Shown: positions 1 to 64,000 of the stretch, one piece after another
Position numbering within the stretch: the stretch's first letter is position 1
Layout of the letters: each line of letters opens with the position of its first letter
Assembly (NCBI RefSeq): GCF_001894925.1
Contig: NZ_BCXD01000004.1
Span: 1-64,000 of the forward strand
Direction of reading: 5' to 3'
Source: Rhodococcus rhodnii NBRC 100604
GTDB taxonomy: Bacteria; Actinomycetota; Actinomycetes; Mycobacteriales; Mycobacteriaceae
Length of the DNA: 64,000 nt
Notes under the pieces: generated by a model
What the model was told of the DNA's origin: nothing
Seen by the model: only the letters and a program-made list of their open reading frames with translations
Databases searched by the model: none
Program-made: the position numbers and the translations under genes

Positions 1-14
1 GTAAGGGGAGATAG

Positions 15-308
15 ATGTCGGATTCGATGAAGTACGGGTTCGGTGAGATGACCGCGCTCGCCGGGGAGATCCGCGGCGATGCGGGCAGGATCGGCCAGGC
101 CCAGGACGACCTGCAGGGCTTCGTCAACGGGCTCGTCTCGACGTGGGAGAGCTCCGCGCAGCAGGCGTACCAGGCCGAGCAGGTCAAGTGGGACCAGGCC
201 CAGCGTGACCTGATGACCACCCTCGAGCAGATCGCGAAGACGGTGGAGCAGGGCGCGAACGACATGCAGCAGACCGAAGCGCGCAACGCCGCGCAGTGGA
301 ACGGCTGA
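15..308 (+). CDS. esxT: WXG100-family ESX protein (EsxT-like)
   Basis: Small helical protein of 97 residues, the usual size for substrates of type VII (ESX) secretion, which leave the cell as helix-turn-helix dimers. The turn carries W44-E45-S46, so the classical W-x-G has Ser in place of Gly. A strong AAGGGGAG ribosome site lies just before the ATG. In mycobacteria esxU-esxT of the ESX-4 locus sit directly upstream of rplM, exactly as here, so EsxT is the best match and the EsxU partner should lie left of the window. No clear C-terminal YxxxD/E export signal is visible. The family call is firm; the specific ESX-4 assignment rests on gene order. Confidence 0.85.
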   Translation: MSDSMKYGFGEMTALAGEIRGDAGRIGQAQDDLQGFVNGLVSTWESSAQQAYQAEQVKWDQAQRDLMTTLEQIAKTVEQGANDMQQTEARNAAQWNG

Positions 309-320
309 CACACGCTCGAT

Positions 321-364
321 CGAACGGCGCGGTGGGAACGGAGACGTTCCCACCGCGCCGTTCG
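321..364 (+). terminator. Perfect hairpin after the WXG100 gene
   Basis: A perfect inverted repeat (321-339 with 346-364, extendable by one pair) closes a GAGA tetraloop 12 bases after the esxT-like stop codon. No U-tract follows, as is common in GC-rich actinobacteria. It probably separates the ESX operon from rplM-rpsI. Confidence 0.8.
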
Positions 365-389
365 TGTTCGCAGCCCTCGACGTGCAGTT

Positions 390-419
390 TTGCCGGTGGT
401 TCCCCTCGCCGGGTAGCAT
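390..419 (+). promoter_or_regulatory. Candidate promoter for rplM-rpsI
   Basis: TTGCCG (390-395) and TAGCAT (414-419) are separated by 18 bp and resemble a housekeeping sigma promoter. The position just after the terminator at 321-364 fits. It would give a leader of about 155 nt before rplM. No leader structure was recognised. This is a motif match only. Confidence 0.35.
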
Positions 420-581
420 GTTCGGTTGGCGCATCTCGCGTCGGCGATCGATCGTGCCCGGCAGGCCCGGGCCGATCCCGTCGACGATGTGCTTCCGGGT
501 CCCAACTGGCCGCTGGAAGCCGCGGTGAGACCCGTTCCGAGTGCGCAGGCCAGCAGCAGAACAATCGACGAGGAAGTTCAC

Positions 582-1025
582 GTGTCTACGTACAGCCCCA
601 AGGCCGGTGACGTGACCCGCCAGTGGTACGTCATCGACGCCACCGACGTGGTGCTCGGTCGCCTCGCCGTCCAGGCAGCGAACCTGCTTCGCGGCAAGCA
701 CAAGCCCACCTTCGCACCGCACGTCGACGGCGGCGACTTCGTCGTCATCGTCAACGCGGACAAGATCGCTCTGAGCGGCAACAAGCGCGAGGACAAGTAC
801 ATCTACAGCCACTCGGGTCACCCGGGCGGACTGAAGTCGAGGTCGGTCGGCGAGGTTCTCGAGAAGAACCCCGATCGTCTCGTGGAGAAGGCCGTGAAGG
901 GCATGCTCCCCAAGAACAAGCTCGGCAACGCGATTGCCGGCAAGCTCAAGGTCTACGCAGGCCCGAATCATCCCCACGCCGCGCAGCAGCCGGTGCCGTT
1001 CGAGATCAAGCAGGTGGCCCAGTGA
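582..1025 (+). CDS. rplM: 50S ribosomal protein L13
   Basis: Large-subunit ribosomal protein of 147 residues that binds 23S rRNA early in assembly. The sequence follows actinobacterial L13 closely from the N-terminal [14 protein letters not shown] segment to the C-terminal [10 protein letters not shown] segment. The GTG at 582 is chosen because it yields the family length and is preceded by GAGGAAG; the reading frame stays open upstream to 426 but that part does not resemble L13. The next gene, rpsI, starts inside its stop codon, giving the usual L13-S9 operon. Confidence 0.97.
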
Positions 1026-1549
1026 CCGCGCCGGAGGAGCAGAACGTGAACCCCGAAGAGATCAACGAGGGTGTCGAGATCGCCGCTGACGAGTACGTCG
1101 CGGTCGAGGAGCCCGAGATCGCCGACGAGATCGAGGCCGCAGCCGCGGCCCCGCTGACCTTCGATCGCCCGGTTCAGGCCGTCGGCCGTCGTAAGGAAGC
1201 GATCGTTCGTGTCCGGCTCGTGCCGGGCTCGGGCAACTTCGTCCTCAACGGCCGGAGCCTTGAGAACTACTTCCCGAACAAGGTTCACCAGCAGATCGTC
1301 AAGGCTCCGCTGGTGACGGTCGAGCGGGAGAACTCGTTCGACATCGTCGGCCTCCTCGGTGGCGGCGGCCCGTCCGGCCAGGCCGGCGCCCTGCGTCTCG
1401 CCATCGCGCGTGCGCTGACCGAGATCACGCCCGAGGATCGTCCCGCGCTCAAGCGCGCCGGCTTCCTCACGCGTGACGCTCGCGCCGTCGAGCGCAAGAA
1501 GTACGGACTGAAGAAGGCGCGCAAGGCGTCGCAGTACTCGAAGCGCTGA
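1022..1549 (+). CDS. rpsI: 30S ribosomal protein S9
   Basis: Small-subunit ribosomal protein whose basic C-terminal tail reaches the P-site tRNA. The C-terminal 130 residues are typical S9 ([18 protein letters not shown], terminal SQYSKR). An acidic N-terminal extension of about 45 residues precedes the core, as in other Mycobacteriales. GTG 1022 overlaps the rplM stop by 4 bp and suggests coupling. GTG 1046, preceded by GGAGGAG at ideal spacing, is a real alternative and would give 167 rather than 175 residues. Function is certain; only the start is open. Confidence 0.96.
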
Positions 1550-1682
1550 CGTTTCGGCGGCCGCCGTCCCGCCCGATCCCACCGTTGCACCGATACCGGC
1601 CCCGAGTGGCCGCTACCGTCTGAACCACGGGATCGTGCGGGGTGGCTCGGCCGTGCCGTACTGCACACGCAGACGCACTTCA

Positions 1683-1721
1683 CGAGAGCAGGCGTTCACG
1701 ATCGTCGAACGCCTGCTCTCG
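1683..1721 (+). terminator. Hairpin terminator between rpsI and glmM
   Basis: A 15-bp perfect inverted repeat (1683-1697 with 1707-1721) encloses a 9-nt loop about 135 bases after rpsI. It likely ends the rplM-rpsI transcript, leaving roughly 50 bp for a separate glmM promoter. Confidence 0.75.
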
Positions 1722-1772
1722 CCGTATCGTGTCGACGCACCTGTCGGGGGTGCGAAAGGGGTCTGACCCACT

Positions 1773-3137
1773 ATGGATCGGTTGTTCGGTACCGACGGCG
1801 TTCGGGGCACGGCGAACTCCGTGCTCACGGTGGAACTCGCGATGCAGGTCGCGCAGGCAGCGGCCGTCGTGCTCGGCGGTGGTTCGCGATCGGGCACGAC
1901 GACGACCGCCGTCGTGGGCCGGGATCCGCGCATCAGCGGTGAGGTCCTCGAGTCCGCGGTCGTCGCGGGGCTGACGTCCTTCGGCGTCGACGTCGTCCGC
2001 GTGGGTGTCCTTCCGACCCCGGCCGTCGCGCATCTGACGGCGAAACACGGCGCGGCGCTCGGCGTGATGATCTCCGCGTCGCACAATCCCATGCCGGACA
2101 ACGGCATCAAGATCTTCGGGACCGGCGGACGCAAACTTCCCGACGCGGTCGAGGACGAGATCGAGGCACAGATGCCGCTCGTCGAACTCGCCGCACGCCC
2201 GAGCGGAGCACAGCTCGGCCGGATCCGCAGCGACGACACCGCGCTGGGCACCTACCTCGACCATCTCGCCGTCGCCGCGCCCACCCGGCTGGACGGCCTT
2301 CGCGTCGTCGTCGACTGCGCGAACGGCGCGGCGGCCGAGGCGGCCCCGCACGCGTACCGCGCCGCGGGCGCCCATGTGATCGCGATCAATGCGGAGCCCT
2401 CGGGCCTGAACATCAACGACGACTGCGGTTCGACGCATCTCGACGTCCTGCGCGCCGCCGTCACCGAGCACGGCGCCGACCTCGGTATCGCCCACGACGG
2501 TGACGCGGACCGCTGCCTCGCCGTCGACGCGGCCGGGAACGTCGTCGACGGGGACGCGATCATGGCGATCCTCGCGATCGCGATGCGCGACGCGGGCGAA
2601 CTCACGGGCGACACCCTCGTCACGACCGTCATGAGCAATCTCGGACTGCACATCGCGATGCGCGACGCGGGAATCGAGACCGTCTCGACGTCGGTGGGCG
2701 ACCGCTACGTCCTCGAGGCCCTCGCCGACGGCGGGTTCGCTCTCGGCGGCGAGCAGTCCGGTCACATCGTGCTCCCCGGCTTCGCGACGACGGGCGACGG
2801 CACGCTCACGGCGTTGCGGCTGATGGGGACCATGGCGACCACGGGGCGCTCGCTCACGGAGCTCGCGTCCGTCGTGACGGTGTTGCCGCAGGTGCTGCTC
2901 AACGTCGCAGTCGACGACAAGTCGACCGTCGCGTGCAATCCCGATGTCGTCGCCGCCGTCGCGGCGGCCGAAGCCGAACTCGGCGACACCGGCCGGGTGC
3001 TGTTGCGACCGTCCGGAACCGAGGAACTCGTGCGGGTCATGGTCGAGGCACCCGGCGTTCCCGCCGCCGAGCGCGTGGCGCGCGAACTCGCCGAGGTCGT
3101 CGCCGCTGCACGTCCCGTCGCCCGCGACGTCCGGTGA
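1773..3137 (+). CDS. glmM: Phosphoglucosamine mutase
   Basis: Cytoplasmic enzyme converting glucosamine-6-phosphate to glucosamine-1-phosphate for UDP-GlcNAc and hence peptidoglycan. All family landmarks are present in 454 residues: N-terminal [10 protein letters not shown], the phosphoserine loop [12 protein letters not shown], the Mg-binding HDGDADR and the C-terminal phosphate-binding [17 protein letters not shown] precedes the ATG. It follows rpsI after a terminator, as mrsA does in M. tuberculosis, and glmS, which makes its substrate, lies 3.4 kb downstream. Confidence 0.97.
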
Positions 3138-3240
3138 TTCTCTAAGGTTCACGGGGAACCGTCCGCGCGGGCGGTGCGTCGAACGGGGTGACGCACCGCG
3201 GCCCGCGGCGCATCGAGCGGGAATCAGGGGTGGGGGAGTC

Positions 3241-3558
3241 ATGGGTAGTGGGGGAGAGCCGGACGTCGAGATCGACGCGTCCGCGGTGATCGGAATCGCA
3301 CGACGCTTCGCGTCGTCGGCGTCTGCGCTGGGCGAAGCCGCGGCCGCGACGCGCGACCTGCGGTTCGGTGCTGCGTCGCTCGGCCCGGATCACGCGAGCG
3401 AGGCGCGCGCCCTCGCGGTGGGTCTCGCACGAGTCGCGGACGTCCTCACCGAACGCGCCGGTGACGTCGACGTCGTCGCCGCGGCGACCGAAGCGACGGC
3501 GGCAGCGTACGTCTCGGCCGACGACGCCGCGTCGACGCGGTTCGGGAACCTCACGTGA
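3241..3558 (+). CDS. Small ESX-associated protein (Rv3440c-like)
   Basis: Protein of 105 residues, Ala-rich and predicted to be mostly helical, with no signal peptide or membrane segment. Length and position match the uncharacterised M. tuberculosis gene Rv3440c, which follows glmM. The composition recalls EspC/DUF2580-type ESX-associated proteins, but no defining motif is visible. It overlaps the next gene by 4 bp and heads a three-gene operon. A role linked to type VII secretion is inferred from context only. Confidence 0.7.
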   Translation: MGSGGEPDVEIDASAVIGIARRFASSASALGEAAAATRDLRFGAASLGPDHASEARALAVGLARVADVLTERAGDVDVVAAATEATAAAYVSADDAASTRFGNLT

Positions 3559-5366
3559 ACCCCGACGTCGAGCGACTCGTCCGTGACACCGCGCTCGACG
3601 CGGCCTTCCGGAGCAGGCTCACCGCCGCGAGCGAGAGCTCCGATCCGCGCCTCGGCGATCTGCTCGACGCGGCACACGCCGCAGTCGCCGCCCGGGAGCG
3701 CCGTGACGACCTCTTCGACCGTCGTGACCTCGCCGAACCCGTCTCCCGCGTCCTCGACGACGGCGCCGTCGGGCTCGACTTCTTCGCGCTGTTCCTGCCC
3801 AGCGCCCGTGCTCTCGGGTACGCGGGCGACGACGAGACCGTCGACGGATACCGGCGGCTCTACGACCGCGAGCACGCATTCGACCTCGACGCACTCGTCG
3901 ACGACGTGCGGCGGCTCGAACACGGGCTGACCCGCGCGCGAGACGAACTGATCGTCCAACGCGACGAGACCGGTCGGCTCCGCTCGGCATGGCCCGATGC
4001 GCTCGGGACCGCCGTGAGCGTGCGTGCCGCCGCCGCCGCCACGGAGTTCGAGGATGCTGTGACGACTGCGGAGGACGCGCTCGCCATCGTCCACGATGCC
4101 GTCGCCACCGTCCGGAAGGCCGTCGCGCACAAGGCCTTCACGGTGTGCGCTCAGTTCACGCCGCTCGTGGGCGGCCGCACCGCTGCGGAGGTCGGTGACC
4201 TCACCGCACTGGCCGCCACCGAACAGGGCGGTTCGGCGGCTCGCGCAGCGCGTGTCTGGCTCGACACACACCTGCTTCCCGAGTACCGGGAGCGTCGCGA
4301 CGCCGTCGTCGCAGCGTGCGAGAGGTGTGACGCGGACGTCCGTGAGGCGATGCGGATCGCCGCCGATGCGCTGACCGGGATCGAGCCCGCCCCGCGCTGG
4401 CGGCCGGACGGATTCGCCGTGCCGCAGCCTTCGGCTCCGGTGGAGTACGTCACGTTCGCGCACGGGGAATCGCCCGTGGGCGCGGCCGGAGTGTCGCGTG
4501 GCGACACGGCCGTGCCGCAGGCAGGTGCAGCGCCGCCGATGTCCGCAGCGTCGACGTCTGCAGCGTCTCCGATGGTCGCCGCACCGCAGGATGTGGCAGC
4601 GCCGCAGGCACCGCAGGCAGGTGCTCCGGTGCCTCCGGCCTTCTCGTCGACTCCGCTGACCTCGGACGCCGCACCGCCGCCGATCCTCGGTGCCCGGCCG
4701 GACGCGACCGCGCCGGGAGTGGGCGGCGACGGTCTGGCCCGGTTGATTCCGGTGCTCGGATCGGTCGCGGCAGAACTCGTGGGGCAGGTCGGCGCTGTCG
4801 TCGGAGGCGTGATCGAACGGGTCGCGGCGGAGCACCTGGACGGCGGGGACACAGACGGCGGGGACACAGACGACGGGGACACAGACGACGGGGACACAGA
4901 CGACGGGGACGACAGGGCCGCAGTCGATGTGGCCGGTGACGATGCGGAGGTCGGTTCGGACAGCCCGACCGTGCGCATCGGCGACGAGGACTGGACTGTC
5001 GAGACCGGAGGCGACGATGGTGCGTTGACCCTCGGCCGCGACGGCGTCTCGGTCGAGTTCTCGCTGCACCTGGGCGACGACGGCATGCCCGAGATCGACC
5101 GCACCGACGGCGTGTCCGGCGACTCCGAGTCCTCGGAAACCACGTCCCACGACGCCGAATCCGCCGAACCCGAATCTCACGAGCCGGACCCAGGACAGCC
5201 CGAGCCCACGGCCGAGCCGGTGGTCGCGGGCCCGGGCCGTTCGACGACCCCGGCGCCCGCCCGGGGAGAGCCGCTACAGAGCGACGCCCCGCAACGAAGC
5301 GATGTGCCGGCAGGCGACGGCCATGGGCCGCGCGGTGCTCACCTCGCCGAAGCGGGTCCGTTGTGA
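3555..5366 (+). CDS. Large acidic Ala/Pro-rich protein (Rv3439c-like)
   Basis: Hypothetical protein of 603 residues in the position of M. tuberculosis Rv3439c. Residues 1-290 are helical and charged, with coiled-coil-like stretches around 115-180 and 215-280. Residues 290-390 are Ala/Pro low complexity. A short hydrophobic, glycine-rich segment near 395-425 is followed by a pentapeptide Asp/Gly/Thr repeat (about 430-450) and a strongly acidic tail. No catalytic motif is recognised. GTG start overlaps the upstream gene by 4 bp and its own stop overlaps the next start by 4 bp, so the three genes are probably translated together. Confidence 0.75.
   Translation: MNPDVERLVRDTALDAAFRSRLTAASESSDPRLGDLLDAAHAAVAARERRDDLFDRRDLAEPVSRVLDDGAVGLDFFALFLPSARALGYAGDDETVDGYRRLYDREHAFDLDALVDDVRRLEHGLTRARDELIVQRDETGRLRSAWPDALGTAVSVRAAAAATEFEDAVTTAEDALAIVHDAVATVRKAVAHKAFTVCAQFTPLVGGRTAAEVGDLTALAATEQGGSAARAARVWLDTHLLPEYRERRDAVVAACERCDADVREAMRIAADALTGIEPAPRWRPDGFAVPQPSAPVEYVTFAHGESPVGAAGVSRGDTAVPQAGAAPPMSAASTSAASPMVAAPQDVAAPQAPQAGAPVPPAFSSTPLTSDAAPPPILGARPDATAPGVGGDGLARLIPVLGSVAAELVGQVGAVVGGVIERVAAEHLDGGDTDGGDTDDGDTDDGDTDDGDDRAAVDVAGDDAEVGSDSPTVRIGDEDWTVETGGDDGALTLGRDGVSVEFSLHLGDDGMPEIDRTDGVSGDSESSETTSHDAESAEPESHEPDPGQPEPTAEPVVAGPGRSTTPAPARGEPLQSDAPQRSDVPAGDGHGPRGAHLAEAGPL
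4842..4910 (+). repeat. 15-bp in-frame tandem repeat
   Basis: Four full copies of a 15-bp unit (GGCGGGGACACAGAC and its GACGGGGACACAGAC variant) plus a partial fifth. They are in frame and encode the pentapeptide G/D-G-D-T-D. Near-identity of the copies suggests recent slippage, so copy number may differ between strains. Confidence 0.9.
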
Positions 5367-5596
5367 CGACGCAGGACGCGGCCGCACGCCTGTCCGCGAT
5401 GCGCGAGCGCATGGACCGCGACGCCGAGCGGCTGCTCGCCGGGCTCGCGTCGGCGCGGGACCGGCACCCGGACGATCACACTCCTGATCGCCACACCGCG
5501 GCCGATCACACGGCCGCCGATCACACCGCTGTCGACAACGGTGCGGACGACGGCAGCGACGACGCGTACTACGTGCGGAGCAGCTGGCTCGTCTGA
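5363..5596 (+). CDS. Small His/Asp-rich protein with YYVRSSWLV terminus
   Basis: Unrecognised 77-residue protein and last gene of the operon; its GTG overlaps the preceding stop by 4 bp. Residues 1-30 form a charged helix. Residues 35-60 are an imperfect tandem of DHTAADHTAA-type units rich in His and Asp, possibly metal-binding. The protein ends in an aromatic/hydrophobic DDAYYVRSSWLV segment that looks like a docking peptide. Its last 28 bp overlap the 3' end of the hydrolase gene on the opposite strand. No function is proposed. Confidence 0.65.
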   Translation: MTTQDAAARLSAMRERMDRDAERLLAGLASARDRHPDDHTPDRHTAADHTAADHTAVDNGADDGSDDAYYVRSSWLV

Positions 5597-6420
5597 CGCA
5601 GCGCGGTGGCGGGGGAGGTCTGCGGGTCGTCGGCCGGGTGGGTGAGTGTCCCCGGGATCTCGGCGTCGGGGTCGGTGAACGCGTCGTACGTCCCGTCGCC
5701 GGTGAGTGCGGACAGCAGGAAGCCGGTGAGCAGGGCGCGGGTGACGTGTTGCGTGCCGCGGTCGGATCCGGTGGCGCCGAGCGCCTTGTAGAGATAGCGG
5801 CCCTCGCCGAGGCCGTCGCGGTGGGCGTCCGGGACGATCCGCAGCAGGGCGGTGTCGCCGGCCGCCTCGTAGAGCGATCGCGCGTCGCTGTCGACCGATG
5901 TGGCGTCCTGCCCGTCGCCGACGACGAGGAGAGGCGCCGAGACGCGGCCCGCGACGGACTCGGCACGCGGCGAGGTGGGTGCCGGGTACAGCGCGGCGAC
6001 GGCGGCGACGTCGCGGTTCGCGGCGGCGAGCACCGCGGCGCTCGCGCCCATGCCGTGCCCCGCGAACGCGAGTTTGTCGGGGTGGACGCTGATGTTGCCG
6101 GGTCCGAGGCGCACTCCGACGCAGATGTCGAGGGTCGCAGCGAGATCGACGGCGAAGCCGCGGTGCGACGGTACGGGGCCGCGGGCGGTGTCGGGGGCGG
6201 CCGCAACGATGCCCCAGGACGCGAGGTGCTCGAGCGTCTTGCGGTAGCCGGCCGATCCGGTCAGCCAGCCGTGACCGAAAGCGACGGCGGGAAGGCCGAA
6301 CCCGGACTCGGGAGTGAACACCACACCGGGCTGGCCCGCGAGAGCGAGGTCACCGCGCAGGACGCGATGAGGTCCGCGTTTGGTGAGCGAGCGCACGAGC
6401 TTCTTCGGATTCTCCGCCAC
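5569..6420 (-). CDS. Alpha/beta-hydrolase-fold protein lacking the Ser nucleophile
   Basis: Protein of 283 residues resembling the dienelactone hydrolase/PET-hydrolase-like branch of the alpha/beta hydrolases, with FGHGW near residue 48 as the oxyanion-hole region. The nucleophile elbow reads G121-H-G-M-G125, so the position expected to be the catalytic Ser is Gly123 (codon GGC). A candidate Asp (about 196) and His (about 220) are present. It may be catalytically dead, use another residue, or have a binding role. It diverges from glmS and converges, overlapping by 28 bp, with the small gene ending at 5596. Confidence 0.8.
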   Translation of the reverse strand: MAENPKKLVRSLTKRGPHRVLRGDLALAGQPGVVFTPESGFGLPAVAFGHGWLTGSAGYRKTLEHLASWGIVAAAPDTARGPVPSHRGFAVDLAATLDICVGVRLGPGNISVHPDKLAFAGHGMGASAAVLAAANRDVAAVAALYPAPTSPRAESVAGRVSAPLLVVGDGQDATSVDSDARSLYEAAGDTALLRIVPDAHRDGLGEGRYLYKALGATGSDRGTQHVTRALLTGFLLSALTGDGTYDAFTDPDAEIPGTLTHPADDPQTSPATALRQTSQLLRT

Positions 6421-6518
6421 GTCCGAGACGTTAGTCGATACGGAGAGTGATGTACGGCGACCGGGCGCGGAGCGAGTCCGGCTCGCTCCCGTCGGTCGAA
6501 CAAGTACGCTGGTGAACC

Positions 6519-8381
6519 ATGTGCGGAATTGTGGGGTACGTCGGCCATCGGCAGGCGCTGCCCGTCGTCGTCGAGGCGCTGCGCCGTATGGAGTACCGCG
6601 GCTACGACTCGGCCGGTGTGGCAGTTCTCGACGGCTCCGGAGGAGTCGCGATCGAGAAGAAGGCCGGCCGCCTCGCGAACCTCGAGGCCGAGCTCGACGA
6701 CACCGGTCGCGAGCGTTTCACCGGCGTCTCGGGAATCGGCCACACGCGGTGGGCGACCCACGGCCGCCCCACGGATCGCAACGCGCACCCGCACGTCGAC
6801 GGAACCGGCAAGGTCTCGGTCGTCCACAACGGCATCATCGAGAACTTCGCGCCGCTGCGCAGCGAGCTCGAGCACGCCGGTGTCGAGTTCGCGAGCGACA
6901 CGGACACCGAGGTCGCGGTGCATCTCGTCTCCCGTGAGTACGAGACGGGCGAGAACGCCGGACGGTTCGTGGAGAGTGCGCTCGCGGTGTTGCGACGCCT
7001 CGAGGGCGCGTTCACGCTCGTCTTCACCCACGCCGATCACCCGAACACGATCGTCGCCGCCCGCCGGTCCACGCCGCTCGTCGTCGGTGTCGGTGAGGGC
7101 GAGATGTTCCTCGGCTCCGACGTCGCCGCCTTCATCGAGCACACGCGGGACGCGGTCGAACTGGGCCAGGACCAGGTCGTCGTCATCACGCCCGAGAGCT
7201 ACTCGATCCTGAACTTCGACGGCACCGAGGCGTCGGGCCGTCCGTTCCGCATCGACTGGGATCTCGCCGCCGCCGAGAAGGGCGGCCACGACTACTTCAT
7301 GCTCAAGGAGATCGAGGAGCAGCCGGCCGCGGTCGGCGACACGCTCCTCGGGCACTTCCACGACGGCAAGATCGTGCTCGACGAGCAGCGGCTGTCGGAT
7401 CAGGAACTGCGCGACGTCGACAAGGTCTTCGTCGTGGCGTGCGGCAGTGCCTACCACTCGGGCCTGCTCGCGAAGTATGCGATCGAGCACTGGACTCGCC
7501 TCCCCGTCGAGGTCGAGCTCGCGAGCGAGTTCCGCTACCGCGACCCGGTGCTCGACCGGTCGACACTGGTCGTCGCGATCTCGCAGTCGGGGGAGACCGC
7601 CGACACGCTCGAGGCAGTCCGGCACGCGAAGGACCAGAAGGCGCGCGTGCTCGCGGTCTGCAACACCAACGGCGCGCAGATCCCGCGTGAAGCGGACGCC
7701 GTCCTCTACACGCGCGCCGGTCCGGAGATCGGCGTCGCGTCGACGAAAGCGTTCCTCGCTCAGGTCACCGCGAACTACCTGGTCGGTCTCGCCCTCGCGC
7801 AGGCTCGCGGCACGAAGTACCCCGACGAGGTCGCCCGTGAGTACGACGAGCTCGAAGCGATGCCCAAGCTCGTCGCGCGGGTCCTCGAGACGGTCGAGCC
7901 CGTTCGCGCCCTCGCGCGTGAGCTGGCCGCTTCGCCGACGGTACTGTTCCTCGGTCGCCACGTCGGCTACCCGGTGGCGCTCGAAGGTGCGCTCAAGCTC
8001 AAGGAACTCGCGTACATGCACGCGGAGGGATTCGCGGCGGGCGAGCTCAAGCACGGCCCGATCGCGCTGATCGAGGACGGGCTGCCGGTCATCGTCGTCA
8101 TGCCGTCGCCGAAGGGGCGCGCGGTGCTGCACTCGAAGCTGCTGAGCAACATCCGGGAGATCCAGGCACGCGGTGCGCGCACCGTCGTCATCGCGGAGGA
8201 GGGCGACGACGCCGTGCGGCCGTTCGCCGATCACCTCATCGAGATCCCGGCTGCTCCGACGCTGCTGCAGCCGCTGCTCTCGACGGTGCCGCTGCAGGTC
8301 TTCGCGGCCGAGGTCGCGCAGGCGCGCGGCTACGACGTCGACAAGCCCCGCAACCTCGCGAAGTCCGTCACCGTCGAGTAG
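6519..8381 (+). CDS. glmS: Glutamine-fructose-6-phosphate aminotransferase (isomerizing)
   Basis: Cytoplasmic enzyme making glucosamine-6-phosphate from fructose-6-phosphate and glutamine, the first step toward UDP-GlcNAc. The 620 residues contain the N-terminal Ntn glutaminase with Cys2 right after the initiator Met (MCGIVGYVG), the RGYDSAG loop, two SIS sugar-phosphate isomerase domains (VACGSAYHSG and FLGRHVGYPVALEGALKLKE) and the C-terminal KPRNLAKSVTVE signature. The 98-bp upstream region is too short and unlike the glmS ribozyme. It works together with glmM at 1773. Confidence 0.98.
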   Translation: MCGIVGYVGHRQALPVVVEALRRMEYRGYDSAGVAVLDGSGGVAIEKKAGRLANLEAELDDTGRERFTGVSGIGHTRWATHGRPTDRNAHPHVDGTGKVSVVHNGIIENFAPLRSELEHAGVEFASDTDTEVAVHLVSREYETGENAGRFVESALAVLRRLEGAFTLVFTHADHPNTIVAARRSTPLVVGVGEGEMFLGSDVAAFIEHTRDAVELGQDQVVVITPESYSILNFDGTEASGRPFRIDWDLAAAEKGGHDYFMLKEIEEQPAAVGDTLLGHFHDGKIVLDEQRLSDQELRDVDKVFVVACGSAYHSGLLAKYAIEHWTRLPVEVELASEFRYRDPVLDRSTLVVAISQSGETADTLEAVRHAKDQKARVLAVCNTNGAQIPREADAVLYTRAGPEIGVASTKAFLAQVTANYLVGLALAQARGTKYPDEVAREYDELEAMPKLVARVLETVEPVRALARELAASPTVLFLGRHVGYPVALEGALKLKELAYMHAEGFAAGELKHGPIALIEDGLPVIVVMPSPKGRAVLHSKLLSNIREIQARGARTVVIAEEGDDAVRPFADHLIEIPAAPTLLQPLLSTVPLQVFAAEVAQARGYDVDKPRNLAKSVTVE

Positions 8382-8414
8382 TACACCGTCGAGTAGCCGT
8401 ACCTGTATCGGCCG

Positions 8415-8792
8415 TCACTGCACGATCACCGTCCCGGTCATCTCGGGATGGATCGTGCAGTGATAGTCGTACGTTCCGGGTTCGGTGAACGTCACCTCGT
8501 ACGTGCCGGTCGGCTGCAGCGGGCTGTTCAGCACATCCGCCGCGTCGCCGAGGCCCACGACGTCGTGCGGCGTGCCGCGGTCGTCGAACGTCCATGTGAC
8601 GGTGTCGCCGACCGAGACGGTGATCGTCTGCGGCGTGTACGCCATGTCGCGCACGATCACTTCGAGCGGATCGGGCTGCCCGGAGGCGGCCGAGTCGTCG
8701 CCCCCTCCGCCGCATCCAGCGAGTGCGCCGGCCACGAGCAGGACCGCCGCCAGCGCGCCGCCGCGCCGGGTTCCGAGTGCGAATCGTGTCAT
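8415..8792 (-). CDS. Cupredoxin-domain (type 1 copper) lipoprotein
   Basis: Exported lipoprotein of 125 residues. A signal peptide with twin Arg near residues 9-10 and hydrophobic core 13-25 ends in lipobox L24-A-G-C27. The remainder is a single plastocyanin/amicyanin-like domain. The expected blue-copper ligands are visible: His in TPHDVV, then Cys, His and Met in the C-terminal CTIHPEM motif. Likely a membrane-anchored electron-transfer or copper-binding protein. It is a lone gene converging with glmS at 33 bp and divergent from nnr, so its redox partner is not indicated. Confidence 0.88.
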   Translation of the reverse strand: MTRFALGTRRGGALAAVLLVAGALAGCGGGGDDSAASGQPDPLEVIVRDMAYTPQTITVSVGDTVTWTFDDRGTPHDVVGLGDAADVLNSPLQPTGTYEVTFTEPGTYDYHCTIHPEMTGTVIVQ

Positions 8793-8901
8793 GCCCCGAC
8801 CGTACGGGGCGGTTCCGGCGACGTGCGGCCAACGTCCTCGCCGTGTGGCGCTCGTCGCGTAACGTCCGAAGCGGAGTCGAAGCTCGGCGAGAGGCGGGTG
8901 G

Positions 8902-10350
8902 ATGCGCGGGTACTACACGGCGGCGGAGGTGCGCGACGCCGAGGCGCCGCAGCTCGCCGTGCTTCCCGAGGGGACGCTCATGCGCCGTGCGGCGTACGGC
9001 GTCGCGCGGGTCGTGGCCGACGAATTGCGCTCGCGCACGGGCGGAGTCGTGGGCAGGTCGGTGGGGCTGCTCGTCGGGACGGGGGACAACGGCGGTGACG
9101 CGTTGTGGGCCGGCGCGTTGCTGCGTCGCCGCGGCGTCGTCGTCACCGCCTGCCCCGTCGATCCGGAACGGATGCACGCGGCGGGAGCGGCGGCACTGCG
9201 CCGTGCGGGAGGGCGCATCGCCTCCGGCGCGCTGCCCGACGACGTCGACCTCGTGATCGACGGGATCCTCGGGATCTCGGGCAAGGGCGGGCTGCGCCGT
9301 CCCGCGGCGGCACTCGTCGAGCAGGTGAGCGCCCCGATCGTCGCGGTGGACCTGCCGAGTGGCGTCGACTGCGACACGGGCGCCGTCGACGGAGCCGCGG
9401 TCCGCGCGGACGTCACGGTCACCTTCGGGTTGCTGCGCCGCGTGCACGCGCTCGCCGCGGCGATGTGCGGGCGCGTCGAACTCGTCCCGATCGGCATCGA
9501 GAGCGGCGACGCCGGGCTCGTCCAGCTCGACGCGGCGGACGTCGGGCAGATGTGGCCTGTCCCGGGCGCGCACGACGACAAGTACACCCAGGGGGTCGTC
9601 GGTGTGGTCGCCGGCAGCCCCGGATATCCGGGCGCCGGGATCCTCTGCACGAGCGGTGCCGTCGCTGCAACGTCGGGCATGGTCCGGTACGCAGGGCCGG
9701 ACACCGCGGCGATCGTCGGGCATCGCCCCGAGATCGTCGCGGCGCCCGACATCGCGTCGACCGGCCGCGTCCAGGCATGGGTGATCGGACCGGGAATCGG
9801 TACCGACGACGACGCACTGGAGCGGGTGCGCGCCGTCCTCGCGACCGATCTGCCCGTCGTCGTCGACGCCGACGGGCTGACGCTGCTGGCCCGCGAACCC
9901 GACCTCGTGCGAGCGCGGTCGGCGCCGACCCTGCTCACGCCGCACGATCGCGAGTTCGCGCGGCTCACCGGCGCCGAGCCGGGAGCCGATCGCGTCGGCG
10001 CCGTCGCCGGCCTCGCCCGTGCGTGGAGCGCGACCGTCCTGCTCAAGGGCCGCGCGACGATCGTCTCGGACGGTGTCGGCGCGGCCTTCGTCAACGACGC
10101 GGGCGGGTCGTGGCCGTCGACGGCGGGCTCCGGCGACGTGCTGTCGGGGATCGTCGGCGCGCTCGCGGCGTCCGGTCTGGCGTTGCCGTGGGCCGCCGCG
10201 CTCGCCGCCCGTGCGCACGCGCTCGCGGCGAATCTCGCGGCGCGGGGCGGCGCGGCCGGCGCGAGCGGCGGATTCGGCACCGCGCCGATCGGTGCGTCGA
10301 TGCTGCTCGACGCGGTGTCCGACGCCGTACGCGTGCTGAGGGTGCGCTAG
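8902..10350 (+). CDS. nnr: Bifunctional NAD(P)HX epimerase / ADP-dependent dehydratase
   Basis: Metabolite-repair enzyme of 482 residues that restores hydrated NADH and NADPH. The N-terminal YjeF epimerase domain (about 1-215) carries GTGDNGGDALWAG and a DGILGISGKG loop; the C-terminal ribokinase-like dehydratase (about 225-480) carries the AGSGDVLSGIVGAL motif with its catalytic Asp. ATG with GAGAGGCGGGTGG upstream supports the start. It occupies the Rv3433c position between glmS and alr; the gadB gene found there in M. tuberculosis is absent. Confidence 0.95.
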   Translation: MRGYYTAAEVRDAEAPQLAVLPEGTLMRRAAYGVARVVADELRSRTGGVVGRSVGLLVGTGDNGGDALWAGALLRRRGVVVTACPVDPERMHAAGAAALRRAGGRIASGALPDDVDLVIDGILGISGKGGLRRPAAALVEQVSAPIVAVDLPSGVDCDTGAVDGAAVRADVTVTFGLLRRVHALAAAMCGRVELVPIGIESGDAGLVQLDAADVGQMWPVPGAHDDKYTQGVVGVVAGSPGYPGAGILCTSGAVAATSGMVRYAGPDTAAIVGHRPEIVAAPDIASTGRVQAWVIGPGIGTDDDALERVRAVLATDLPVVVDADGLTLLAREPDLVRARSAPTLLTPHDREFARLTGAEPGADRVGAVAGLARAWSATVLLKGRATIVSDGVGAAFVNDAGGSWPSTAGSGDVLSGIVGALAASGLALPWAAALAARAHALAANLAARGGAAGASGGFGTAPIGASMLLDAVSDAVRVLRVR

Positions 10351-10398
10351 CGCACACCCACGCCCCTGCCGGGCACGCCGCGGTGGCACTATCGAGTC

Positions 10399-11616
10399 AT
10401 GACGTCGACAGACCCGGTGAGCGCGCTCGGCACGAACGGTGCCGGGCCCGGCCCGTCGCGCGCGCAACTCGAGTACGTCGTCGATCTGGACGCGATCGCC
10501 CACAACACCGGTGTGCTCCGCGAGCACGCGGGGAGCGCGGGCATCATGGCCGTCGTCAAGGCCGACGCGTACAACCACGGTGCGGCGGCGGTGTCGCGTG
10601 CCGTGCTCGCGTCGGGGGCGAGCGAGCTCGGCGTGACGACGATCGGTGAGGCGCTCGCCCTGCGGAACGCGGGGATCACGGCGCCGATCCTGGCGTGGCT
10701 GCATCAGCTCGACGCCGACTACGACGCCGCGATCGTCGGTGACGTCGAGATCGGCGTCTCCTCGCCACGGCATCTCGCGCGCGTGGTCGCCGCGGCACGC
10801 CGGGTCGGACGGCCCGCGGCGGTGACGCTGAAGATCGACACGGGACTCAACCGCAACGGCGTCGCGCCGGACGAGTGGGAGGCGACCGTGATCGCCGCCG
10901 CACGCGCGTCGGCGGAGGGTGCGATCGAGGTCCGCGGCGCGTTCACTCATCTCTCGCATGCCGACGAACCGGGTCACCCGACGATCGACCTGCAGAAGAC
11001 CGCCTTCGACGCCGCCCTCGACGGGCTGCGCCGCGCGGGACTGAAACCCGCTCGCGTCCACATGGCGAATTCGGCGGCCACGCTGACGCGTCCCGACCTG
11101 CGCTACGACATGGTCCGCCCCGGAATCTCGGTGTACGGGTTCTCGCCGGTCCCGCAGCTCGGCACGTTCGGGCTGCGTCCCGCGATGACCGTTCGTGCGC
11201 AGGTGATCCTCGTCAAGCGGGTTCGGGCCGGTGAGGGCGTCTCGTACGGCCATCTGTGGACGGCCGAGCGCGACACCACCGTCGCGTTGATCCCGATGGG
11301 CTACGCCGACGGGCTGCCGCGCACGCTCAGCGGACGGTTCGAGGTGCAACTCGGTGGTCGGCGGCGTCGCGCGATCGGGCGGGTGTGCATGGACCAGTTC
11401 GTCGTCGACCTCGGCGAGAACGAGGACGGCGTCGAGGAGGGCGACGACGCGTACGTGTTCGGCAACGGCGACCACGGCGAGCCGTCGGCGCAGGCATGGG
11501 CCGACGCCCTCGACACCATCACGTACGAGATCGTGTGCGGGATCAAGGGACGGACGACCCGGAGCATCGTCGGCGGTGGCACCGTCGCCGGCGCCCCGGG
11601 CGGAAACGGGAGGTGA
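10399..11616 (+). CDS. alr: Alanine racemase
   Basis: PLP enzyme supplying D-alanine for peptidoglycan. In 405 residues the PLP-binding lysine is K54 in VVKADAYNHGA, the catalytic tyrosine lies in GEGVSYGHLW, and the conserved IPMGYADGLPR and GRVCMDQFVVDL segments follow. The N-terminus is about 20 residues longer than in many homologues, so a slightly later start is possible. The following hydrolase and t6A genes are close behind in the same direction and may form one operon. Confidence 0.97.
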   Translation: MTSTDPVSALGTNGAGPGPSRAQLEYVVDLDAIAHNTGVLREHAGSAGIMAVVKADAYNHGAAAVSRAVLASGASELGVTTIGEALALRNAGITAPILAWLHQLDADYDAAIVGDVEIGVSSPRHLARVVAAARRVGRPAAVTLKIDTGLNRNGVAPDEWEATVIAAARASAEGAIEVRGAFTHLSHADEPGHPTIDLQKTAFDAALDGLRRAGLKPARVHMANSAATLTRPDLRYDMVRPGISVYGFSPVPQLGTFGLRPAMTVRAQVILVKRVRAGEGVSYGHLWTAERDTTVALIPMGYADGLPRTLSGRFEVQLGGRRRRAIGRVCMDQFVVDLGENEDGVEEGDDAYVFGNGDHGEPSAQAWADALDTITYEIVCGIKGRTTRSIVGGGTVAGAPGGNGR

Positions 11617-11620
11617 CGCC

Positions 11621-12682
11621 GTGGCGACGAAACGAAGTGTGCGCAGCGTGATGCGAGGTGCGTCCGGCGCACTCGCACTCGGCTCGCTCGTGGGTGTCGA
11701 CGCCGTGCGCGCGGCGGTACTGCGCCGCGCCGATCCGCACGCGGGCGAGGACTTCGCGCTCATCGAGGGCGACCGCTCGCGGATCGTGCGCTCGGACGAC
11801 GGCGTCGAGCTCGCCGTCCGCGAGGTCGGCCGCGCCGACGCGCCCGTCACGGCAGTCTTCGTGCACGGCTTCTGCATGGACATGACGGCCTGGCATTTCC
11901 AGCGCTACGAGCTCGCATCGCGGTGGGGCGACGACGTTCGCATGGTGTTCTACGACCAGCGCGGGCACGGCTCGTCGGGTTCGGGTCCGCGCCCCAGCTG
12001 CACGATCGCTCAGCTGGGCGACGACCTCATGGCGGTGATCGAGCAGACCGCGCCCACCGGTCCGGTGTTCGTCGTCGGCCACTCGATGGGCGGCATGACG
12101 GCACTCGCGTTCGCGGCGCGGCATCGGCGCGCCGTCCGCGAGCGGCTCGTCGGGCTCGCGCTGATGTCGACGACGGCCGCGGGCCTGAGCAGCACCGGCC
12201 TCGCCGCGAGCCTCGAGAACCCCGTGATCGACGCGTTCCGGCTCGCGGTTCGCACGTCGCCGGACACCGTCCAGCGCATGCGGGGGGCGGCGCGGCGCAT
12301 CATCACCCCGATCCTGCGCGCGGCGTCGTACGGGACCGACGTCGGCAGATCGGTCCAGGCGTTCAGCAACGCGATGATCGACCGGACGTCCGTCGTCACG
12401 ATCGTCGACTTCCTTCGGACCCTCGAACTGCACGACGAGTCGGCAGCACTGCCCGTGTTGCGAGACGTCCCGACCGTGATCCTCAGCGGCGACGCCGACA
12501 TCGTCATCCCGTTCGCCGCGTCGCGTGCCCTCGCCGAGGGCCTGCCGGACGCGGAACTCGTGCGCGTCCGCCGTGCGGGCCATCTCGTACAGCTCGAGTT
12601 CCCGAATCTGGTGTCGGACGCGATCGATCGGACGCTCGTGCGCAGCCTTGCCGCCGCGGAGCGGAGCCACCGTGCGGGGTGA
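11621..12682 (+). CDS. Alpha/beta hydrolase
   Basis: Hydrolase of 353 residues between alr and tsaE, a position where Mycobacteriales commonly carry one. A weakly hydrophobic N-terminal stretch (about 12-32) could be an uncleaved anchor. The core has the oxyanion HGFCMD, nucleophile elbow GHSMGG, acid in LSGDADIVIP and His in RRAGHLVQLE, so the catalytic triad is intact. GTG 11621 is chosen because GGGAGGTGA precedes it; the frame is open into alr. Substrate unknown. It overlaps tsaE by 11 bp. Confidence 0.9.
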   Translation: MATKRSVRSVMRGASGALALGSLVGVDAVRAAVLRRADPHAGEDFALIEGDRSRIVRSDDGVELAVREVGRADAPVTAVFVHGFCMDMTAWHFQRYELASRWGDDVRMVFYDQRGHGSSGSGPRPSCTIAQLGDDLMAVIEQTAPTGPVFVVGHSMGGMTALAFAARHRRAVRERLVGLALMSTTAAGLSSTGLAASLENPVIDAFRLAVRTSPDTVQRMRGAARRIITPILRAASYGTDVGRSVQAFSNAMIDRTSVVTIVDFLRTLELHDESAALPVLRDVPTVILSGDADIVIPFAASRALAEGLPDAELVRVRRAGHLVQLEFPNLVSDAIDRTLVRSLAAAERSHRAG

Positions 12683-13166
12683 CGGCCTCGCGGCGTCGGG
12701 GACGGTGGAGCTCGCGACGACCGCCGACACCGAGGACTTCGGGCGCACGCTCGGTGCATCGCTGAGCGCCGGTGATCTCGTCGTGCTCGACGGCCCGCTC
12801 GGCGCCGGCAAGACCGCGCTGACCCGCGGCATCGCGGTCGGTCTCGGAGCCGTCGGCCGCGTCACGTCGCCGACCTTCGTCATCGCGCGAGAGCATCGCG
12901 CGGGCACGCGCCCCGACGGATCCCCGGGAGTCGGCCTCGTCCACGTCGACGCGTACCGGCTCGGCGACGCGGGGCCCGCCGCGCTCGACGAACTCGACGC
13001 GCTCGATCTCGACACCGATCTCACGGCGGCCGTGGTCGTCGTCGAGTGGGGCGGCGGGCTCGTCGAGACGCTCACCGATCGCCACCTCGCGGTGAGGTTG
13101 CGCCGCGAGCCCGACTCGGACGTCCGGACGGTGTCGTGGGCGTGGTCCTCGCGCGGCGAGGCCTGA
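12672..13166 (+). CDS. tsaE: tRNA t6A biosynthesis ATPase TsaE
   Basis: P-loop ATPase of 164 residues that activates the TsaB-TsaD complex in forming N6-threonylcarbamoyladenosine at A37 of ANN-decoding tRNAs. Walker A is G41-PLGAGKT-48, followed by TSPTF, a VHVDAYRL region with the conserved Asp, and VVVVEWGGG near 120. The GTG start lies inside the end of the hydrolase gene with a GGAG upstream. It is followed 25 bp later by tsaB, rimI and tsaD. Confidence 0.95.
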   Translation: MRGDGLAASGTVELATTADTEDFGRTLGASLSAGDLVVLDGPLGAGKTALTRGIAVGLGAVGRVTSPTFVIAREHRAGTRPDGSPGVGLVHVDAYRLGDAGPAALDELDALDLDTDLTAAVVVVEWGGGLVETLTDRHLAVRLRREPDSDVRTVSWAWSSRGEA

Positions 13167-13191
13167 TCGAGCACGGGTATTCTGGAATATC

Positions 13192-13845
13192 GTGCTCGTC
13201 CTCGCGCTCGATACCTCCACTCCCGTCGTCACCGCCGGTCTCGTCGACCTGACCGGTGAGAGCCCGCGCACGCTCGCCGAGAAGGTCGAGGTGAGCGTCC
13301 GCGGTCATGCCGAGGTGCTGACTCCCCGCGTCCTGGAGGTGCTCACGAGCGCCGGCCACACGCCCGCCGATCTCGGCGCCGTCGTCGTCGGCTGCGGTCC
13401 GGGACCGTTCACGGGGCTGCGCGTCGGGATGGCGACCGGCGCGGCCTTCGCCGACGCGCTCGGCGTTCCGGTGCACGGGGTGTGCAGCCTCGACGCGATC
13501 GCGGTGCGGGCCACGGCATCCGGCCACGACCGGCTGCTCGTGGTGACGGACGCACGCCGTCGCGAGATCTACTGGGCTCGGTACGAGGACGGGCGTCGCG
13601 TCGAGGGGCCCGCCGTCGCGGCACCGGCCGACGTCGCGGGCGCACCGTCGGAGGCGGTGGCGGGCTCACCCGCCCACGCCGAGGCCTTCGCGCTTCCCGT
13701 CGTCGACGTCGTCGCACCCGACGCGGCGTCGCTCGTCGCGGTCGCGGCAGGCGACCTCCGCTCGGGTACGGATCCGGCGCCGCTCGAGCCGCTCTACCTC
13801 CGCAGGCCCGACGCCGTGCCCCTCGCCGAGCGGGCCGGACGATGA
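13192..13845 (+). CDS. tsaB: tRNA t6A biosynthesis protein TsaB
   Basis: Inactive ASKHA-fold paralogue of TsaD that scaffolds the t6A complex. The 217 residues start with LALDTSTP and contain the signature CGPGPFTGLRVGMATG near 65-80. GTG start. Its stop overlaps the rimI ATG by 4 bp. Together with tsaE, rimI and tsaD it forms the standard actinobacterial set. Confidence 0.95.
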   Translation: MLVLALDTSTPVVTAGLVDLTGESPRTLAEKVEVSVRGHAEVLTPRVLEVLTSAGHTPADLGAVVVGCGPGPFTGLRVGMATGAAFADALGVPVHGVCSLDAIAVRATASGHDRLLVVTDARRREIYWARYEDGRRVEGPAVAAPADVAGAPSEAVAGSPAHAEAFALPVVDVVAPDAASLVAVAAGDLRSGTDPAPLEPLYLRRPDAVPLAERAGR

Positions 13846-14332
13846 CGACACGACCCGACGATCACGTCGTCGCAGCGATGGCGCTGCGTGACCTCGCCCG
13901 GTGCGCGCGGCTCGAGATCGAACTCTTCACGGAGGACGGCCCGTGGTCCGAATCCGCGCTGCGCTCCGAACTCGCCGCACCGCACAACCGCTACGTCGTC
14001 GTGCACGGCGACGACGGCGAGGTCCTCGGCTACGCCGGCATCGGGCTGCTCGGCTCGGGCGAGGGCGCGGAGTCCGAGATCCACACGATCGGCGTCGCTC
14101 CCGCGGCCCAGCGCCGCGGCATCGGCGCCGCCCTTCTGCGCGAGCTGCTGCGCTACGCCGACGAGCACGGTGGGCCCGTGTTCCTCGAGGTGCGCACCGG
14201 CAACGACGCCGCGATCGAGCTGTATCGCCGCGCGGGCTTCGAGGTCGTCGGAACGAGAAAGAACTACTACCAGCCCAGCGGCGCGGACGCGTTCACGATG
14301 CGTCGCGCGGCGGCCGGAACGGAGACGACGGC

Positions 14333-14336
<4 letters not shown>
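13842..14336 (+). CDS. rimI: GNAT N-acetyltransferase RimI-like
   Basis: GNAT-fold acetyltransferase of 164 residues; RimI acetylates the N-terminus of ribosomal protein S18. The acetyl-CoA pyrophosphate loop is visible in [10 protein letters not shown], preceded by EIHTIGVAP and followed by [23 protein letters not shown]. It overlaps both tsaB and tsaD by 4 bp. Actinobacterial RimI proteins may have broader substrates, and its substrate here is not shown by sequence. Confidence 0.93.
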
Positions 14337-15370
<1,034 letters not shown>

Positions 15371-15386
15371 CCCGAACGGGCCGGAC

Positions 15387-17150
15387 TCAGCCGGTGGGAT
15401 GAACGGCCTCGGGAGCCGGTGTCTCGGTCGGCTGCACCGGTCCCGAAGTCTCCGGCGTTCCCGACGTCTCCGTCGCGGGTGAAGTCTCCACGGGCACCGG
15501 CTGTGTCGTGGCGGGCGCGGGCGGAGTCGCCGGAGCTCCGTTCGCGGGCTCGCCCGACTCCGGGCTGCCCTGATCGGGGCCGCCCGCCCCGGGCAGCCCG
15601 GGCGACGGCGTTCCCGCCGAGGACCCGCTGTCCGGCACGCCCTGACCCGGCCCCTCGCCCGGTGCGTCACCGGGAGGTGCGGGGACGGTCGGCCAGAACG
15701 TCGGGATGTCGGGCCACTCGAACACCGGCGGCTGGGGCTCCGTCGGGATCGACGGCATCGTCAGCTCGGGCGACCCCTCCTCCGGCGCCGTCGTCCCGGT
15801 CTCGGGAGCGGCCTCGGTGGTCGTCTCGGCAGGCGGGGAGGTCGGCGGCACCGTGGTGAGCGGCGGCGATGCGGGAACGTCCCACGGCGTCGTCGGATCG
15901 GCGGCCCACTCGTCGGGCGGCAGACCCGCGGTGGTCGGCGGCTCGCCGACCTCGGTGTAGCCGCCGGAATCGGGCGACGGGGTCGCGGTGACCGCACCGC
16001 CGACCTCGGACGCCGGCTGCTCCTCGCCAGGGGCCGTGTCGTGATGGGACGTCTGCTGCACGTCCGTCGCGGCGGGCGCGAAGCCGCGGCCGCCCGAGGG
16101 GAGCGCGCTCGTGCCGTAGCCGAACAGCGCTGCGGCTGCCGTCACGGCGACCGCGACGGTGCCGACCACCTTGAGCTTCGAGCCGAGCCCCTGGCGTGGC
16201 CCGCCCGTGGTGGGGTAGAGCGCGGCCTCGGGGCCAGCGGCGAGCAGCGCGGCGCCGGTGGCCGACGCCGACTCGGGCTCGGGGGTCGTGACGACGGCGG
16301 CGTCGGTGACGTCCGCGATCGCCGCGGCGAGGGCCGGGAGTCCCGATCCGCCACCCACGAGCACGACTGCGTCGACGGTGCGCGGCGACGCGGCGAGCCG
16401 TGTTCGCACGAACTCGGCGATGCGCGTGATCGCGGGTGCGACGACGGCGTCGAAGGCCGTGCGGTCGAGCACGACGGGGCGCGCGCCGTCGCCGACCGAC
16501 TCGATCCGGACGGTCTCGCCGCCGCCGGCGGGGGAGTCGGGCTTGGAGAGCGTCTCCTTCGCCGAGCGGCACCGGGCGGCGATGATCGCGCTGTCGGCGG
16601 GCAGGCGCGGGCCCGTGCCCGACTGCTGTGTGACGTGGTCGACGAGTAGGGCGTCCACGGCGTCGCCGCCGATGCCGTTCTCACGTGCGGTGTCCAGGAC
16701 TGTGCCGTCGACGCGATCGACGATCGAGACCCCGACTCCGGAGGCACCGACGTCGGCGACGGCGATCGTGTCGAAGCGCGCGACGCGTCCGGTGCTGCGC
16801 AGGAACTCGAGCGTCGCTGCCGTCTCGGGGACGAGGTGGGCGCGGCGGCCGGCGACGGCGCCGCGGAGCACGTGCTGCTGCTGCTGCGTCCGGTACGTGA
16901 CGGCGATCGACTCGGGGCGATGCGGGCCCGACGGCAACTGCGTGCTCATGAGCCTGATCGCCGAGCGGACGAGTCCGGCGAGATCGTTGGCGGGCTGCTC
17001 CGCGGACAGATAGCGGAACATGACGTCGTGTACATCGGGTGCGCTGTCGGAACCCGTCCGTTCCGTGCGGACGAGTGCGGCACCGACTCCGGCGGAACCG
17101 GTCGAGATGCCGAGCGACGTGGCGGTCCGACCATCGAAAGATCCGGTCAT
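15387..17150 (-). CDS. Hsp70-like actin-fold protein with TM anchor and Pro-rich tail
   Basis: Predicted 587-residue protein with three parts. Residues 1-310 are an Hsp70/MreB-type ATPase-like domain: TSLGISTGSAGVGAAL, a second phosphate loop VADVGASGVGVSIV near 131 and an adenosine-type loop LVGGGSGLPAL near 264. Residues 327-345 form one transmembrane helix. The remaining 240 residues are Pro/Thr/Glu/Gly-rich and would be extracytoplasmic. No Hsp70 peptide-binding domain is present. Start ATG 17150 is fixed by a perfect AGGAGG about 10 nt upstream; the open frame beyond is Gly/Pro low complexity. Function unknown. Confidence 0.85.
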   Translation of the reverse strand: MTGSFDGRTATSLGISTGSAGVGAALVRTERTGSDSAPDVHDVMFRYLSAEQPANDLAGLVRSAIRLMSTQLPSGPHRPESIAVTYRTQQQQHVLRGAVAGRRAHLVPETAATLEFLRSTGRVARFDTIAVADVGASGVGVSIVDRVDGTVLDTARENGIGGDAVDALLVDHVTQQSGTGPRLPADSAIIAARCRSAKETLSKPDSPAGGGETVRIESVGDGARPVVLDRTAFDAVVAPAITRIAEFVRTRLAASPRTVDAVVLVGGGSGLPALAAAIADVTDAAVVTTPEPESASATGAALLAAGPEAALYPTTGGPRQGLGSKLKVVGTVAVAVTAAAALFGYGTSALPSGGRGFAPAATDVQQTSHHDTAPGEEQPASEVGGAVTATPSPDSGGYTEVGEPPTTAGLPPDEWAADPTTPWDVPASPPLTTVPPTSPPAETTTEAAPETGTTAPEEGSPELTMPSIPTEPQPPVFEWPDIPTFWPTVPAPPGDAPGEGPGQGVPDSGSSAGTPSPGLPGAGGPDQGSPESGEPANGAPATPPAPATTQPVPVETSPATETSGTPETSGPVQPTETPAPEAVHPTG

Positions 17151-17463
17151 GGTCGATACACCTCCTCGTGTCGGCTGACGGGGTCCCGGGATCCGGGGCC
17201 CCGGGATCGTTGGTCCCGGGTGCGGGCCCGACGGCGTCGTCGGTTCGGGGCGGTCCACCGACACGACCGCTCCGGCCCCTCTTCGACCGGTGAGCACGGC
17301 TGTTCGCCGACGCCCGACCAAGGTCGTTATCCGAACGTTACCGAATCTCTGCCGTGAATGCGTCGGGGTTTTCCCTGATTCCTCCACCATCGAGGGGTGA
17401 TCACCCCTGCGGACCTGCATCGATCATCGTCGAGAAATTCTCGCCACATCGGCGGAGTTCGCC
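17151..17463. other. Divergent intergenic region
   Basis: About 310 bp between the Hsp70-like gene and the K+ channel gene. Near 17185-17230 there is a cluster of short GGGTCCCGGG/CCCGGGAT-type self-complementary pieces that could fold in the leader of the Hsp70-like mRNA. The part from about 17320 on is less GC-rich and probably holds the promoters. No gene is supported here. Confidence 0.5.
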
Positions 17464-18027
17464 TTGCCCGATGATCACGACGGCGCATCTCGGCATCACG
17501 ATCCGGTTGCGCACGACGCCGGTGCGAGGTCCGCGGTCCGCGCTGTCGCGGCGCGATCGTGCCTCACCGTGGTGGCGGCGACGGTCGTCTACTTCACGGC
17601 GCCGGTGCAGGACCTCTCCGGCGTCCCCGGCGTCCTGTGGCTCGTCGCGGGCATCGCGATCGTCGGCGTCCTGGCATGGCTGCAACTGCGCGCGATCACG
17701 CGTTCGCGCGTCCCCGCGCTCCGGTCGCTCGAGGGTGCCGCCGTCGTCCTGCCCGTCTATCTCCTGGGCTTCGCGACCGCCTACTACGTGCTCGCGGCGG
17801 CCGTGCCGGGATCGTTCGACGCCGTCGTCACCCGAATCGGATCGCTGTACTTCACCCTGTCGGTGTTCGCGACGGTGGGCTTCGGCGACATCGTCGCGGT
17901 CACCGACCGGGCGCGCGCGCTCGTCGTCGTCCAGATGATCGGCAATCTGCTGCTGCTGGGTCTCGGCGTCCGCGTCGTCGTCGCTCTCGTCCGGTGGTCA
18001 CGCGACCACAGGCCGCCCACTTCTTGA
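17464..18027 (+). CDS. Two-pore-helix potassium channel family protein
   Basis: Membrane protein of 187 residues. Hydrophobic helices are predicted at about 31-46, 55-75, 91-113 and 155-178; the last two flank a pore loop with the K+ selectivity filter T137-V-G-F-G-D142. It lacks a visible RCK/TrkA-N ligand-binding domain, so gating is not apparent. TTG start with GGCGGAG upstream; no ATG or GTG exists before the first helix. The stop codon is 3 bp from the CIRCE element of groESL, so read-through into groES is possible. Confidence 0.85.
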   Translation: MPDDHDGASRHHDPVAHDAGARSAVRAVAARSCLTVVAATVVYFTAPVQDLSGVPGVLWLVAGIAIVGVLAWLQLRAITRSRVPALRSLEGAAVVLPVYLLGFATAYYVLAAAVPGSFDAVVTRIGSLYFTLSVFATVGFGDIVAVTDRARALVVVQMIGNLLLLGLGVRVVVALVRWSRDHRPPTS

Positions 18028-18030
18028 GCG

Positions 18031-18057
18031 TTGGCACTCTCGCGTATAGAGTGCCAA
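18031..18057 (+). promoter_or_regulatory. CIRCE operator (HrcA-binding) upstream of groES
   Basis: TTGGCACTC, nine bases, GAGTGCCAA: a perfect 9-9-9 inverted repeat matching the CIRCE consensus except for G/C in place of A/T at the third position of each arm. HrcA repressor binding here would make groES-groEL1 heat inducible. It lies about 120 bp before the groES start. Confidence 0.93.
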
Positions 18058-18180
18058 CTGGCGCCGAACGAAGCTCCGGCACCCGCGACGACGGGGCTCG
18101 CAGTGGCGTGCCGCATTCGACATCCGAGAAACAGTCCGAGGCGACGCCTCGGACGGATACCCCAAAGTGGAGGGCTCATC

Positions 18181-18483
18181 GTGGCGAGCGTCAACATCAA
18201 GCCGCTCGAGGACAAGATCCTCGTCCAGGCCAACGAGGCCGAGACGACGACTGCCTCCGGCCTGGTCATTCCCGACACGGCAAAGGAGAAGCCCCAGGAG
18301 GGCACCGTCGTCGCAGTCGGACCCGGCCGGTGGGACGAAGACGGCGACAAGCGGATCCCGCTCGACGTCAAGGAAGGCGACGTCGTCATCTACTCGAAGT
18401 ACGGCGGAACCGAGATCAAGTACCAGGGCGAGGACTACCTGATCCTGTCGTCCCGCGACGTGCTCGCTGTCGTCGGCAAGTAA
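18181..18483 (+). CDS. groES: Co-chaperonin GroES
   Basis: Ten-kDa co-chaperonin (100 residues) that caps GroEL. Typical start [16 protein letters not shown], the mobile-loop region [16 protein letters not shown] and terminal DVLAVVGK are all present. GTG start with GGAGGG upstream; the frame is open upstream to 18031 but that part is the CIRCE leader. It forms a bicistronic operon with groEL1. Confidence 0.98.
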
Positions 18484-18494
18484 AGCCCACGTGA

Positions 18495-20186
<1,692 letters not shown>

Positions 20187-20193
20187 GTCCGTC

Positions 20194-20219
20194 CCCGGCA
20201 GCGATCTCGCGCTGCCGGG
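20194..20219 (+). terminator. First hairpin after groEL1
   Basis: Ten-base-pair perfect stem (20194-20203 with 20210-20219) and six-base loop starting 8 bases after the groEL1 stop. It forms a tandem pair with the hairpin at 20241. Confidence 0.6.
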
Positions 20220-20240
20220 CGGCCTCGGCCGCGTTACGAA

Positions 20241-20274
20241 GATGCCCCGCACGGATCCGTCCGTGCGGGGCATC
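20241..20274 (+). terminator. Second hairpin after groEL1
   Basis: Fifteen-base-pair perfect stem (20241-20255 with 20260-20274) with a 4-base loop. It likely ends the groESL transcript and may also act on transcripts coming from whiB3 on the other strand. Confidence 0.75.
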
Positions 20275-20366
20275 TCTCGTCGCTGGGTGCGGGGCTCCGT
20301 GTGGCACGCCGCTCAGGGCACGGAGGCCGCGCCGTTGGGTTCCCCCTGTGAACCCCCGACGCGGGG

Positions 20367-20660
20367 TCAGACAGCGATGCGGCTGCGGCGCTGGCGCGCG
20401 TACATCTCACGTTCGGTCTCGGACATGCCGCCCCAGATTCCGTACGGCTCCGCGACGGCGAGGGCGTGCGTGCGGCACTGGGTGAGAACGGGGCACTGAC
20501 GGCACATCTCCTTCGCGCGGCTCTCACGCTGCGCACGGGCGCGTCCGCGCTCGCCGTCGGGATGGAAGAACATCGCGGAGTCGACGCCGCGGCAGAGGCC
20601 GTGCATCTGCCAGTCCCAGACGTCGGCGTTGGGACCGGGCAAGGTGTGTGGTGCAGGCAT
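20367..20660 (-). CDS. whiB3: WhiB-family iron-sulfur transcription factor WhiB3
   Basis: Redox-sensing [4Fe-4S] regulator of 97 residues. The four cluster cysteines are C23, C53, C56 and C62 (C-x29-C-x2-C-x5-C), followed by the G74-IWGG turn and a basic C-terminal segment for DNA contact. AAGGAG precedes the ATG at ideal spacing. Its place beside groEL1, opposite to it, is that of M. tuberculosis Rv3416, which links redox state to lipid synthesis through SigA; conservation of that role is inferred. Confidence 0.95.
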   Translation of the reverse strand: MPAPHTLPGPNADVWDWQMHGLCRGVDSAMFFHPDGERGRARAQRESRAKEMCRQCPVLTQCRTHALAVAEPYGIWGGMSETEREMYARQRRSRIAV

Positions 20661-20961
20661 GTGGACTCCTTCGACACGACCCGCTCGTTCGAGCGAGTTG
20701 ACCTGGATCCGATCCCCCCGATTCCGAAACGCGGCACGCCGGGTGAGGCGTCCGCACGATTCGGCAGCGGTGGAAATCGGACCACCAACCGTTCACGCCG
20801 CTTACCGTAGGGTGCGTGCGGAAATCGAGTCAATAGTTGTTCACAGTGGTCGATTCAACGCCCTTCGCCGCAAGATTTAACCTGGCGATCATTTACATTC
20901 GGTAGCCCGCGTGTTGCGCCTTCGGGTTGAGAGACTCCGCCGCGCGGGTGACGATGTATCC
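20661..20961. other. whiB3 / MerR divergent promoter region
   Basis: About 300 bp without a gene. The whiB3 ribosome site lies at its left edge. A 14-bp inverted repeat CGCTCGTTCGAGCG (20682-20695) sits in the whiB3 leader. The part around 20815-20905 is clearly more AT-rich than its surroundings and is the likely place of both promoters. Confidence 0.5.
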
Positions 20962-21939
20962 GTGGCAGACCCAGCGGACCCGGCCGTGCGCGGTGACGTC
21001 GAGGCATCCGGTGAGATGCCGACGTTGACCGTGTCTGCGCTGGCCAAACGACTGGGCGTAGCTCCGGCGACGCTGCGGACGTGGGACCGGCGCTACGGCA
21101 TCGGACCGTCGGCACACCGGCACGGACGCCACCGTCGGTACAGCACGGACGACGTCGCGCGGCTCGAATGCATGCTTCGGGCACTCGACGGCGGAGCGAG
21201 TTCTGCGGACGCTGCACGGTACGCACTTAACACAACGGCTACTTCGCTGTCAGAAATCGAACACCTTCCGTCCGGTTTCGGGGTACGTGACGATTTCGTT
21301 ACGAGTGTGAAAACTCGGGTTTCGCCCCCGGTGCGTACGGATTCGCCGGCCCGCCCGAACGGCGCCGACATCGCGAGAATCGATGCCGCGATCGTCGCCC
21401 GCGATCTGGTGTCCGTCCACCGCACGCTCGAACGAATCGCGCTCGAGCGTGGCGTCGTCGCACTGTGGGACGAACTCGTGACGCCACTGGTGACGCGTGC
21501 ACGCGGGCTCGATCCGGAGAGCGCCGCGTTGTTCGTGGAGTGCCTCACAGGAGTGTTCACGACGCTCACGGTGGACGCGCCGATCGGCACCGGGGTGCCC
21601 GTGCTCGCCTCGCCCATGCCGGGGTCGCCACCTCCGCTCGAGTTCCGGGCGCTCGCGGCCGCGCTCGCCCGGCTGCCGGTCAATCTTCGGGTCGCCGCAC
21701 CGGTCTCGCGATCCGCGTTCGGGTCGTCCGTCGTCGGATCGGGCGCCGCCGTCGTGATGCTGTGGGCCGTGGACGAGCCGGCCGAGGACGTCCTCGCGCT
21801 CACGCGGTGGCTGCGGCGGCGGTGCCGGGGCGTCGCGGTCGCGGTCGGGCCGGGGGAGTACGCGGACCTGCCGCGCGCGGTGGCGCGGTTCGGCTCGCTC
21901 ACCGGCGGCGTGCGGTGCGCGGCCGATCTCACGGTCTGA
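20962..21939 (+). CDS. MerR-family transcriptional regulator
   Basis: DNA-binding protein of about 325 residues. An N-terminal winged helix-turn-helix (about residues 18-70: TVSALAKRLGVAPATLRTWDRRYGIG ends at the wing HRRYSTDDV) is followed by a 250-residue C-terminal part with the look of a B12-binding/sensor-type fold, but no cobalamin motif DxHxxG is present. Mycobacteriales often carry such a gene between whiB3 and sigD. GTG 20962 is preferred; the upstream GTG 20911 would add 17 residues but lacks a ribosome site. Target genes are not evident. Confidence 0.82.
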   Translation: MADPADPAVRGDVEASGEMPTLTVSALAKRLGVAPATLRTWDRRYGIGPSAHRHGRHRRYSTDDVARLECMLRALDGGASSADAARYALNTTATSLSEIEHLPSGFGVRDDFVTSVKTRVSPPVRTDSPARPNGADIARIDAAIVARDLVSVHRTLERIALERGVVALWDELVTPLVTRARGLDPESAALFVECLTGVFTTLTVDAPIGTGVPVLASPMPGSPPPLEFRALAAALARLPVNLRVAAPVSRSAFGSSVVGSGAAVVMLWAVDEPAEDVLALTRWLRRRCRGVAVAVGPGEYADLPRAVARFGSLTGGVRCAADLTV

Positions 21940-21985
21940 CGAGGCCGTCGCTGCGGCGCGGCGCTGCGGTGCGATGCTTGCGCCC

Positions 21986-22735
21986 ATGACAGTGCCGCCC
22001 GTACCCGACAGCGCAGCGCGGCGGTGGCAGGCCGCGGTCGAGTGGGGAGCCGCGGGATGGTTCGCGCGGGCCCGCACGATGCTCGACACGCTCGTCGCCG
22101 ACGCCGGCGTCGCCCCGGTGTACCGCTCGCTCGCGCAGAGCACACGCGGGTCGCTCACGCGCCAGCTCGGCGGCCACCGCGACGCGGCGATCGACGACGG
22201 CGCGGCCTTCGTCCGTGTCGTGCGGGACGCCACGCCCCTCGGCGCGACGGCACGGACCGATGCCCTCGTGGGGCTCGCCGCCGACGCTCTCGGAACGCGG
22301 CGCCTGGTGCTCTCGCGCAGCCTGCTCGCGCGGGCACGTGCCGAAGCGGGCCCCGCGGCGCCACGCGCCCTGCTTCGCATCGACTGGGTGTCCGCCAAGC
22401 TCGCGCTCGCGGGCGGGGACGCCGCGGCGGCCCTCGGGCCCGCACGCGCGGCGCTCGTCGCGGCGCGCGAGCTGGCGTCGCCGCGGCACGTCCTCAAGTC
22501 GCGGCTGATCCTGGCTGCGGCCTCGTGTGCGACCGACCCCGTCTCGGCCGATGCCGAGGCGGCCGACATCGAGGAGAGATGTGCGGCGGCGGGCCTCGTC
22601 CCGCTGATGTGGGCGGCGGCGATGTTGCGTACGGGCATCGCTGCGGACGCCGACGGTCGCGCGCGAGCCCACGCACGGGCGCGTAGTTCCGCACGGGTGC
22701 TCGGTGAGCGCGGCGGCATGCCGGCCGGTATGTGA
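21986..22735 (+). CDS. Conserved hypothetical helical-repeat protein (Rv3415c-like)
   Basis: Ala-rich protein of about 249 residues, almost wholly helical, with repeated patterns of TPR type (for example WFARARTMLDTLV, LAQSTRGSLTRQLGGHRDAAI). No catalytic motif, signal peptide or membrane segment. It lies in the position of M. tuberculosis Rv3415c, just before sigD. ATG 21986 is preferred over ATG 21974, though neither has a good ribosome site. Function unknown; a partner of the neighbouring regulators is conceivable. Confidence 0.7.
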   Translation: MTVPPVPDSAARRWQAAVEWGAAGWFARARTMLDTLVADAGVAPVYRSLAQSTRGSLTRQLGGHRDAAIDDGAAFVRVVRDATPLGATARTDALVGLAADALGTRRLVLSRSLLARARAEAGPAAPRALLRIDWVSAKLALAGGDAAAALGPARAALVAARELASPRHVLKSRLILAAASCATDPVSADAEAADIEERCAAAGLVPLMWAAAMLRTGIAADADGRARAHARARSSARVLGERGGMPAGM

Positions 22736-22907
22736 CCGACGGGCGGTGACGAGCATCGCGCCGACGGCGATTGCGGCTTGGTACCGGACGTGAGCCGCCC
22801 GCGTACCGTGCGGTCCGCCACCGTTACGCTGTTGGGGTTCCGCCGGGCGGCGGAAGCACACCCGGTTGGGGGGACGTGTCACCGCAGAGCCAGGACGACC
22901 GACGAAG

Positions 22908-23498
22908 ATGAGCGAGACGGCCGAGGAGTTGGACTCCCATGTCGCAGCCGCGGTACGCGGCGATCGTGGCGCTCTCGCTCGCGTTCTGGAGAACGTTCGC
23001 CCGCTCGTCGTCCGCTACTGCCGCGCCCGGGTCGGCGCAGGTGAACGCGGGCATGCGTCCGCCGACGACGTCGCGCAGGAAGTGTGTCTCGCGGTGATGA
23101 CGGCACTCCCGCGCTACCAGGATCAGGGCCGCCCCTTCATGGCGTTCGTCTACGGCATCGCCGCGCACAAGGTCGCGGATGCGCATCGGAACACATCGCG
23201 TAACAAATCCGACCCGGTCGCCGAAGTACCGGATGTCGTGGCCGTCGACGGCGGCCCCGAGCAGCGGGCTCTGGATTCGGAGGCCAGCAGGGAGATGAAC
23301 GCCCTGCTGGCGACCCTCCCGGAGAAGCACCGGGAGATCCTGATCCTGCGGTTGGTCGTCGGGTTGTCGGCCGAGGAGACCGCTGCGTCTGTCGGAAGCA
23401 CGGCGGGAGCCGTGCGTGTGGCCCAGCACCGGGCCATCGCGAAGTTGAAGAAGGAAGTCATGAGGGCAGGTGAGAGCAGTGGCCGGGGACGACCGTGA
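22908..23498 (+). CDS. sigD: ECF sigma factor SigD
   Basis: Alternative sigma factor of about 196 residues. Region 2 (about 15-85) has VRYCRARVG, ADDVAQEVCLAVMTALPRYQ and FVYGIAAHKVADAHR; region 4 (about 130-185) has LPEKHREILILRLVVGLSAEETA and a helix-turn-helix GAVRVAQHRAI. This follows M. tuberculosis SigD, which is active in stationary phase/starvation. ATG 22908 is used; the frame is open to a TTG at 22866. The next gene encodes its anti-sigma factor and overlaps by 29 bp. Confidence 0.93.
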   Translation: MSETAEELDSHVAAAVRGDRGALARVLENVRPLVVRYCRARVGAGERGHASADDVAQEVCLAVMTALPRYQDQGRPFMAFVYGIAAHKVADAHRNTSRNKSDPVAEVPDVVAVDGGPEQRALDSEASREMNALLATLPEKHREILILRLVVGLSAEETAASVGSTAGAVRVAQHRAIAKLKKEVMRAGESSGRGRP

Positions 23499-24411
23499 CG
23501 GCGGTGTCGACCCGGACGACGCCGGTGACGGCGCACCACTGGACGTCACTGCGGTCCGCCGTGACGACGCGCTGATCGATGCGATCGCCGGTAACGGTCC
23601 CGTGGCGACGGACAGCCCCGAACAGTACGAACTCGCACTGGCGCTGACCGCGTGGCGGTCGAGCATCGTCTCCGAACCGCTGCCTTCCGGTCCGACTCTC
23701 GACGAGGCGGCCGCGGCGCTCGGCGCCCGTCCGCAGCGGTCGCGTCCCCGCCGTCTGTCCATCGTGCGGCCGGCTGCCGCAGCGGCTGCCCTCGTCGTCG
23801 TGGCCCTCGGTGGCGGCACGCTCGTGTCGTGGAACGCGCAGCCCGGCGACCCGCTGTGGGGCGTCAAGTCGGTCGTGTTCAGCAATCAGGCCGATTCGAC
23901 CATGGCGCGGGTCGACGCGAGCACCCAGCTCGACGACGCACGTGCGGCGCTCGAGTCCGGCGACCTCGGTTCCGCGCAGCGGCTGCTCGAGGCGGCGCGG
24001 GGGAGTGCCGACGGCGTGCGCGACGCAGCGCAGCGCGCCGAGCTCGACGCGCTGATCGCCCGTCTCGACGCGGAGTTGCGTGCCGCGGCGGTACCGCAGG
24101 AGGTTCCGCCTCCGGTCGTCGAGGCCCCCGATGTGGTGCCGCAGGCCCCCGTCGTGCCGCCCGCGCCCGAGCAGCCGGCCCCCCAGCCGCTGCCGCCGGT
24201 CCTGCCGCCGCCGCCCACGGATGTCCCGCTCCCGCCGCAGGACACCACCGCAGCGACGCTGCCGCCCACGTCGACGACGACGCCCGATCCCGGAATCATG
24301 ATGGCGCCGGTGCAGCCGACGACGACGCCGCCGGGATCGTCGAACTCGCCGGGTGGCCTGCCCACCACGACGGCGGCGTCGCCCGCTCCGCCCAGCACGT
24401 CGGGGAACTGA
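23470..24411 (+). CDS. rsdA: Anti-sigma-D factor RsdA
   Basis: Membrane-bound anti-sigma factor of about 313 residues. The cytoplasmic N-terminus holds an acidic stretch and RRDDALIDAIAG, typical of the RsdA sigma-binding helix. One transmembrane helix spans about 97-119. The outer part has a helical segment (125-200) and a long Pro/Thr-rich tail. In M. tuberculosis RsdA is degraded by ClpXP to release SigD. GTG 23470 overlaps sigD; GTG 23479 with AGGTGAG just upstream is an equally good start. Confidence 0.9.
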   Translation: MRAVAGDDRDGGVDPDDAGDGAPLDVTAVRRDDALIDAIAGNGPVATDSPEQYELALALTAWRSSIVSEPLPSGPTLDEAAAALGARPQRSRPRRLSIVRPAAAAAALVVVALGGGTLVSWNAQPGDPLWGVKSVVFSNQADSTMARVDASTQLDDARAALESGDLGSAQRLLEAARGSADGVRDAAQRAELDALIARLDAELRAAAVPQEVPPPVVEAPDVVPQAPVVPPAPEQPAPQPLPPVLPPPPTDVPLPPQDTTAATLPPTSTTTPDPGIMMAPVQPTTTPPGSSNSPGGLPTTTAASPAPPSTSGN

Positions 24412-24432
24412 CCCCACGGCACGAGCGTCACA

Positions 24433-24482
24433 GAACACGAGAGAGGGCCGGCACCAGATGGTGCCGGCCCTCTCTCGTGTTC
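24433..24482. terminator. 23-bp perfect hairpin, bidirectional terminator
   Basis: Perfect inverted repeat of 23 bp (24433-24455 with 24460-24482) around an AGAT loop, between the convergent rsdA and DUF5319 genes. Symmetry and position suggest termination in both directions. Confidence 0.88.
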
Positions 24483-24494
24483 GTATGACGCGTG

Positions 24495-26730
<2,236 letters not shown>

Positions 26731-26815
26731 CCGCGGTCGCGGGCCGTGACGGCCCGCTCGACACGAGAAACCCGCCGGCCACGATCGGTTCGCCGGACAC
26801 GAGAAAGGGAGGCGC

Positions 26816-27955
26816 GTGCGCGACCTCGTCGAGATTGGAATGGGCCGGCAGGCCCGGCGAAGCTACGAGCTGGACGACATCGACATCGTTCCGTCGCGGC
26901 GGACCAGGTCGTCGCAGGAGGTGTCCACGGCGTGGCAGCTCGATGCGTACCGCTTCGACATCCCGATCCTCGCGCATCCGACGGACGCCCTCGTGTCGCC
27001 GTCGTTCGCGATCGAGCTCGGCAGGCGGGGCGGCCTCGGCGTCGTCAACGGTGAGGGCCTGTGGGGCCGTCACGCCGACGTCGACGCCGAACTCGCGCGG
27101 CTGATCGAGATCGCGGAGTCCGACGCGGATCCCGACGCCGTGATCGAGCAGTTGCAGCGGCTGCACGCGGCGCCGTTGCAGCCCGGTCTGCTGGCGGCGG
27201 CGGTTGCGCAGGTGCGTGACGCGGGCGTGACGACGGCGGTGCGTGTGAGCCCGCAGAACGCACGGGCTCTCGCGCCGCAGTTGATCGAGGCGGGCGTCGA
27301 TCTGCTGGTCGTGCACGGAACGATCATCTCGGCGGAGCACGTCGCGCAGGGCGATTCCGAACCGCTGAACCTCAAGACGTTCATCGGCGGGCTCGACGTC
27401 CCGGTCGTCGCGGGTGGCGTGAGCGATCACCGCACCGCGCTGCATCTCATGCGCACGGGTGCGGCCGGTGTGATCGTCGGCTACGGCTCGACGCCGGGCA
27501 CGACGACGACGGGCGAGGTCCTCGGCATCGGGGTGCCGATGGCGACGGCGATCGCCGACGCCGCGGCCGCACGTCGCGACTATCTCGACGAGACCGGTGG
27601 CCGGTATGTGCACGTGATCGCGGACGGCGACATCGTCTCGTCGGGTGATCTCGCGAAGGCCATCGCGTGTGGTGCCGACGCCGCCGTGCTCGGTACGCCG
27701 CTGGCCGTGTCGGCGGAGGCCCCGGGCCGGGGCTGGTACTGGCCGTCGGCGGCGGCACACCCGTCGGTGCCGCGTGGTGCGCTGCTGCCGGTCGCGGTGG
27801 GGGAGCGGCCGACGCTCGAGCAGGTTCTGACGGGCCCGTCGAACGACCCGTTCGGTTCGCTCAATCTGGTCGGTGGACTGCGTCGTTCGATGGCGAAGTC
27901 GGGATATTCGAGTCTGAAGGAATTCCAGAAGGTGGGTCTCACGGTCCGCGGCTGA
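26816..27955 (+). CDS. guaB3: GuaB3-family IMP dehydrogenase-related protein
   Basis: TIM-barrel paralogue of IMP dehydrogenase, 379 residues, lacking the CBS domains. It begins near VEIGMGRQARRSYELDDIDIVPSRRTRSS, the hallmark of the family. At the place of the catalytic-Cys loop it has VGYGSTPGTTTTGEVLG, without Cys. The mycobacterial homologue is regarded as having no demonstrated IMP dehydrogenase activity; the true reaction is open. GTG 26816 with AAAGGGAGG upstream; it lies 85 bp behind guaB2. Confidence 0.93.
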   Translation: MRDLVEIGMGRQARRSYELDDIDIVPSRRTRSSQEVSTAWQLDAYRFDIPILAHPTDALVSPSFAIELGRRGGLGVVNGEGLWGRHADVDAELARLIEIAESDADPDAVIEQLQRLHAAPLQPGLLAAAVAQVRDAGVTTAVRVSPQNARALAPQLIEAGVDLLVVHGTIISAEHVAQGDSEPLNLKTFIGGLDVPVVAGGVSDHRTALHLMRTGAAGVIVGYGSTPGTTTTGEVLGIGVPMATAIADAAAARRDYLDETGGRYVHVIADGDIVSSGDLAKAIACGADAAVLGTPLAVSAEAPGRGWYWPSAAAHPSVPRGALLPVAVGERPTLEQVLTGPSNDPFGSLNLVGGLRRSMAKSGYSSLKEFQKVGLTVRG

Positions 27956-28017
27956 GGGGACTTTCGGTCGCATGGCAGAGTTGCTGCGACGCGGGGTTAC
28001 ACTCAGGAAGACCCTGT

Positions 28018-28055
28018 GGTTGGTGTCACAACCCACAGGTGCATACTGGCGAGTA
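28018..28055 (+). promoter_or_regulatory. Candidate choD promoter with two inverted repeats
   Basis: TTGGTG (28020-28025) and CATACT (28042-28047), 16 bp apart, form a plausible promoter. GGTTG-N6-CAACC (28018-28033) overlaps the -35 box and TACT-GGCG-AGTA (28044-28055) overlaps the -10/start region. Both look like repressor operators. They do not match the KstR consensus as I know it. Confidence 0.45.
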
Positions 28056-28087
28056 ACCACGCAGCAGCTTCTCCCGGAGGTCGAGAC

Positions 28088-29842
28088 ATGAACGAGCAGC
28101 AGCGGACCACCGACTACGACGTCCTCGTCGTCGGATCCGGATTCGGTGGCAGTGTCACCGCGTTGCGGCTTGTCGAAAAGGGCTACAAGGTCGGGATACT
28201 CGAGGCCGGCCGACGATTCGCCGACGAGGATTTCGCGAAGACCAGCTGGGATCTCAAGAAGTTCCTGTGGGCACCGGCGCTCGGCTTCTTCGGGATCCAG
28301 CGCGTCCACATGCTTCGCGACTGCCTCATCCTGGCCGGCGCGGGTGTCGGCGGCGGCTCGCTCAACTATGCGAACACGCTGTACAAGCCGCCCGCGTCGT
28401 TCTTCCAGGACCGCCAGTGGGCCGACATCACCGACTGGGAAGCCGAGCTCACGCCGTTCTACGACCAGGCTCGCCGCATGCTCGGCGTCGTGCAGAACCC
28501 GCACATGACGCCCGCCGACGAGGTGATCAAGTCGGTCGCCGACGACATGGGTGTCGGCGACACGTTCATCCAGACGCCGGTGGGCGTCTTCTTCGGGACG
28601 CCGGGCGAGACCGTGAAGGATCCGTTCTTCGGTGGCGTCGGCCCCGATCGGACGGGCTGCATCGAGTGCGGCGAGTGCATGACGGGCTGCCGTCACGGCG
28701 CGAAGAACACGCTGCTCAAGAACTACCTGGGTCTCGCGGAGTCTGCGGGCGCCGAGATCGTGCCGATGACGACGGTGAGCGGCCTGCGGGAGCATTCCGA
28801 CGGCACGTGGGACGTGTTCACCCACCGCACCGGTCCGCTGAAGAACCGCAGCCGCAAGACCTACACGGCCGCGCACGTCGTGCTCGCGGCCGGCACGTGG
28901 GGTACCCAGCATCTGCTGTTCGAGCAGCGCGACACCGGTGCGCTGCCGCGCCTCTCGTCGCAGCTCGGTGTGCTCACCCGCACGAACTCCGAATCGATCC
29001 TCGGCGCGGCGCGGGTGACGGTCGACCCGGCGATGGACCTCACGCGCGGCGTCGCGATCACCTCGTCGTTCCATCCGAAGCCGGACACCCATGTCGAGCC
29101 CGTCCGGTACGGCAAGGGCTCGAACTCGATGGCGCTGCTCCAGACCCTCATGACCGACGGCGGCGGCCGGAGGTGGGTCAAGCTGATCAAGGAGTTCGCC
29201 AAGGAACTGAAGACGCCGAAGACGTTGCTGGCGCTGACGCCGTATCGCTGGAGCGAGCGCACGATCATCGCCCTCGTGATGCAGAATCTCGACAACTCGA
29301 TCACGACATACACCAAGAAGGGCCTGTTCGGGCGCCGCAAGGTGACGAGCAAGCAGGGCCACGGCGAGCCGAATCCGAGCTGGATCCCGGCGGGCAACGA
29401 GGCGACGCGGCGCATCGCCGCGAAGATCGACGGCAAGGCCGGCGGCACGTGGGGCGAGATCTTCGACATCCCGCTCACGGCGCACTTCCTCGGCGGCTGT
29501 GCGATCGGTGCCGATTCGTCGCAGGGCGTCATCGATCCGTACCACCGCGTGTGGGGTCATCCGACGCTCAGCGTCGTCGACGGCTCGGCGGTGTCGGCGA
29601 ATCTCGGCGTCAACCCGTCGCTGACGATCTCGGCTCAGGCCGAGCGCGCGGCGTCGTTGTGGCCGAACAAGGGTGAGGAGGATCCGCGGCCGAGCCAGGG
29701 CCAGGGTTATCTGCGGCTGTCGCCGGTCGCGCCGAAGAACCCCGTCGTTCCGGCGGATGCACCGGCGGCGCTGACGCTCCCGATCGTCGAGGTCACCTCG
29801 GGTCGGCCGACCGTTCCGGAACCCGGCACCGGCGTCGCATGA
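28088..29842 (+). CDS. choD: GMC-family oxidoreductase, cholesterol oxidase ChoD-like
   Basis: FAD-dependent oxidoreductase of 584 residues, close to M. tuberculosis ChoD (Rv3409c) along its whole length. The FAD-binding G16-SGFGG is at the N-terminus, AGAGVGGGSLNYANTL follows, and the C-terminus has GVNPSLTISAQAERAA. An insert carries C191-x2-C194-x2-C197-x3-C201, the spacing of a ferredoxin-type [4Fe-4S] site. Oxidation of sterols is the name given in mycobacteria but the physiological substrate is doubtful. ATG 28088 has CCGGAGGT upstream. Confidence 0.92.
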   Translation: MNEQQRTTDYDVLVVGSGFGGSVTALRLVEKGYKVGILEAGRRFADEDFAKTSWDLKKFLWAPALGFFGIQRVHMLRDCLILAGAGVGGGSLNYANTLYKPPASFFQDRQWADITDWEAELTPFYDQARRMLGVVQNPHMTPADEVIKSVADDMGVGDTFIQTPVGVFFGTPGETVKDPFFGGVGPDRTGCIECGECMTGCRHGAKNTLLKNYLGLAESAGAEIVPMTTVSGLREHSDGTWDVFTHRTGPLKNRSRKTYTAAHVVLAAGTWGTQHLLFEQRDTGALPRLSSQLGVLTRTNSESILGAARVTVDPAMDLTRGVAITSSFHPKPDTHVEPVRYGKGSNSMALLQTLMTDGGGRRWVKLIKEFAKELKTPKTLLALTPYRWSERTIIALVMQNLDNSITTYTKKGLFGRRKVTSKQGHGEPNPSWIPAGNEATRRIAAKIDGKAGGTWGEIFDIPLTAHFLGGCAIGADSSQGVIDPYHRVWGHPTLSVVDGSAVSANLGVNPSLTISAQAERAASLWPNKGEEDPRPSQGQGYLRLSPVAPKNPVVPADAPAALTLPIVEVTSGRPTVPEPGTGVA

Positions 29843-29882
29843 CGGCGACGGGCGCCGGAGCGGCGCCCGTTAGACTGGCGGG

Positions 29883-31499
<1,617 letters not shown>

Positions 31500-31536
31500 C
31501 CGCCCGCCCGGTCTGATCGCCCAGCCGGGCCGCCTC

Positions 31537-31767
31537 TCAGCTGCGGCCGCGGCGTCCGGGGAGCGCGACGAGCGCGATGCCGACGAGGGCGGCGACGCCG
31601 GCGACGGTCCATCCAAGGACACCGGTGTCGAGTCCGGTGAGGTCGAGCGGGCCGATCAGTGCCCATCCGCTCACGAGCAGCGCCGCGATGCCGAACGCCA
31701 GCAGGACGAGGGAGGGGCGGCGCCCGCTGTCGCGGGTGTCGTGTCGTGTGTTCGTGTCGTCAGCCAC
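31537..31767 (-). CDS. Small two-TM membrane protein
   Basis: Unrecognised 76-residue protein with two hydrophobic helices (about 18-38 and 50-69), a basic C-terminal RRGRS and a charged N-terminus. Its GTG overlaps the end of the EsrI-like gene by 8 bp, so it is likely part of that operon. Position suggests a role in, or regulation by, the envelope-stress system. It converges with guaA. Confidence 0.7.
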   Translation of the reverse strand: MADDTNTRHDTRDSGRRPSLVLLAFGIAALLVSGWALIGPLDLTGLDTGVLGWTVAGVAALVGIALVALPGRRGRS

Positions 31768-33127
31768 GGAGGACCTCCACGTGTCCGAAGGAGTTGTCGA
31801 TCTCGAGTGTCAGCAGCGGACCGTCGGCCGTGGGACCGTCGGGGAGACAGTCGTTCTCGCCGAAGATCGCGGTGCAGTCGTTGGTGACGTTCATGCCGGG
31901 CGGCACGAGGACCGCGGTGTGCCCGAACATCGTGTCGACGGTGACGGTGCGATCGGCGGTGAGGTCGAGTTGCCGTAGGTCGAGCACGCTCGATCCGGCT
32001 CCGATGGAGTAGGTGCTCTGTAGTTCGGTCATCGACGTCGGGGTCCACGCGAAGTCGCCGCCGTAGTTGCGGTTGCCGTCGAGCGGCCCGACGAGCGAGG
32101 CGAGGATCGTGAATCCCGCGAGCGGGGCGGCGACGACGAGCAGTCCGTGGCCGCGGCGGGTGAGGGCGCCGATCACGAGGCCGATGCCGACGACGGCGAG
32201 CGACATGGCGGCGATGCGTCCGGGGGTGAACCAGGCGATTCCGGTGGTGCCTGCCGTGACCGCTCCCGCGACGGCGGTGAGTGTCGCGAGTCCGATGACG
32301 ACGGGCGTCAGCCGGGAACGCGGTGCTCGTGGTTGTTCGGCGACCTCGCGGGTGCCGGCGGGTTCGGGCAGGTCCCACGCGAACGGCGCGACGCCGAGCG
32401 GATCCCACTGCGGTGGCGTGGGGGTCGCCGGTGGGGTGGGCCGCTCGCCGGACTCCTTCGCGGGTTCGGGCGACTGCCCGGTGCGCGGCGGGTCGGGAAC
32501 GTAGTGGTCCGGCAGCCGCGTGTAGGGGCTGTACTGGTTCTGGTAGGGGCCGGGTGGTGTGGCCGAGTCGGCGGCGTACGGGGTGTGCAGTCCGACGGCG
32601 CGCGTGTAGGTGTCGAGCGGCACGGGACAGGTGCCGGGAACCCCGGGGAAGCCTTGCGGGAGCGGCGGTGGCTGTGGGGTACGGCGGTGGAGGAACCACC
32701 AGGCCAGCGCGAGCAGTGCGAGGACGAGCACGCTGGAGCCGCCCATCCCGAACGCGCCCGGGCCTGCAGAGGCGGTGACGAAGACGAGGAACGCGACGAC
32801 GAGGACGGCGATCTTTCCGCCGGACATCGAGCTGTGGCCGCGGCCGAGGGCGGATTCCGCGGCCGACGCCGCGTCGCCGTACTTGGGGAGGAGCAGCCAC
32901 GCCGCGAGGTAGGCGACGATGCCGCCGCCCCCGAAGAGTGCCGCGACGACGAACACGACGCGGACGAGAACGGGATCGATCCCGTAGCGGTAACCGATGC
33001 CGGCGCTGACGCCCGACACCGGCCCGCGCAGCCGCACGGGGCGCGTGCGCCACATGTCGGCCAGCTGGTCCTGGAAGCTCGACTCGGTCATGTCTCCATC
33101 GTGGGTGGTGGGGGTGTGCTCGCGCAT
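31760..33127 (-). CDS. PspC/LiaF-like envelope-stress inhibitor (EsrI-like)
   Basis: Membrane protein of 455 residues. An N-terminal PspC domain (about 30-90, GPVSGVSAGIGYRYGID plus a hydrophobic helix) is followed by a TM helix, a Pro-rich cytoplasmic stretch (about 150-265), a bundle of hydrophobic helices (270-355) and a C-terminal LiaF/toast-rack beta domain ending FGHVEVLRG. It is divergent from the kinase/response-regulator pair and all lie beside guaA, as the EsrISR system does in Corynebacterium glutamicum, where EsrI is the inhibitory member. ATG 33127 has AGGGA upstream; ATG 33091 is an alternative. Confidence 0.85.
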   Translation of the reverse strand: MREHTPTTHDGDMTESSFQDQLADMWRTRPVRLRGPVSGVSAGIGYRYGIDPVLVRVVFVVAALFGGGGIVAYLAAWLLLPKYGDAASAAESALGRGHSSMSGGKIAVLVVAFLVFVTASAGPGAFGMGGSSVLVLALLALAWWFLHRRTPQPPPLPQGFPGVPGTCPVPLDTYTRAVGLHTPYAADSATPPGPYQNQYSPYTRLPDHYVPDPPRTGQSPEPAKESGERPTPPATPTPPQWDPLGVAPFAWDLPEPAGTREVAEQPRAPRSRLTPVVIGLATLTAVAGAVTAGTTGIAWFTPGRIAAMSLAVVGIGLVIGALTRRGHGLLVVAAPLAGFTILASLVGPLDGNRNYGGDFAWTPTSMTELQSTYSIGAGSSVLDLRQLDLTADRTVTVDTMFGHTAVLVPPGMNVTNDCTAIFGENDCLPDGPTADGPLLTLEIDNSFGHVEVLRG

Positions 33128-33224
33128 CGGGATGTTCCCTGATTTGCCGTGACGTCCAGGGATTCGGGCATATCAGGGACGACCCCGATGCCCGGGGCGG
33201 CTCTCCCGTGACACGATCGAAGGC

Positions 33225-34583
33225 GTGTCGTCTGCTCCTGCCCGTCCGCCCGCGCCCGGTGAGATCCTGCCGGTGCCGCGGTTCGAGCGGCGTGCCGGCG
33301 GCCGCATCGTCGGTGGTGTCGCGGGTGGTGTCGCCGATCAGCTCGGTGTGGACGCGACGCGGGTGCGCACGGTGTTCGCGGCGCTCGGCGTGGTCGGCGG
33401 TGCGGGTTTCGCGTTGTACGGCCTGCTGTGGGTGTTCACGCCGCAGGGCTCCGACACGGCGCGGCCGTCGCGAGACGAACGGACGAAGGCCTACGGGCTC
33501 ATCGTGCTCGCGATCGTCGCGGGCATGGTGCTGTCGGCGGCGTTCAGCGGCGCGACCGGTACGATCGTCGGTCCGGCCGTCGTCATCGCGGTCGGTGCCG
33601 CGCTGGTGTGGCGCGAGTTCGATTCGGGTGGCCCGAAGTCGATGCTCGGCCTGCCGCAGCGTCCCACCGTTCTCACCTGGGCGCGGGTGGTGGGCGGTGT
33701 GTCGCTCATCGTCGTGGGGCTCGCCGTCGTCGTGCTCGCTCAGGTCGAGTTCGACGCATTGCGTTCGTCGCTCGCGGCGGTCGTCGTGACGCTCGTGGGT
33801 GCGGCGCTGCTGACGGTGCCGTTGTGGCTGCGGCTGTGGCGCTCGCTCGAGGCCGAGCGGGCCGCGCGGATCAGGACGGACGAGCGTGACGAGATCGCGT
33901 CGCATCTGCACGACTCGGTGTTGCAGACGCTCGCGCTCATCCAGAAGCAGTCGGGCGACGCCGCCGAGGTCGCGCGGCTCGCGCGAAGCCAGGAGCGGGA
34001 GTTGCGGCGGTATCTGTTCGGGGGCGGCGAGAACGCGCATTCGTCGCTGGCCGAGGCGCTCGCGACGATCGCGGGCGAGGTCGAGGATCAGTACTCGATC
34101 ACCGTCCGGCCCGTGACGGTCGGCGACGTCGCGCTCGGCGACGGCGCAGAGCAGCTGTCGCAGGAGGCATTCACGGCGGTCGTCGGGGCGACGCGCGAGG
34201 CGCTGGTCAACGCCGCGAAGCATTCGGGAGAGTCCGAGGTCAACCTGTACATGGAGGCCGAGCCCGATCAGGTGAGCGTCTTCGTGCGCGACCGCGGGAA
34301 GGGTTTCGACGCCGAGGCCGTCCCGGCGGACCGGCAGGGTCTCGCTCGGTCGATTCGTGGACGGATCGAGCGCCGCGGTGGCCGGGTCGACGTGCGGACG
34401 TCGGCGGGGCGCGGAACCGAGGTGCGGATCCACCTGCCCCGCGGCGTCGTCCACGGTCAGGGCGAGGGCGGGGACGACGACGGCGACACGGCGCGCAGCG
34501 GTGGGGAACGGCGGAACGGCCGATCCACTCGCCTACAGTGGGGGCGTCGATCCGCCCGTCTGCAGGAAGAACAGGCTCAGTGA
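33225..34583 (+). CDS. PspC-domain sensor histidine kinase (EsrS-like)
   Basis: Sensor kinase of 452 residues. A PspC domain opens the protein (about 20-80, RRAGGRIVGGVAGGVADQLGVD), with further TM helices at about 90-130 and 150-205. The dimerisation helix of the LiaS/NarX type has the phosphoacceptor H229 in SHLHDSVLQTLALIQ, and the ATPase domain shows EALVNAAKHS, RDRGKGFD and GRGTEVRIHLP. Probably senses envelope stress with the divergent PspC/LiaF protein and phosphorylates the regulator whose GTG overlaps its stop by 4 bp. Confidence 0.93.
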   Translation: MSSAPARPPAPGEILPVPRFERRAGGRIVGGVAGGVADQLGVDATRVRTVFAALGVVGGAGFALYGLLWVFTPQGSDTARPSRDERTKAYGLIVLAIVAGMVLSAAFSGATGTIVGPAVVIAVGAALVWREFDSGGPKSMLGLPQRPTVLTWARVVGGVSLIVVGLAVVVLAQVEFDALRSSLAAVVVTLVGAALLTVPLWLRLWRSLEAERAARIRTDERDEIASHLHDSVLQTLALIQKQSGDAAEVARLARSQERELRRYLFGGGENAHSSLAEALATIAGEVEDQYSITVRPVTVGDVALGDGAEQLSQEAFTAVVGATREALVNAAKHSGESEVNLYMEAEPDQVSVFVRDRGKGFDAEAVPADRQGLARSIRGRIERRGGRVDVRTSAGRGTEVRIHLPRGVVHGQGEGGDDDGDTARSGGERRNGRSTRLQWGRRSARLQEEQAQ

Positions 34584-35263
34584 CCACGCAGTACTCCGCT
34601 TCGGACCCGTCCGCACCGTCTCGCACGTACCGCGTCTTCCTCGTCGACGATCACGCCGTGTTCCGTTCCGGTGTGCGCGCGGAGCTCGGCCGCGAGCCGG
34701 ACATGACCGTCGTCGGTGAGGCGGGGTCCGTCGCGGAGGCGGTGCGGGGCATCGATGCGGCGAAGCCCGACGTCGTGCTGCTCGACGTGCACATGCCCGA
34801 CGGCGGTGGCATCGCGGTCCTGCGGGACATCGCGAGTGGTCCGGTGTGCCTCGCGCTGAGTGTGTCCGACGCCGCGGAGGATGTCATCGCGGTGATCCGT
34901 GCGGGTGCGCGCGGGTACGTCACCAAGACGATCTCGGGGCACGAGCTGGCGGACGCGATTCGCCGGGTCGCGGGCGGCGACGCCGTGTTCGGCCCGCGGC
35001 TGGCGGGTTTCGTGCTCGATTCGTTCACCGGGCGTTCGGCAGTTCCGGAGCCGCCGCTCGATCCCGAACTGGATTCGCTCACGCCGCGTGAGCTCGAGGT
35101 GCTGCGGCTGCTCGCGCGCGGGTACACCTACCGGGAGATCGCGGAAGAGCTGTTCATCTCGATCAAGACGGTCGAGACGCACGCGTCGAACGTGCTGCGC
35201 AAGACGCAGCAGTCGAATCGCAACGCCCTCACTCGCTGGGCGCACCGCCGCCGGATCGAGTGA
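34580..35263 (+). CDS. LuxR-type response regulator (EsrR-like)
   Basis: Response regulator of 227 residues. The receiver domain has acidic D23-D24, phosphoacceptor D69 in VVLLDVHMPDGGG and a conserved Lys in ARGYVTKTIS. The C-terminal LuxR/NarL helix-turn-helix spans about 162-220 (LTPRELEVLRLLARGYTYREIA, then IKTVETHASNVLRK). GTG start overlaps the kinase stop. Likely controls the divergent membrane-protein gene and its own operon, by analogy with LiaR/EsrR. Confidence 0.94.
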   Translation: MTTQYSASDPSAPSRTYRVFLVDDHAVFRSGVRAELGREPDMTVVGEAGSVAEAVRGIDAAKPDVVLLDVHMPDGGGIAVLRDIASGPVCLALSVSDAAEDVIAVIRAGARGYVTKTISGHELADAIRRVAGGDAVFGPRLAGFVLDSFTGRSAVPEPPLDPELDSLTPRELEVLRLLARGYTYREIAEELFISIKTVETHASNVLRKTQQSNRNALTRWAHRRRIE

Positions 35264-35276
35264 CCGGGCCCGGCCC

Positions 35277-36104
35277 TTACTCGTCGCCGGTGGCGGCGGG
35301 CCGGTCGGTGTGCGACCACTGCGACCACGAGCCGGGGAACAGCGCCGCGTCGATGCCGGCGACGGCGAGTGCCGCGATCTGGTGTGCGGCGGTGACGCCG
35401 GATCCGCAGTAGACGCCGACGGGGGTTCCCGGTGCGACGCCGAGTGCCGCGAATCGGTCGGCGAGTTCGGTGGCGGAGCGGAAACGTCCGTCGCCGCGCA
35501 GGTTCTCGGATGTCGGTGCGCTCACGGCGCCGGGGATGTGCCCGGCCCTCGGGTCGACGGGTTCGGTGGCGCCGGTGTAGCGCTCGGTCGCGCGGGCGTC
35601 GAGGAGGACGCCGGGAAACTCCGCGGCGTCGTCGATGCCGATCGTGGGCAGGGCGCCGGGGGTGATCTCGACGTCTCCCGGGGCGGCCGCGTACTCGTCG
35701 CCCGCCGCGGTGGGCAGGCCGGCGGCCCGCCACGCGGGGAGTCCGCCGTCGAGCAGCCGGACGTTCTCGACTCCGCCCCATCCGAGCAGCCACCACGCGC
35801 GTGCGGCGGCCGTACCGCCCGTCGCGTCGTAGACGACGACGGGCTGTCCCTGCCGGATTCCCCAGCGGCGCGCGGCGGCCTGCAGTGCGGCGGGGTCGGG
35901 CAGCGGATGACGGCCGGCGTCCGGGGACGCGGGTGCGGCGAGTTCGGTCTCGAGATCGACGAAGACCGCGCCCGGGACGTGTGCGTCGCGGTAGTGCGCG
36001 TGGCCGTGGGGATCGCCGAGCGCCCACCGGACGTCGAGCAGGACAGGCGGATTCGGGCCCGCGAGCTCGCGGGCGAGGTCGGTGGCGCCGACGAGGACCG
36101 TCAC
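35277..36104 (-). CDS. sseA: 3-mercaptopyruvate sulfurtransferase (SseA-like)
   Basis: Two-domain rhodanese of 275 residues; transfers sulfur from 3-mercaptopyruvate to thiol or cyanide acceptors. The N-terminal domain is structural and lacks a catalytic Cys; the C-terminal domain has C233-GSGVTAA, the loop typical of mercaptopyruvate rather than thiosulfate sulfurtransferases (CRKGVT). GTG 36104 overlaps the kinase stop by 4 bp, which defines the start because the frame is open far upstream. It may be co-translated with the kinase. Confidence 0.9.
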   Translation of the reverse strand: MTVLVGATDLARELAGPNPPVLLDVRWALGDPHGHAHYRDAHVPGAVFVDLETELAAPASPDAGRHPLPDPAALQAAARRWGIRQGQPVVVYDATGGTAAARAWWLLGWGGVENVRLLDGGLPAWRAAGLPTAAGDEYAAAPGDVEITPGALPTIGIDDAAEFPGVLLDARATERYTGATEPVDPRAGHIPGAVSAPTSENLRGDGRFRSATELADRFAALGVAPGTPVGVYCGSGVTAAHQIAALAVAGIDAALFPGSWSQWSHTDRPAATGDE

Positions 36105-37285
36105 GGCTGGATCACCAGCACGATCGCCGCGACGACGGCCGCGAGCACGAGGATCGAGACCATGACGCTCATCGCGATCGGGGCAGAGTCGACGATCTTG
36201 TCGCGGAGCGTGCGCGGTTCGGCCCGGGTGGGCCACACGAGCGGCTGCACGGGTCTGCGGGCGTCGTCGAGCGAGCCTGCGGGGCGTGCGGGCGGGAGTC
36301 CACTCATCGTCGATCCGATGGAACGACGCGAATCCTGCAGTGGCGTACCGTGGCTCGCCCACGCCGGGACGGTGCCGGTCGCGGAGTAGATCGGCTGGCC
36401 CATGATCTGCTCGACGCCTCCGCTCGGGCCGAGAGCGGCGGCGGCGAGCTCGTCGCGGGCCTGCGCCATGGTCGGTCTGCGGGCGGGATCGGGTTCGAGC
36501 ATGTGCAGCAGCGGTTCGGTGAGCGGCCCGGTCTGCGTCGGCGGCCGGATCTCGCCCTTCGCGACGCGGTGCAGCAGCGCGATCGAGTCGGTGTCGATCC
36601 CGAACGGCGGCTGCCCCTCGACGACGGTGTAGAGGGTCGCGCCGAGCGAGAACACGTCGCTCTTCTCGGTGGGATCCTTGCCGCGGGCGACCTCGGGGGC
36701 GAAGTAGGCGGGGGTGCCGGTGATGACGCTGTCGGCGGCGTCGGCGGCGTCGCCCTTCGCGCGGGCGATGCCGAAGTCGCTGATCTTGACGGTGCCGAGG
36801 CCGCGGCCGCGATCGGCGACGAGGATGTTGCCGGGCTTGATGTCGCGGTGGACGATGCCCGCGTGGTGCGCGGCGGCGAGTGCGTCCGCGACCTGGGCGC
36901 CGACCTGCGCGACCTCGATGGGCGGGAGGGTCTCGGCGATGTTCATCGCCTGCGCGAGCGACCGCGACGGGACGTACTCCATCACGAGCCACGGTTCGCC
37001 GGATTCGAGTGCGACGTCGTACATCGCGATCGAGTGGGGATGGGTCAGTTTCGCGGCGTTGCGGCCCTCGCGCATCGTCCGTTCGCGGACGGCGCGCGCC
37101 TCGTCGGGGTCGAGTCCGACGGTCGTCGTGACCTGTTTCACGGCGACGTCGCGCTGCAGCAGCGTGTCGCGCGCGAGCCACACGGCACCCATGCCGCCGC
37201 CGCCGAGCTTGTGGCGCAGGCGGTAGCGCCCTGCCACGAGGTACTCGGGTCCGATTCCTCGGATCGCCTGGCCGCTGTCGGTCAC
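36101..37285 (-). CDS. Transmembrane Ser/Thr protein kinase
   Basis: Hanks-type kinase of 394 residues. Kinase domain about 20-285: glycine loop G28-GGGMG, ATP-lysine K50, catalytic H146-RDIKPGN, D170-FG, and the TGTPAYFAPE activation segment. A Pro-rich juxtamembrane linker follows and one TM helix occupies the last 25 residues, so there is almost no outer sensor domain, unlike PknA/B/D. GTG start. Its stop overlaps the sulfurtransferase start. Substrates are not indicated. Confidence 0.93.
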   Translation of the reverse strand: MTDSGQAIRGIGPEYLVAGRYRLRHKLGGGGMGAVWLARDTLLQRDVAVKQVTTTVGLDPDEARAVRERTMREGRNAAKLTHPHSIAMYDVALESGEPWLVMEYVPSRSLAQAMNIAETLPPIEVAQVGAQVADALAAAHHAGIVHRDIKPGNILVADRGRGLGTVKISDFGIARAKGDAADAADSVITGTPAYFAPEVARGKDPTEKSDVFSLGATLYTVVEGQPPFGIDTDSIALLHRVAKGEIRPPTQTGPLTEPLLHMLEPDPARRPTMAQARDELAAAALGPSGGVEQIMGQPIYSATGTVPAWASHGTPLQDSRRSIGSTMSGLPPARPAGSLDDARRPVQPLVWPTRAEPRTLRDKIVDSAPIAMSVMVSILVLAAVVAAIVLVIQP

Positions 37286-37393
37286 GCGCTCAGGTTAACC
37301 GACACGGGTGTGAGGCTTGGTTCACATGCATTCACCAGGCGTTTCTCCGTGCGCTTGACGTGATGCGCGAGGAGGGGATTTACTGAAAACGGA

Positions 37394-37409
37394 TCGAAAA
37401 CGTGTTCGA
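37394..37409 (+). promoter_or_regulatory. LexA-binding SOS box upstream of imuA'-imuB
   Basis: TCGAAAACGTGTTCGA differs at one position from the mycobacterial SOS box TCGAAC-N4-GTTCGA. It lies about 88 bp before imuA', a gene known to be DNA-damage inducible in mycobacteria. LexA repression is therefore likely. Confidence 0.85.
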
Positions 37410-37496
37410 TGTGGTCTGTGCCTTCCCCGCAGTCCGGTCGTGTCACCGAGTCGTGCCCTGCGCGCGGTCCGGTGACGAGCTGAGACGAGGGTGGAG

Positions 37497-38276
37497 ATGA
37501 ACGACGCTGCGCGTCGGGAGCGGATCGAGCAGCTTCGGCGGCAGATCGCGGCGGTCCCCGCGAAGGGGGAGTCGGTCGCTGCCGCGCAGCCGATCGCTGC
37601 CGCGGAACCGGGGGCCTCGGTCGCCGATCCCGCGCTCCGAGGCGGTGTCTCCCCGGCGTCCGTGCTTCCGGTCCCCGGCGGGCTCGCCGATCTCCTGCCG
37701 CGCGGTGGGCTGGTGCGGGGCTCGGTCGCCACGGTGTCGGGTGCCGCGTCGCTGCTCGTGGGGCTCGTCGCGGCGGTCACCGCGGACGGCGGGCACGTCG
37801 CCGTCGTCGGCCGCCCGGACATGAGCCTGCTCGCCGCGGTGGAGATGGGGGCGCGGCTCGACCGGCTCGCCGTCGTCCCGGATCCGGGGCCCGATCCGGT
37901 GGAGATCGCGGCGGTGCTGCTCGACGGGATGGACCTGGTCGTCCTCGGGCTGGGTGGGGCCGCAGTGCCGCCGACGCGGGCGCGCGCCGTCGTCGCGCGG
38001 GCACGGAGCAAGCGGTCGACGCTGGTGGTGACGGACGGCCGGTGGGACGGCGCCGAGGTGGCGCTCGACGCACGTGTCGACGGCTATCACGGCCTCGGCG
38101 ACAGCACGGGCCGCGGCCGGGTGTGCGGGGTGCGGCTGTCGGTGAACGCCCGGGGCAGGGCTTTTCCGGTGCGCAGCACGCGGCTCGGGGTGCAGTCGCG
38201 GCGCGGCAGGGTCGAGTGGGAGTGCGCCGACACCGAAGCGGCCGCCGTCGTGGCGGAACGGGCGGTGGGGTCGTGA
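37497..38276 (+). CDS. imuA': Mutasome accessory protein ImuA'
   Basis: RecA-fold protein of 259 residues that, with ImuB and the polymerase DnaE2, carries out error-prone translesion synthesis after DNA damage. It shows a RecA-like core ([51 protein letters not shown]) but no Walker A lysine. It has the place of Rv3395c after the guaA region. ATG 37497 is chosen with GAGG upstream; GTG 37491 is possible. imuB overlaps by 4 bp. No dnaE2 lies in the window. Confidence 0.88.
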
Positions 38277-39847
38277 CGGCGCGCCGGGTGCTCGCGGTGT
38301 GGTGTCCCGACTGGCCCGCGGTCGCTGCCGCGGCGGACGCCGACGTCTCGCCCGCTCGTCCGGTCGCGGTGCTGACGGGCAGCCGCGTCACGGCGTGTTC
38401 GGCTCCCGCACGTGCCGAGGGAGTTCGGCGGGGACTGCGCAAACGGGAGGCGCAGGCACGGTGCCCGCAGCTCTACGTCGCCGGTGTCGATCCCGACCGG
38501 GACGCGCGGTTGTTCGAGCCCGTCGCGGCGGCCGTCGATGCCGCCGTTCCCGGTGCGGAGATTCTGCGTCCGGGGTTGATCGTGCTGTCGGCGCGGGGGG
38601 CCGGCAGGTTCTTCGGGTCCGAGGAGGCGGCTGCCGAGCGGCTCGTCGACGAGGTCGCCTCGATCGGGGTCGAATGCCAGATCGGTGTCGCCGATCAGCT
38701 CACGACGGCGGTGATCGCGGCGCGTCACGGTGTTCTCGTTCCCGCGGGGGAGGGTGCGCGTTTCCTCGCGCCGTTGTCGATGCGGGAGCTCGCCGCGGAA
38801 CCGGCGCTCGCGGCACCCGAACGCGACGATCTCGTCGATCTGCTGCGGCGGCTCGGGATTCGCACGATCGGCGAGTTCGCGGCGTTGCCGGCCACCGACG
38901 TCGCGTCCCGGTTCGGCACCGACGCGGTGCTCGCGCATCGCGCCGCGCGCGGCGAACCCGAGCGTCCGCCGTCGCCGCGTGCGCTGCCACCGGATCTCGT
39001 CGCCGAGATGCACTGCGATCCGCTGATCGAGCGGGTCGACGCCGCGGCCTTCGCGGGACGCGCGCTCGCGACCCGGCTCCACGGTGTGCTCACGGCGGCG
39101 GGTGTCGCATGCACCCGGCTGACGATCACCGTCGTCACCGATCACGGTGAAACCCACACGCGCACATGGCGATGCGCGGAGCCGCTCACGCCGGAGGCGA
39201 CAGCCGACCGGGTCCGCTGGCAGATCGACGGCTGGCTGACGGGGCGTGGACGGCGAGGTAGCGACACACCGAGGCCCAGCGCGGGGATCGCGGTGCTGCG
39301 GCTCGACCCGGTCGAGGTGGTCTCGGCGGGTGCGTTGCAGCCGGGATTGTGGGGTGGTGTCGGTGAGGAGGACGAGCGTGCCCGCCGCGCCCTCACCCGG
39401 GTCCAGGGCCTGCTGGGTGGCGACGCGGTGCGGGTCGGGGTGCTCAGCGGTGGGCGAGGTCCGGCCGAACGCATCACGCTGCTGCCGTGGGGGGAGGAGC
39501 ACACGCCCGAGCGCGACCCGGATCAGCCGTGGCCGGGCCGGCTGCCCGAGCCCTCACCGACGACCCTGTTCCCGGCGCGGCCCCGCATCCGGGTGACGGG
39601 GACGGGCGGCGGCGACGTCGTCGTCACCGATCGGGGCATGTTCTCGGACGTGCCTGTTCACGTGGCGTGGGGGAGCAGGTCGTGGCGGGTCGAGGCCTGC
39701 GCCGGACCGTGGCCGGTGGACGAGTGGTGGTGGGATCCGCGGCACGTCACCACGATCTCGCGTGCGCAGATCCTGCTGGAGGACTCGCGGGCGTTGCTCG
39801 TGGTGTGCGATGCGGAGGGGTGGGCGGTGGAGGGGATCTACGAATAG
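38273..39847 (+). CDS. imuB: ImuB, non-catalytic Y-family polymerase-like protein
   Basis: Mutasome adaptor of 524 residues with Y-family polymerase architecture. The palm begins [12 protein letters not shown] instead of the DxDxFF metal motif, so polymerase carboxylates are missing, as expected for ImuB. Helix-hairpin-helix (about 185-220, [17 protein letters not shown]) and little-finger regions follow, then a C-terminal part for DnaE2 and clamp contacts. GTG 38273 overlaps the imuA' stop. Induction with imuA' through the LexA box is likely. Confidence 0.93.
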
Positions 39848-39942
39848 CGGTCTTCCGGTGGATGGGACCGGGCGTTGTGGGCGGGTGCCCCGGAGGGTCC
39901 GATGGAGCAGGACGAGTTCGGCGGAGCTGACGGAGGTACCCC

Positions 39943-40371
39943 ATGACGACGACGATGACGGTGCGCGAGAACGTTCCGGTCCTCGCGATGGTGGGTCAGG
40001 ACTCGCCCGGGACGGATGTGCGGTTCGTGCGTGTCGATGCCGCCGACCTGCGGGAGGCGTCCGCGATCACGCGCAGGTTGCGCGCCGACGCGGGGGACGC
40101 GTCGGTCCTGCTCGACGTGCATGTGCATCTCGCGGACGATGCGCGGACAGCGCGGCGCGAAGTGGCGGAGTCGCAGCGTGATGCGGGTGCTGCCGTCCAC
40201 TACATCGGAACGCCCGCGGGATTCGCGGGACTCGTCGCCGATATCCGCTCGGCGGGCGTCGCCGACGGCATCGTCGCCATCCCGATCACCGACGACCCGG
40301 GGACGCGGCGCGCGCTGCGCGACGTCGTCGCCCCGATGCTCCACTGTGGAGACGTCGTCGACGTCGCGTGA
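39943..40371 (+). CDS. Small protein resembling a luciferase-like monooxygenase C-terminus
   Basis: Hypothetical protein of 142 residues with a strong CGGAGGT ribosome site. The C-terminal half, YIGTPAGFAGLVADIRSAGVADGIVAIPIT, looks like the end of the LLM-type FMN monooxygenase barrel, but the catalytic and flavin-binding N-terminal two thirds are absent. It could be a stand-alone remnant domain with a new role or a decayed gene. The good ribosome site and intact frame favour expression. First gene after imuB, at the edge of the conserved block. Confidence 0.6.
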   Translation: MTTTMTVRENVPVLAMVGQDSPGTDVRFVRVDAADLREASAITRRLRADAGDASVLLDVHVHLADDARTARREVAESQRDAGAAVHYIGTPAGFAGLVADIRSAGVADGIVAIPITDDPGTRRALRDVVAPMLHCGDVVDVA

Positions 40372-40386
40372 AACACTCGTGCTCGT

Positions 40387-40653
40387 TCAGCCGCTCAGCA
40401 CGGCTGCAACGATCGCGACGACGACCGCGAAGCCGGTGCCACCCAGGATCGTCACGCGGGAGGTGGTGCCTCGAGTCTTCTCGAGCGCGAACGTGACGAG
40501 GCCGGTCGCGAGACCGCCCACGACGAGAGCGTCGGCAGTGACGGTGGTGAACGAGACGGCGATCGCCACGTAGAGCAGCGCGAACATCACGATGGCCTGC
40601 GACCAGCCAGGAGGGTCGCCGAGGACGTTCTTTCTCTCGGGTGGTGGGGTCAT
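40387..40653 (-). CDS. Small membrane protein
   Basis: Unrecognised 88-residue protein with three probable hydrophobic helices (about 18-36, 40-57 and 68-87) linked by short loops, the middle one followed by the basic EKTRGTTSR. ATG 40653 is set by CGGAGAA at good spacing; the longer open frame upstream has no coding character. It converges with the preceding gene at 15 bp. Function unknown. Confidence 0.6.
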   Translation of the reverse strand: MTPPPERKNVLGDPPGWSQAIVMFALLYVAIAVSFTTVTADALVVGGLATGLVTFALEKTRGTTSRVTILGGTGFAVVVAIVAAVLSG

Positions 40654-40901
40654 GCGGTCGTTCTCCGATTTCCGTGGGCAGGTCTCGGGGGCGAACGTCG
40701 ACGTCGATCGAGCACGGACCGTGTGCAGGGGCCGACGTCGCACCGTGGATGCACCGTAGCAACGGGTGGCGACGCAGAGCCGCCCCACGGCGAACGTATC
40801 GTGAACAGTCCTAGGTCCGAAACACGAGGCGGTCCTGATGAATTCGCTGCCGCGAGCGTCATCCGCTGCGGCGCGTCGTCTCACTTCGAGCAGAGCGGGG
40901 A

Positions 40902-41132
40902 TCAGACTTCGGCGATGAAGAGTTCCATCATCTTCGCGGATCTGTCCCCGGCGTCCTGCTCGGCGAATATGCGGTCGAGCAGCGCTTCGACCGGGAGCGG
41001 CTTCGGTATGGTCTCGAACCTGTTCGTGACGATGCCGAGTTCCAGATTCCCACTCGAATCGATGCACGAGAGCACCGATTCCACGACGTCTCGTGCGGCG
41101 ACGAACGACGTGGTCCCCATGGTCTTCAGCAC
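40902..41132 (-). CDS. Hypothetical protein, probably 5'-truncated
   Basis: Unrecognised 76-residue product from GTG 41132, hydrophilic and helical with no membrane segment. The same frame keeps protein-like sequence upstream of this start (EEINARIVAELHYFNDWV and before) as far as about 41253, where TGA closes it, and no usable start codon is found in that part. The gene therefore looks like the 3' part of a longer one, or it uses a rare start. Base composition is lower in GC than the neighbours. Confidence 0.45.
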   Translation of the reverse strand: MLKTMGTTSFVAARDVVESVLSCIDSSGNLELGIVTNRFETIPKPLPVEALLDRIFAEQDAGDRSAKMMELFIAEV

Positions 41133-41481
41133 ATCCGCGATGGATACCCAGTCGTTGAAGTAATGGAGCTCGGCGACTATTCGTGCATTGATCTCTTCGG
41201 CGACATGGCTTTCCGGTTCTGTGGGGCGACCGCGATCGTAGGATCTCGCGTACCGCCATCATTGCTCGTCGGCCCGAGCGCGCGCGACCCGTTTTCGTCC
41301 GCCCACGGCGTCGTTCTGGACGGTCGGACGCGACTCCCGCGAATGTCGGACGCCGTTGTTACGGTGATGGGGTGACGTCGAGGACACATCGAGCCAGGGA
41401 TGCGGTGGAGATGCCGCAGCCCCTGTTCGTCCTCATCCGGGGGTAGCGGGCAGGGGCTCCGAGATCCCCTGGAGGCACCTC
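41133..41481. other. Gap with coding remnant and no complete gene
   Basis: About 350 bp without a supported complete gene. The left 120 bp continues the coding-like frame of the truncated gene on the minus strand. The remainder is unstructured apart from the GGAGG ribosome site at 41470 for the next gene. No terminator, tRNA or integration site is recognised. Confidence 0.45.
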
Positions 41482-41826
41482 GTGTCCCGTACCGATGCAC
41501 ACACTCCGTTCTTCGTCAGGCTCCACTTCGGTGAGTTCGCCACGTCTCCGTATCACGCGTCGTGCCATCCCGAATGCGATCTTCCGGAGCGTCCGCCTCT
41601 GCGCCGCGATTACCGAACGAACTGCACCTGGCTCTTTCAGTACACCGGCATCGGTGCCTGTTCGTGCTGGATGTGCCATGAAGGTCCGCAGGCTCGCCGG
41701 GCCAACCGTCGCGAACGTCAGCGCGATCGTCGCGTGCTCGCGGACGCTCTGAAGGCGTGGCGGGCCGGAGAGGACGACGCCTTCGAGGACATCCGCCCCA
41801 CCTTGTCGCGCCTGCGTTACATGTAG
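41482..41826 (+). CDS. Cys-rich small protein, unknown
   Basis: Hypothetical protein of 114 residues, basic and rich in aromatic residues. Cysteines occur as C-x3-C near 28-32 (CHPEC) and as NCTWLF...CSCWMC near 47-65, so a zinc-binding fold is plausible. The C-terminal half is a charged helix (ANRRERQRDRRVLADALKAW). GTG 41482 is well supported by TGGAGGCACC upstream. No family is recognised. It lies between the truncated gene and the catabolic operon, in a region of accessory character. Confidence 0.6.
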   Translation: MSRTDAHTPFFVRLHFGEFATSPYHASCHPECDLPERPPLRRDYRTNCTWLFQYTGIGACSCWMCHEGPQARRANRRERQRDRRVLADALKAWRAGEDDAFEDIRPTLSRLRYM

Positions 41827-41916
41827 GCCTCCCGCTGGCCGTTATGCCGAGAGTGCATGCCGATGCCGTGAAGCGGTATTTGTGGGGAGCAGCCCCGCAC
41901 CGCGAGAGTGAACGGC

Positions 41917-43389
41917 ATGACGCAGCAGGAAACGCGGTGGATCCGCAACTTCGTGGACGGACGGTTCGTCGATCCCGTCGATGCCGAGGGATTCGACGAC
42001 ATCGATCCCGCCACCGGCCGCGTCGTGGCACGGGTCCACGAGGCGGACCGGGCGATCGTCGATCGCGCCGTGACGTCGGCACGGCGTGCACTCGCGGACT
42101 GGGCGGAGACCCCGGTGCGGGAACGGACGGCGCTGCTCCGCCGCGCCGCCGACCGCATCGAGGAGCGGTTCGACGAGTTCGTCGCCGCCGAGATCGCGGA
42201 CACCGGCAAGCCGCTGGTGCAGGCTCGTGACCTCGACGTTCCGCGGGCGATGGCGAACTTCCGCACGTTCGCGGACATCGTCGCGGCCGCCGGTCAGGAG
42301 TCGTTCGTCACCGAGATGGGTGGCGGCCGGCGGGCGCTGAACTACGCCGTCCGCAAGCCGCTCGGCGTCGTCGCGGTCATCGTGCCGTGGAACCTGCCGC
42401 TGCTGCTGCTCACGTGGAAGGTCGCGCCGGCCCTCGCGTGCGGTAACGCAGTCGTCGTCAAGCCCAGCGAGGAGACTCCCGCGACCGCGACGCTGCTGGC
42501 CGAGGTACTCGCCGAGGTCGGGCTCCCGGACGGCATCTACAACGTCGTCCACGGCTTCGGTGCGAACTCCGCGGGGGAGTTTCTGACGACGCACGACGGC
42601 ATCGACGGCGTGACGTTCACGGGCTCGTCCGCGACGGGCTCGCACGTCATGAAGACGGTCGCGCCACGCGTGCGGCCCGTCTCGTTCGAGCTCGGTGGCA
42701 AGAACGCCGCGGTCGTCTTCGACGACGTCGATCCCACCGAGGCGATGGACGGACTCGCGCGGGCGATCTTCACCAACACCGGCCAGGTCTGCCTGTGCAC
42801 CGAGCGGGTCTACGTGCAGCGCAGCATCTTCGACGACATCGCCGCGGGACTCGTCGAGCGTGCCCAGGCGCTGCGGCTCGGCGATCCGCTCGACGAGACG
42901 ACGACGACCGGACCGCTGATCTCGCGGGGACACCGGGAGAAGGTGCGGTCGTATCTCGCGCTCGCGGAGCAGGAGGGCGCGAAGGTCCTCACCGGCGGCG
43001 CGACTCCCGACCTCGGTGCCGATCTCGAAGGCGGCGCGTGGATCGAGCCGACGCTGTGGACCGGGCTGACGAACTCGAATCGCGTGGTTCGAGAGGAGAT
43101 CTTCGGGCCCGTCGCGGCGCTGATCCCGTTCGAGACCGAAGCCGAGGCGATCGCCCTCGCGAATGACACCGAGTATGGGCTCGCCGCGTCGGTGTGGACG
43201 AACGACATTCGGCGGGGCCACCGCGTCGCGCAGAGCATGAACGTCGGAATGTCGTGGGTCAACACGTGGTTCCTGCGTGACCTGCGGTCGCCGTTCGGCG
43301 GCATGGGCCTGTCGGGCATCGGGCGGGAGGGCGGCGAGTCGTCGCTGCACTTCTACACCGAGCCGACCAACGTGTGCGTCCAGTTGTGA
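41917..43389 (+). CDS. 2-aminomuconic 6-semialdehyde dehydrogenase
   Basis: NAD-dependent aldehyde dehydrogenase of 490 residues. The cofactor-site FTGSSATGS, Glu in FELGGKNAAVVF and catalytic C292 in GQVCLCTERVYV are intact. The C-terminal WVNTWFLRDLRSPFGGMGLSG...FYTEPTNVC segment is typical of the aminomuconic/hydroxymuconic semialdehyde subfamily (AmnC, NbaE, DmpC). The neighbouring decarboxylase, deaminase and dioxygenase genes select the aminomuconate reaction. ATG 41917 is preferred over GTG 41908. First gene of the operon. Confidence 0.9.
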   Translation: MTQQETRWIRNFVDGRFVDPVDAEGFDDIDPATGRVVARVHEADRAIVDRAVTSARRALADWAETPVRERTALLRRAADRIEERFDEFVAAEIADTGKPLVQARDLDVPRAMANFRTFADIVAAAGQESFVTEMGGGRRALNYAVRKPLGVVAVIVPWNLPLLLLTWKVAPALACGNAVVVKPSEETPATATLLAEVLAEVGLPDGIYNVVHGFGANSAGEFLTTHDGIDGVTFTGSSATGSHVMKTVAPRVRPVSFELGGKNAAVVFDDVDPTEAMDGLARAIFTNTGQVCLCTERVYVQRSIFDDIAAGLVERAQALRLGDPLDETTTTGPLISRGHREKVRSYLALAEQEGAKVLTGGATPDLGADLEGGAWIEPTLWTGLTNSNRVVREEIFGPVAALIPFETEAEAIALANDTEYGLAASVWTNDIRRGHRVAQSMNVGMSWVNTWFLRDLRSPFGGMGLSGIGREGGESSLHFYTEPTNVCVQL

Positions 43390-43432
43390 GCACCGCGAAC
43401 CCGAGTGAGCATCGAATGACGGAGAGGACCGC

Positions 43433-44233
43433 ATGACCAGCGAACAGCCCGATCGCCGCGCACTGCGCGACGAGCTCGCAGACGTGCTCGACGCCGCGCA
43501 GACCGGCGTGCGCGACGTCGAGAGCCTGTCGGACACGTCGGCCTTCGACCTGGACGACGCCTACGCGATCCAGGAGGCACTCACCGCGCGCCGGCTCGCG
43601 CGGGGCGAGCGACTCGTGGGAGTGAAGATGGGCTTCACGAGCCGCGCGAAAATGGCGCAGATGGGCGTCGCGGAGGTCATCGTCGGCCGGCTGACGGATG
43701 CGATGCACATCGGCGACGGCGGCGAGGTCGACCTCTCACGCTTCATCCACCCCCGCATCGAGCCCGAGGTCGCGTACCGCGTGGGCCCCGGATTCGATCT
43801 GTCCGATCCGGACAGCGACCTCGCCGAGCACGTCGACGCGATCGCTCCCGCGATGGAGATCATCGACTCGCGGTACCGCGACTTCCGGTTCACCCACGAG
43901 GACGTCGTCGCCGACAACACGTCGGCTGCCGCGTTCGTCGTCGGGCCGTGGCAGCCGGTGGTGGACGCCGCCGAGGCGGCCGTCCGCATCAGCGTGGGGG
44001 AGCAGGAGTCGACGGGTAGCACGGCCGCGATCCTCGACGACCCGATGAACGCGGTGCGCGAGGCACAGCGGATGTGCCGCAAGCGAGGCCTCGCGCTGGT
44101 GCCCGGCGACGTGGTGCTCGCCGGTGCCGCGACCGCGGCGCTGCCGCTCGGGCCCGTGCACGCCGAGTGCGAGATCGAGGGGCTCGGCACGGTCTCGGTG
44201 TCGGGTGTGCGCGGCCTGGAGGTGCAGTCGTGA
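43433..44233 (+). CDS. 4-oxalocrotonate decarboxylase
   Basis: Enzyme of the fumarylacetoacetase/hydratase-decarboxylase family (AmnE, NbaG, XylI type), 266 residues, releasing CO2 from 4-oxalocrotonate to give 2-oxopent-4-enoate. Conserved stretches [30 protein letters not shown] (metal-binding Glu pair) and [15 protein letters not shown] are present. The paralogous 2-oxopent-4-enoate hydratase is similar in sequence, so that activity is an alternative. It overlaps the deaminase gene by 4 bp. Confidence 0.87.
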
Positions 44234-44685
44234 GCGGCGGGCATCTCATCGAGGGACGCGCGAGACCGCGCGGACGGTTCCCGCACGTGAAGGTCGTCGG
44301 CGATCTCGTGTTCGTGTCGGGCACGTCGTCGCGCCGGCCCGACAACACCTTCGTCGGAGTCGAGGTCGACGAGCTGGGGACGACGAATCTCGACATCCGC
44401 GAGCAGACGCGCGCGGTGATCGAGAACATCGAGGGGATCCTCGGCGAGGTCGGCTGCGGACTGCAGGACGTCGCGCAGGTGACGACCTTCCTCGTGAACA
44501 TGAACGACTTCGGTGGCTACAACGCGGTGTATGCGGAGTACTTCGACGAGACCGGGCCCGCCCGGACGACCGTCGCCGTGCACCAGCTGCCGCACCCGCA
44601 TCTGCTCATCGAGATCCAGGCGATCGTGCATCTGCCCGCGAAGACGCAGGGCGACACCACACTTCGGACGACAGGAGACCAGTGA
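44230..44685 (+). CDS. 2-aminomuconate deaminase (RidA family)
   Basis: RidA/YjgF-family protein of 151 residues. In this setting it should hydrolyse 2-aminomuconate to 4-oxalocrotonate and ammonia, like AmnD and NbaF. The fold is visible in [38 protein letters not shown] and [22 protein letters not shown]. The Arg that general RidA imine deaminases use is replaced in a different local context, consistent with the specialised branch. GTG start; stop overlaps the HAAO ATG by one base. Confidence 0.88.
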
Positions 44686-45206
44686 TGACCGGACTGACGA
44701 AGCCGATCGACTTCGGCACGTGGATCGGCGAGAACGAGCATCTGCTCAAGCCGCCCGTGAACAACAAGACGATGCAGCTCGGCGACGACTTCATCGTCCA
44801 GGTGATCGGTGGCCCCAACCAGCGCACCGACTACCACGTCGACCCGTACGAGGAGTGGTTCCATCAGGTGCGGGGCGACATCGTCGTGCGCGTCATGACG
44901 GACGACGGGCCGCAGGACGTCCACATCCGCGAAGGCGAGACGTGGCTGCTGCCCCGGGACCTTCCGCATTCGCCGCAGCGTCCGGCGGAAGGATCGATCG
45001 GCATCGTCATCGAGCGGGTGCGCGAGGAGGGCACGCTGGAGAAGTTCCAGTGGTACTGCCTCGAGTGCAACGACAAGCTCCACGAGGTCGAACTGCAGGT
45101 ACGCGACATCGTCGTCGATCTTCCCGTCGTGTTCGAGAAGTTCTACGCCGACACCGACGCGCGCACGTGCGACGCGTGCGGTGCTCTGCATCCCGGAAAG
45201 GGCTGA
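44685..45206 (+). CDS. 3-hydroxyanthranilate 3,4-dioxygenase
   Basis: Non-heme iron ring-cleaving enzyme of 173 residues (HAAO, NbaC), opening 3-hydroxyanthranilate to 2-amino-3-carboxymuconate semialdehyde. The catalytic Fe ligands H51, E57 and H95 and substrate-binding R47, R99 and E110 fall at the numbering known from bacterial HAAO. The second, rubredoxin-like iron site C125/C128/C162/C165 is complete. This is the strongest functional marker of the operon. The next gene decarboxylates its product. Confidence 0.95.
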   Translation: MTGLTKPIDFGTWIGENEHLLKPPVNNKTMQLGDDFIVQVIGGPNQRTDYHVDPYEEWFHQVRGDIVVRVMTDDGPQDVHIREGETWLLPRDLPHSPQRPAEGSIGIVIERVREEGTLEKFQWYCLECNDKLHEVELQVRDIVVDLPVVFEKFYADTDARTCDACGALHPGKG

Positions 45207-45291
45207 CGTGGGCGCGGTCGACCGTGGTGGAACCGGCGTCGAGGGCACGGGCGTCGAGAGCGCCGATGCTTCGGGCACGGAGGTCACGAAC

Positions 45292-46275
45292 ATGATCGAC
45301 GTTCACACCCACTACGTCCCGAAGGGCTGGCCCGACCTCACCGCGGACGCCGGTACGGACGCGCCGTGGCTGAAGGTCGAGTCCGAGCGCGACGCCGTCA
45401 TCATGATGGGCACCAACGAGTTCCGGCGAATTTCGTCGGACGCGTGGTCCGCGGAGGTGCGTCTCGCGGACATGGATGCCGACGGCGTCGATGTGCAGGT
45501 GGTGTCGCCGACTCCGGCGTTCTTCAACTACGGCCGCAGCCCCGAGCAGGGTGCGCGGATCTCACGGATCTTCAACGATCTCGCTCTCGAGATCACGGCG
45601 CCCGCGCAGGATCGGCTCATCCCGTTCTGCCAGGTCCCGTTGCAGGACCCCGACGAGGCGTGCCGCGAACTCGACCGGTGCCTCGAGAACGGTCATCGGG
45701 GCGTGGAGATCGGAAACCACGTCGGCGACGCCGATCTCGACAGCGAAGGAATCGTGACGTTCCTGCAGCACTGCGCATCTCGCGGTGTTCCGGTGTTCGT
45801 CCATCCGTGGGACATGGACTCCTCGCCGCGCCTGAATCGCTGGATGGCGCAGTGGCTCACGGCGATGCCCGCCGAGACCCACCTGTCGATCCTCTCGCTC
45901 GTGCTCGGTGGCGTCTTCGATCGCATCGACGAGAGCTTGAAGATCGGATTCGCCCACGGTGGAGGATCTTTCGCGTTCTGGCTCGGCCGCATGGAGAACG
46001 CATGGCACGGCCGCAACGACGTGATCGGCACGTCCGAGTACCCGCCGTCGCACTACATGGGCCGGTTCTACGTGGATTCGGTCGTCTTCGACGAGCGTGC
46101 GTTGCGACTGCTCGTCGACACCGTCGGGGCCGAGCGCGTCATGGTCGGCAGCGACTATCCGTATCCGCTCGGTGAGCGACGGGTGGGGGACGTGGTGCGC
46201 AAGAGCGCCTTCCTCGATGCCTCGGCCCGCGAACTCGTCACACGGACCAACGCCGAGCGGTTTCTGGGGATCTGA
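45292..46275 (+). CDS. 2-amino-3-carboxymuconate-6-semialdehyde decarboxylase
   Basis: Amidohydrolase-family, zinc-dependent decarboxylase (ACMSD, NbaD) of 327 residues. Metal and catalytic residues are H5 and H7 in DVHTH, H171 in VFVHPWD, H222 in FAHGGG and D288 in GSDYPYPLGE. Without this enzyme the HAAO product would cyclise to quinolinate; with it the carbon goes to 2-aminomuconic semialdehyde and on through the operon. ATG 45292 is set by ACGGAGGTCACGAAC; GTG 45208 would add a low-complexity extension. Confidence 0.93.
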   Translation: MIDVHTHYVPKGWPDLTADAGTDAPWLKVESERDAVIMMGTNEFRRISSDAWSAEVRLADMDADGVDVQVVSPTPAFFNYGRSPEQGARISRIFNDLALEITAPAQDRLIPFCQVPLQDPDEACRELDRCLENGHRGVEIGNHVGDADLDSEGIVTFLQHCASRGVPVFVHPWDMDSSPRLNRWMAQWLTAMPAETHLSILSLVLGGVFDRIDESLKIGFAHGGGSFAFWLGRMENAWHGRNDVIGTSEYPPSHYMGRFYVDSVVFDERALRLLVDTVGAERVMVGSDYPYPLGERRVGDVVRKSAFLDASARELVTRTNAERFLGI

Positions 46276-46476
46276 CGGTTCCCCGGAGAAACCCGGTCGA
46301 CCGTCCCGGGATTCCGTCTGGGCAGCTCAGCTATTCCCATGGAGCATACGACCCCGATGATATCGCATTTGTCCGTATTGCCGGAACCGCGCATGCTGTG
46401 TGCCACGAGGATCAGCGTGGTCACGATCGACGTCGTGCAGACAGCGCGCCGACCCAACGAGATGTGAGAGTACCGA

Positions 46477-47283
46477 ATGGCAACAACGCTCGAGTCGAAC
46501 ACCGCGGCGATCACCGTCCGGGATCTGTCGATCACCTACACGCGTCCGACCGGAGGAACCGTCCACGCCGTCGACAACATCTCGTTCGACGTACGGCCGG
46601 GCGAGTTCCTCACGTTGATCGGACCGTCCGGTTGCGGAAAGAGTTCTGTCCTCCGCACTCTCGGCGGATTGCAGACGCCGTCGGCGGGCGACATCCGGTT
46701 GGGCGACGTCACGATCGACCGCCCCGTTCCGGACCGCATCTCGTACGTCTTCCAGGACTTCGCTCTGTTCCCGTGGCGGACGGCCCTGGCGAACGTCGAG
46801 ACCCCGCTCGAGATCCAGGGCGTACCCAAGAAGGAACGTCGCGAGCGCGCGATGAAGGTGCTCGAACAGGTCGGTCTCGAACGGTTCGCGGCGCAGTATC
46901 CCCACGAGCTGTCGGGCGGCATGAAACAACGCGTCGCCATCGCGAGAGCGCTCGTGACCGACTGTGACATTCTTCTCATGGACGAGCCGTTCGGTGCGCT
47001 CGACGAGCAGACCCGGCTCATGATCGGCGTCCAGCTCGTCGAGCTCCTCGAGAAGCTCAACAAGACCATCGTCTTCGTCACCCACAATCTGCAGGAAGCG
47101 GTCAATCTCTCCGACCGTGTGCTGGTGTTCTCGAAGCCGCCGTCGGTCGTTCGTGACGTGGTCGAGGTCGATCTTCGGCGGCCGCGGCGATTCGAGGACA
47201 TGAACTCCGAAGAGTTCATGAGCATCCAGCGGTCGCTCTTCTCGCTCCTCTACGAGACGGAGTCCGCGGAGCGTGCGGTATGA
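46477..47283 (+). CDS. ABC transporter ATPase (SsuB/TauB type)
   Basis: ATPase of 268 residues for an importer of the nitrate/sulfonate/taurine type. Walker A is G49-PSGCGKS, Q-loop FQDFALFPW, signature L145-SGGMKQ and Walker B LLMDEP (D169-E170) with H in FVTHNL. It overlaps the first permease by 4 bp. A 200-bp gap separates it from the aminomuconate operon, so it may have its own promoter. Import of an aromatic amino acid or carboxylate is inferred from the neighbours. Confidence 0.93.
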   Translation: MATTLESNTAAITVRDLSITYTRPTGGTVHAVDNISFDVRPGEFLTLIGPSGCGKSSVLRTLGGLQTPSAGDIRLGDVTIDRPVPDRISYVFQDFALFPWRTALANVETPLEIQGVPKKERRERAMKVLEQVGLERFAAQYPHELSGGMKQRVAIARALVTDCDILLMDEPFGALDEQTRLMIGVQLVELLEKLNKTIVFVTHNLQEAVNLSDRVLVFSKPPSVVRDVVEVDLRRPRRFEDMNSEEFMSIQRSLFSLLYETESAERAV

Positions 47284-48038
47284 GGTCGTTCGTACGCTCC
47301 ACGGGTGGCCTGATCGTCGTTCTGGCACTGCTGATTCTCGGCGTGTGGACGGCGATCACCGCGAGCGGCATGGTCAGCCCGTTCAATCTTCCGGGCCCCG
47401 CGGTGGTCGGATCCGAGTTCGTCGCCGTGATGGGCGAATCCAGCACGTACAGCAACGTTCTCGTGACGCTGTTCGAGTTGTTCGTGGCCTTCGGCGCAGC
47501 TGCGCTCGCCGGTGTCGCGACGGGGCTCGCGGTCGGCGCGTCGCGACTGCTGCGCGAGGCCTACGAGCCGCTGCTGAGCAATCTCAACTCGATTCCCTTC
47601 ATCGTGCTGTACCCCGTCATCACCCTGACGCTCGGAATCGGCGTCGAATCGAAGATGGTCTTCGCCTTCCTCTGTGCCTACTTCCCGATCGCGATCGGTG
47701 CGACGACGGCAGTCGCAGGCGTCGACCCGACCCTGGTCGCCGCCGGCCGCGCGATGGGCGCGCGAGGACTGACCCTCGCTCGCAAGGTGCGGTTTCCCGC
47801 GGTCAAGGAGAAGCTCGTCGGATCGCTCCGCATGGGTCTGACGATCGCCCTCATCGCCGTGATCGGCGCCGAATACATCGCGGGCAGTCAGGGACTCGGC
47901 TACATGATCGCGAGCTCGGGGCAGATGTTCGACATGCCCCGCGTGATCGCGTACGTGCTGGTGACTCTCGTCGTCGCCTTCGTTCTGGACTGGGCCGGGC
48001 GTCTCGCAGGTGGAAAGAAGGTCGTCTCGAATGTCTAG
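47280..48038 (+). CDS. ABC transporter permease 1 (SsuC/TauC type)
   Basis: Permease of 252 residues with about six TM helices. The cytoplasmic coupling EAA loop is seen in VAAGRAMGARGLTLARKVRFPAV. The start overlaps the ATPase stop by 4 bp and the end overlaps the second permease by 8 bp. Two distinct permease genes suggest a heterodimeric channel, less usual for this family, where one permease gene is normal. Confidence 0.9.
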   Translation: MRSFVRSTGGLIVVLALLILGVWTAITASGMVSPFNLPGPAVVGSEFVAVMGESSTYSNVLVTLFELFVAFGAAALAGVATGLAVGASRLLREAYEPLLSNLNSIPFIVLYPVITLTLGIGVESKMVFAFLCAYFPIAIGATTAVAGVDPTLVAAGRAMGARGLTLARKVRFPAVKEKLVGSLRMGLTIALIAVIGAEYIAGSQGLGYMIASSGQMFDMPRVIAYVLVTLVVAFVLDWAGRLAGGKKVVSNV

Positions 48039-48870
48039 CACCGTCACGACGTCCGCGGCACCCGCCTCGACGCCCCGCGCCGGCGGCTCCCGTCCACGGA
48101 AGGGCCTGCACCGGTCCAGCACTCCACTGCTCATCAGGTACGGCACTCTCGCTGCAGTCGTGGTGTTGTGGGAACTGCTGGTCCGGATGGGCGACAGTTC
48201 CGGTGGCCTGCTCGTCGCGGCACCGACCGAGGTCCTCACCGCCCTTCCGGGGGTGATCGAGGACAGCGCGGTGATGTCCGCCCTCGGAACCGGGCTCGTC
48301 CAGTACCTCGCAGCGATGGCGGTGATCATCGTTCTCGGCGTCGCGGTCGGCATGCTCTTCGGCCAGCTCGGGGCGATGTTCGAGCCGGTCCGCAACGTTC
48401 TGCAGCTGGCGTTCGCCGTTCCGCAGGTCGCGATCTCCCCGCTTTTCATCGTCTGGCTCGGAGTCGGCTTCGCGTCCAAGTTCACGTACGGCATCACGCA
48501 GGGCATCATTCCGGTCCTGATCGGCATGATGACCGCCGCGAAACTGGTCGATCGCTCGGTGCTCGACAGCGCGCGTTCGATGGGCGCGAGCTCGTCGTGG
48601 CGGCTGCGCAACGTCGTGCTCCCCGCGGTCGTTCCCGATGCCGTCTCGAACATCCGCATCGCCTCGAAGCTCTGTCTGCTCGGAATCCTCCAGGCAGAGC
48701 TGATGGTCTCGACCGCGGGCATCGGATCCGTGATCCGGCAGCTGTCGACGACCTTCCAACCCGATCGGCTCTACGCCACGGTGCTGCTGGTCTGCGTGGC
48801 CGCGGTCCTCATCAACTCCGCGCTGGGTTGGTGTGAGACGCGAGCGTCGAAGTGGCGCGGCCACCAGTGA
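48031..48870 (+). CDS. ABC transporter permease 2 (SsuC/TauC type)
   Basis: Second permease of 279 residues. A Pro/Arg-rich cytoplasmic N-terminus (about 1-40) precedes six TM helices; the EAA loop is in DSARSMGASSSWRLRNVVLPAVVPD. ATG 48031 lies inside the first permease gene. The stop codon falls in the first unit of an 18-bp tandem repeat that runs toward the binding-protein gene. Confidence 0.9.
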   Translation: MSSTVTTSAAPASTPRAGGSRPRKGLHRSSTPLLIRYGTLAAVVVLWELLVRMGDSSGGLLVAAPTEVLTALPGVIEDSAVMSALGTGLVQYLAAMAVIIVLGVAVGMLFGQLGAMFEPVRNVLQLAFAVPQVAISPLFIVWLGVGFASKFTYGITQGIIPVLIGMMTAAKLVDRSVLDSARSMGASSSWRLRNVVLPAVVPDAVSNIRIASKLCLLGILQAELMVSTAGIGSVIRQLSTTFQPDRLYATVLLVCVAAVLINSALGWCETRASKWRGHQ

Positions 48871-48932
48871 CCGAGACGCCGCCAGTGACCGAGACGCCAC
48901 CAGGGACCGACCGACCGCCGGTGACCAAGAAA
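48861..48932 (+). repeat. Four imperfect 18-bp tandem repeats at a gene junction
   Basis: Units at 48861, 48879, 48897 and 48915, based on CCACCAGTGACCGAGACG, with growing divergence to the right. The permease stop codon is in unit 1. Read in the frame of the binding protein they would code for PPVTETPPVTET-type sequence, but the ribosome site and lipobox indicate translation starts after them. Confidence 0.85.
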
Positions 48933-48944
48933 CTAGGAGAACCC

Positions 48945-49925
48945 ATGAAGAGCACACTCTCTCGGACGCTGGCGGTGACGACGTCGGCACTCGCCGTCAC
49001 CCTCGTCGCGGCGGCCTGCGGCAACGGTGGCGAGTCGGGCGACGGCTCGTCGATCCGGCTGGGCATGAACGTCGATCAGGCCTTCGACATCGCGGTGACG
49101 CCGAAGATCGCAGAGGAGGTCGGATGCTTCGAGGCCGAAGGCCTCGACGTCTCGCTGGTCTCGTTCAACGGCGGCTCCGAAGCCGTCCAGGCGCTCTCGT
49201 CCGGCGCAGTGGACGTGAACTCCGGCAACGGATTCGACGTCCCCTCGGCGGTGGCGAAGGGTCTGGACATCAAGGCGTTCAGCGGCATCGCGCAGGAGAG
49301 CTCGTTCGTGATCATCGCGAGTCCCGACGGCGACGTGCAGTCCCTCGAGGATCTTGCCGGAACGAGCGTGGGAATCAGCCGATTCGGGTCCACACCCGAC
49401 TACGTCGTGCGGCAGGCGTCCGCGGCGATCGGTGGAGCCGACATCGAGGCGGTGCCGCTCGGTGGTCTCGCCGAGAACCAGGCGGCACTGAGCCGTGGTG
49501 ACGTCGACGCCTTCGTCTGGACGGTCGAGGTCGGCACCAACCTCAAGGAGCAGGGAGCGGGGCGTGTCATCGCGTCCGCGAGCGACTTCATCGAGAACGA
49601 TCAGCACGCGGCCCTGATCGCGACGCAGTCGTGGCTCGACGGCAATCCCGAGGCAGCCGAGTCGCTGGCGTCCGCGTACGGGTGCGCGATCGACTGGATG
49701 CAGGACCCCGAGAACCGGGACCGTGCCGTCGAACTCACGACCGGCTACCTGGGGCTCGATCCCGCTGTGGCCGAGCGTGTCTACGATCTGCGCACCCCCG
49801 CCCTGACGCCCGACGGCAGCATCGATGCGGCGGGTCTCGAGACACTGTCGAACGCCCTGCCGGAGCTCGGCCTAGCGGATACGTCACCTGCGGTCGACGA
49901 TCTCTACGTGAGCAACGAGAATTGA
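48945..49925 (+). CDS. ABC transporter substrate-binding lipoprotein
   Basis: Binding protein of 326 residues of the NMT1/SsuA type. A signal peptide ends in a lipobox with C25 (LVAAAC), so the mature protein is membrane anchored. The fold is visible in IRLGMNVDQAFDIAVTPKIAEEVGCFEAEGLDV, SGAVDVNSGNGFDVPSAVAKG and LAGTSVGISRFGSTPDYVVRQA. ATG 48945 has CTAGGAGA upstream. Ligand unknown; the setting suggests an anthranilate-like or related N-aromatic compound. Confidence 0.92.
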   Translation: MKSTLSRTLAVTTSALAVTLVAAACGNGGESGDGSSIRLGMNVDQAFDIAVTPKIAEEVGCFEAEGLDVSLVSFNGGSEAVQALSSGAVDVNSGNGFDVPSAVAKGLDIKAFSGIAQESSFVIIASPDGDVQSLEDLAGTSVGISRFGSTPDYVVRQASAAIGGADIEAVPLGGLAENQAALSRGDVDAFVWTVEVGTNLKEQGAGRVIASASDFIENDQHAALIATQSWLDGNPEAAESLASAYGCAIDWMQDPENRDRAVELTTGYLGLDPAVAERVYDLRTPALTPDGSIDAAGLETLSNALPELGLADTSPAVDDLYVSNEN

Positions 49926-49961
49926 CGACGCCCGCACGGGGTCGGGTACCGAGGAGAGACG

Positions 49962-50855
49962 ATGACGAGTCTTCGTCCGGAGGACGTCCGGATCGATCAG
50001 ATCGTGGAGTCGAGCTGTACGTGTTTCGGCGTCGACGAGTTCTTTCCCGGCCTCGACCCCGCTGCGGTCGCCGGCGACATGTCGGCGACCGGGCCCGAGG
50101 GGGAGACCGCTCACCTCGAGTACGCGTTCCGTTCTCACCTCGTCCGTGACGGGCAGCGAACGATTCTCGTGGACGGTTGTGTCGGCAACGGCAAACATCG
50201 CATGCGACCTGCCTTCGACGATCTGGCCACGCCGTGGCTCGATCGGTTGCACGCGACAGGCGTTCGCCCCGAGGACGTCGACTACGTCGTCATCACGCAT
50301 CTGCACGCCGATCACGTCGGCTGGGCGACCACGCTCGTCGACGGGCGTTGGGTGCCGACCTTCCCGAACGCGCGGTACCTCTTGCATCGGGACGAACTCG
50401 AGTACTGGTATTCGGACGTGGGCGCGGCGGCGCTGCTTCGGACCGGGGACTACCTCGCCGACAGCGTCACGCCGCTGCTCGACCACGGGCTGGTGGACAG
50501 GTTCGATTCCGAGTTCACACTCGGTGACGCGGTCCGGATCATCCCGATGATCGGTCATACACCGGGTCACACCTGTGTCGAGGTGACGGCAGGCGACGAG
50601 CGACTGTTCCTCGCCGGCGACGCATTCCATCATCCGATTCAGATCCGGCGTCCGGAGCTCGGTACGCGCTACTGCGTCGACCCTGCGCAAGCTGCCGAGT
50701 CGCGCCGTCGAATCCTCGCGTACGTGAGCGAGACCGGGGCACTGCTGGCGCCCGCGCACTTCGTCGGGACGGGAACGGGTCGCGTGCACGCGGTCGGTGA
50801 CGGCTACCGATTCACTCCCGTGACGACGGCTCCGGCCGCGCCGGGCCGGGTGTGA
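49962..50855 (+). CDS. MBL-fold metallo-hydrolase (lactonase-like)
   Basis: Metallo-beta-lactamase-fold hydrolase of 297 residues. The dinuclear zinc motif is H113-L-H115-A-D117-H118, with further ligands His in HTPGHTC and Asp in LAGDAFHHP. The arrangement recalls the AHL-lactonase/methyl-parathion-hydrolase branch. A GAGGAGAGAC ribosome site 37 bp after the binding-protein gene suggests the same operon. It may open a lactone or lactam in the catabolic route; the substrate is not shown. Confidence 0.88.
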   Translation: MTSLRPEDVRIDQIVESSCTCFGVDEFFPGLDPAAVAGDMSATGPEGETAHLEYAFRSHLVRDGQRTILVDGCVGNGKHRMRPAFDDLATPWLDRLHATGVRPEDVDYVVITHLHADHVGWATTLVDGRWVPTFPNARYLLHRDELEYWYSDVGAAALLRTGDYLADSVTPLLDHGLVDRFDSEFTLGDAVRIIPMIGHTPGHTCVEVTAGDERLFLAGDAFHHPIQIRRPELGTRYCVDPAQAAESRRRILAYVSETGALLAPAHFVGTGTGRVHAVGDGYRFTPVTTAPAAPGRV

Positions 50856-50877
50856 TCGGGCGGATGCGAGCCGCAGT

Positions 50878-51855
50878 TCAGGGCATCGTGAGCCGCAGTG
50901 GCCGCTCCGAACGACGGGACCGATCGGCGTCGATGGTCGCTGCTGTGTCGCGGAGCGCGTCGAGCATCACCGCGACCGACGGGCTCGTGGTGTCCGTGCT
51001 CGACCGTGTCACCCCGATGCTGTGGCCGATCGCATCGAGTGGGGTGTCGAGCGACGTGATCTCGGTGTCGGCACGCGCGATGAGCCCCGGCATCGCGGCG
51101 AGGGCGTCCGTCTCCATCAGGAGCTGACGGACGGTCAGGAACGACGTCGCCTCGATCCGGTTGGCGGGCAACGGGAGTCCGTGGCGGGCGAAGAACTCCT
51201 CCAGTTCCTTGCGGAGGCTGGTCTCGGGACCGGGTAGCACCCACGGATAGTCGGTGAGCTTCGCCGTGGGCACGCCGTGCTGCACCGACAGCGGATGGCC
51301 GAGGCGAGCCACGATGTCGATCGCCTCGTCGTACAGACGCTCGTGGAGGAGGTCGTCCCCGGGTGGTGCCGTCGACCTGCCGACGATCATGTCGATCCGG
51401 CCGGCCTGGAGTTCGATGAGCAACGACTGCGGTGACCCCTCACGGACCTTCACGGTGACATTGGGTCGTGTCTGCTTCAGCGCGAGGATCGCACGGGGGA
51501 GCAGCAGGTTCGAGCCGGCCAGATGGACGCCGACGACGACGGTCCCGCGCTCGGCCTCGGCGAGTTCGACGATGTGCCTGCTCGCGTGAGAGAGCTGCGC
51601 GAGGACGCTGCGTGCGTGGGCGGTCAGGGCTTCACCGAAGATCGTCGCCGTCACGCCGCGGGGCCCGCGGTCGAAGAGCGACACTCCGACGATCTCTTCG
51701 AGTTCTTGGAGGCTTCTCGTCGCGACTGGCTGCGTCACGTGGAGCGACGCAGCCGCCGCGACGACCGAACCGTGTTTCGCGAGTGCATCCAGCAGCGTCA
51801 GATGCCGAAGCTTGAGACGGCCGTCGAGGAGTTTCGGTGTCTTGATCGAGGGCAA
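50878..51855 (-). CDS. LysR-type transcriptional regulator
   Basis: Regulator of 325 residues with an N-terminal winged helix-turn-helix (about 15-75: LRHLTLLDALAKHGSVVAAAASLHVTQPVATRSLQELEE) and a periplasmic-binding-like effector domain. Resembles the GbpR/PcaQ-type branch. TTG start is well supported by AGGAGG just upstream. It lies at the end of the cyclase-ThDP enzyme run and converges with the MBL gene at 22 bp; it is the obvious candidate to control the catabolic genes on both sides. Confidence 0.9.
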   Translation of the reverse strand: MPSIKTPKLLDGRLKLRHLTLLDALAKHGSVVAAAASLHVTQPVATRSLQELEEIVGVSLFDRGPRGVTATIFGEALTAHARSVLAQLSHASRHIVELAEAERGTVVVGVHLAGSNLLLPRAILALKQTRPNVTVKVREGSPQSLLIELQAGRIDMIVGRSTAPPGDDLLHERLYDEAIDIVARLGHPLSVQHGVPTAKLTDYPWVLPGPETSLRKELEEFFARHGLPLPANRIEATSFLTVRQLLMETDALAAMPGLIARADTEITSLDTPLDAIGHSIGVTRSSTDTTSPSVAVMLDALRDTAATIDADRSRRSERPLRLTMP

Positions 51856-51998
51856 CGGTGCCTCCTACGAACTCGGCTCGAGCGTGTCGCGATGCTGCTC
51901 GGTCGCTATGTCTGATCGGTCGGTGTATCCGCCGTCACGATGCGGATACAACATTGCACCATCGGTACGTTTCGGCAACATTTCCGACCGGTCGATTC

Positions 51999-52056
51999 GA
52001 GATTGCGACGATTTGAGATTGCGCGATCGAGAGTGCGCGATCGAGAGTGCGACGTC
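51999..52056. repeat. Four short tandem repeats at the ThDP gene 3' end
   Basis: Units of 14-16 bp (GAGATTGCGCGATC type) start at 51999, 52015, 52029 and 52043. The last reaches the stop codon of the ThDP enzyme on the minus strand. They lie between that gene and the LysR gene and could be an operator array or slippage product. Confidence 0.75.
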
Positions 52057-53683
52057 AGTGCCCGAATGCCTCCACGAGCCACCACGACCCTTCGTTCGAG
52101 ACCGTCTTCGCGTCGACGACGAGCGGACGTGCCGGTTCCGCGTCGAGCCAGGTCTTGACGGCGGCGAGGTCCTCGCGGCGACGCACCGTCAGCGAGTCGC
52201 ACCCGAAGCCCTTCGCGATCGCCGCGATGTCGGTGTCGGGGAAGGTGACGGTCGTGAGGTCCTCGTCGCCCGTGAAGTGATGCACCTCGGCGCCGTACTG
52301 CGAGTCGTTGTAGACGATCACGAGCAGCGGCAGTCCGAGCCGCACCGCCGTGTCGAGTTCGGAGATTCCCATGAGGAAGCCGCCGTCGCTGCACCCCGCG
52401 ACCGGAAGCCGAGTCGGTTGCGCGAGGGCCGCCCCGATGGCCGTCGCCAAGCCGAGCCCGACGGACTGGAAGGCCTGTGTGAAGCAGAAGCCGTACTCGT
52501 CGGGAACGTCGAGGAACATGCTGGGGAAGCCGAGAAAGTTGCCCGAGTCCACCGACACGACGCGTTCGGCCGGCAGCATGGTGTCGATCTCGGAGGTCAG
52601 GATGCGCGGGTCGATCTCGGTCTCGGTACTCGCGTCGGTGTACGGAACGTCGTTCCAGCGCAGTCCGGTTCGGATGCGCTCGGCGATCTCGGACGTCCGG
52701 TAGCCGGTGCGGGAGATGTGCCCGAGTGCCGTCGTCGCGGCGTGCGCGGTCTCGGCGATGCCGCCCCACAGGCCGAGATCGATCGGGCGCGTCCGGCCCA
52801 GCGCGGCAGGATCGAGGTCGACCTGGACGACGCGGGCGTCGTCGCCGATCAGTTTGCCGTGACGCATCGTCCACATGTTCAGCGCGCAACCCCAGCCGAC
52901 GATCAGGTCGGCGTCCGAGATGAGCTCGGCGGCGAGCGGCGTCGAGAAGCCGCCGGAGACGTCGATGCTCCAGTCGTGTTCGCGGAACATGCCTTTGGAG
53001 ACCGCCGAGGTGGCCAGCAGGGCGCCGGTGCGGTCGGCGAGTGCCGCGAGCGCTTCCTTCGCGCCGGCCGACCGCGCGCCGCGGCCTGCGACGAAGACCG
53101 GCCGCTCGGCTGTCGTGAGGAGTTCGACGAGTTGCGCGAGTTCGCCGTCGGACGGGCGCGGAAGCGCGACGTCGACGACGCGAGGCGCGACCTGGTCGTC
53201 GGGCAGCAGTTCGTCCTGCACGTCGATCGGAACGTTGAGCACGACGGTCCGGCCCTGTGCGGCGAGCCGGTACGCTTCGGTGACGTCCGCGACGGCGGAG
53301 GCTGCCGAGCGCACTCGCACCGTACGGGCGCCGAGGCCCTCGGCGATGGCGGCCTGGTCGATGAAGAAATTCGACATCGGCGTCGTCGCCTCGGCCGTGA
53401 CGACGAGCAACGGGGTGTTGCTCTTCGCTGCCTCGGCGACGCCCGTGAGCGAGTTGGTGTACCCGCATCCCTGGTGCAGCGACAGGACGGTGACCTCGCC
53501 GCTCATCCGTGCGTAGCCGTCGGCCATGCTCGCGGCGCCGCCTTCGTGGCGAGCGGCGACGAAACGGCCACCGGCGGCGGTGAAAGCGTTGGTGTAGTGG
53601 AAGTTTCCGCTGCCGACCACACCGAAGGCGGTCCGGACACCCAGTTCGTGCAGTGTCCTGCCGATGGCGTCGCGTACGTACAT
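52055..53683 (-). CDS. Thiamine diphosphate-dependent enzyme (acetolactate synthase/benzoylformate decarboxylase-like)
   Basis: ThDP enzyme of 542 residues with the usual three domains. The cofactor-activating Glu is E47 in RHEGGAASMADGYAR. The ThDP/Mg motif is in GCSDGGFLMGISELDTAVRLG to YNDSQYG near 405-440. It is not clearly an AHAS, as no small-subunit gene lies near; decarboxylation or carboligation of a 2-oxo acid is expected. The ATG overlaps the cyclase stop by one base. With an isatin-hydrolase-like neighbour, an isatinate-type 2-oxo acid is a candidate substrate (inference). Confidence 0.85.
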   Translation of the reverse strand: MYVRDAIGRTLHELGVRTAFGVVGSGNFHYTNAFTAAGGRFVAARHEGGAASMADGYARMSGEVTVLSLHQGCGYTNSLTGVAEAAKSNTPLLVVTAEATTPMSNFFIDQAAIAEGLGARTVRVRSAASAVADVTEAYRLAAQGRTVVLNVPIDVQDELLPDDQVAPRVVDVALPRPSDGELAQLVELLTTAERPVFVAGRGARSAGAKEALAALADRTGALLATSAVSKGMFREHDWSIDVSGGFSTPLAAELISDADLIVGWGCALNMWTMRHGKLIGDDARVVQVDLDPAALGRTRPIDLGLWGGIAETAHAATTALGHISRTGYRTSEIAERIRTGLRWNDVPYTDASTETEIDPRILTSEIDTMLPAERVVSVDSGNFLGFPSMFLDVPDEYGFCFTQAFQSVGLGLATAIGAALAQPTRLPVAGCSDGGFLMGISELDTAVRLGLPLLVIVYNDSQYGAEVHHFTGDEDLTTVTFPDTDIAAIAKGFGCDSLTVRRREDLAAVKTWLDAEPARPLVVDAKTVSNEGSWWLVEAFGH

Positions 53684-54498
53684 CAGTTCTGTTCTCCGTT
53701 CGTGTCGTCAGCGGCGTCGACCAGTGCGAGGACGCGGGCCGGGCTGCCGGTGCCGCCGACGATCTTCAGCGGCGCCACGATCAGCACGGCACCGGTCGCG
53801 GGCAGCTCTGCGAGGTTCTGCAGCTGTGTGGCGCCGTAGCGGCCGCTGCCGAGCAGGAAGGAATGGGCCGGGAACGGCGGATCGAACCGGAACGCCTGGC
53901 CGGCGTCGGTGCCGACCGTCTCGACGCCGAGGCCGACCATGCCCGTCTCCTCGGCCAGATATCGGGCGCAATCGACCGAGATGCCGGGTGTGTGCGGCCC
54001 GTTCTCGTCGGCGTTGATGAAGGCGGTCTGGTCGTGCGAGCGCTCGTTCCATCCGGTTCGGTACAGCAGCCATCCACCGGCGGGCAGCGGCCCGTGCGTC
54101 TCCTGCCATGCGAGCAGATCGTCACGGGTGAGTAGATAGTCCGGATTCGCGGTGCACTCCGCGACCCGGTCGATCACGACCGCGGGTGCCACGAGCTTCT
54201 CCGGAGCGATGCTCGCGACGTCCTCGAGATCGCGGCCCGAATGCCAGTGAATCGGGGCATCGACGTGGGTACCGGTGTGTTCGCCGGTGTGGATCCCGTG
54301 CTGCATCGAGATCTCGCCCTCGTCGTCGTAGTACGCGAGCGGCTCGAGAGCGAATCGGGGGATCGGCGCCATCTCGGGCGGCAGCGGTAACACGGGAGTC
54401 GCGTGCGACAGCGATGCGGTCAGGTCGACCACCCGGACGGTTCCGGCGGTCAGAGCGGCAGCGAGGTCAGCAGATCCGATACTCGAGGTGGGAAGCAT
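53683..54498 (-). CDS. Cyclase-family metal hydrolase (isatin hydrolase/kynurenine formamidase-like)
   Basis: Protein of 271 residues in the cyclase family of Mn/Zn amide hydrolases. The family motif HxGTHxDxPxHW is complete: H74, T77-H78, D80, P82, H84, W85. Length (about 260-275) is nearer to isatin hydrolase than to bacterial kynurenine formamidase (about 210). The first would give isatinate from isatin, the second kynurenine from N-formylkynurenine; either could lead to anthranilate-type compounds. No strong ribosome site is seen at ATG 54498. First gene of the run with the ThDP enzyme. Confidence 0.85.
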   Translation of the reverse strand: MLPTSSIGSADLAAALTAGTVRVVDLTASLSHATPVLPLPPEMAPIPRFALEPLAYYDDEGEISMQHGIHTGEHTGTHVDAPIHWHSGRDLEDVASIAPEKLVAPAVVIDRVAECTANPDYLLTRDDLLAWQETHGPLPAGGWLLYRTGWNERSHDQTAFINADENGPHTPGISVDCARYLAEETGMVGLGVETVGTDAGQAFRFDPPFPAHSFLLGSGRYGATQLQNLAELPATGAVLIVAPLKIVGGTGSPARVLALVDAADDTNGEQN

Positions 54499-54739
54499 GG
54501 ATACATAGTCGGGCCGACTCGCGCGAAGCGCTAATGCTGGGTTTCGGGGTCGCTATGCGCCGATCGACATACCGGGCGAGAACCGGTGTCCCGTGGCCTA
54601 TGCCGAGAATGCGATACCGGCCCGTGGAATGGGCATTAGCCAGCACCTGCGCTGCGGATCACGATTGCAGTCACCAAAACCGGCGCTCCGACGACGCTGC
54701 GAACGGTTTCGTTTCCACAGTGTAAACGAGGGAGTTTTC

Positions 54740-56212
54740 ATGAGCGAAACAATCCCCGCGAAAGTGACCGATTCCACTGGAGGCAGATCGCTGCGGTCCG
54801 TCATCGAGGATCACGCACTCGCCCCGGTACCCGAGTCCAGCCGGCGCAGCGGATGGGGCCTCGCGTTCAACACCGCCGGCGTCGGGACGACCCTGATCAT
54901 CCTCGCGATCGGCAGCGGGGTCACCTACGTCGCCGGCACCAAGTGGGGCATCGCGATGGGAGTCGTCGCCGCGGTCTTCGGGACGCTCCTGGGATGGGGG
55001 ATCGGCCACGTCTGCCAGGTCGCGGGGACCTCTTCCACCGTGACCAGTCGCTTCTACGGACTCGGTGCGCGCGGCTCCGCGCTCGCGTCGGTCATCTTCG
55101 CGTTCATGTGCCTCGGCTTCCTGGCGCTCGAGAACGCCCTGCTCTACTACGGCACGCTGTTCATGTTCGGCTGGGCGCCGACGACGCTCAACGCGATCGT
55201 CATCTACGGGATCCTCACGATCGCCTGGATTCTGCTCACCACCTTCGGGCTCTCCCTCGTCCAGCGGACGTCGACGATCCTCACGATCGCGTCGGTGGTT
55301 CTCATCGGCGCCGTGACAGTGATCGCGTTGAGCCGCAGCGACATCGGGGTCGCCGAGATCTGGGCGTACTCGCCGCCGAATCTGTCGATGGGCGACATCA
55401 CGGCAGGGCTGGCGGCGATCGCCGGCATCGCCGGCGCGCTCGCGCTGACGGGCGCGGACTTCGGCCGCTTCGCCCGGACGTCGAAGGACGTCGGCATCAT
55501 GTCCGTCGTCGGCTCGATCATCGTCAACGTTCTCGTCGTCATCGTGGGAACGCTGATCTTCCAGGCCGGCAACTCGGTCGTGACGGGATTTCTGCAGGAC
55601 CCGGCGAACGCCGACGTCGCGGCGACCCAGGCGGGCGCCACCACCGCCGAGAAGCTCGACTTCATGGCGCACTCGAACGCCGGCGCGTACTTCATCGTGC
55701 TGGCCGGCGCCGTCGGCTTCCTCGTCATGTACGCCGCGCAGGCGAAGGCGCAGGTGATCAACACCTACTCGAGTTCGCTTGCACTCAGCAATCTCTCGGA
55801 TGCTGTGGTCCGGCGGAGCCCGGGAAGATTCTGGATGGTGATCGCGGGCAACGTGATCGGCCTCCTCGCGATCATGGGAGACATCCTCGGGCTCATCAAC
55901 AGCTGGCTCGGCATTCTCGGCATCCTCACGACCTCGCTGTGCACTCTGGTCATCGTCGACTATTTCGTCGTGCGTCGCCGGACGCCGGCGGCAGCGGATC
56001 GCGTCGAGAACGTCAACATTCCGGGCGTCGTCGCGCTGGTGGTCTCCTCGCTCGTCGCCTACATCGCGACCCAGACGGGGGTGACCCCTCTCGGGTTCGC
56101 CGTCGCACTCGTCCTCACCGCCGTTCTCTATGTCGGACTGCGACGTGTCGTCCCCGAAGGTCGCTGGGGCGGCTTCGCCGACGCCCGCGAGGCGCTGCGG
56201 GACGAGGAGTAG
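54740..56212 (+). CDS. NCS1-family permease (purine/cytosine/allantoin type)
   Basis: Secondary transporter of 490 residues with about 12 TM helices after a 35-residue cytoplasmic N-terminus. Typical NCS1 features are GWGLAFNTAGVG at the first helix and ALALTGADFGRFARTSKDVG in the middle. The family imports nucleobases, hydantoins and related N-heterocycles by Na+ or H+ symport. ATG 54740 has GAGGGAG upstream. It diverges from the cyclase gene, and the 240-bp gap should carry both promoters. Ligand not determined. Confidence 0.9.
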   Translation: MSETIPAKVTDSTGGRSLRSVIEDHALAPVPESSRRSGWGLAFNTAGVGTTLIILAIGSGVTYVAGTKWGIAMGVVAAVFGTLLGWGIGHVCQVAGTSSTVTSRFYGLGARGSALASVIFAFMCLGFLALENALLYYGTLFMFGWAPTTLNAIVIYGILTIAWILLTTFGLSLVQRTSTILTIASVVLIGAVTVIALSRSDIGVAEIWAYSPPNLSMGDITAGLAAIAGIAGALALTGADFGRFARTSKDVGIMSVVGSIIVNVLVVIVGTLIFQAGNSVVTGFLQDPANADVAATQAGATTAEKLDFMAHSNAGAYFIVLAGAVGFLVMYAAQAKAQVINTYSSSLALSNLSDAVVRRSPGRFWMVIAGNVIGLLAIMGDILGLINSWLGILGILTTSLCTLVIVDYFVVRRRTPAAADRVENVNIPGVVALVVSSLVAYIATQTGVTPLGFAVALVLTAVLYVGLRRVVPEGRWGGFADAREALRDEE

Positions 56213-56280
56213 AACGTACAGACCGATTCGATCGACAGGCGATAGCACCCGGACCGGGTGCGGCTCGAAAGGAAACAACC

Positions 56281-57414
56281 ATGGCACGCGCGATCACGGC
56301 CGACACCGGCTTCAAACTGGGAACCTTCTCGTCGAACTGTTCGAGCGGTATGGCGATCACCAAGGCGCCGAACCGCTGGTCGGCCAGCTGGGCGGACAAC
56401 CTCCGGCTCGCGAAGACGGCCGATGCCGTCGGGCTCGACTTCATGCTGCCGATCGCGCGGTTCATCGGATACGGCGGCGACACCAACTTCCACGAGTCGG
56501 TGCTCGATCCGGTCGCGTGGGCGGCGGGACTGCTCTCGGCCACAGAGAACATCACGGTGTTCTCCACCGTCCATTCCGCGTTCAACCATCCCCTCGTCGT
56601 GGCCAAGCAGCTCGCGACCGTCGATCACATCGGCAACGGCCGTGCCGGCATCAACATCGTCGCCGGCTGGAACAAGCCGGAGTACGACGCGATGGGATCG
56701 GATCTTCCTGCGGGGCACGACGATCGCTATGCCCAGGCGCAGGAGTGGTGGGACATCATCCGCAGGGTGTGGACGCAGCCCGGGACCTTCGACCACGATG
56801 GCCGCTTCTATCGACTGAAGGGAGCCGAAGGGCTGCCCAAGCCGGTCGACGGTGTCCTGCCCGTGCTCAACGCCGGATCGTCCGCGCAGGGAAGGGGATT
56901 CGCCGCGCGCAACGCGGACTACGGGTTCACCGTGGCCGACGGGCCGGAGGACGGCGCGAAGATCGTCGAGTCGATGCAGTCGCAGGCGCTCGCCGAGTTC
57001 GAGCGGCAGCTCGGCGTGTTCACCATGGCGCACATCGTCGTTCGAGAGACGGAGAAGGAGGCGCGCGACTTCTACCGGTGGTACGCCGACGACAACGCCG
57101 ACTGGGACGCCGTCGACAACATCATGTATCTCATGGGTGCGCACGCACAGTCGTTCACGCCGGACATGTTGCAGACCTATCGTTCGCGCTTCGCGGCGGG
57201 ACACGGGTCGATCCCGATGGTCGGCACCCCCGACCAGGTCGCCGAACTGATCGCGGGAATCGCGAACGCCGGCTTCGCGGGGATGACGCTCGCGTTCTTC
57301 GATTACGCTGAGGAACTGCCGTACTTCGGGGAGACCGTGTTGCCGCGTCTCGAGGAGATGGGTGTGCGGGCACCCCGTGAGCGGGCGACACGCCTGGCCG
57401 GCGCAGGCGTCTGA
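56281..57414 (+). CDS. FMN-dependent luciferase-like monooxygenase (RutA/SfnG type)
   Basis: LLM-class flavin monooxygenase of 377 residues. Stretches TFSSNCSSG, FMLPIARFIGYGGDTNFHESVLDP, HIGNGRAGINIVAGWNKPEYDAMG and the C-terminal VGTPDQVAELIAGIANAGFAGMTL match the RutA/dimethylsulfone monooxygenase branch. RutA oxidises uracil by a flavin-N5-oxide route. ATG 56281 is preceded by GAAAGGAAA. A partner flavin reductase is not found in the window. Together with the NCS1 permease it points to an N-heterocyclic or sulfur-containing substrate. Confidence 0.9.
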   Translation: MARAITADTGFKLGTFSSNCSSGMAITKAPNRWSASWADNLRLAKTADAVGLDFMLPIARFIGYGGDTNFHESVLDPVAWAAGLLSATENITVFSTVHSAFNHPLVVAKQLATVDHIGNGRAGINIVAGWNKPEYDAMGSDLPAGHDDRYAQAQEWWDIIRRVWTQPGTFDHDGRFYRLKGAEGLPKPVDGVLPVLNAGSSAQGRGFAARNADYGFTVADGPEDGAKIVESMQSQALAEFERQLGVFTMAHIVVRETEKEARDFYRWYADDNADWDAVDNIMYLMGAHAQSFTPDMLQTYRSRFAAGHGSIPMVGTPDQVAELIAGIANAGFAGMTLAFFDYAEELPYFGETVLPRLEEMGVRAPRERATRLAGAGV

Positions 57415-57434
57415 CCGAGGGAACGGCGCAGCAC

Positions 57435-59025
57435 GTGATGGATGTCGATGTCGCTGTGGTGGGTTCGGGAATCAACGGCCTGGTTGCCGCCGCCGAACTC
57501 GCCCGTGCCGGGCTGGCCGTCGCGGTGATCGAGCGCGGCAGCGAGCTCGGCGGCTTCATCGCCTCCGGCGAATCGACCGTGCCCGGCTTCGTGCACGACA
57601 CCTTCTCGTCGTGGCATCCGATGTTCGTATCGGGGCCCGCGTACGCGAGCCTGGGTGATGCGCTGCACGACGCAGGCCTCGACTACGCGAACTCGCCGGA
57701 CCTGGTGTGCGCGACAGTCGGCGACGACGACCGGACGGTACTGGCATATCGCGACGTCGAGCGGACGGTCGAGGGGTTCGCCGCGTCGCGGGGCCGGGAC
57801 GCGTACCGCCGGATGCTCGACGTCGCGGCAGCGCGCAGTGGCGTCGTGCTCGGTGCGCTCGGCTCCGAACTCGACGGGCGTTCATCGGCACTGCTCGCGG
57901 CCCGCGCGGTGCGTAGCCTCGGTATGCGGGGTGTCCGTGATCTGGCCCGCGATGCCGTGTCGTCGGGGCACGCTCTGCTGCGTCGCAGCTTCGACGGGTG
58001 GGAGCCCGATCTGTTGTGGTCGCCGTGGCTGCTGCATGCGGGGCTCGCGCCCAGCGTGGCGTCGGGCGGCGTGATGCTGCCGGTGATGGCCGCGACGATG
58101 CACGAGTTCGGTCTTCCCGTCGTCCGCGGGGAGCGGGGCGTTTCGTCGCCGCGTTCGAGGCCGTGCTCGCCGATCACAGCGCTGTCGTGCTGCGGGGACG
58201 GACCGCGGAGCGGATCGAGGTGGGCGCGGGGCGTGTGCGCCGCGTCCACCTCGACGACGGCACGGTGGTGTCGGTGCGACGGGCCGTCGTGGCCGGGGTG
58301 TCCCCGCGGGCGCTGTACGACGGTCTTCTCGCGCCGGGCGTTGCCGATCGTGTCGTCTCGCGCGATGCGGTGCGCCGACATCGGCCGGGTCGCGCGGCGA
58401 TGCAGATCCACCTCGCGCTCGATGCGCCGATCCCGTGGCGCGACGAGCGCCTCGGCGACTGTCCGCTCGTCCATCTTTCCGACGGTGCAGTAGCGACGGC
58501 GCTCGCGTGCGCCGAAGCCGAGGCGGGCTGCTGCCGCGGCGGGCGACGGTCGTCGTCGGCCAGCAGCACGTGATCGATCCGTCGCGCGTTCCCGAGGGCC
58601 GAGGCTCGGCGTGGATTCAGTTGCAGGAAGTTCCTTTTCGTCCCCGGGGCGATGCAGCAGGCGAACTGGACACGTCGGTCGGCTGGACACCGGGGCTCAC
58701 CGCTGCCTACACCGATCGGATCGTGGCGCGTATCGAGCAGTACGCGCCTGGATTGTCGGCGAGCGTCATCGGTGTCCATGCGATCTCGCCGGCGGAACTC
58801 GAACGGCGCAATCCGAACGCCGAGTACGGCGATCCGTACGGCGGCTCGGCGGAATTGGACCAGAATCTCGTGTTCCGTCCGTTCCCGGGTGCGCATCGGC
58901 ATCGGACGGCGGTTCCCGGCCTCTGGCATGTCGGCGCGTCCACACACCCGGGCCCCGGGCTCGGGGGCGGATCGGGTCACCTCGCCTCGAGCGACATCCT
59001 GCGATGCCACCGGCGGGAGCGTTAG
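57435..59025 (+). pseudogene. FAD-dependent oxidoreductase (CrtI/phytoene-desaturase-like), two frameshifts
   Basis: The N-terminal part in one frame has the FAD loop GSGINGLVAAAELARAG. At the G-run 58128-58131 the homology moves frame (VVRG to GAGRFVAAFEAV), and at 58525-58527 it moves again (ACAEAEA to GLLPRRATVVVG), with a normal C-terminus to 59025. Each break is cured by one extra G, giving 530 residues, a normal length for the family. Sequencing error in G-runs is as likely as true decay. GTG 57435 or ATG 57438 is the start. Role in the catabolic operon unknown. Confidence 0.85.
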
Positions 59026-60278
59026 ACGCGTAGCCGAGTCACCTTCCCCACCAACACCGCCCGTACTCGTGTGTTCGTCGCCAGTTCCGCTGCGCGCTCC
59101 AGCTCCACCCGTGCTTCGTCGGTTCGTCCCAGCCGTGCGAGCAGTTCACCGCGGACACTCGGCAGCAGGTGGGAGCCCTTCAGCTGCGCGTCGTCGATCC
59201 CGTCGACGACGCGCAGTGCGTCGCCGGGTCCGCTCGACATCGATACTGCGACAGCGCGATTGAGCGTGACGACGGGATTGCGCGTGATCGATTCGAGGGC
59301 GGTGTAGAGAGTGACGATCTCGTCCCAGTCGGTGTCGTCCGCGCTTCGCGCACGGGCGTGGCAGGCCGCGATCGCCGCCTGCAGCGCGTACGGCCCGCGG
59401 CTGCGGCGCCGGGCTCGGGCGAGCTCGTCCGCACGTGAGAGTGCGGCGAGCCCGCGCGCGATCTGTCCGCGATCCCAGCGGCGCCGATCCTGGTCCTCGA
59501 GCAGAACCGCATTGCCGTCGGCGTCGACCCGGGCTGCGAAACGCGACTTCTGCAGTTCCATGAGTGCGAGCAGCGCATGTGCTTCGGCTTCGCGTGGCAA
59601 CAGCGTCGCGGTGATGCGCCCGAGACGGATCGCGTTGTCCGACAGCTCACCTCGAATGAGCGCATCGCCGGTCGTCGCCGCGTATCCCTCCGTGAACACC
59701 AGGTAGATCACGGCCAGCACACCACGGAGGCGAGGTTCCCACTCGGCGGGCTCGGGAACCTCGAACGGGACGCGGGCGGCCGTCAGGGCCCGCTTGGCAC
59801 GAGTGATGCGTGCCTGCATCGTCGGGACGGGCACGAGGAACAGTCGCGCGATCTCCTCGCTCGTCAGTCCCGTCACGACGCGGAGTGTCAGCGCGACCTG
59901 TGCCTCCCGCGCGAGCGCTGGATGGCATGCCGCGAAGACCAGTTTCAGCAGATCGTCCTCGATGGGTTCCCACTCGTCCTCGGCGGTGGTCTCGAGATCA
60001 CGCGCGATGGCGCGGTAGCGATCGTCCTGCAGCTCGCGCCGCCGCCACCCGTCGATCGCCTTTCGCTTGGCGACGGCGGTCAGCCATGCCGCCGGAGTGC
60101 GGGGTACTCCCGCCCGCGGCCACTGCTCGAGTGCGTCGCCGAGCGCATCCTGCGTGAGTTCCTCGGCGAGGCCGACGTCGCCGACCACGCGGGCGATCGC
60201 TGCGGTCACGCGCGGCCCGTCGATCCGCCACACCGCCTCGACGGTGCGGCGGATCGACGTCTCGTCGGCCGCCGTCAT
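59022..60278 (-). CDS. ECF42-type RNA polymerase sigma factor
   Basis: Sigma factor of 418 residues: ECF region 2 (about 10-75) and region 4 (about 110-165, LTLRVVTGLTSEEIARLFLVPVPTMQARITRAKRAL) are followed by a 240-residue helical, TPR-like C-terminal extension. This architecture, with a DGPF-domain protein encoded 8 bp upstream, is that of the ECF42 group, where the C-terminal domain is required for activity and no classical anti-sigma factor is present. ATG 60278 is used. It overlaps the end of the FAD gene by 4 bp, tail to tail. Confidence 0.92.
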   Translation of the reverse strand: MTAADETSIRRTVEAVWRIDGPRVTAAIARVVGDVGLAEELTQDALGDALEQWPRAGVPRTPAAWLTAVAKRKAIDGWRRRELQDDRYRAIARDLETTAEDEWEPIEDDLLKLVFAACHPALAREAQVALTLRVVTGLTSEEIARLFLVPVPTMQARITRAKRALTAARVPFEVPEPAEWEPRLRGVLAVIYLVFTEGYAATTGDALIRGELSDNAIRLGRITATLLPREAEAHALLALMELQKSRFAARVDADGNAVLLEDQDRRRWDRGQIARGLAALSRADELARARRRSRGPYALQAAIAACHARARSADDTDWDEIVTLYTALESITRNPVVTLNRAVAVSMSSGPGDALRVVDGIDDAQLKGSHLLPSVRGELLARLGRTDEARVELERAAELATNTRVRAVLVGKVTRLRV

Positions 60279-60286
60279 CGCCGTCG

Positions 60287-60709
60287 TCAGTTCGTCCCGA
60301 GCTGCTCGCGCCAGCCCTCTTCCTTCTTGACGAACTCGTTGTCGGCGTAGTCGGCGAAGTCGCTCTCGTCGGTGACGCGCCGAACCTCGAGCTTCGCACC
60401 GGCCCCGAGTGGCGCCCGCTTGGCCCACTCGGCTGCCTCTTCCTTGCTCGAGACCTGGATGATCCAGAACCCGTTGAACAGTTCGTGGATCTCGCCGTAG
60501 GGCCCGTCGGTCACGATCGGCTCGTCCTCGGCGAAGTCGACGACGAAACCCTCCTCGGCCCCGCTCAGGCCCTCGCCGGCGACCATGACGCCGGCTTCCA
60601 TCATCGATTCGTTGTAGCGGCCCATCGCGTTGATGATCTCCTCGAAATCGGCTTCGGCGAACGCTGCGGCGGCGGCTTCGTCGGCGCGCATGATGAGCAT
60701 GTACTTCAT
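60287..60709 (-). CDS. YCII/DGPF-domain protein, ECF42 partner
   Basis: Protein of 140 residues of the YCII-related (DGPF) family. It begins MKYMLIMRADEA and carries the name-giving VTDGPYGEIHELFNGFWIIQV. Genes of this type are the usual neighbours and targets of ECF42 sigma factors. ATG 60709 with AAGGGA upstream is chosen; the frame is open eight residues further. No catalytic residues are established for the family. Confidence 0.9.
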   Translation of the reverse strand: MKYMLIMRADEAAAAAFAEADFEEIINAMGRYNESMMEAGVMVAGEGLSGAEEGFVVDFAEDEPIVTDGPYGEIHELFNGFWIIQVSSKEEAAEWAKRAPLGAGAKLEVRRVTDESDFADYADNEFVKKEEGWREQLGTN

Positions 60710-60803
60710 GATCGATCCCTTCGTCGGCGGCACCGCGATTCGGTGCCTTCATCCTCTACGTCGAACGGGCCGGAGCGGAATCGACACGAGGAACGAGAAG
60801 ATT

Positions 60804-61256
60804 TCAGGAATCCGATCGTCGCCGTGCATCGTCGTGCGCGCGGCGCAGCAGATCCTCCGCGATCGGGAGAGTTCGCGGCCCCGGATCGACGATCGCGATC
60901 CACCCCTGGCTCCGGTACAGCGGATGGGGCAGCACGGTGTCGGCGCGCGAGTGGTCGGTGTGAGTACCGGTGTCCAGGGGGTGCTCTCCGACGATCTCGA
61001 CGAACGCCGAGGCTCCGATGTGGATGTTCAGTCGCCAGCGGCCGGGGTGGTCGAGGCCGCTGGATGTGTCGCCCGGGTAGTTCTTGGTGACGATGGTGGC
61101 GTAGGGCTGACGACGTGCGGGAACCGTGCCGTCGGGCGCGTAGTAGAAGAAGTGATCCCCCCATGAGACCTCGGGGAAAGCGCTGCCGGGGAGTGGAGCG
61201 AGTTCGAGCACCCCGTCGAACGATCGCACGGTCTCGAGAAGCCGTTGCATACTCAT
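60804..61256 (-). CDS. DUF6194-family protein
   Basis: Soluble protein of 150 residues, with aromatic-rich WGDHFFYYAPDGTVPARRQPYATIVTKNYPGD and C-terminal HPLYRSQGWIAIVDPG, features I associate with DUF6194. Function unknown. ATG 61256 is adopted; a second Met follows two codons later. It diverges from the double-MerR regulator, with only 37 bp between them, so that regulator probably controls it. Confidence 0.75.
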   Translation of the reverse strand: MSMQRLLETVRSFDGVLELAPLPGSAFPEVSWGDHFFYYAPDGTVPARRQPYATIVTKNYPGDTSSGLDHPGRWRLNIHIGASAFVEIVGEHPLDTGTHTDHSRADTVLPHPLYRSQGWIAIVDPGPRTLPIAEDLLRRAHDDARRRSDS

Positions 61257-61279
61257 GGTTGAAGTGTGCGGTTGAAGTG
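61257..61279. repeat. 10-bp direct repeat in MerR/DUF6194 promoter region
   Basis: GGTTGAAGTG occurs at 61257-61266 and 61270-61279, a 13-bp period, in the short divergent gap. The regulator encoded next to it has two DNA-binding domains, so the repeat is a natural candidate for its operator. Confidence 0.7.
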
Positions 61280-61293
61280 CTAGCGGAGGGTCG

Positions 61294-62037
61294 GTGGTCG
61301 TGGTGAGTACACGTGACGCCGCGACAACGTTGACGACGGCGGACGTGGCGAGTGCCGCGGGGTGTTCGGCCCAGCAGGTACGGGACCTCGAAGCGCTCGG
61401 GGTCCTGCCGTCGGCACCTCGGATGCCGAACGGGTACCGCCGATTCACCACCGACCACGTGACGGCTCTTCGCGCGTATCGCGCCCTCGCACAGGCCGTG
61501 GGGCCGGTCGCCGCGCGCGAGGCGATACGGCAAATTCGCGCTGCGCCCCACGACGAGGCCGCGGCGACGATCTCCGGGTTCCACGTGATGCTTCTCGACG
61601 AGCGCCGCCGGGCACTTGCGGCGCGGCGGGCACTCGACTCCATCGGGCACGAGACGGCGACGGAAGCCGAGACACTCGATGCGGACACGATGTCGATCAC
61701 CGAGCTGTCGCAGGCGGTGGGTGTGCGGCCCTCGACGCTGCGGTTCTGGGAGCGCGAAGGGCTCGTCGCACCGCAACGCACCGTGACCCGCTCGGGCACC
61801 GCGAGACGCTACGGCGCTACGGCCGTGCGCGACGTCCGGATCGTCGCGGCGTTGCGGTCGGGCGGCTACCGCATCCCCGAGGCCCGCAGCGCGCTCGACG
61901 CACTGCGACGGTTCGGCGACGCGGGACGGTCGCTCGATGCGCTGGATGCGCGACTGGCAGAGATCGCGGAGCGAATGATCGCCCTCCTGCGTGCCGGGGC
62001 GATCCTCGCGGAAATCTCCCTCGGTGCGCCCGAGTGA
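61294..62037 (+). CDS. MerR-type regulator with two helix-turn-helix domains
   Basis: Protein of about 247 residues with two MerR-like winged helix-turn-helix units. The first (about 13-60) reads LTTADVASAAGCSAQQVRDLEALGV with wing NGYRRFTTDHV. The second (about 130-180) reads MSITELSQAVGVRPSTLRFWEREGLV with wing ARRYGATAV. Short helices link them and follow. A classical effector domain is absent. GTG 61294, 61300 and 61303 are all possible starts behind CGGAGGG. The partner gene for regulation is the divergent DUF6194 gene. Confidence 0.85.
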   Translation: MVVVSTRDAATTLTTADVASAAGCSAQQVRDLEALGVLPSAPRMPNGYRRFTTDHVTALRAYRALAQAVGPVAAREAIRQIRAAPHDEAAATISGFHVMLLDERRRALAARRALDSIGHETATEAETLDADTMSITELSQAVGVRPSTLRFWEREGLVAPQRTVTRSGTARRYGATAVRDVRIVAALRSGGYRIPEARSALDALRRFGDAGRSLDALDARLAEIAERMIALLRAGAILAEISLGAPE

Positions 62038-62089
62038 GCGCACACCCGCCGGACTCCCGCTGGAGTCGTCACGAGACGAGACGACGCGG

Positions 62090-63172
62090 TCACTCCTCGG
62101 CGTGCGCACTCCCGAGGACCCGGTCGGCAGCGGTGGCGAGAGCCGCGGCGTACCGCGGCTCGAACCGAGGCGTGAGACCGGCGGACTCCCAGTAGTGCGG
62201 GGTGGTGTGGGCCGATCCGATGAGCGCCCCGGCGATGCAGGCGATCGAGTCGGAGTCGCCGTTGCTGGTCGATGCCCATGCGAGAGCGGCAGGTCCGTCG
62301 AGGGGGGCGGTGGTCCCGGTCGCGAGATCGGCGACGAGGAGCCCGAGTGCGGTGGCGCTCGCGGATTCCCAGCCTTCACCGACGCCCGTGCAGGGGTCAC
62401 CGAACTGCGACGGGTCGAGGCCGCGAAGCCGGGCGCGGCTCGTGACTGCAGCACCGAGCAGGGCGTCGACGTCGTCGTCCAGCCCATCGATCAGGAGGGA
62501 CGGCACGTCGCTGCGGTAGGGGGCGAGGACGGCGGTGAGGTACGAGTCGGACAGCCACCTGCTGCTGCCGGCGCGGATCCGGTCGGATTCGGCACGGGCC
62601 TCGTCCAGAAGCCGGCCACCACGATCGGGGGCGTGCCGCACGGCGTCGGCGAGCAGCAATGCGGGCACGATCGCGCGGGGATGCCGGTGGGTGATCACGG
62701 CCTGCAGGGCGGTCAGGCCGAGCCAGTACGGCTCGGGCGCGAACGCGGTGGGCACGAGCCGCATCACGGCACCGCAGCCGGCGGACTCGCGGGCACCGTT
62801 CGCGTCGTACCAGCGGGCGCCGGAGCGGAGCGCCGACAGGGACGCCATGCAGGTCGTGCCCGGTGCCCGATCGTTGTCGGGGTCGGTCTGCCACTCCAGG
62901 AAACGGGAGGTGATCGCGCGGGTGACGGCATCGATGTCCGTGAGATCGTCGACGTCGGTCAGTGCGTCGTGCAGGGCGAGCGTCATCTGGGTGTCGTCCG
63001 AGACGATCCACTCGCCCGCCGGTGCGGGGACGGGGTACGCGGGCATGTTCGCGTAACTGCGGAACTCGACCTGGTATCCCCACGCGTCGCCGGCGGCGAG
63101 TCCGATCAGCGCGTTGCCGTATCGCGCGAGCAGAGCACTGTCCGCGAGCCGGTCGGGATTCGAGTCGGTCAT
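62090..63172 (-). CDS. ADP-ribosylglycohydrolase-family protein
   Basis: Dinuclear Mg-dependent hydrolase of 360 residues (DraG/ARH fold), removing ADP-ribose or related groups. N-terminal GLAAGDAWGYQVEF and SDDTQMTLAL (D59-D60) and C-terminal NGDSDSIACIAGALIGS contain the metal-binding Asp/Ser/Thr set. ATG 63172 has CCAGGAGACAG upstream; the open frame beyond is Pro/Arg-rich and unlikely to be used. No ADP-ribosyltransferase gene is seen near, so its target is unknown. Confidence 0.9.
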   Translation of the reverse strand: MTDSNPDRLADSALLARYGNALIGLAAGDAWGYQVEFRSYANMPAYPVPAPAGEWIVSDDTQMTLALHDALTDVDDLTDIDAVTRAITSRFLEWQTDPDNDRAPGTTCMASLSALRSGARWYDANGARESAGCGAVMRLVPTAFAPEPYWLGLTALQAVITHRHPRAIVPALLLADAVRHAPDRGGRLLDEARAESDRIRAGSSRWLSDSYLTAVLAPYRSDVPSLLIDGLDDDVDALLGAAVTSRARLRGLDPSQFGDPCTGVGEGWESASATALGLLVADLATGTTAPLDGPAALAWASTSNGDSDSIACIAGALIGSAHTTPHYWESAGLTPRFEPRYAAALATAADRVLGSAHAEE

Positions 63173-63305
63173 CTGTCTCCTGGTGTGTAGGGGAGGCGGT
63201 CCCGGCGGAGGCCTGCGGGTTTCGGCGATCATGCCTCGGCCCACCGACACGAACCGATTCGCGGCGCGAGGTACGTGCGCCGGCCCTTCGCTACCGTGGA
63301 GTGTC

Positions 63306-64000
63306 GTGATGCTCTCGAGTGCGAGTCTGCCGTTGGGTGGGATCGACCTGTCCTACCGCGATTCGGGTCCTGCCGTACACCCGGTTCCCGTGATCCTCGT
63401 CCACGGCATGGGTGGCGACGGCCGAACGTGGGATCCGTTCGTGCGTGCTCTGCGGTCCCGAGGCCGGCGAGTCGTGACGGTCGATCTGCGCGGTCACGGA
63501 CGGAGCGGACGCGCGCCGTCGTACCTCTTCGAGGAGTTCGCATCCGATCTCGTGGAACTGTGCGACGAACTCGGGTTCTCCCAGGTCGATCTCGTCGGGC
63601 ATTCGCTCGGCGGGCACGCCACGACGATCGTCGCCCAGGAGCGGCCGGCACTGGTCCGTCGCCTCGTCGTCGAGGAGGCGCCGCTCCCGCTGCGGACGGG
63701 GGACGACGAGCAGACGCTCGCGCGGCGGCTGCCGTCGCCGGTGGAACTGTGGCATGCGCTGACGAGTCTCGTCCGCAGCCCCCGGGCGGTGATCGCGTTC
63801 GATCGTTCGATGACCGCTCCGGCACTGGATCAGTTCCGGAGTCCGGACGAGCGCTGGTGGTCGCGCGTCGAACTCATCGAGGCGCCGGTGCTGGTGCTGC
63901 GTGGGGGCCCGACCGGAATGGTCGATCCGCAGCGCCTCGACGCGATGACGGCGATGCTGAGCGACGTTGTGGTGCACGAGTTCTCGTGTGGGCACAGCAT
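63306..64000 (+). CDS. Alpha/beta hydrolase (partial, cut by window end)
   Basis: Open frame from GTG 63306 (ATG 63309 next to it) through the last base, about 231 residues. The fold is clear: oxyanion VHGMGGDG, DLRGHGRSG, nucleophile elbow VGHSLGGHA and acid region VLVLRGGPTGMVDP. The final residues read CGHSI, probably the catalytic His, so only a short C-terminal helix should be missing. Substrate unknown; the sequence is of the general epoxide hydrolase/haloperoxidase-like kind. Confidence 0.88.
   Translation, partial: MMLSSASLPLGGIDLSYRDSGPAVHPVPVILVHGMGGDGRTWDPFVRALRSRGRRVVTVDLRGHGRSGRAPSYLFEEFASDLVELCDELGFSQVDLVGHSLGGHATTIVAQERPALVRRLVVEEAPLPLRTGDDEQTLARRLPSPVELWHALTSLVRSPRAVIAFDRSMTAPALDQFRSPDERWWSRVELIEAPVLVLRGGPTGMVDPQRLDAMTAMLSDVVVHEFSCGHS

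Follow-up and report, generated by a model that had tools for sequence, protein, structure and literature searches.

A candidate route from ring-hydroxylated isatins into 3-hydroxyanthranilate in Rhodococcus rhodnii, built on a remodelled isatin-hydrolase-family cyclase and a ThDP-dependent enzyme

Degraders of tryptophan and 2-nitrobenzoate convert 3-hydroxyanthranilate (3-HAA) to 2-oxopent-4-enoate with 3-hydroxyanthranilate 3,4-dioxygenase (HAAO), ACMS decarboxylase (ACMSD), 2-aminomuconate semialdehyde dehydrogenase (AMSDH), a RidA deaminase and a decarboxylase, and the classic feeders of 3-HAA are kynureninase or a nitroreductase/mutase route. A second related system is the iad locus for the auxin indole-3-acetate in Variovorax and Bradyrhizobium, described as having isatin-type intermediates and a protein, IadI, annotated as a kynurenine formamidase (PMC9613470, PMC12633357). 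The formulas C8H7NO3 and C7H7NO are among those observed for that pathway (PMC12633357); they fit isatinate and aminobenzaldehyde, names that are ours. A 2018 review of indole notes that many strains carry isatin hydrolase genes and calls identifying their function worth investigating (PMC6221969).

The locus studied here lies in a 64,000-nt stretch of the R. rhodnii genome (the window) and comprises the following features.

41908–43389, +, AMSDH (TIGR03216 756 bits, cut-off 693)
43433–44233, +, 4-oxalocrotonate decarboxylase-like protein, FAA_hydrolase fold (PF01557 30 bits)
44230–44685, +, RidA-family protein, proposed 2-aminomuconate deaminase (PF01042 94 bits)
44685–45206, +, HAAO (PRK13264 257 bits, cut-off 220)
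45292–46275, +, ACMSD-like amidohydrolase, Amidohydro_2 (PF04909 132 bits)
46477–49925, +, four-gene ABC importer from profile matches: ATPase 46477–47283, permeases 47280–48038 and 48010–48870, SsuA/NMT1-type binding protein 48852–49925
49962–50855, +, MBL-fold hydrolase (PF00753 84 bits; PDB 4o98 E 3e-26; HLHADH motif)
50878–51855, −, LysR regulator of a type found beside 3-HAA modules
52055–53683, −, ThDP-dependent enzyme with three TPP Pfam domains, proposed (hydroxy)isatinate decarboxylase
53683–54498, −, isatin-hydrolase-family cyclase of a remodelled clade (S64, Q66; PDB 5nmp E 4.9e-74)
54740–56212, +, NCS1-family permease (PF02133 28.7 bits in the ORF from 54593, cut-off 23.5)
56281–57414, +, luciferase-like flavin monooxygenase (LLM), related to SfnG and RutA (PF00296 187 bits)
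57438–59025, +, CrtO/phytoene-desaturase-like FAD oxidoreductase, interrupted, with homology in three successive frames

All genes named in a preliminary description of this DNA are thus present, except that the FAD oxidoreductase is spread over three frames and is not one intact gene. Compared with the iad locus, the island has no Rieske oxygenase (IadCDE), and no Rieske gene was found among the island ORFs scanned; its end point would be 3-HAA and the aminomuconate pathway rather than anthranilate, and the pocket of its cyclase is changed.

By profile matches the 3-HAA/aminomuconate set (HAAO, ACMSD, AMSDH, deaminase and decarboxylase) is complete. HAAO and AMSDH lie above their NCBIfam cut-offs, whereas the deaminase and the decarboxylase (TIGR03218, 176 bits against 350) lie below theirs; the R138 homologue of the latter (58% identity) is annotated as 4-oxalocrotonate decarboxylase. 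The ACMSD gene, which follows HAAO, has a Pfam match and no NCBIfam match, and is assigned from Pfam and synteny. It is 80–83% identical in G319, G285, G308, G313, G483 and R138, 64% in G405 and 51% in Nonomuraea. AMSDH is 81–84% identical in seven other modules (those six genomes and G278), 70% in G405, and 68% and 58% in Nonomuraea, and could also start at ATG 41917. The RidA-family protein shares 70–75% identity across eight sister modules and 76% with G278, and HAAO shares 76% with that of R138. Genes for 2-oxopent-4-enoate hydratase, aldolase and acetaldehyde dehydrogenase are absent from the island; such finishing genes are annotated beside a Streptomyces module and were recognised by eye beside the G313 and G483 modules.

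The cyclase is homologous to 5nmp along its whole chain (residues 11–261, E 4.9e-74), and its best four PDB matches are isatin hydrolases, which bears out the earlier assignment of an isatin-hydrolase-like protein. With LaIHA, LaIHB and RsIHA it shares the sequence family, the metal site (which we take to be H69, H73 and D75 in LaIHA), the Asp-His dyad, Trp80/Trp84 and the aromatic at 204/209, whereas Trp59/Phe63 and Trp61/Trp65 of these enzymes become Ser and Gln. The cyclase residues H74, H78, D80, H84, D198 and H212 are kept in 8/8 3-HAA-linked and 36/36 other alignment rows. For LaIHA, the dyad is given as D193 and H207, and Trp59 and Trp61 are named as stacking on isatinate (PMC6117287). 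When the aromatics W59, W61, W80 and Y204 were checked, two proved to be kept in the window cyclase (W85, F209) and two lost (S64, Q66). The Trp59/Trp61 positions are Ser/Gln in all eight linked rows, which represent seven different sequences, three of them near-identical, and five of which were first chosen for a nearby ACMSD; in the 36 other rows the first is always Trp and the second is Trp in 32 and His in four. Likewise, the Phe38 position is Met in 8/8 linked rows and Phe in 36/36 others. The remodelled cyclases near 3-HAA genes all belong to one clade of 16 rows (support 100/100) with Ser (once Ala) and Gln instead of the two stacking Trp, and it is because both Trp are lost that the window cyclase is placed there. 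The enzyme probably hydrolyses an isatin-type lactam to open its ring. Loss of the two isatin-stacking Trp speaks against plain isatin as its substrate. The change shows that the fit differs, though it does not single out one added group, and it would be equally compatible with some other substituent or with a ring that is not an isatin.

The ThDP gene adjoins the cyclase gene in 30/30 best loci, the window's own included, and the eight linked ThDP copies also form a clade (SH-aLRT 100). Three cyclase loci that lack it, two of them with near-identical cyclases, have a 2-oxo acid:ferredoxin oxidoreductase instead. This replacement, together with the pairing with the cyclase, suggests that the ThDP enzyme acts on a 2-oxo acid. 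Its score for the benzoylformate decarboxylase-type family is 157 bits against a cut-off of 493. Benzoylformate decarboxylase has the catalytic residues S26, E47 and H70; S25, E47 and H70 of the window enzyme, kept in the rows that have letters there, may be their counterparts.

Families, catalytic residues, pocket change, clade and co-occurrence are read directly from the sequences, and every substrate and product named below is one that we infer from them. We consider the chances roughly even that the island is one funnel pathway into 3-HAA, starting from a ring-hydroxylated isatin and running through the cyclase and the ThDP enzyme. The cyclase would open the lactam, most simply that of 7-hydroxyisatin, to give 2-amino-3-hydroxyphenylglyoxylate, and the ThDP enzyme would decarboxylate this 2-oxo acid, in the manner of benzoylformate decarboxylase, to 2-amino-3-hydroxybenzaldehyde. 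An aldehyde dehydrogenase would then yield 3-HAA, bypassing anthranilate, and HAAO, ACMSD, AMSDH, the RidA deaminase and the decarboxylase would carry it to 2-oxopent-4-enoate. The lower part has the same enzymes as the module of tryptophan and 2-nitrobenzoate degraders, and is apparently fed by the cyclase and the ThDP enzyme instead. A point against this reading is that the window holds a single aldehyde dehydrogenase, which is needed also for aminomuconate semialdehyde.

The preliminary description had envisaged isatin opening to isatinate and passage through anthranilate-type compounds. On that route plain isatin would be opened to isatinate, from which the ThDP enzyme together with an aldehyde dehydrogenase would make anthranilate; an enzyme encoded elsewhere or the LLM would then hydroxylate this to 3-HAA. 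This explanation, possible though on the unlikely side, draws on the isatin hydrolase family of the cyclase, on the conserved cyclase/ThDP pair and on some relatives with Trp-type cyclases near 2-aminobenzoyl-CoA genes, in which these genes make anthranilate a likely product. Such clusters, for example on a Tsukamurella plasmid, share with the island an isatin-hydrolase relative and a CrtO-like FAD oxidoreductase, but their cyclase is Trp-type and in three loci indolepyruvate:ferredoxin oxidoreductase replaces the ThDP enzyme. Oxygenase genes also lie near several sister clusters (Pfam), but they vary in kind. In G405, Rieske pieces and a ring-hydroxylating beta subunit lie ∼4 kb past ACMSD; in G313, an LLM with a flavin reductase lies 2–5 kb past ACMSD, and there is a 2Fe-2S reductase upstream. 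The cyclase has a 2OG-Fe(II) oxygenase at a distance of ∼3 kb in G319 and an aromatic-ring FAD hydroxylase at ∼9 kb in Nonomuraea. The anthranilate detour fares poorly on two counts: the 3-HAA-linked clade has lost the two isatin-stacking Trp, a change that plain isatin does not call for, and an HpaB-type anthranilate 3-hydroxylase is absent from the whole genome. A search of the genome for hydroxylases, which covered HpaB and the CoA-type enzyme only, gave no full-length match to aminobenzoyl-CoA monooxygenase/reductase either; the LLM itself could hydroxylate. A ring-hydroxylated isatin would give 3-HAA directly. None of this amounts to proof against the detour.

As to the classic feeders, the earlier statement that kynureninase is not seen holds for the whole genome, in which the only match reaches 32.7 bits against a cut-off of 246.4 and falls within a different kind of class-V aminotransferase (SufS-like by eye). 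For tryptophan dioxygenase the picture differs: on another contig (C17) a protein with an N-terminally placed or preceding DUF6875 domain matches PF03301 at 140.5 bits (cut-off 34.9). As the match lacks the central part of the profile, tryptophan 2,3-dioxygenase activity of this protein is doubtful; its presence leaves some residual probability to a kynurenine route via an unrecognised kynureninase.

The 3-HAA module and the cyclase/ThDP block stand together in R. erythropolis R138, where they are plasmid-borne, in Nonomuraea and in five genomes from the family to which the window belongs. They also do so in Actinomadura fibrosa, which has the same composite of NCS1 permease, LLM, cyclase, ThDP enzyme, 3-HAA module and MBL hydrolase. 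Both modules thus recur together in distant actinobacteria, and the refuting condition of the preliminary description, separate occurrence in relatives, fails, though each module is also found alone. In a family search counted by hand, ACMSD (E ≤ 1e-80) was present within 20 kb at every one of the six top cyclase places, the own one among them, but at just one of the other 77; a Trp-type cyclase lies <20 kb from ACMSD in G483. Among 80 named loci gathered by cyclase sequence alone, nine have the changed pocket and 71 are Trp/Trp, and HAAO or ACMSD occurs in the stretch around the cyclase in 4/9 of the former and 0/71 of the latter (Fisher p 8e-5; 3/8 remodelled loci and p 7e-4 without L108, which is G405 again). 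Five of 16 remodelled loci have neither gene in the stretch examined. Recurrence of the island gene sets elsewhere indicates more than a chance arrangement; a gene-order search returned the linked module pair in the own genome only.

It is unlikely, in our estimate, that the two halves are independent neighbours, the 3-HAA module being fed by the MBL hydrolase and importer and the cyclase, ThDP enzyme, NCS1 permease and LLM leading to another end product. Each half does occur alone: 33 other actinobacterial cyclase loci have no HAAO in the stretch examined, HAAO modules without a cyclase are found on a Streptomyces plasmid and in JS3073, and G278 carries AMSDH to ACMSD, an MFS gene, an MBL gene and a LysR gene with no cyclase nearby. 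However, co-occurrence tracks a single clade of cyclases and a single clade of ThDP enzymes over several Actinomycetota families, which chance neighbours would not do. The window LysR is 63% identical to that of G278 and closer to the R138 LysR beside ACMSD (54%) than to the one beside the cyclase (45%). A shared operator between the two island halves was looked for and none was found; one LysR would presumably control both.

Rather improbable is a remodelled cyclase acting as a C-C or C-N hydrolase on another ring. The superfamily has changed substrate before, as in dihydrophloroglucinol cyclohydrolase, for which Trp and Tyr are reported in place of Ile32 and Leu34 of isatin hydrolase (PMC10470551). 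These positions are Leu and Leu in the window cyclase, however, its similarity to isatin hydrolase is strong (E 5e-74), and its ThDP partner requires a 2-oxo acid of the sort that opening of isatin would yield.

The relatives of the MBL hydrolase are methyl parathion hydrolase, dihydrocoumarin hydrolase and AidB, and also AHL lactonases. It is present in the island, as described before, although in G278 it goes with the 3-HAA half, adjoining that module; it occurs in 5/16 remodelled-cyclase loci and in none of the compared Trp-type loci. It may cleave a lactone, ester or carbamate and so free the substrate. A bxd-like benzoxazolinone pathway, as in Microbacterium, with the MBL hydrolase as key step, suggested by the kinship with AHL lactonases and the aminomuconate-type tail (BxdA, annotated as an N-acyl homoserine lactonase, opens MBOA; PMC11297187), is very unlikely: the aminophenol derived from MBOA does not have the ring carboxylate on which HAAO and ACMSD depend, and the cyclase and ThDP enzyme would have no role.

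Under the funnel reading, the head of the pathway in the window and in A. fibrosa would consist of the NCS1 importer and the LLM, with the FAD oxidoreductase adjacent and the MBL hydrolase accompanying them. The permease (76% identity in A. fibrosa) has no PDB match at E 0.001. The LLM matches PDB 8t0u (E 2e-42) and RutA (E 4e-35), stays under the curated family cut-offs (SfnG 197 of 383 bits, RutA 160 of 498 bits), and is 77% identical in A. fibrosa, where it adjoins a flavin reductase (PF01613). An LLM (61%) and the FAD gene also lie near a Trp-type cyclase in G066, with no CoA genes in the stretch examined. The FAD gene gives one uninterrupted match in four relatives but three frames in this assembly; with this gene broken, part of the head may no longer work in R. 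rhodnii NBRC 100604.

Seven sister clusters have an acyl-CoA ligase and a thiolase-fold protein, both absent from the window; these and an ABC importer are shared with the iad locus as described (PMC9613470, PMC12633357). The thiolase-fold protein resembles the Ltp2-DUF35 and Sal-Shy steroid side-chain aldolases: 9myr is first and 6ok1 third of six PDB matches below E 1e-15, its partner in R138 is a zf-ChsH2 protein, and the Y-D-x-[YF] motif reads YDDY in 4/4. GGAS stands at the position expected for the thiolase Cys. This candidate retro-aldolase would act on an acyl-CoA, and no hydratase domain was seen; its best match in the R. rhodnii genome is 29%. The head in R138-type clusters would be a CoA ligase plus an Ltp2/Sal-like retro-aldolase, the latter mostly accompanied by a zinc-ribbon protein. 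Such a head would agree with removal of an acetate side chain in the form of acetyl-CoA, for example from ring-hydroxylated auxin catabolites. We tentatively propose that R138-type clusters encode a hitherto undescribed pathway by which actinobacteria use ring-hydroxylated indoles, among them plant auxin catabolites such as 7-hydroxy-2-oxindole-3-acetate, with the window as a second entry. The acid would be imported and activated with CoA, and after C3 oxidation the retro-aldolase would split off acetyl-CoA to leave 7-hydroxyisatin, which the remodelled cyclase would open and the ThDP enzyme decarboxylate on the way to 3-HAA. The window would admit 7-hydroxy(ox)indoles without an acetate side chain, via its NCS1 importer, LLM and FAD enzymes.

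The hydrolase and the ThDP enzyme would make a two-gene unit on offer across Actinomycetota, whose residue signature, two Trp or Ser and Gln, would predict the product that comes next. Should the auxin proposal be true, root bacteria would eat the end products of the plant's auxin disposal.

The window belongs to a 4.46-Mb draft genome in 70 contigs and has a G+C content of 70%. Genes were re-called and scanned with Pfam and NCBIfam, which bore out the gene list of the preliminary description, a 3-hydroxyanthranilate (3-HAA) module beside an importer and isatin-hydrolase-like and accessory genes. These genes are arranged as follows:

41908–50855, plus strand: AMSDH, decarboxylase, RidA, HAAO and ACMSD (the 3-HAA module, 41908–46275), a four-gene ABC importer and an MBL hydrolase (49962–50855)
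Minus strand: the isatin-hydrolase-family enzyme, hereafter the cyclase (53683–54498), a thiamine (ThDP) enzyme (52055–53683) and a LysR regulator
From 54740, plus strand: NCS1 permease, LLM flavin monooxygenase (56281–57414) and FAD oxidoreductase

The last gene, CrtO-like (57438–59025), is present as described but not intact, its homology running through three successive frames: one homologue, in the comparison genome G066, matches it at 57447–58175, 58130–58534 and 58441–58944, each in a different frame, and four comparison loci (L037, L035, L069 and L107) each give one uninterrupted match. The interruption in this assembly may reflect sequencing error or decay. Genes in the right flank (59022–60733), for a sigma factor carrying DUF6596 and for a YCII-domain protein, seem to have no tie to the pathway. 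No convincing repeats that would bound a mobile island emerged from a scan of 40000–61500, the window gave no tRNA or Rfam matches, and no operator common to both promoters was detected in an inverted-repeat scan. Control of both halves by the single LysR regulator is plausible.

The best PDB matches of the cyclase are isatin hydrolases (5nmp, 5nnb, 5nna and 4j0n; E 5e-74 to 3e-69), and its metal and catalytic residues are kept; judged by sequence, it is an isatin-hydrolase relative. In an order search of 200 genomes, a ThDP enzyme follows the cyclase in 30/30 of the best of 49 places, the window's own included. It stands beside the cyclase in 38 of 44 wider loci, and a partner at 300 bits was detected in 71 of the best 80 named loci, some of which are clipped by contig ends. 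Of the six wider loci that lack ThDP, three (G191, G066 and a Tsukamurella plasmid) have an indolepyruvate-type 2-oxo acid:ferredoxin oxidoreductase nearby instead; since the G191 and Tsukamurella cyclases are near-identical, this swap represents two cases, not three. An oxidoreductase of this type lies near cyclases that keep both isatin-stacking Trp residues (Trp-type) at L069 (9577–12759), L035 (∼9674–12856), L038 (∼7398–10399) and L167, where it apparently replaces ThDP, and it may turn isatinate directly into 2-aminobenzoyl-CoA. Both kinds of partner use 2-oxo acids, of which isatinate (2-aminobenzoylformate) is one. The window's ThDP enzyme keeps Ser25, Glu47 and His70, which presumably correspond to the catalytic residues of benzoylformate decarboxylase.

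As to the two halves together, the order search found the cyclase (E ≤ 1e-30) in 46/200 genomes and HAAO above its cut-off in 33/200, and no cyclase–HAAO pair within 20 kb in the 200 genomes beyond the window's own. This was evidence against a joint pathway, but closer kin of the cyclase altered the picture. Conservation of both modules as one block, the genome check proposed in the preliminary description, was observed in Rhodococcus erythropolis R138, Nonomuraea gerenzanensis, Actinomadura fibrosa and further genomes. In R138, ∼23 kb of plasmid pLRE138 carries AMSDH, decarboxylase, RidA, HAAO, ACMSD, LysR, alcohol dehydrogenase, a second aldehyde dehydrogenase, CoA ligase, a zinc ribbon, a thiolase-fold protein, ABC importer, ThDP, cyclase, LysR and MBL. 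Nonomuraea gerenzanensis has this set except MBL, its ligase and zinc ribbon being joined in one fusion; its cluster contains two HAAO genes (L074, 29600–30133 and 37548–38090), 72% and 50% identical to that of the window. In a family search of 401 genomes (83 cyclase places), ACMSD (E ≤ 1e-80) was found, by manual count, within 20 kb of all six best cyclase places, own included, and among the other 77 only in G483; at these limits, 7 of the 25 genomes with both genes have them within 20 kb of each other. The G483 cyclase is Trp-type, is adjoined by aminobenzoyl-CoA genes and is probably an unrelated neighbour of ACMSD. Among the genomes sampled from the window's own genus, the block was observed only in its own genome.

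Eight cyclases near 3-HAA genes (linked) form one clade with support of 100/99, five of them (G319, G285, G308, G313 and G405) having been chosen for a nearby ACMSD, with the G285 and G308 cyclases identical and that of G319 four residues off. The linked ThDP copies form a clade too (SH-aLRT 100). The isatinate-stacking residues of the reference hydrolase LaIHA are named in PMC6117287. At the Trp59 position, Ser is found in 8/8 linked cyclases and Trp in 36/36 others, and at Trp61 the linked cyclases have Gln (8/8), the others Trp (32) or His (4). Trp80 is kept, the aromatic residue at 204 is Phe in 8/8 linked, and the Phe38 position is Met in 8/8 linked versus Phe in 36/36 others. The Ile32 and Leu34 positions, altered in dihydrophloroglucinol cyclohydrolase according to PMC10470551, are aliphatic in the linked cyclases. 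In the ThDP enzyme, residue 75, near His70, is Tyr/Phe in 7/7 linked rows with letters versus Leu/Val in 30/30.

Named loci were obtained by scanning genome contigs with an alignment of the clade, the best 80 being kept although more exist; a single-sequence scan of the same contigs gave no relatives. Relatives' genes were called by codon usage. The pocket is changed in nine of the 80 (Ser/Gln in eight, Ala/Gln in L103), and the other 71 have both Trp. HAAO or ACMSD lies within the stretch examined in 4/9 remodelled versus 0/71 Trp-type loci of these best 80 (Fisher p 8e-5), and the ligase with the thiolase-fold protein in 5/9 versus 0/71 (Fisher p 5e-6). This set overlaps the first, L108 being G405 again and L109 being close to N. 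gerenzanensis; with L108 left out, the counts are 3/8 (p 7e-4) and 4/8 (p 5e-5), respectively. The 16 distinct remodelled loci, which form one clade (100/100) in a tree of 65 rows, 21 of them taken from the 80, include 11 with HAAO or ACMSD, 11 with the ligase/thiolase-fold pair and five with MBL; MBL is absent from the Trp-type loci of both sets (36 and 71). Near this clade in the tree are L043/L106 and L044, Trp-type cyclases 63–66% identical to the window's with a divergent ThDP partner (48–50%).

The composite gene set of the window is not unique but shared with A. fibrosa (L103). A 15.6-kb stretch there holds flavin reductase (PF01613), LLM (77%), NCS1 (76%), LysR, cyclase (68%), ThDP (69%), ACMSD (48%), HAAO (55%), RidA, decarboxylase, another gene with the decarboxylase fold, AMSDH, MBL (41%) and, recognised by eye, an MFS-like transporter; an FAD homologue starts at the contig edge. 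G278 has the left half alone (AMSDH to ACMSD, MFS, MBL and LysR), in which MFS replaces the ABC importer and LysR is 63% identical to the window's. Since MBL and LysR occur in this lone left half, both would appear to be part of the 3-HAA half.

As the best explanation, held with moderate confidence, we propose that the island opens a ring-hydroxylated isatin, most simply 7-hydroxyisatin, and feeds 3-HAA without passing through anthranilate; all substrates are ones that we infer. Isatin hydroxylated at C7 would be opened by the cyclase, decarboxylation would put the hydroxyl at C3 of aminobenzaldehyde, and oxidation would yield 3-HAA. Since the 7-hydroxyl would already be in place, an anthranilate hydroxylase would be unneeded. 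The 3-HAA branch of anthranilate breakdown outlined in PMC6221969 runs through a hydroxylase, a different route. For the iad pathway, PMC12633357 proposes C8H7NO3 and C7H7NO ahead of anthranilate; these fit isatinate and aminobenzaldehyde, an assignment of our own. Among the papers listed in searches of open-access literature on isatin hydrolase, 7-hydroxyisatin and oxindole-3-acetic acid, no title or abstract start presented such a pathway.

The upstream steps (heads) of the sister clusters suggest a bolder reading. Among six PDB matches of the R138 thiolase-fold protein, 9myr (Sal) ranks first and 6ok1 (Ltp2) third, both steroid side-chain aldolases, and the small protein encoded next to it scores 31 bits against the ChsH2 zinc ribbon (cut-off 23). 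The motif given as YDHF for Ltp2 and YDCY for Sal in PMC12329534 is YDDY in four sister thiolase-fold proteins. All four also have GGAS. This presumably stands where the thiolase Cys is expected. A retro-aldol split of 3-hydroxy-oxindole-3-acetyl-CoA would release acetyl-CoA and leave an isatin. R138-type clusters might thus degrade ring-hydroxylated auxin catabolites through ligase and retro-aldolase, our boldest proposal and a tentative one. Roseibium and Shinella plasmids also have distantly related ligase and thiolase genes (34–51%) close to their cyclase.

The weakest point of the 7-hydroxyisatin reading is the oxygenases near sister clusters, which favour a route in which plain isatin is opened to isatinate, converted to anthranilate and hydroxylated to 3-HAA. 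In G313, the run of aldolase, CoA ligase, thiolase-fold protein, transporter, ThDP, cyclase and LysR to ACMSD (several genes named by eye) has no oxygenase but HAAO; LLM with flavin reductase lies 2–5 kb past ACMSD, with a 2Fe-2S reductase upstream (G313 oxygenase coordinates: L090, 10861–13047; L089, 4141–5175). G405 has Rieske pieces and a ring-hydroxylating beta subunit ∼4 kb past ACMSD (L091, 1569–2870), G319 a 2OG-Fe(II) oxygenase ∼3 kb from the cyclase (L084, 6396–7451) and Nonomuraea an aromatic-ring FAD hydroxylase ∼9 kb away (L074, 8190–9779). These oxygenases lowered our confidence in the 7-hydroxyisatin and auxin readings and raised it in the plain-isatin route. However, they are of different kinds in different clusters, which suggests head enzymes or neighbours more than a single common 3-hydroxylase; any of them might catalyse the initial step of its own cluster's pathway. 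In addition, no HpaB was found in the window's own genome, and we consider the plain-isatin route rather unlikely.

An aminobenzoyl-CoA route was set aside for the window's own genome, where no full-length aminobenzoyl-CoA monooxygenase was detected and the fusion protein matched only in part. The kynurenine route was likewise set aside, as no kynureninase in that genome exceeded the cut-off, although a tryptophan-dioxygenase-family protein is present. On contig C17 (L080, 7513–8778), a DUF6875 domain is followed by a tryptophan-dioxygenase-type domain without the middle of the Pfam profile, and an aminotransferase-like gene adjoins. A benzoxazinoid (bxd) route, raised by MBL, was rejected since HAAO and ACMSD require a carboxylated ring, and a chance neighbourhood of the two modules is unlikely given clade membership and co-occurrence.

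Many Actinomycetota also have the cyclase/ThDP pair with no 3-HAA genes in its vicinity (L001–L062 and L100–L179). The pair is a candidate general unit for conversion of isatin to aminobenzaldehyde, in which the ThDP enzyme would act as isatinate decarboxylase.
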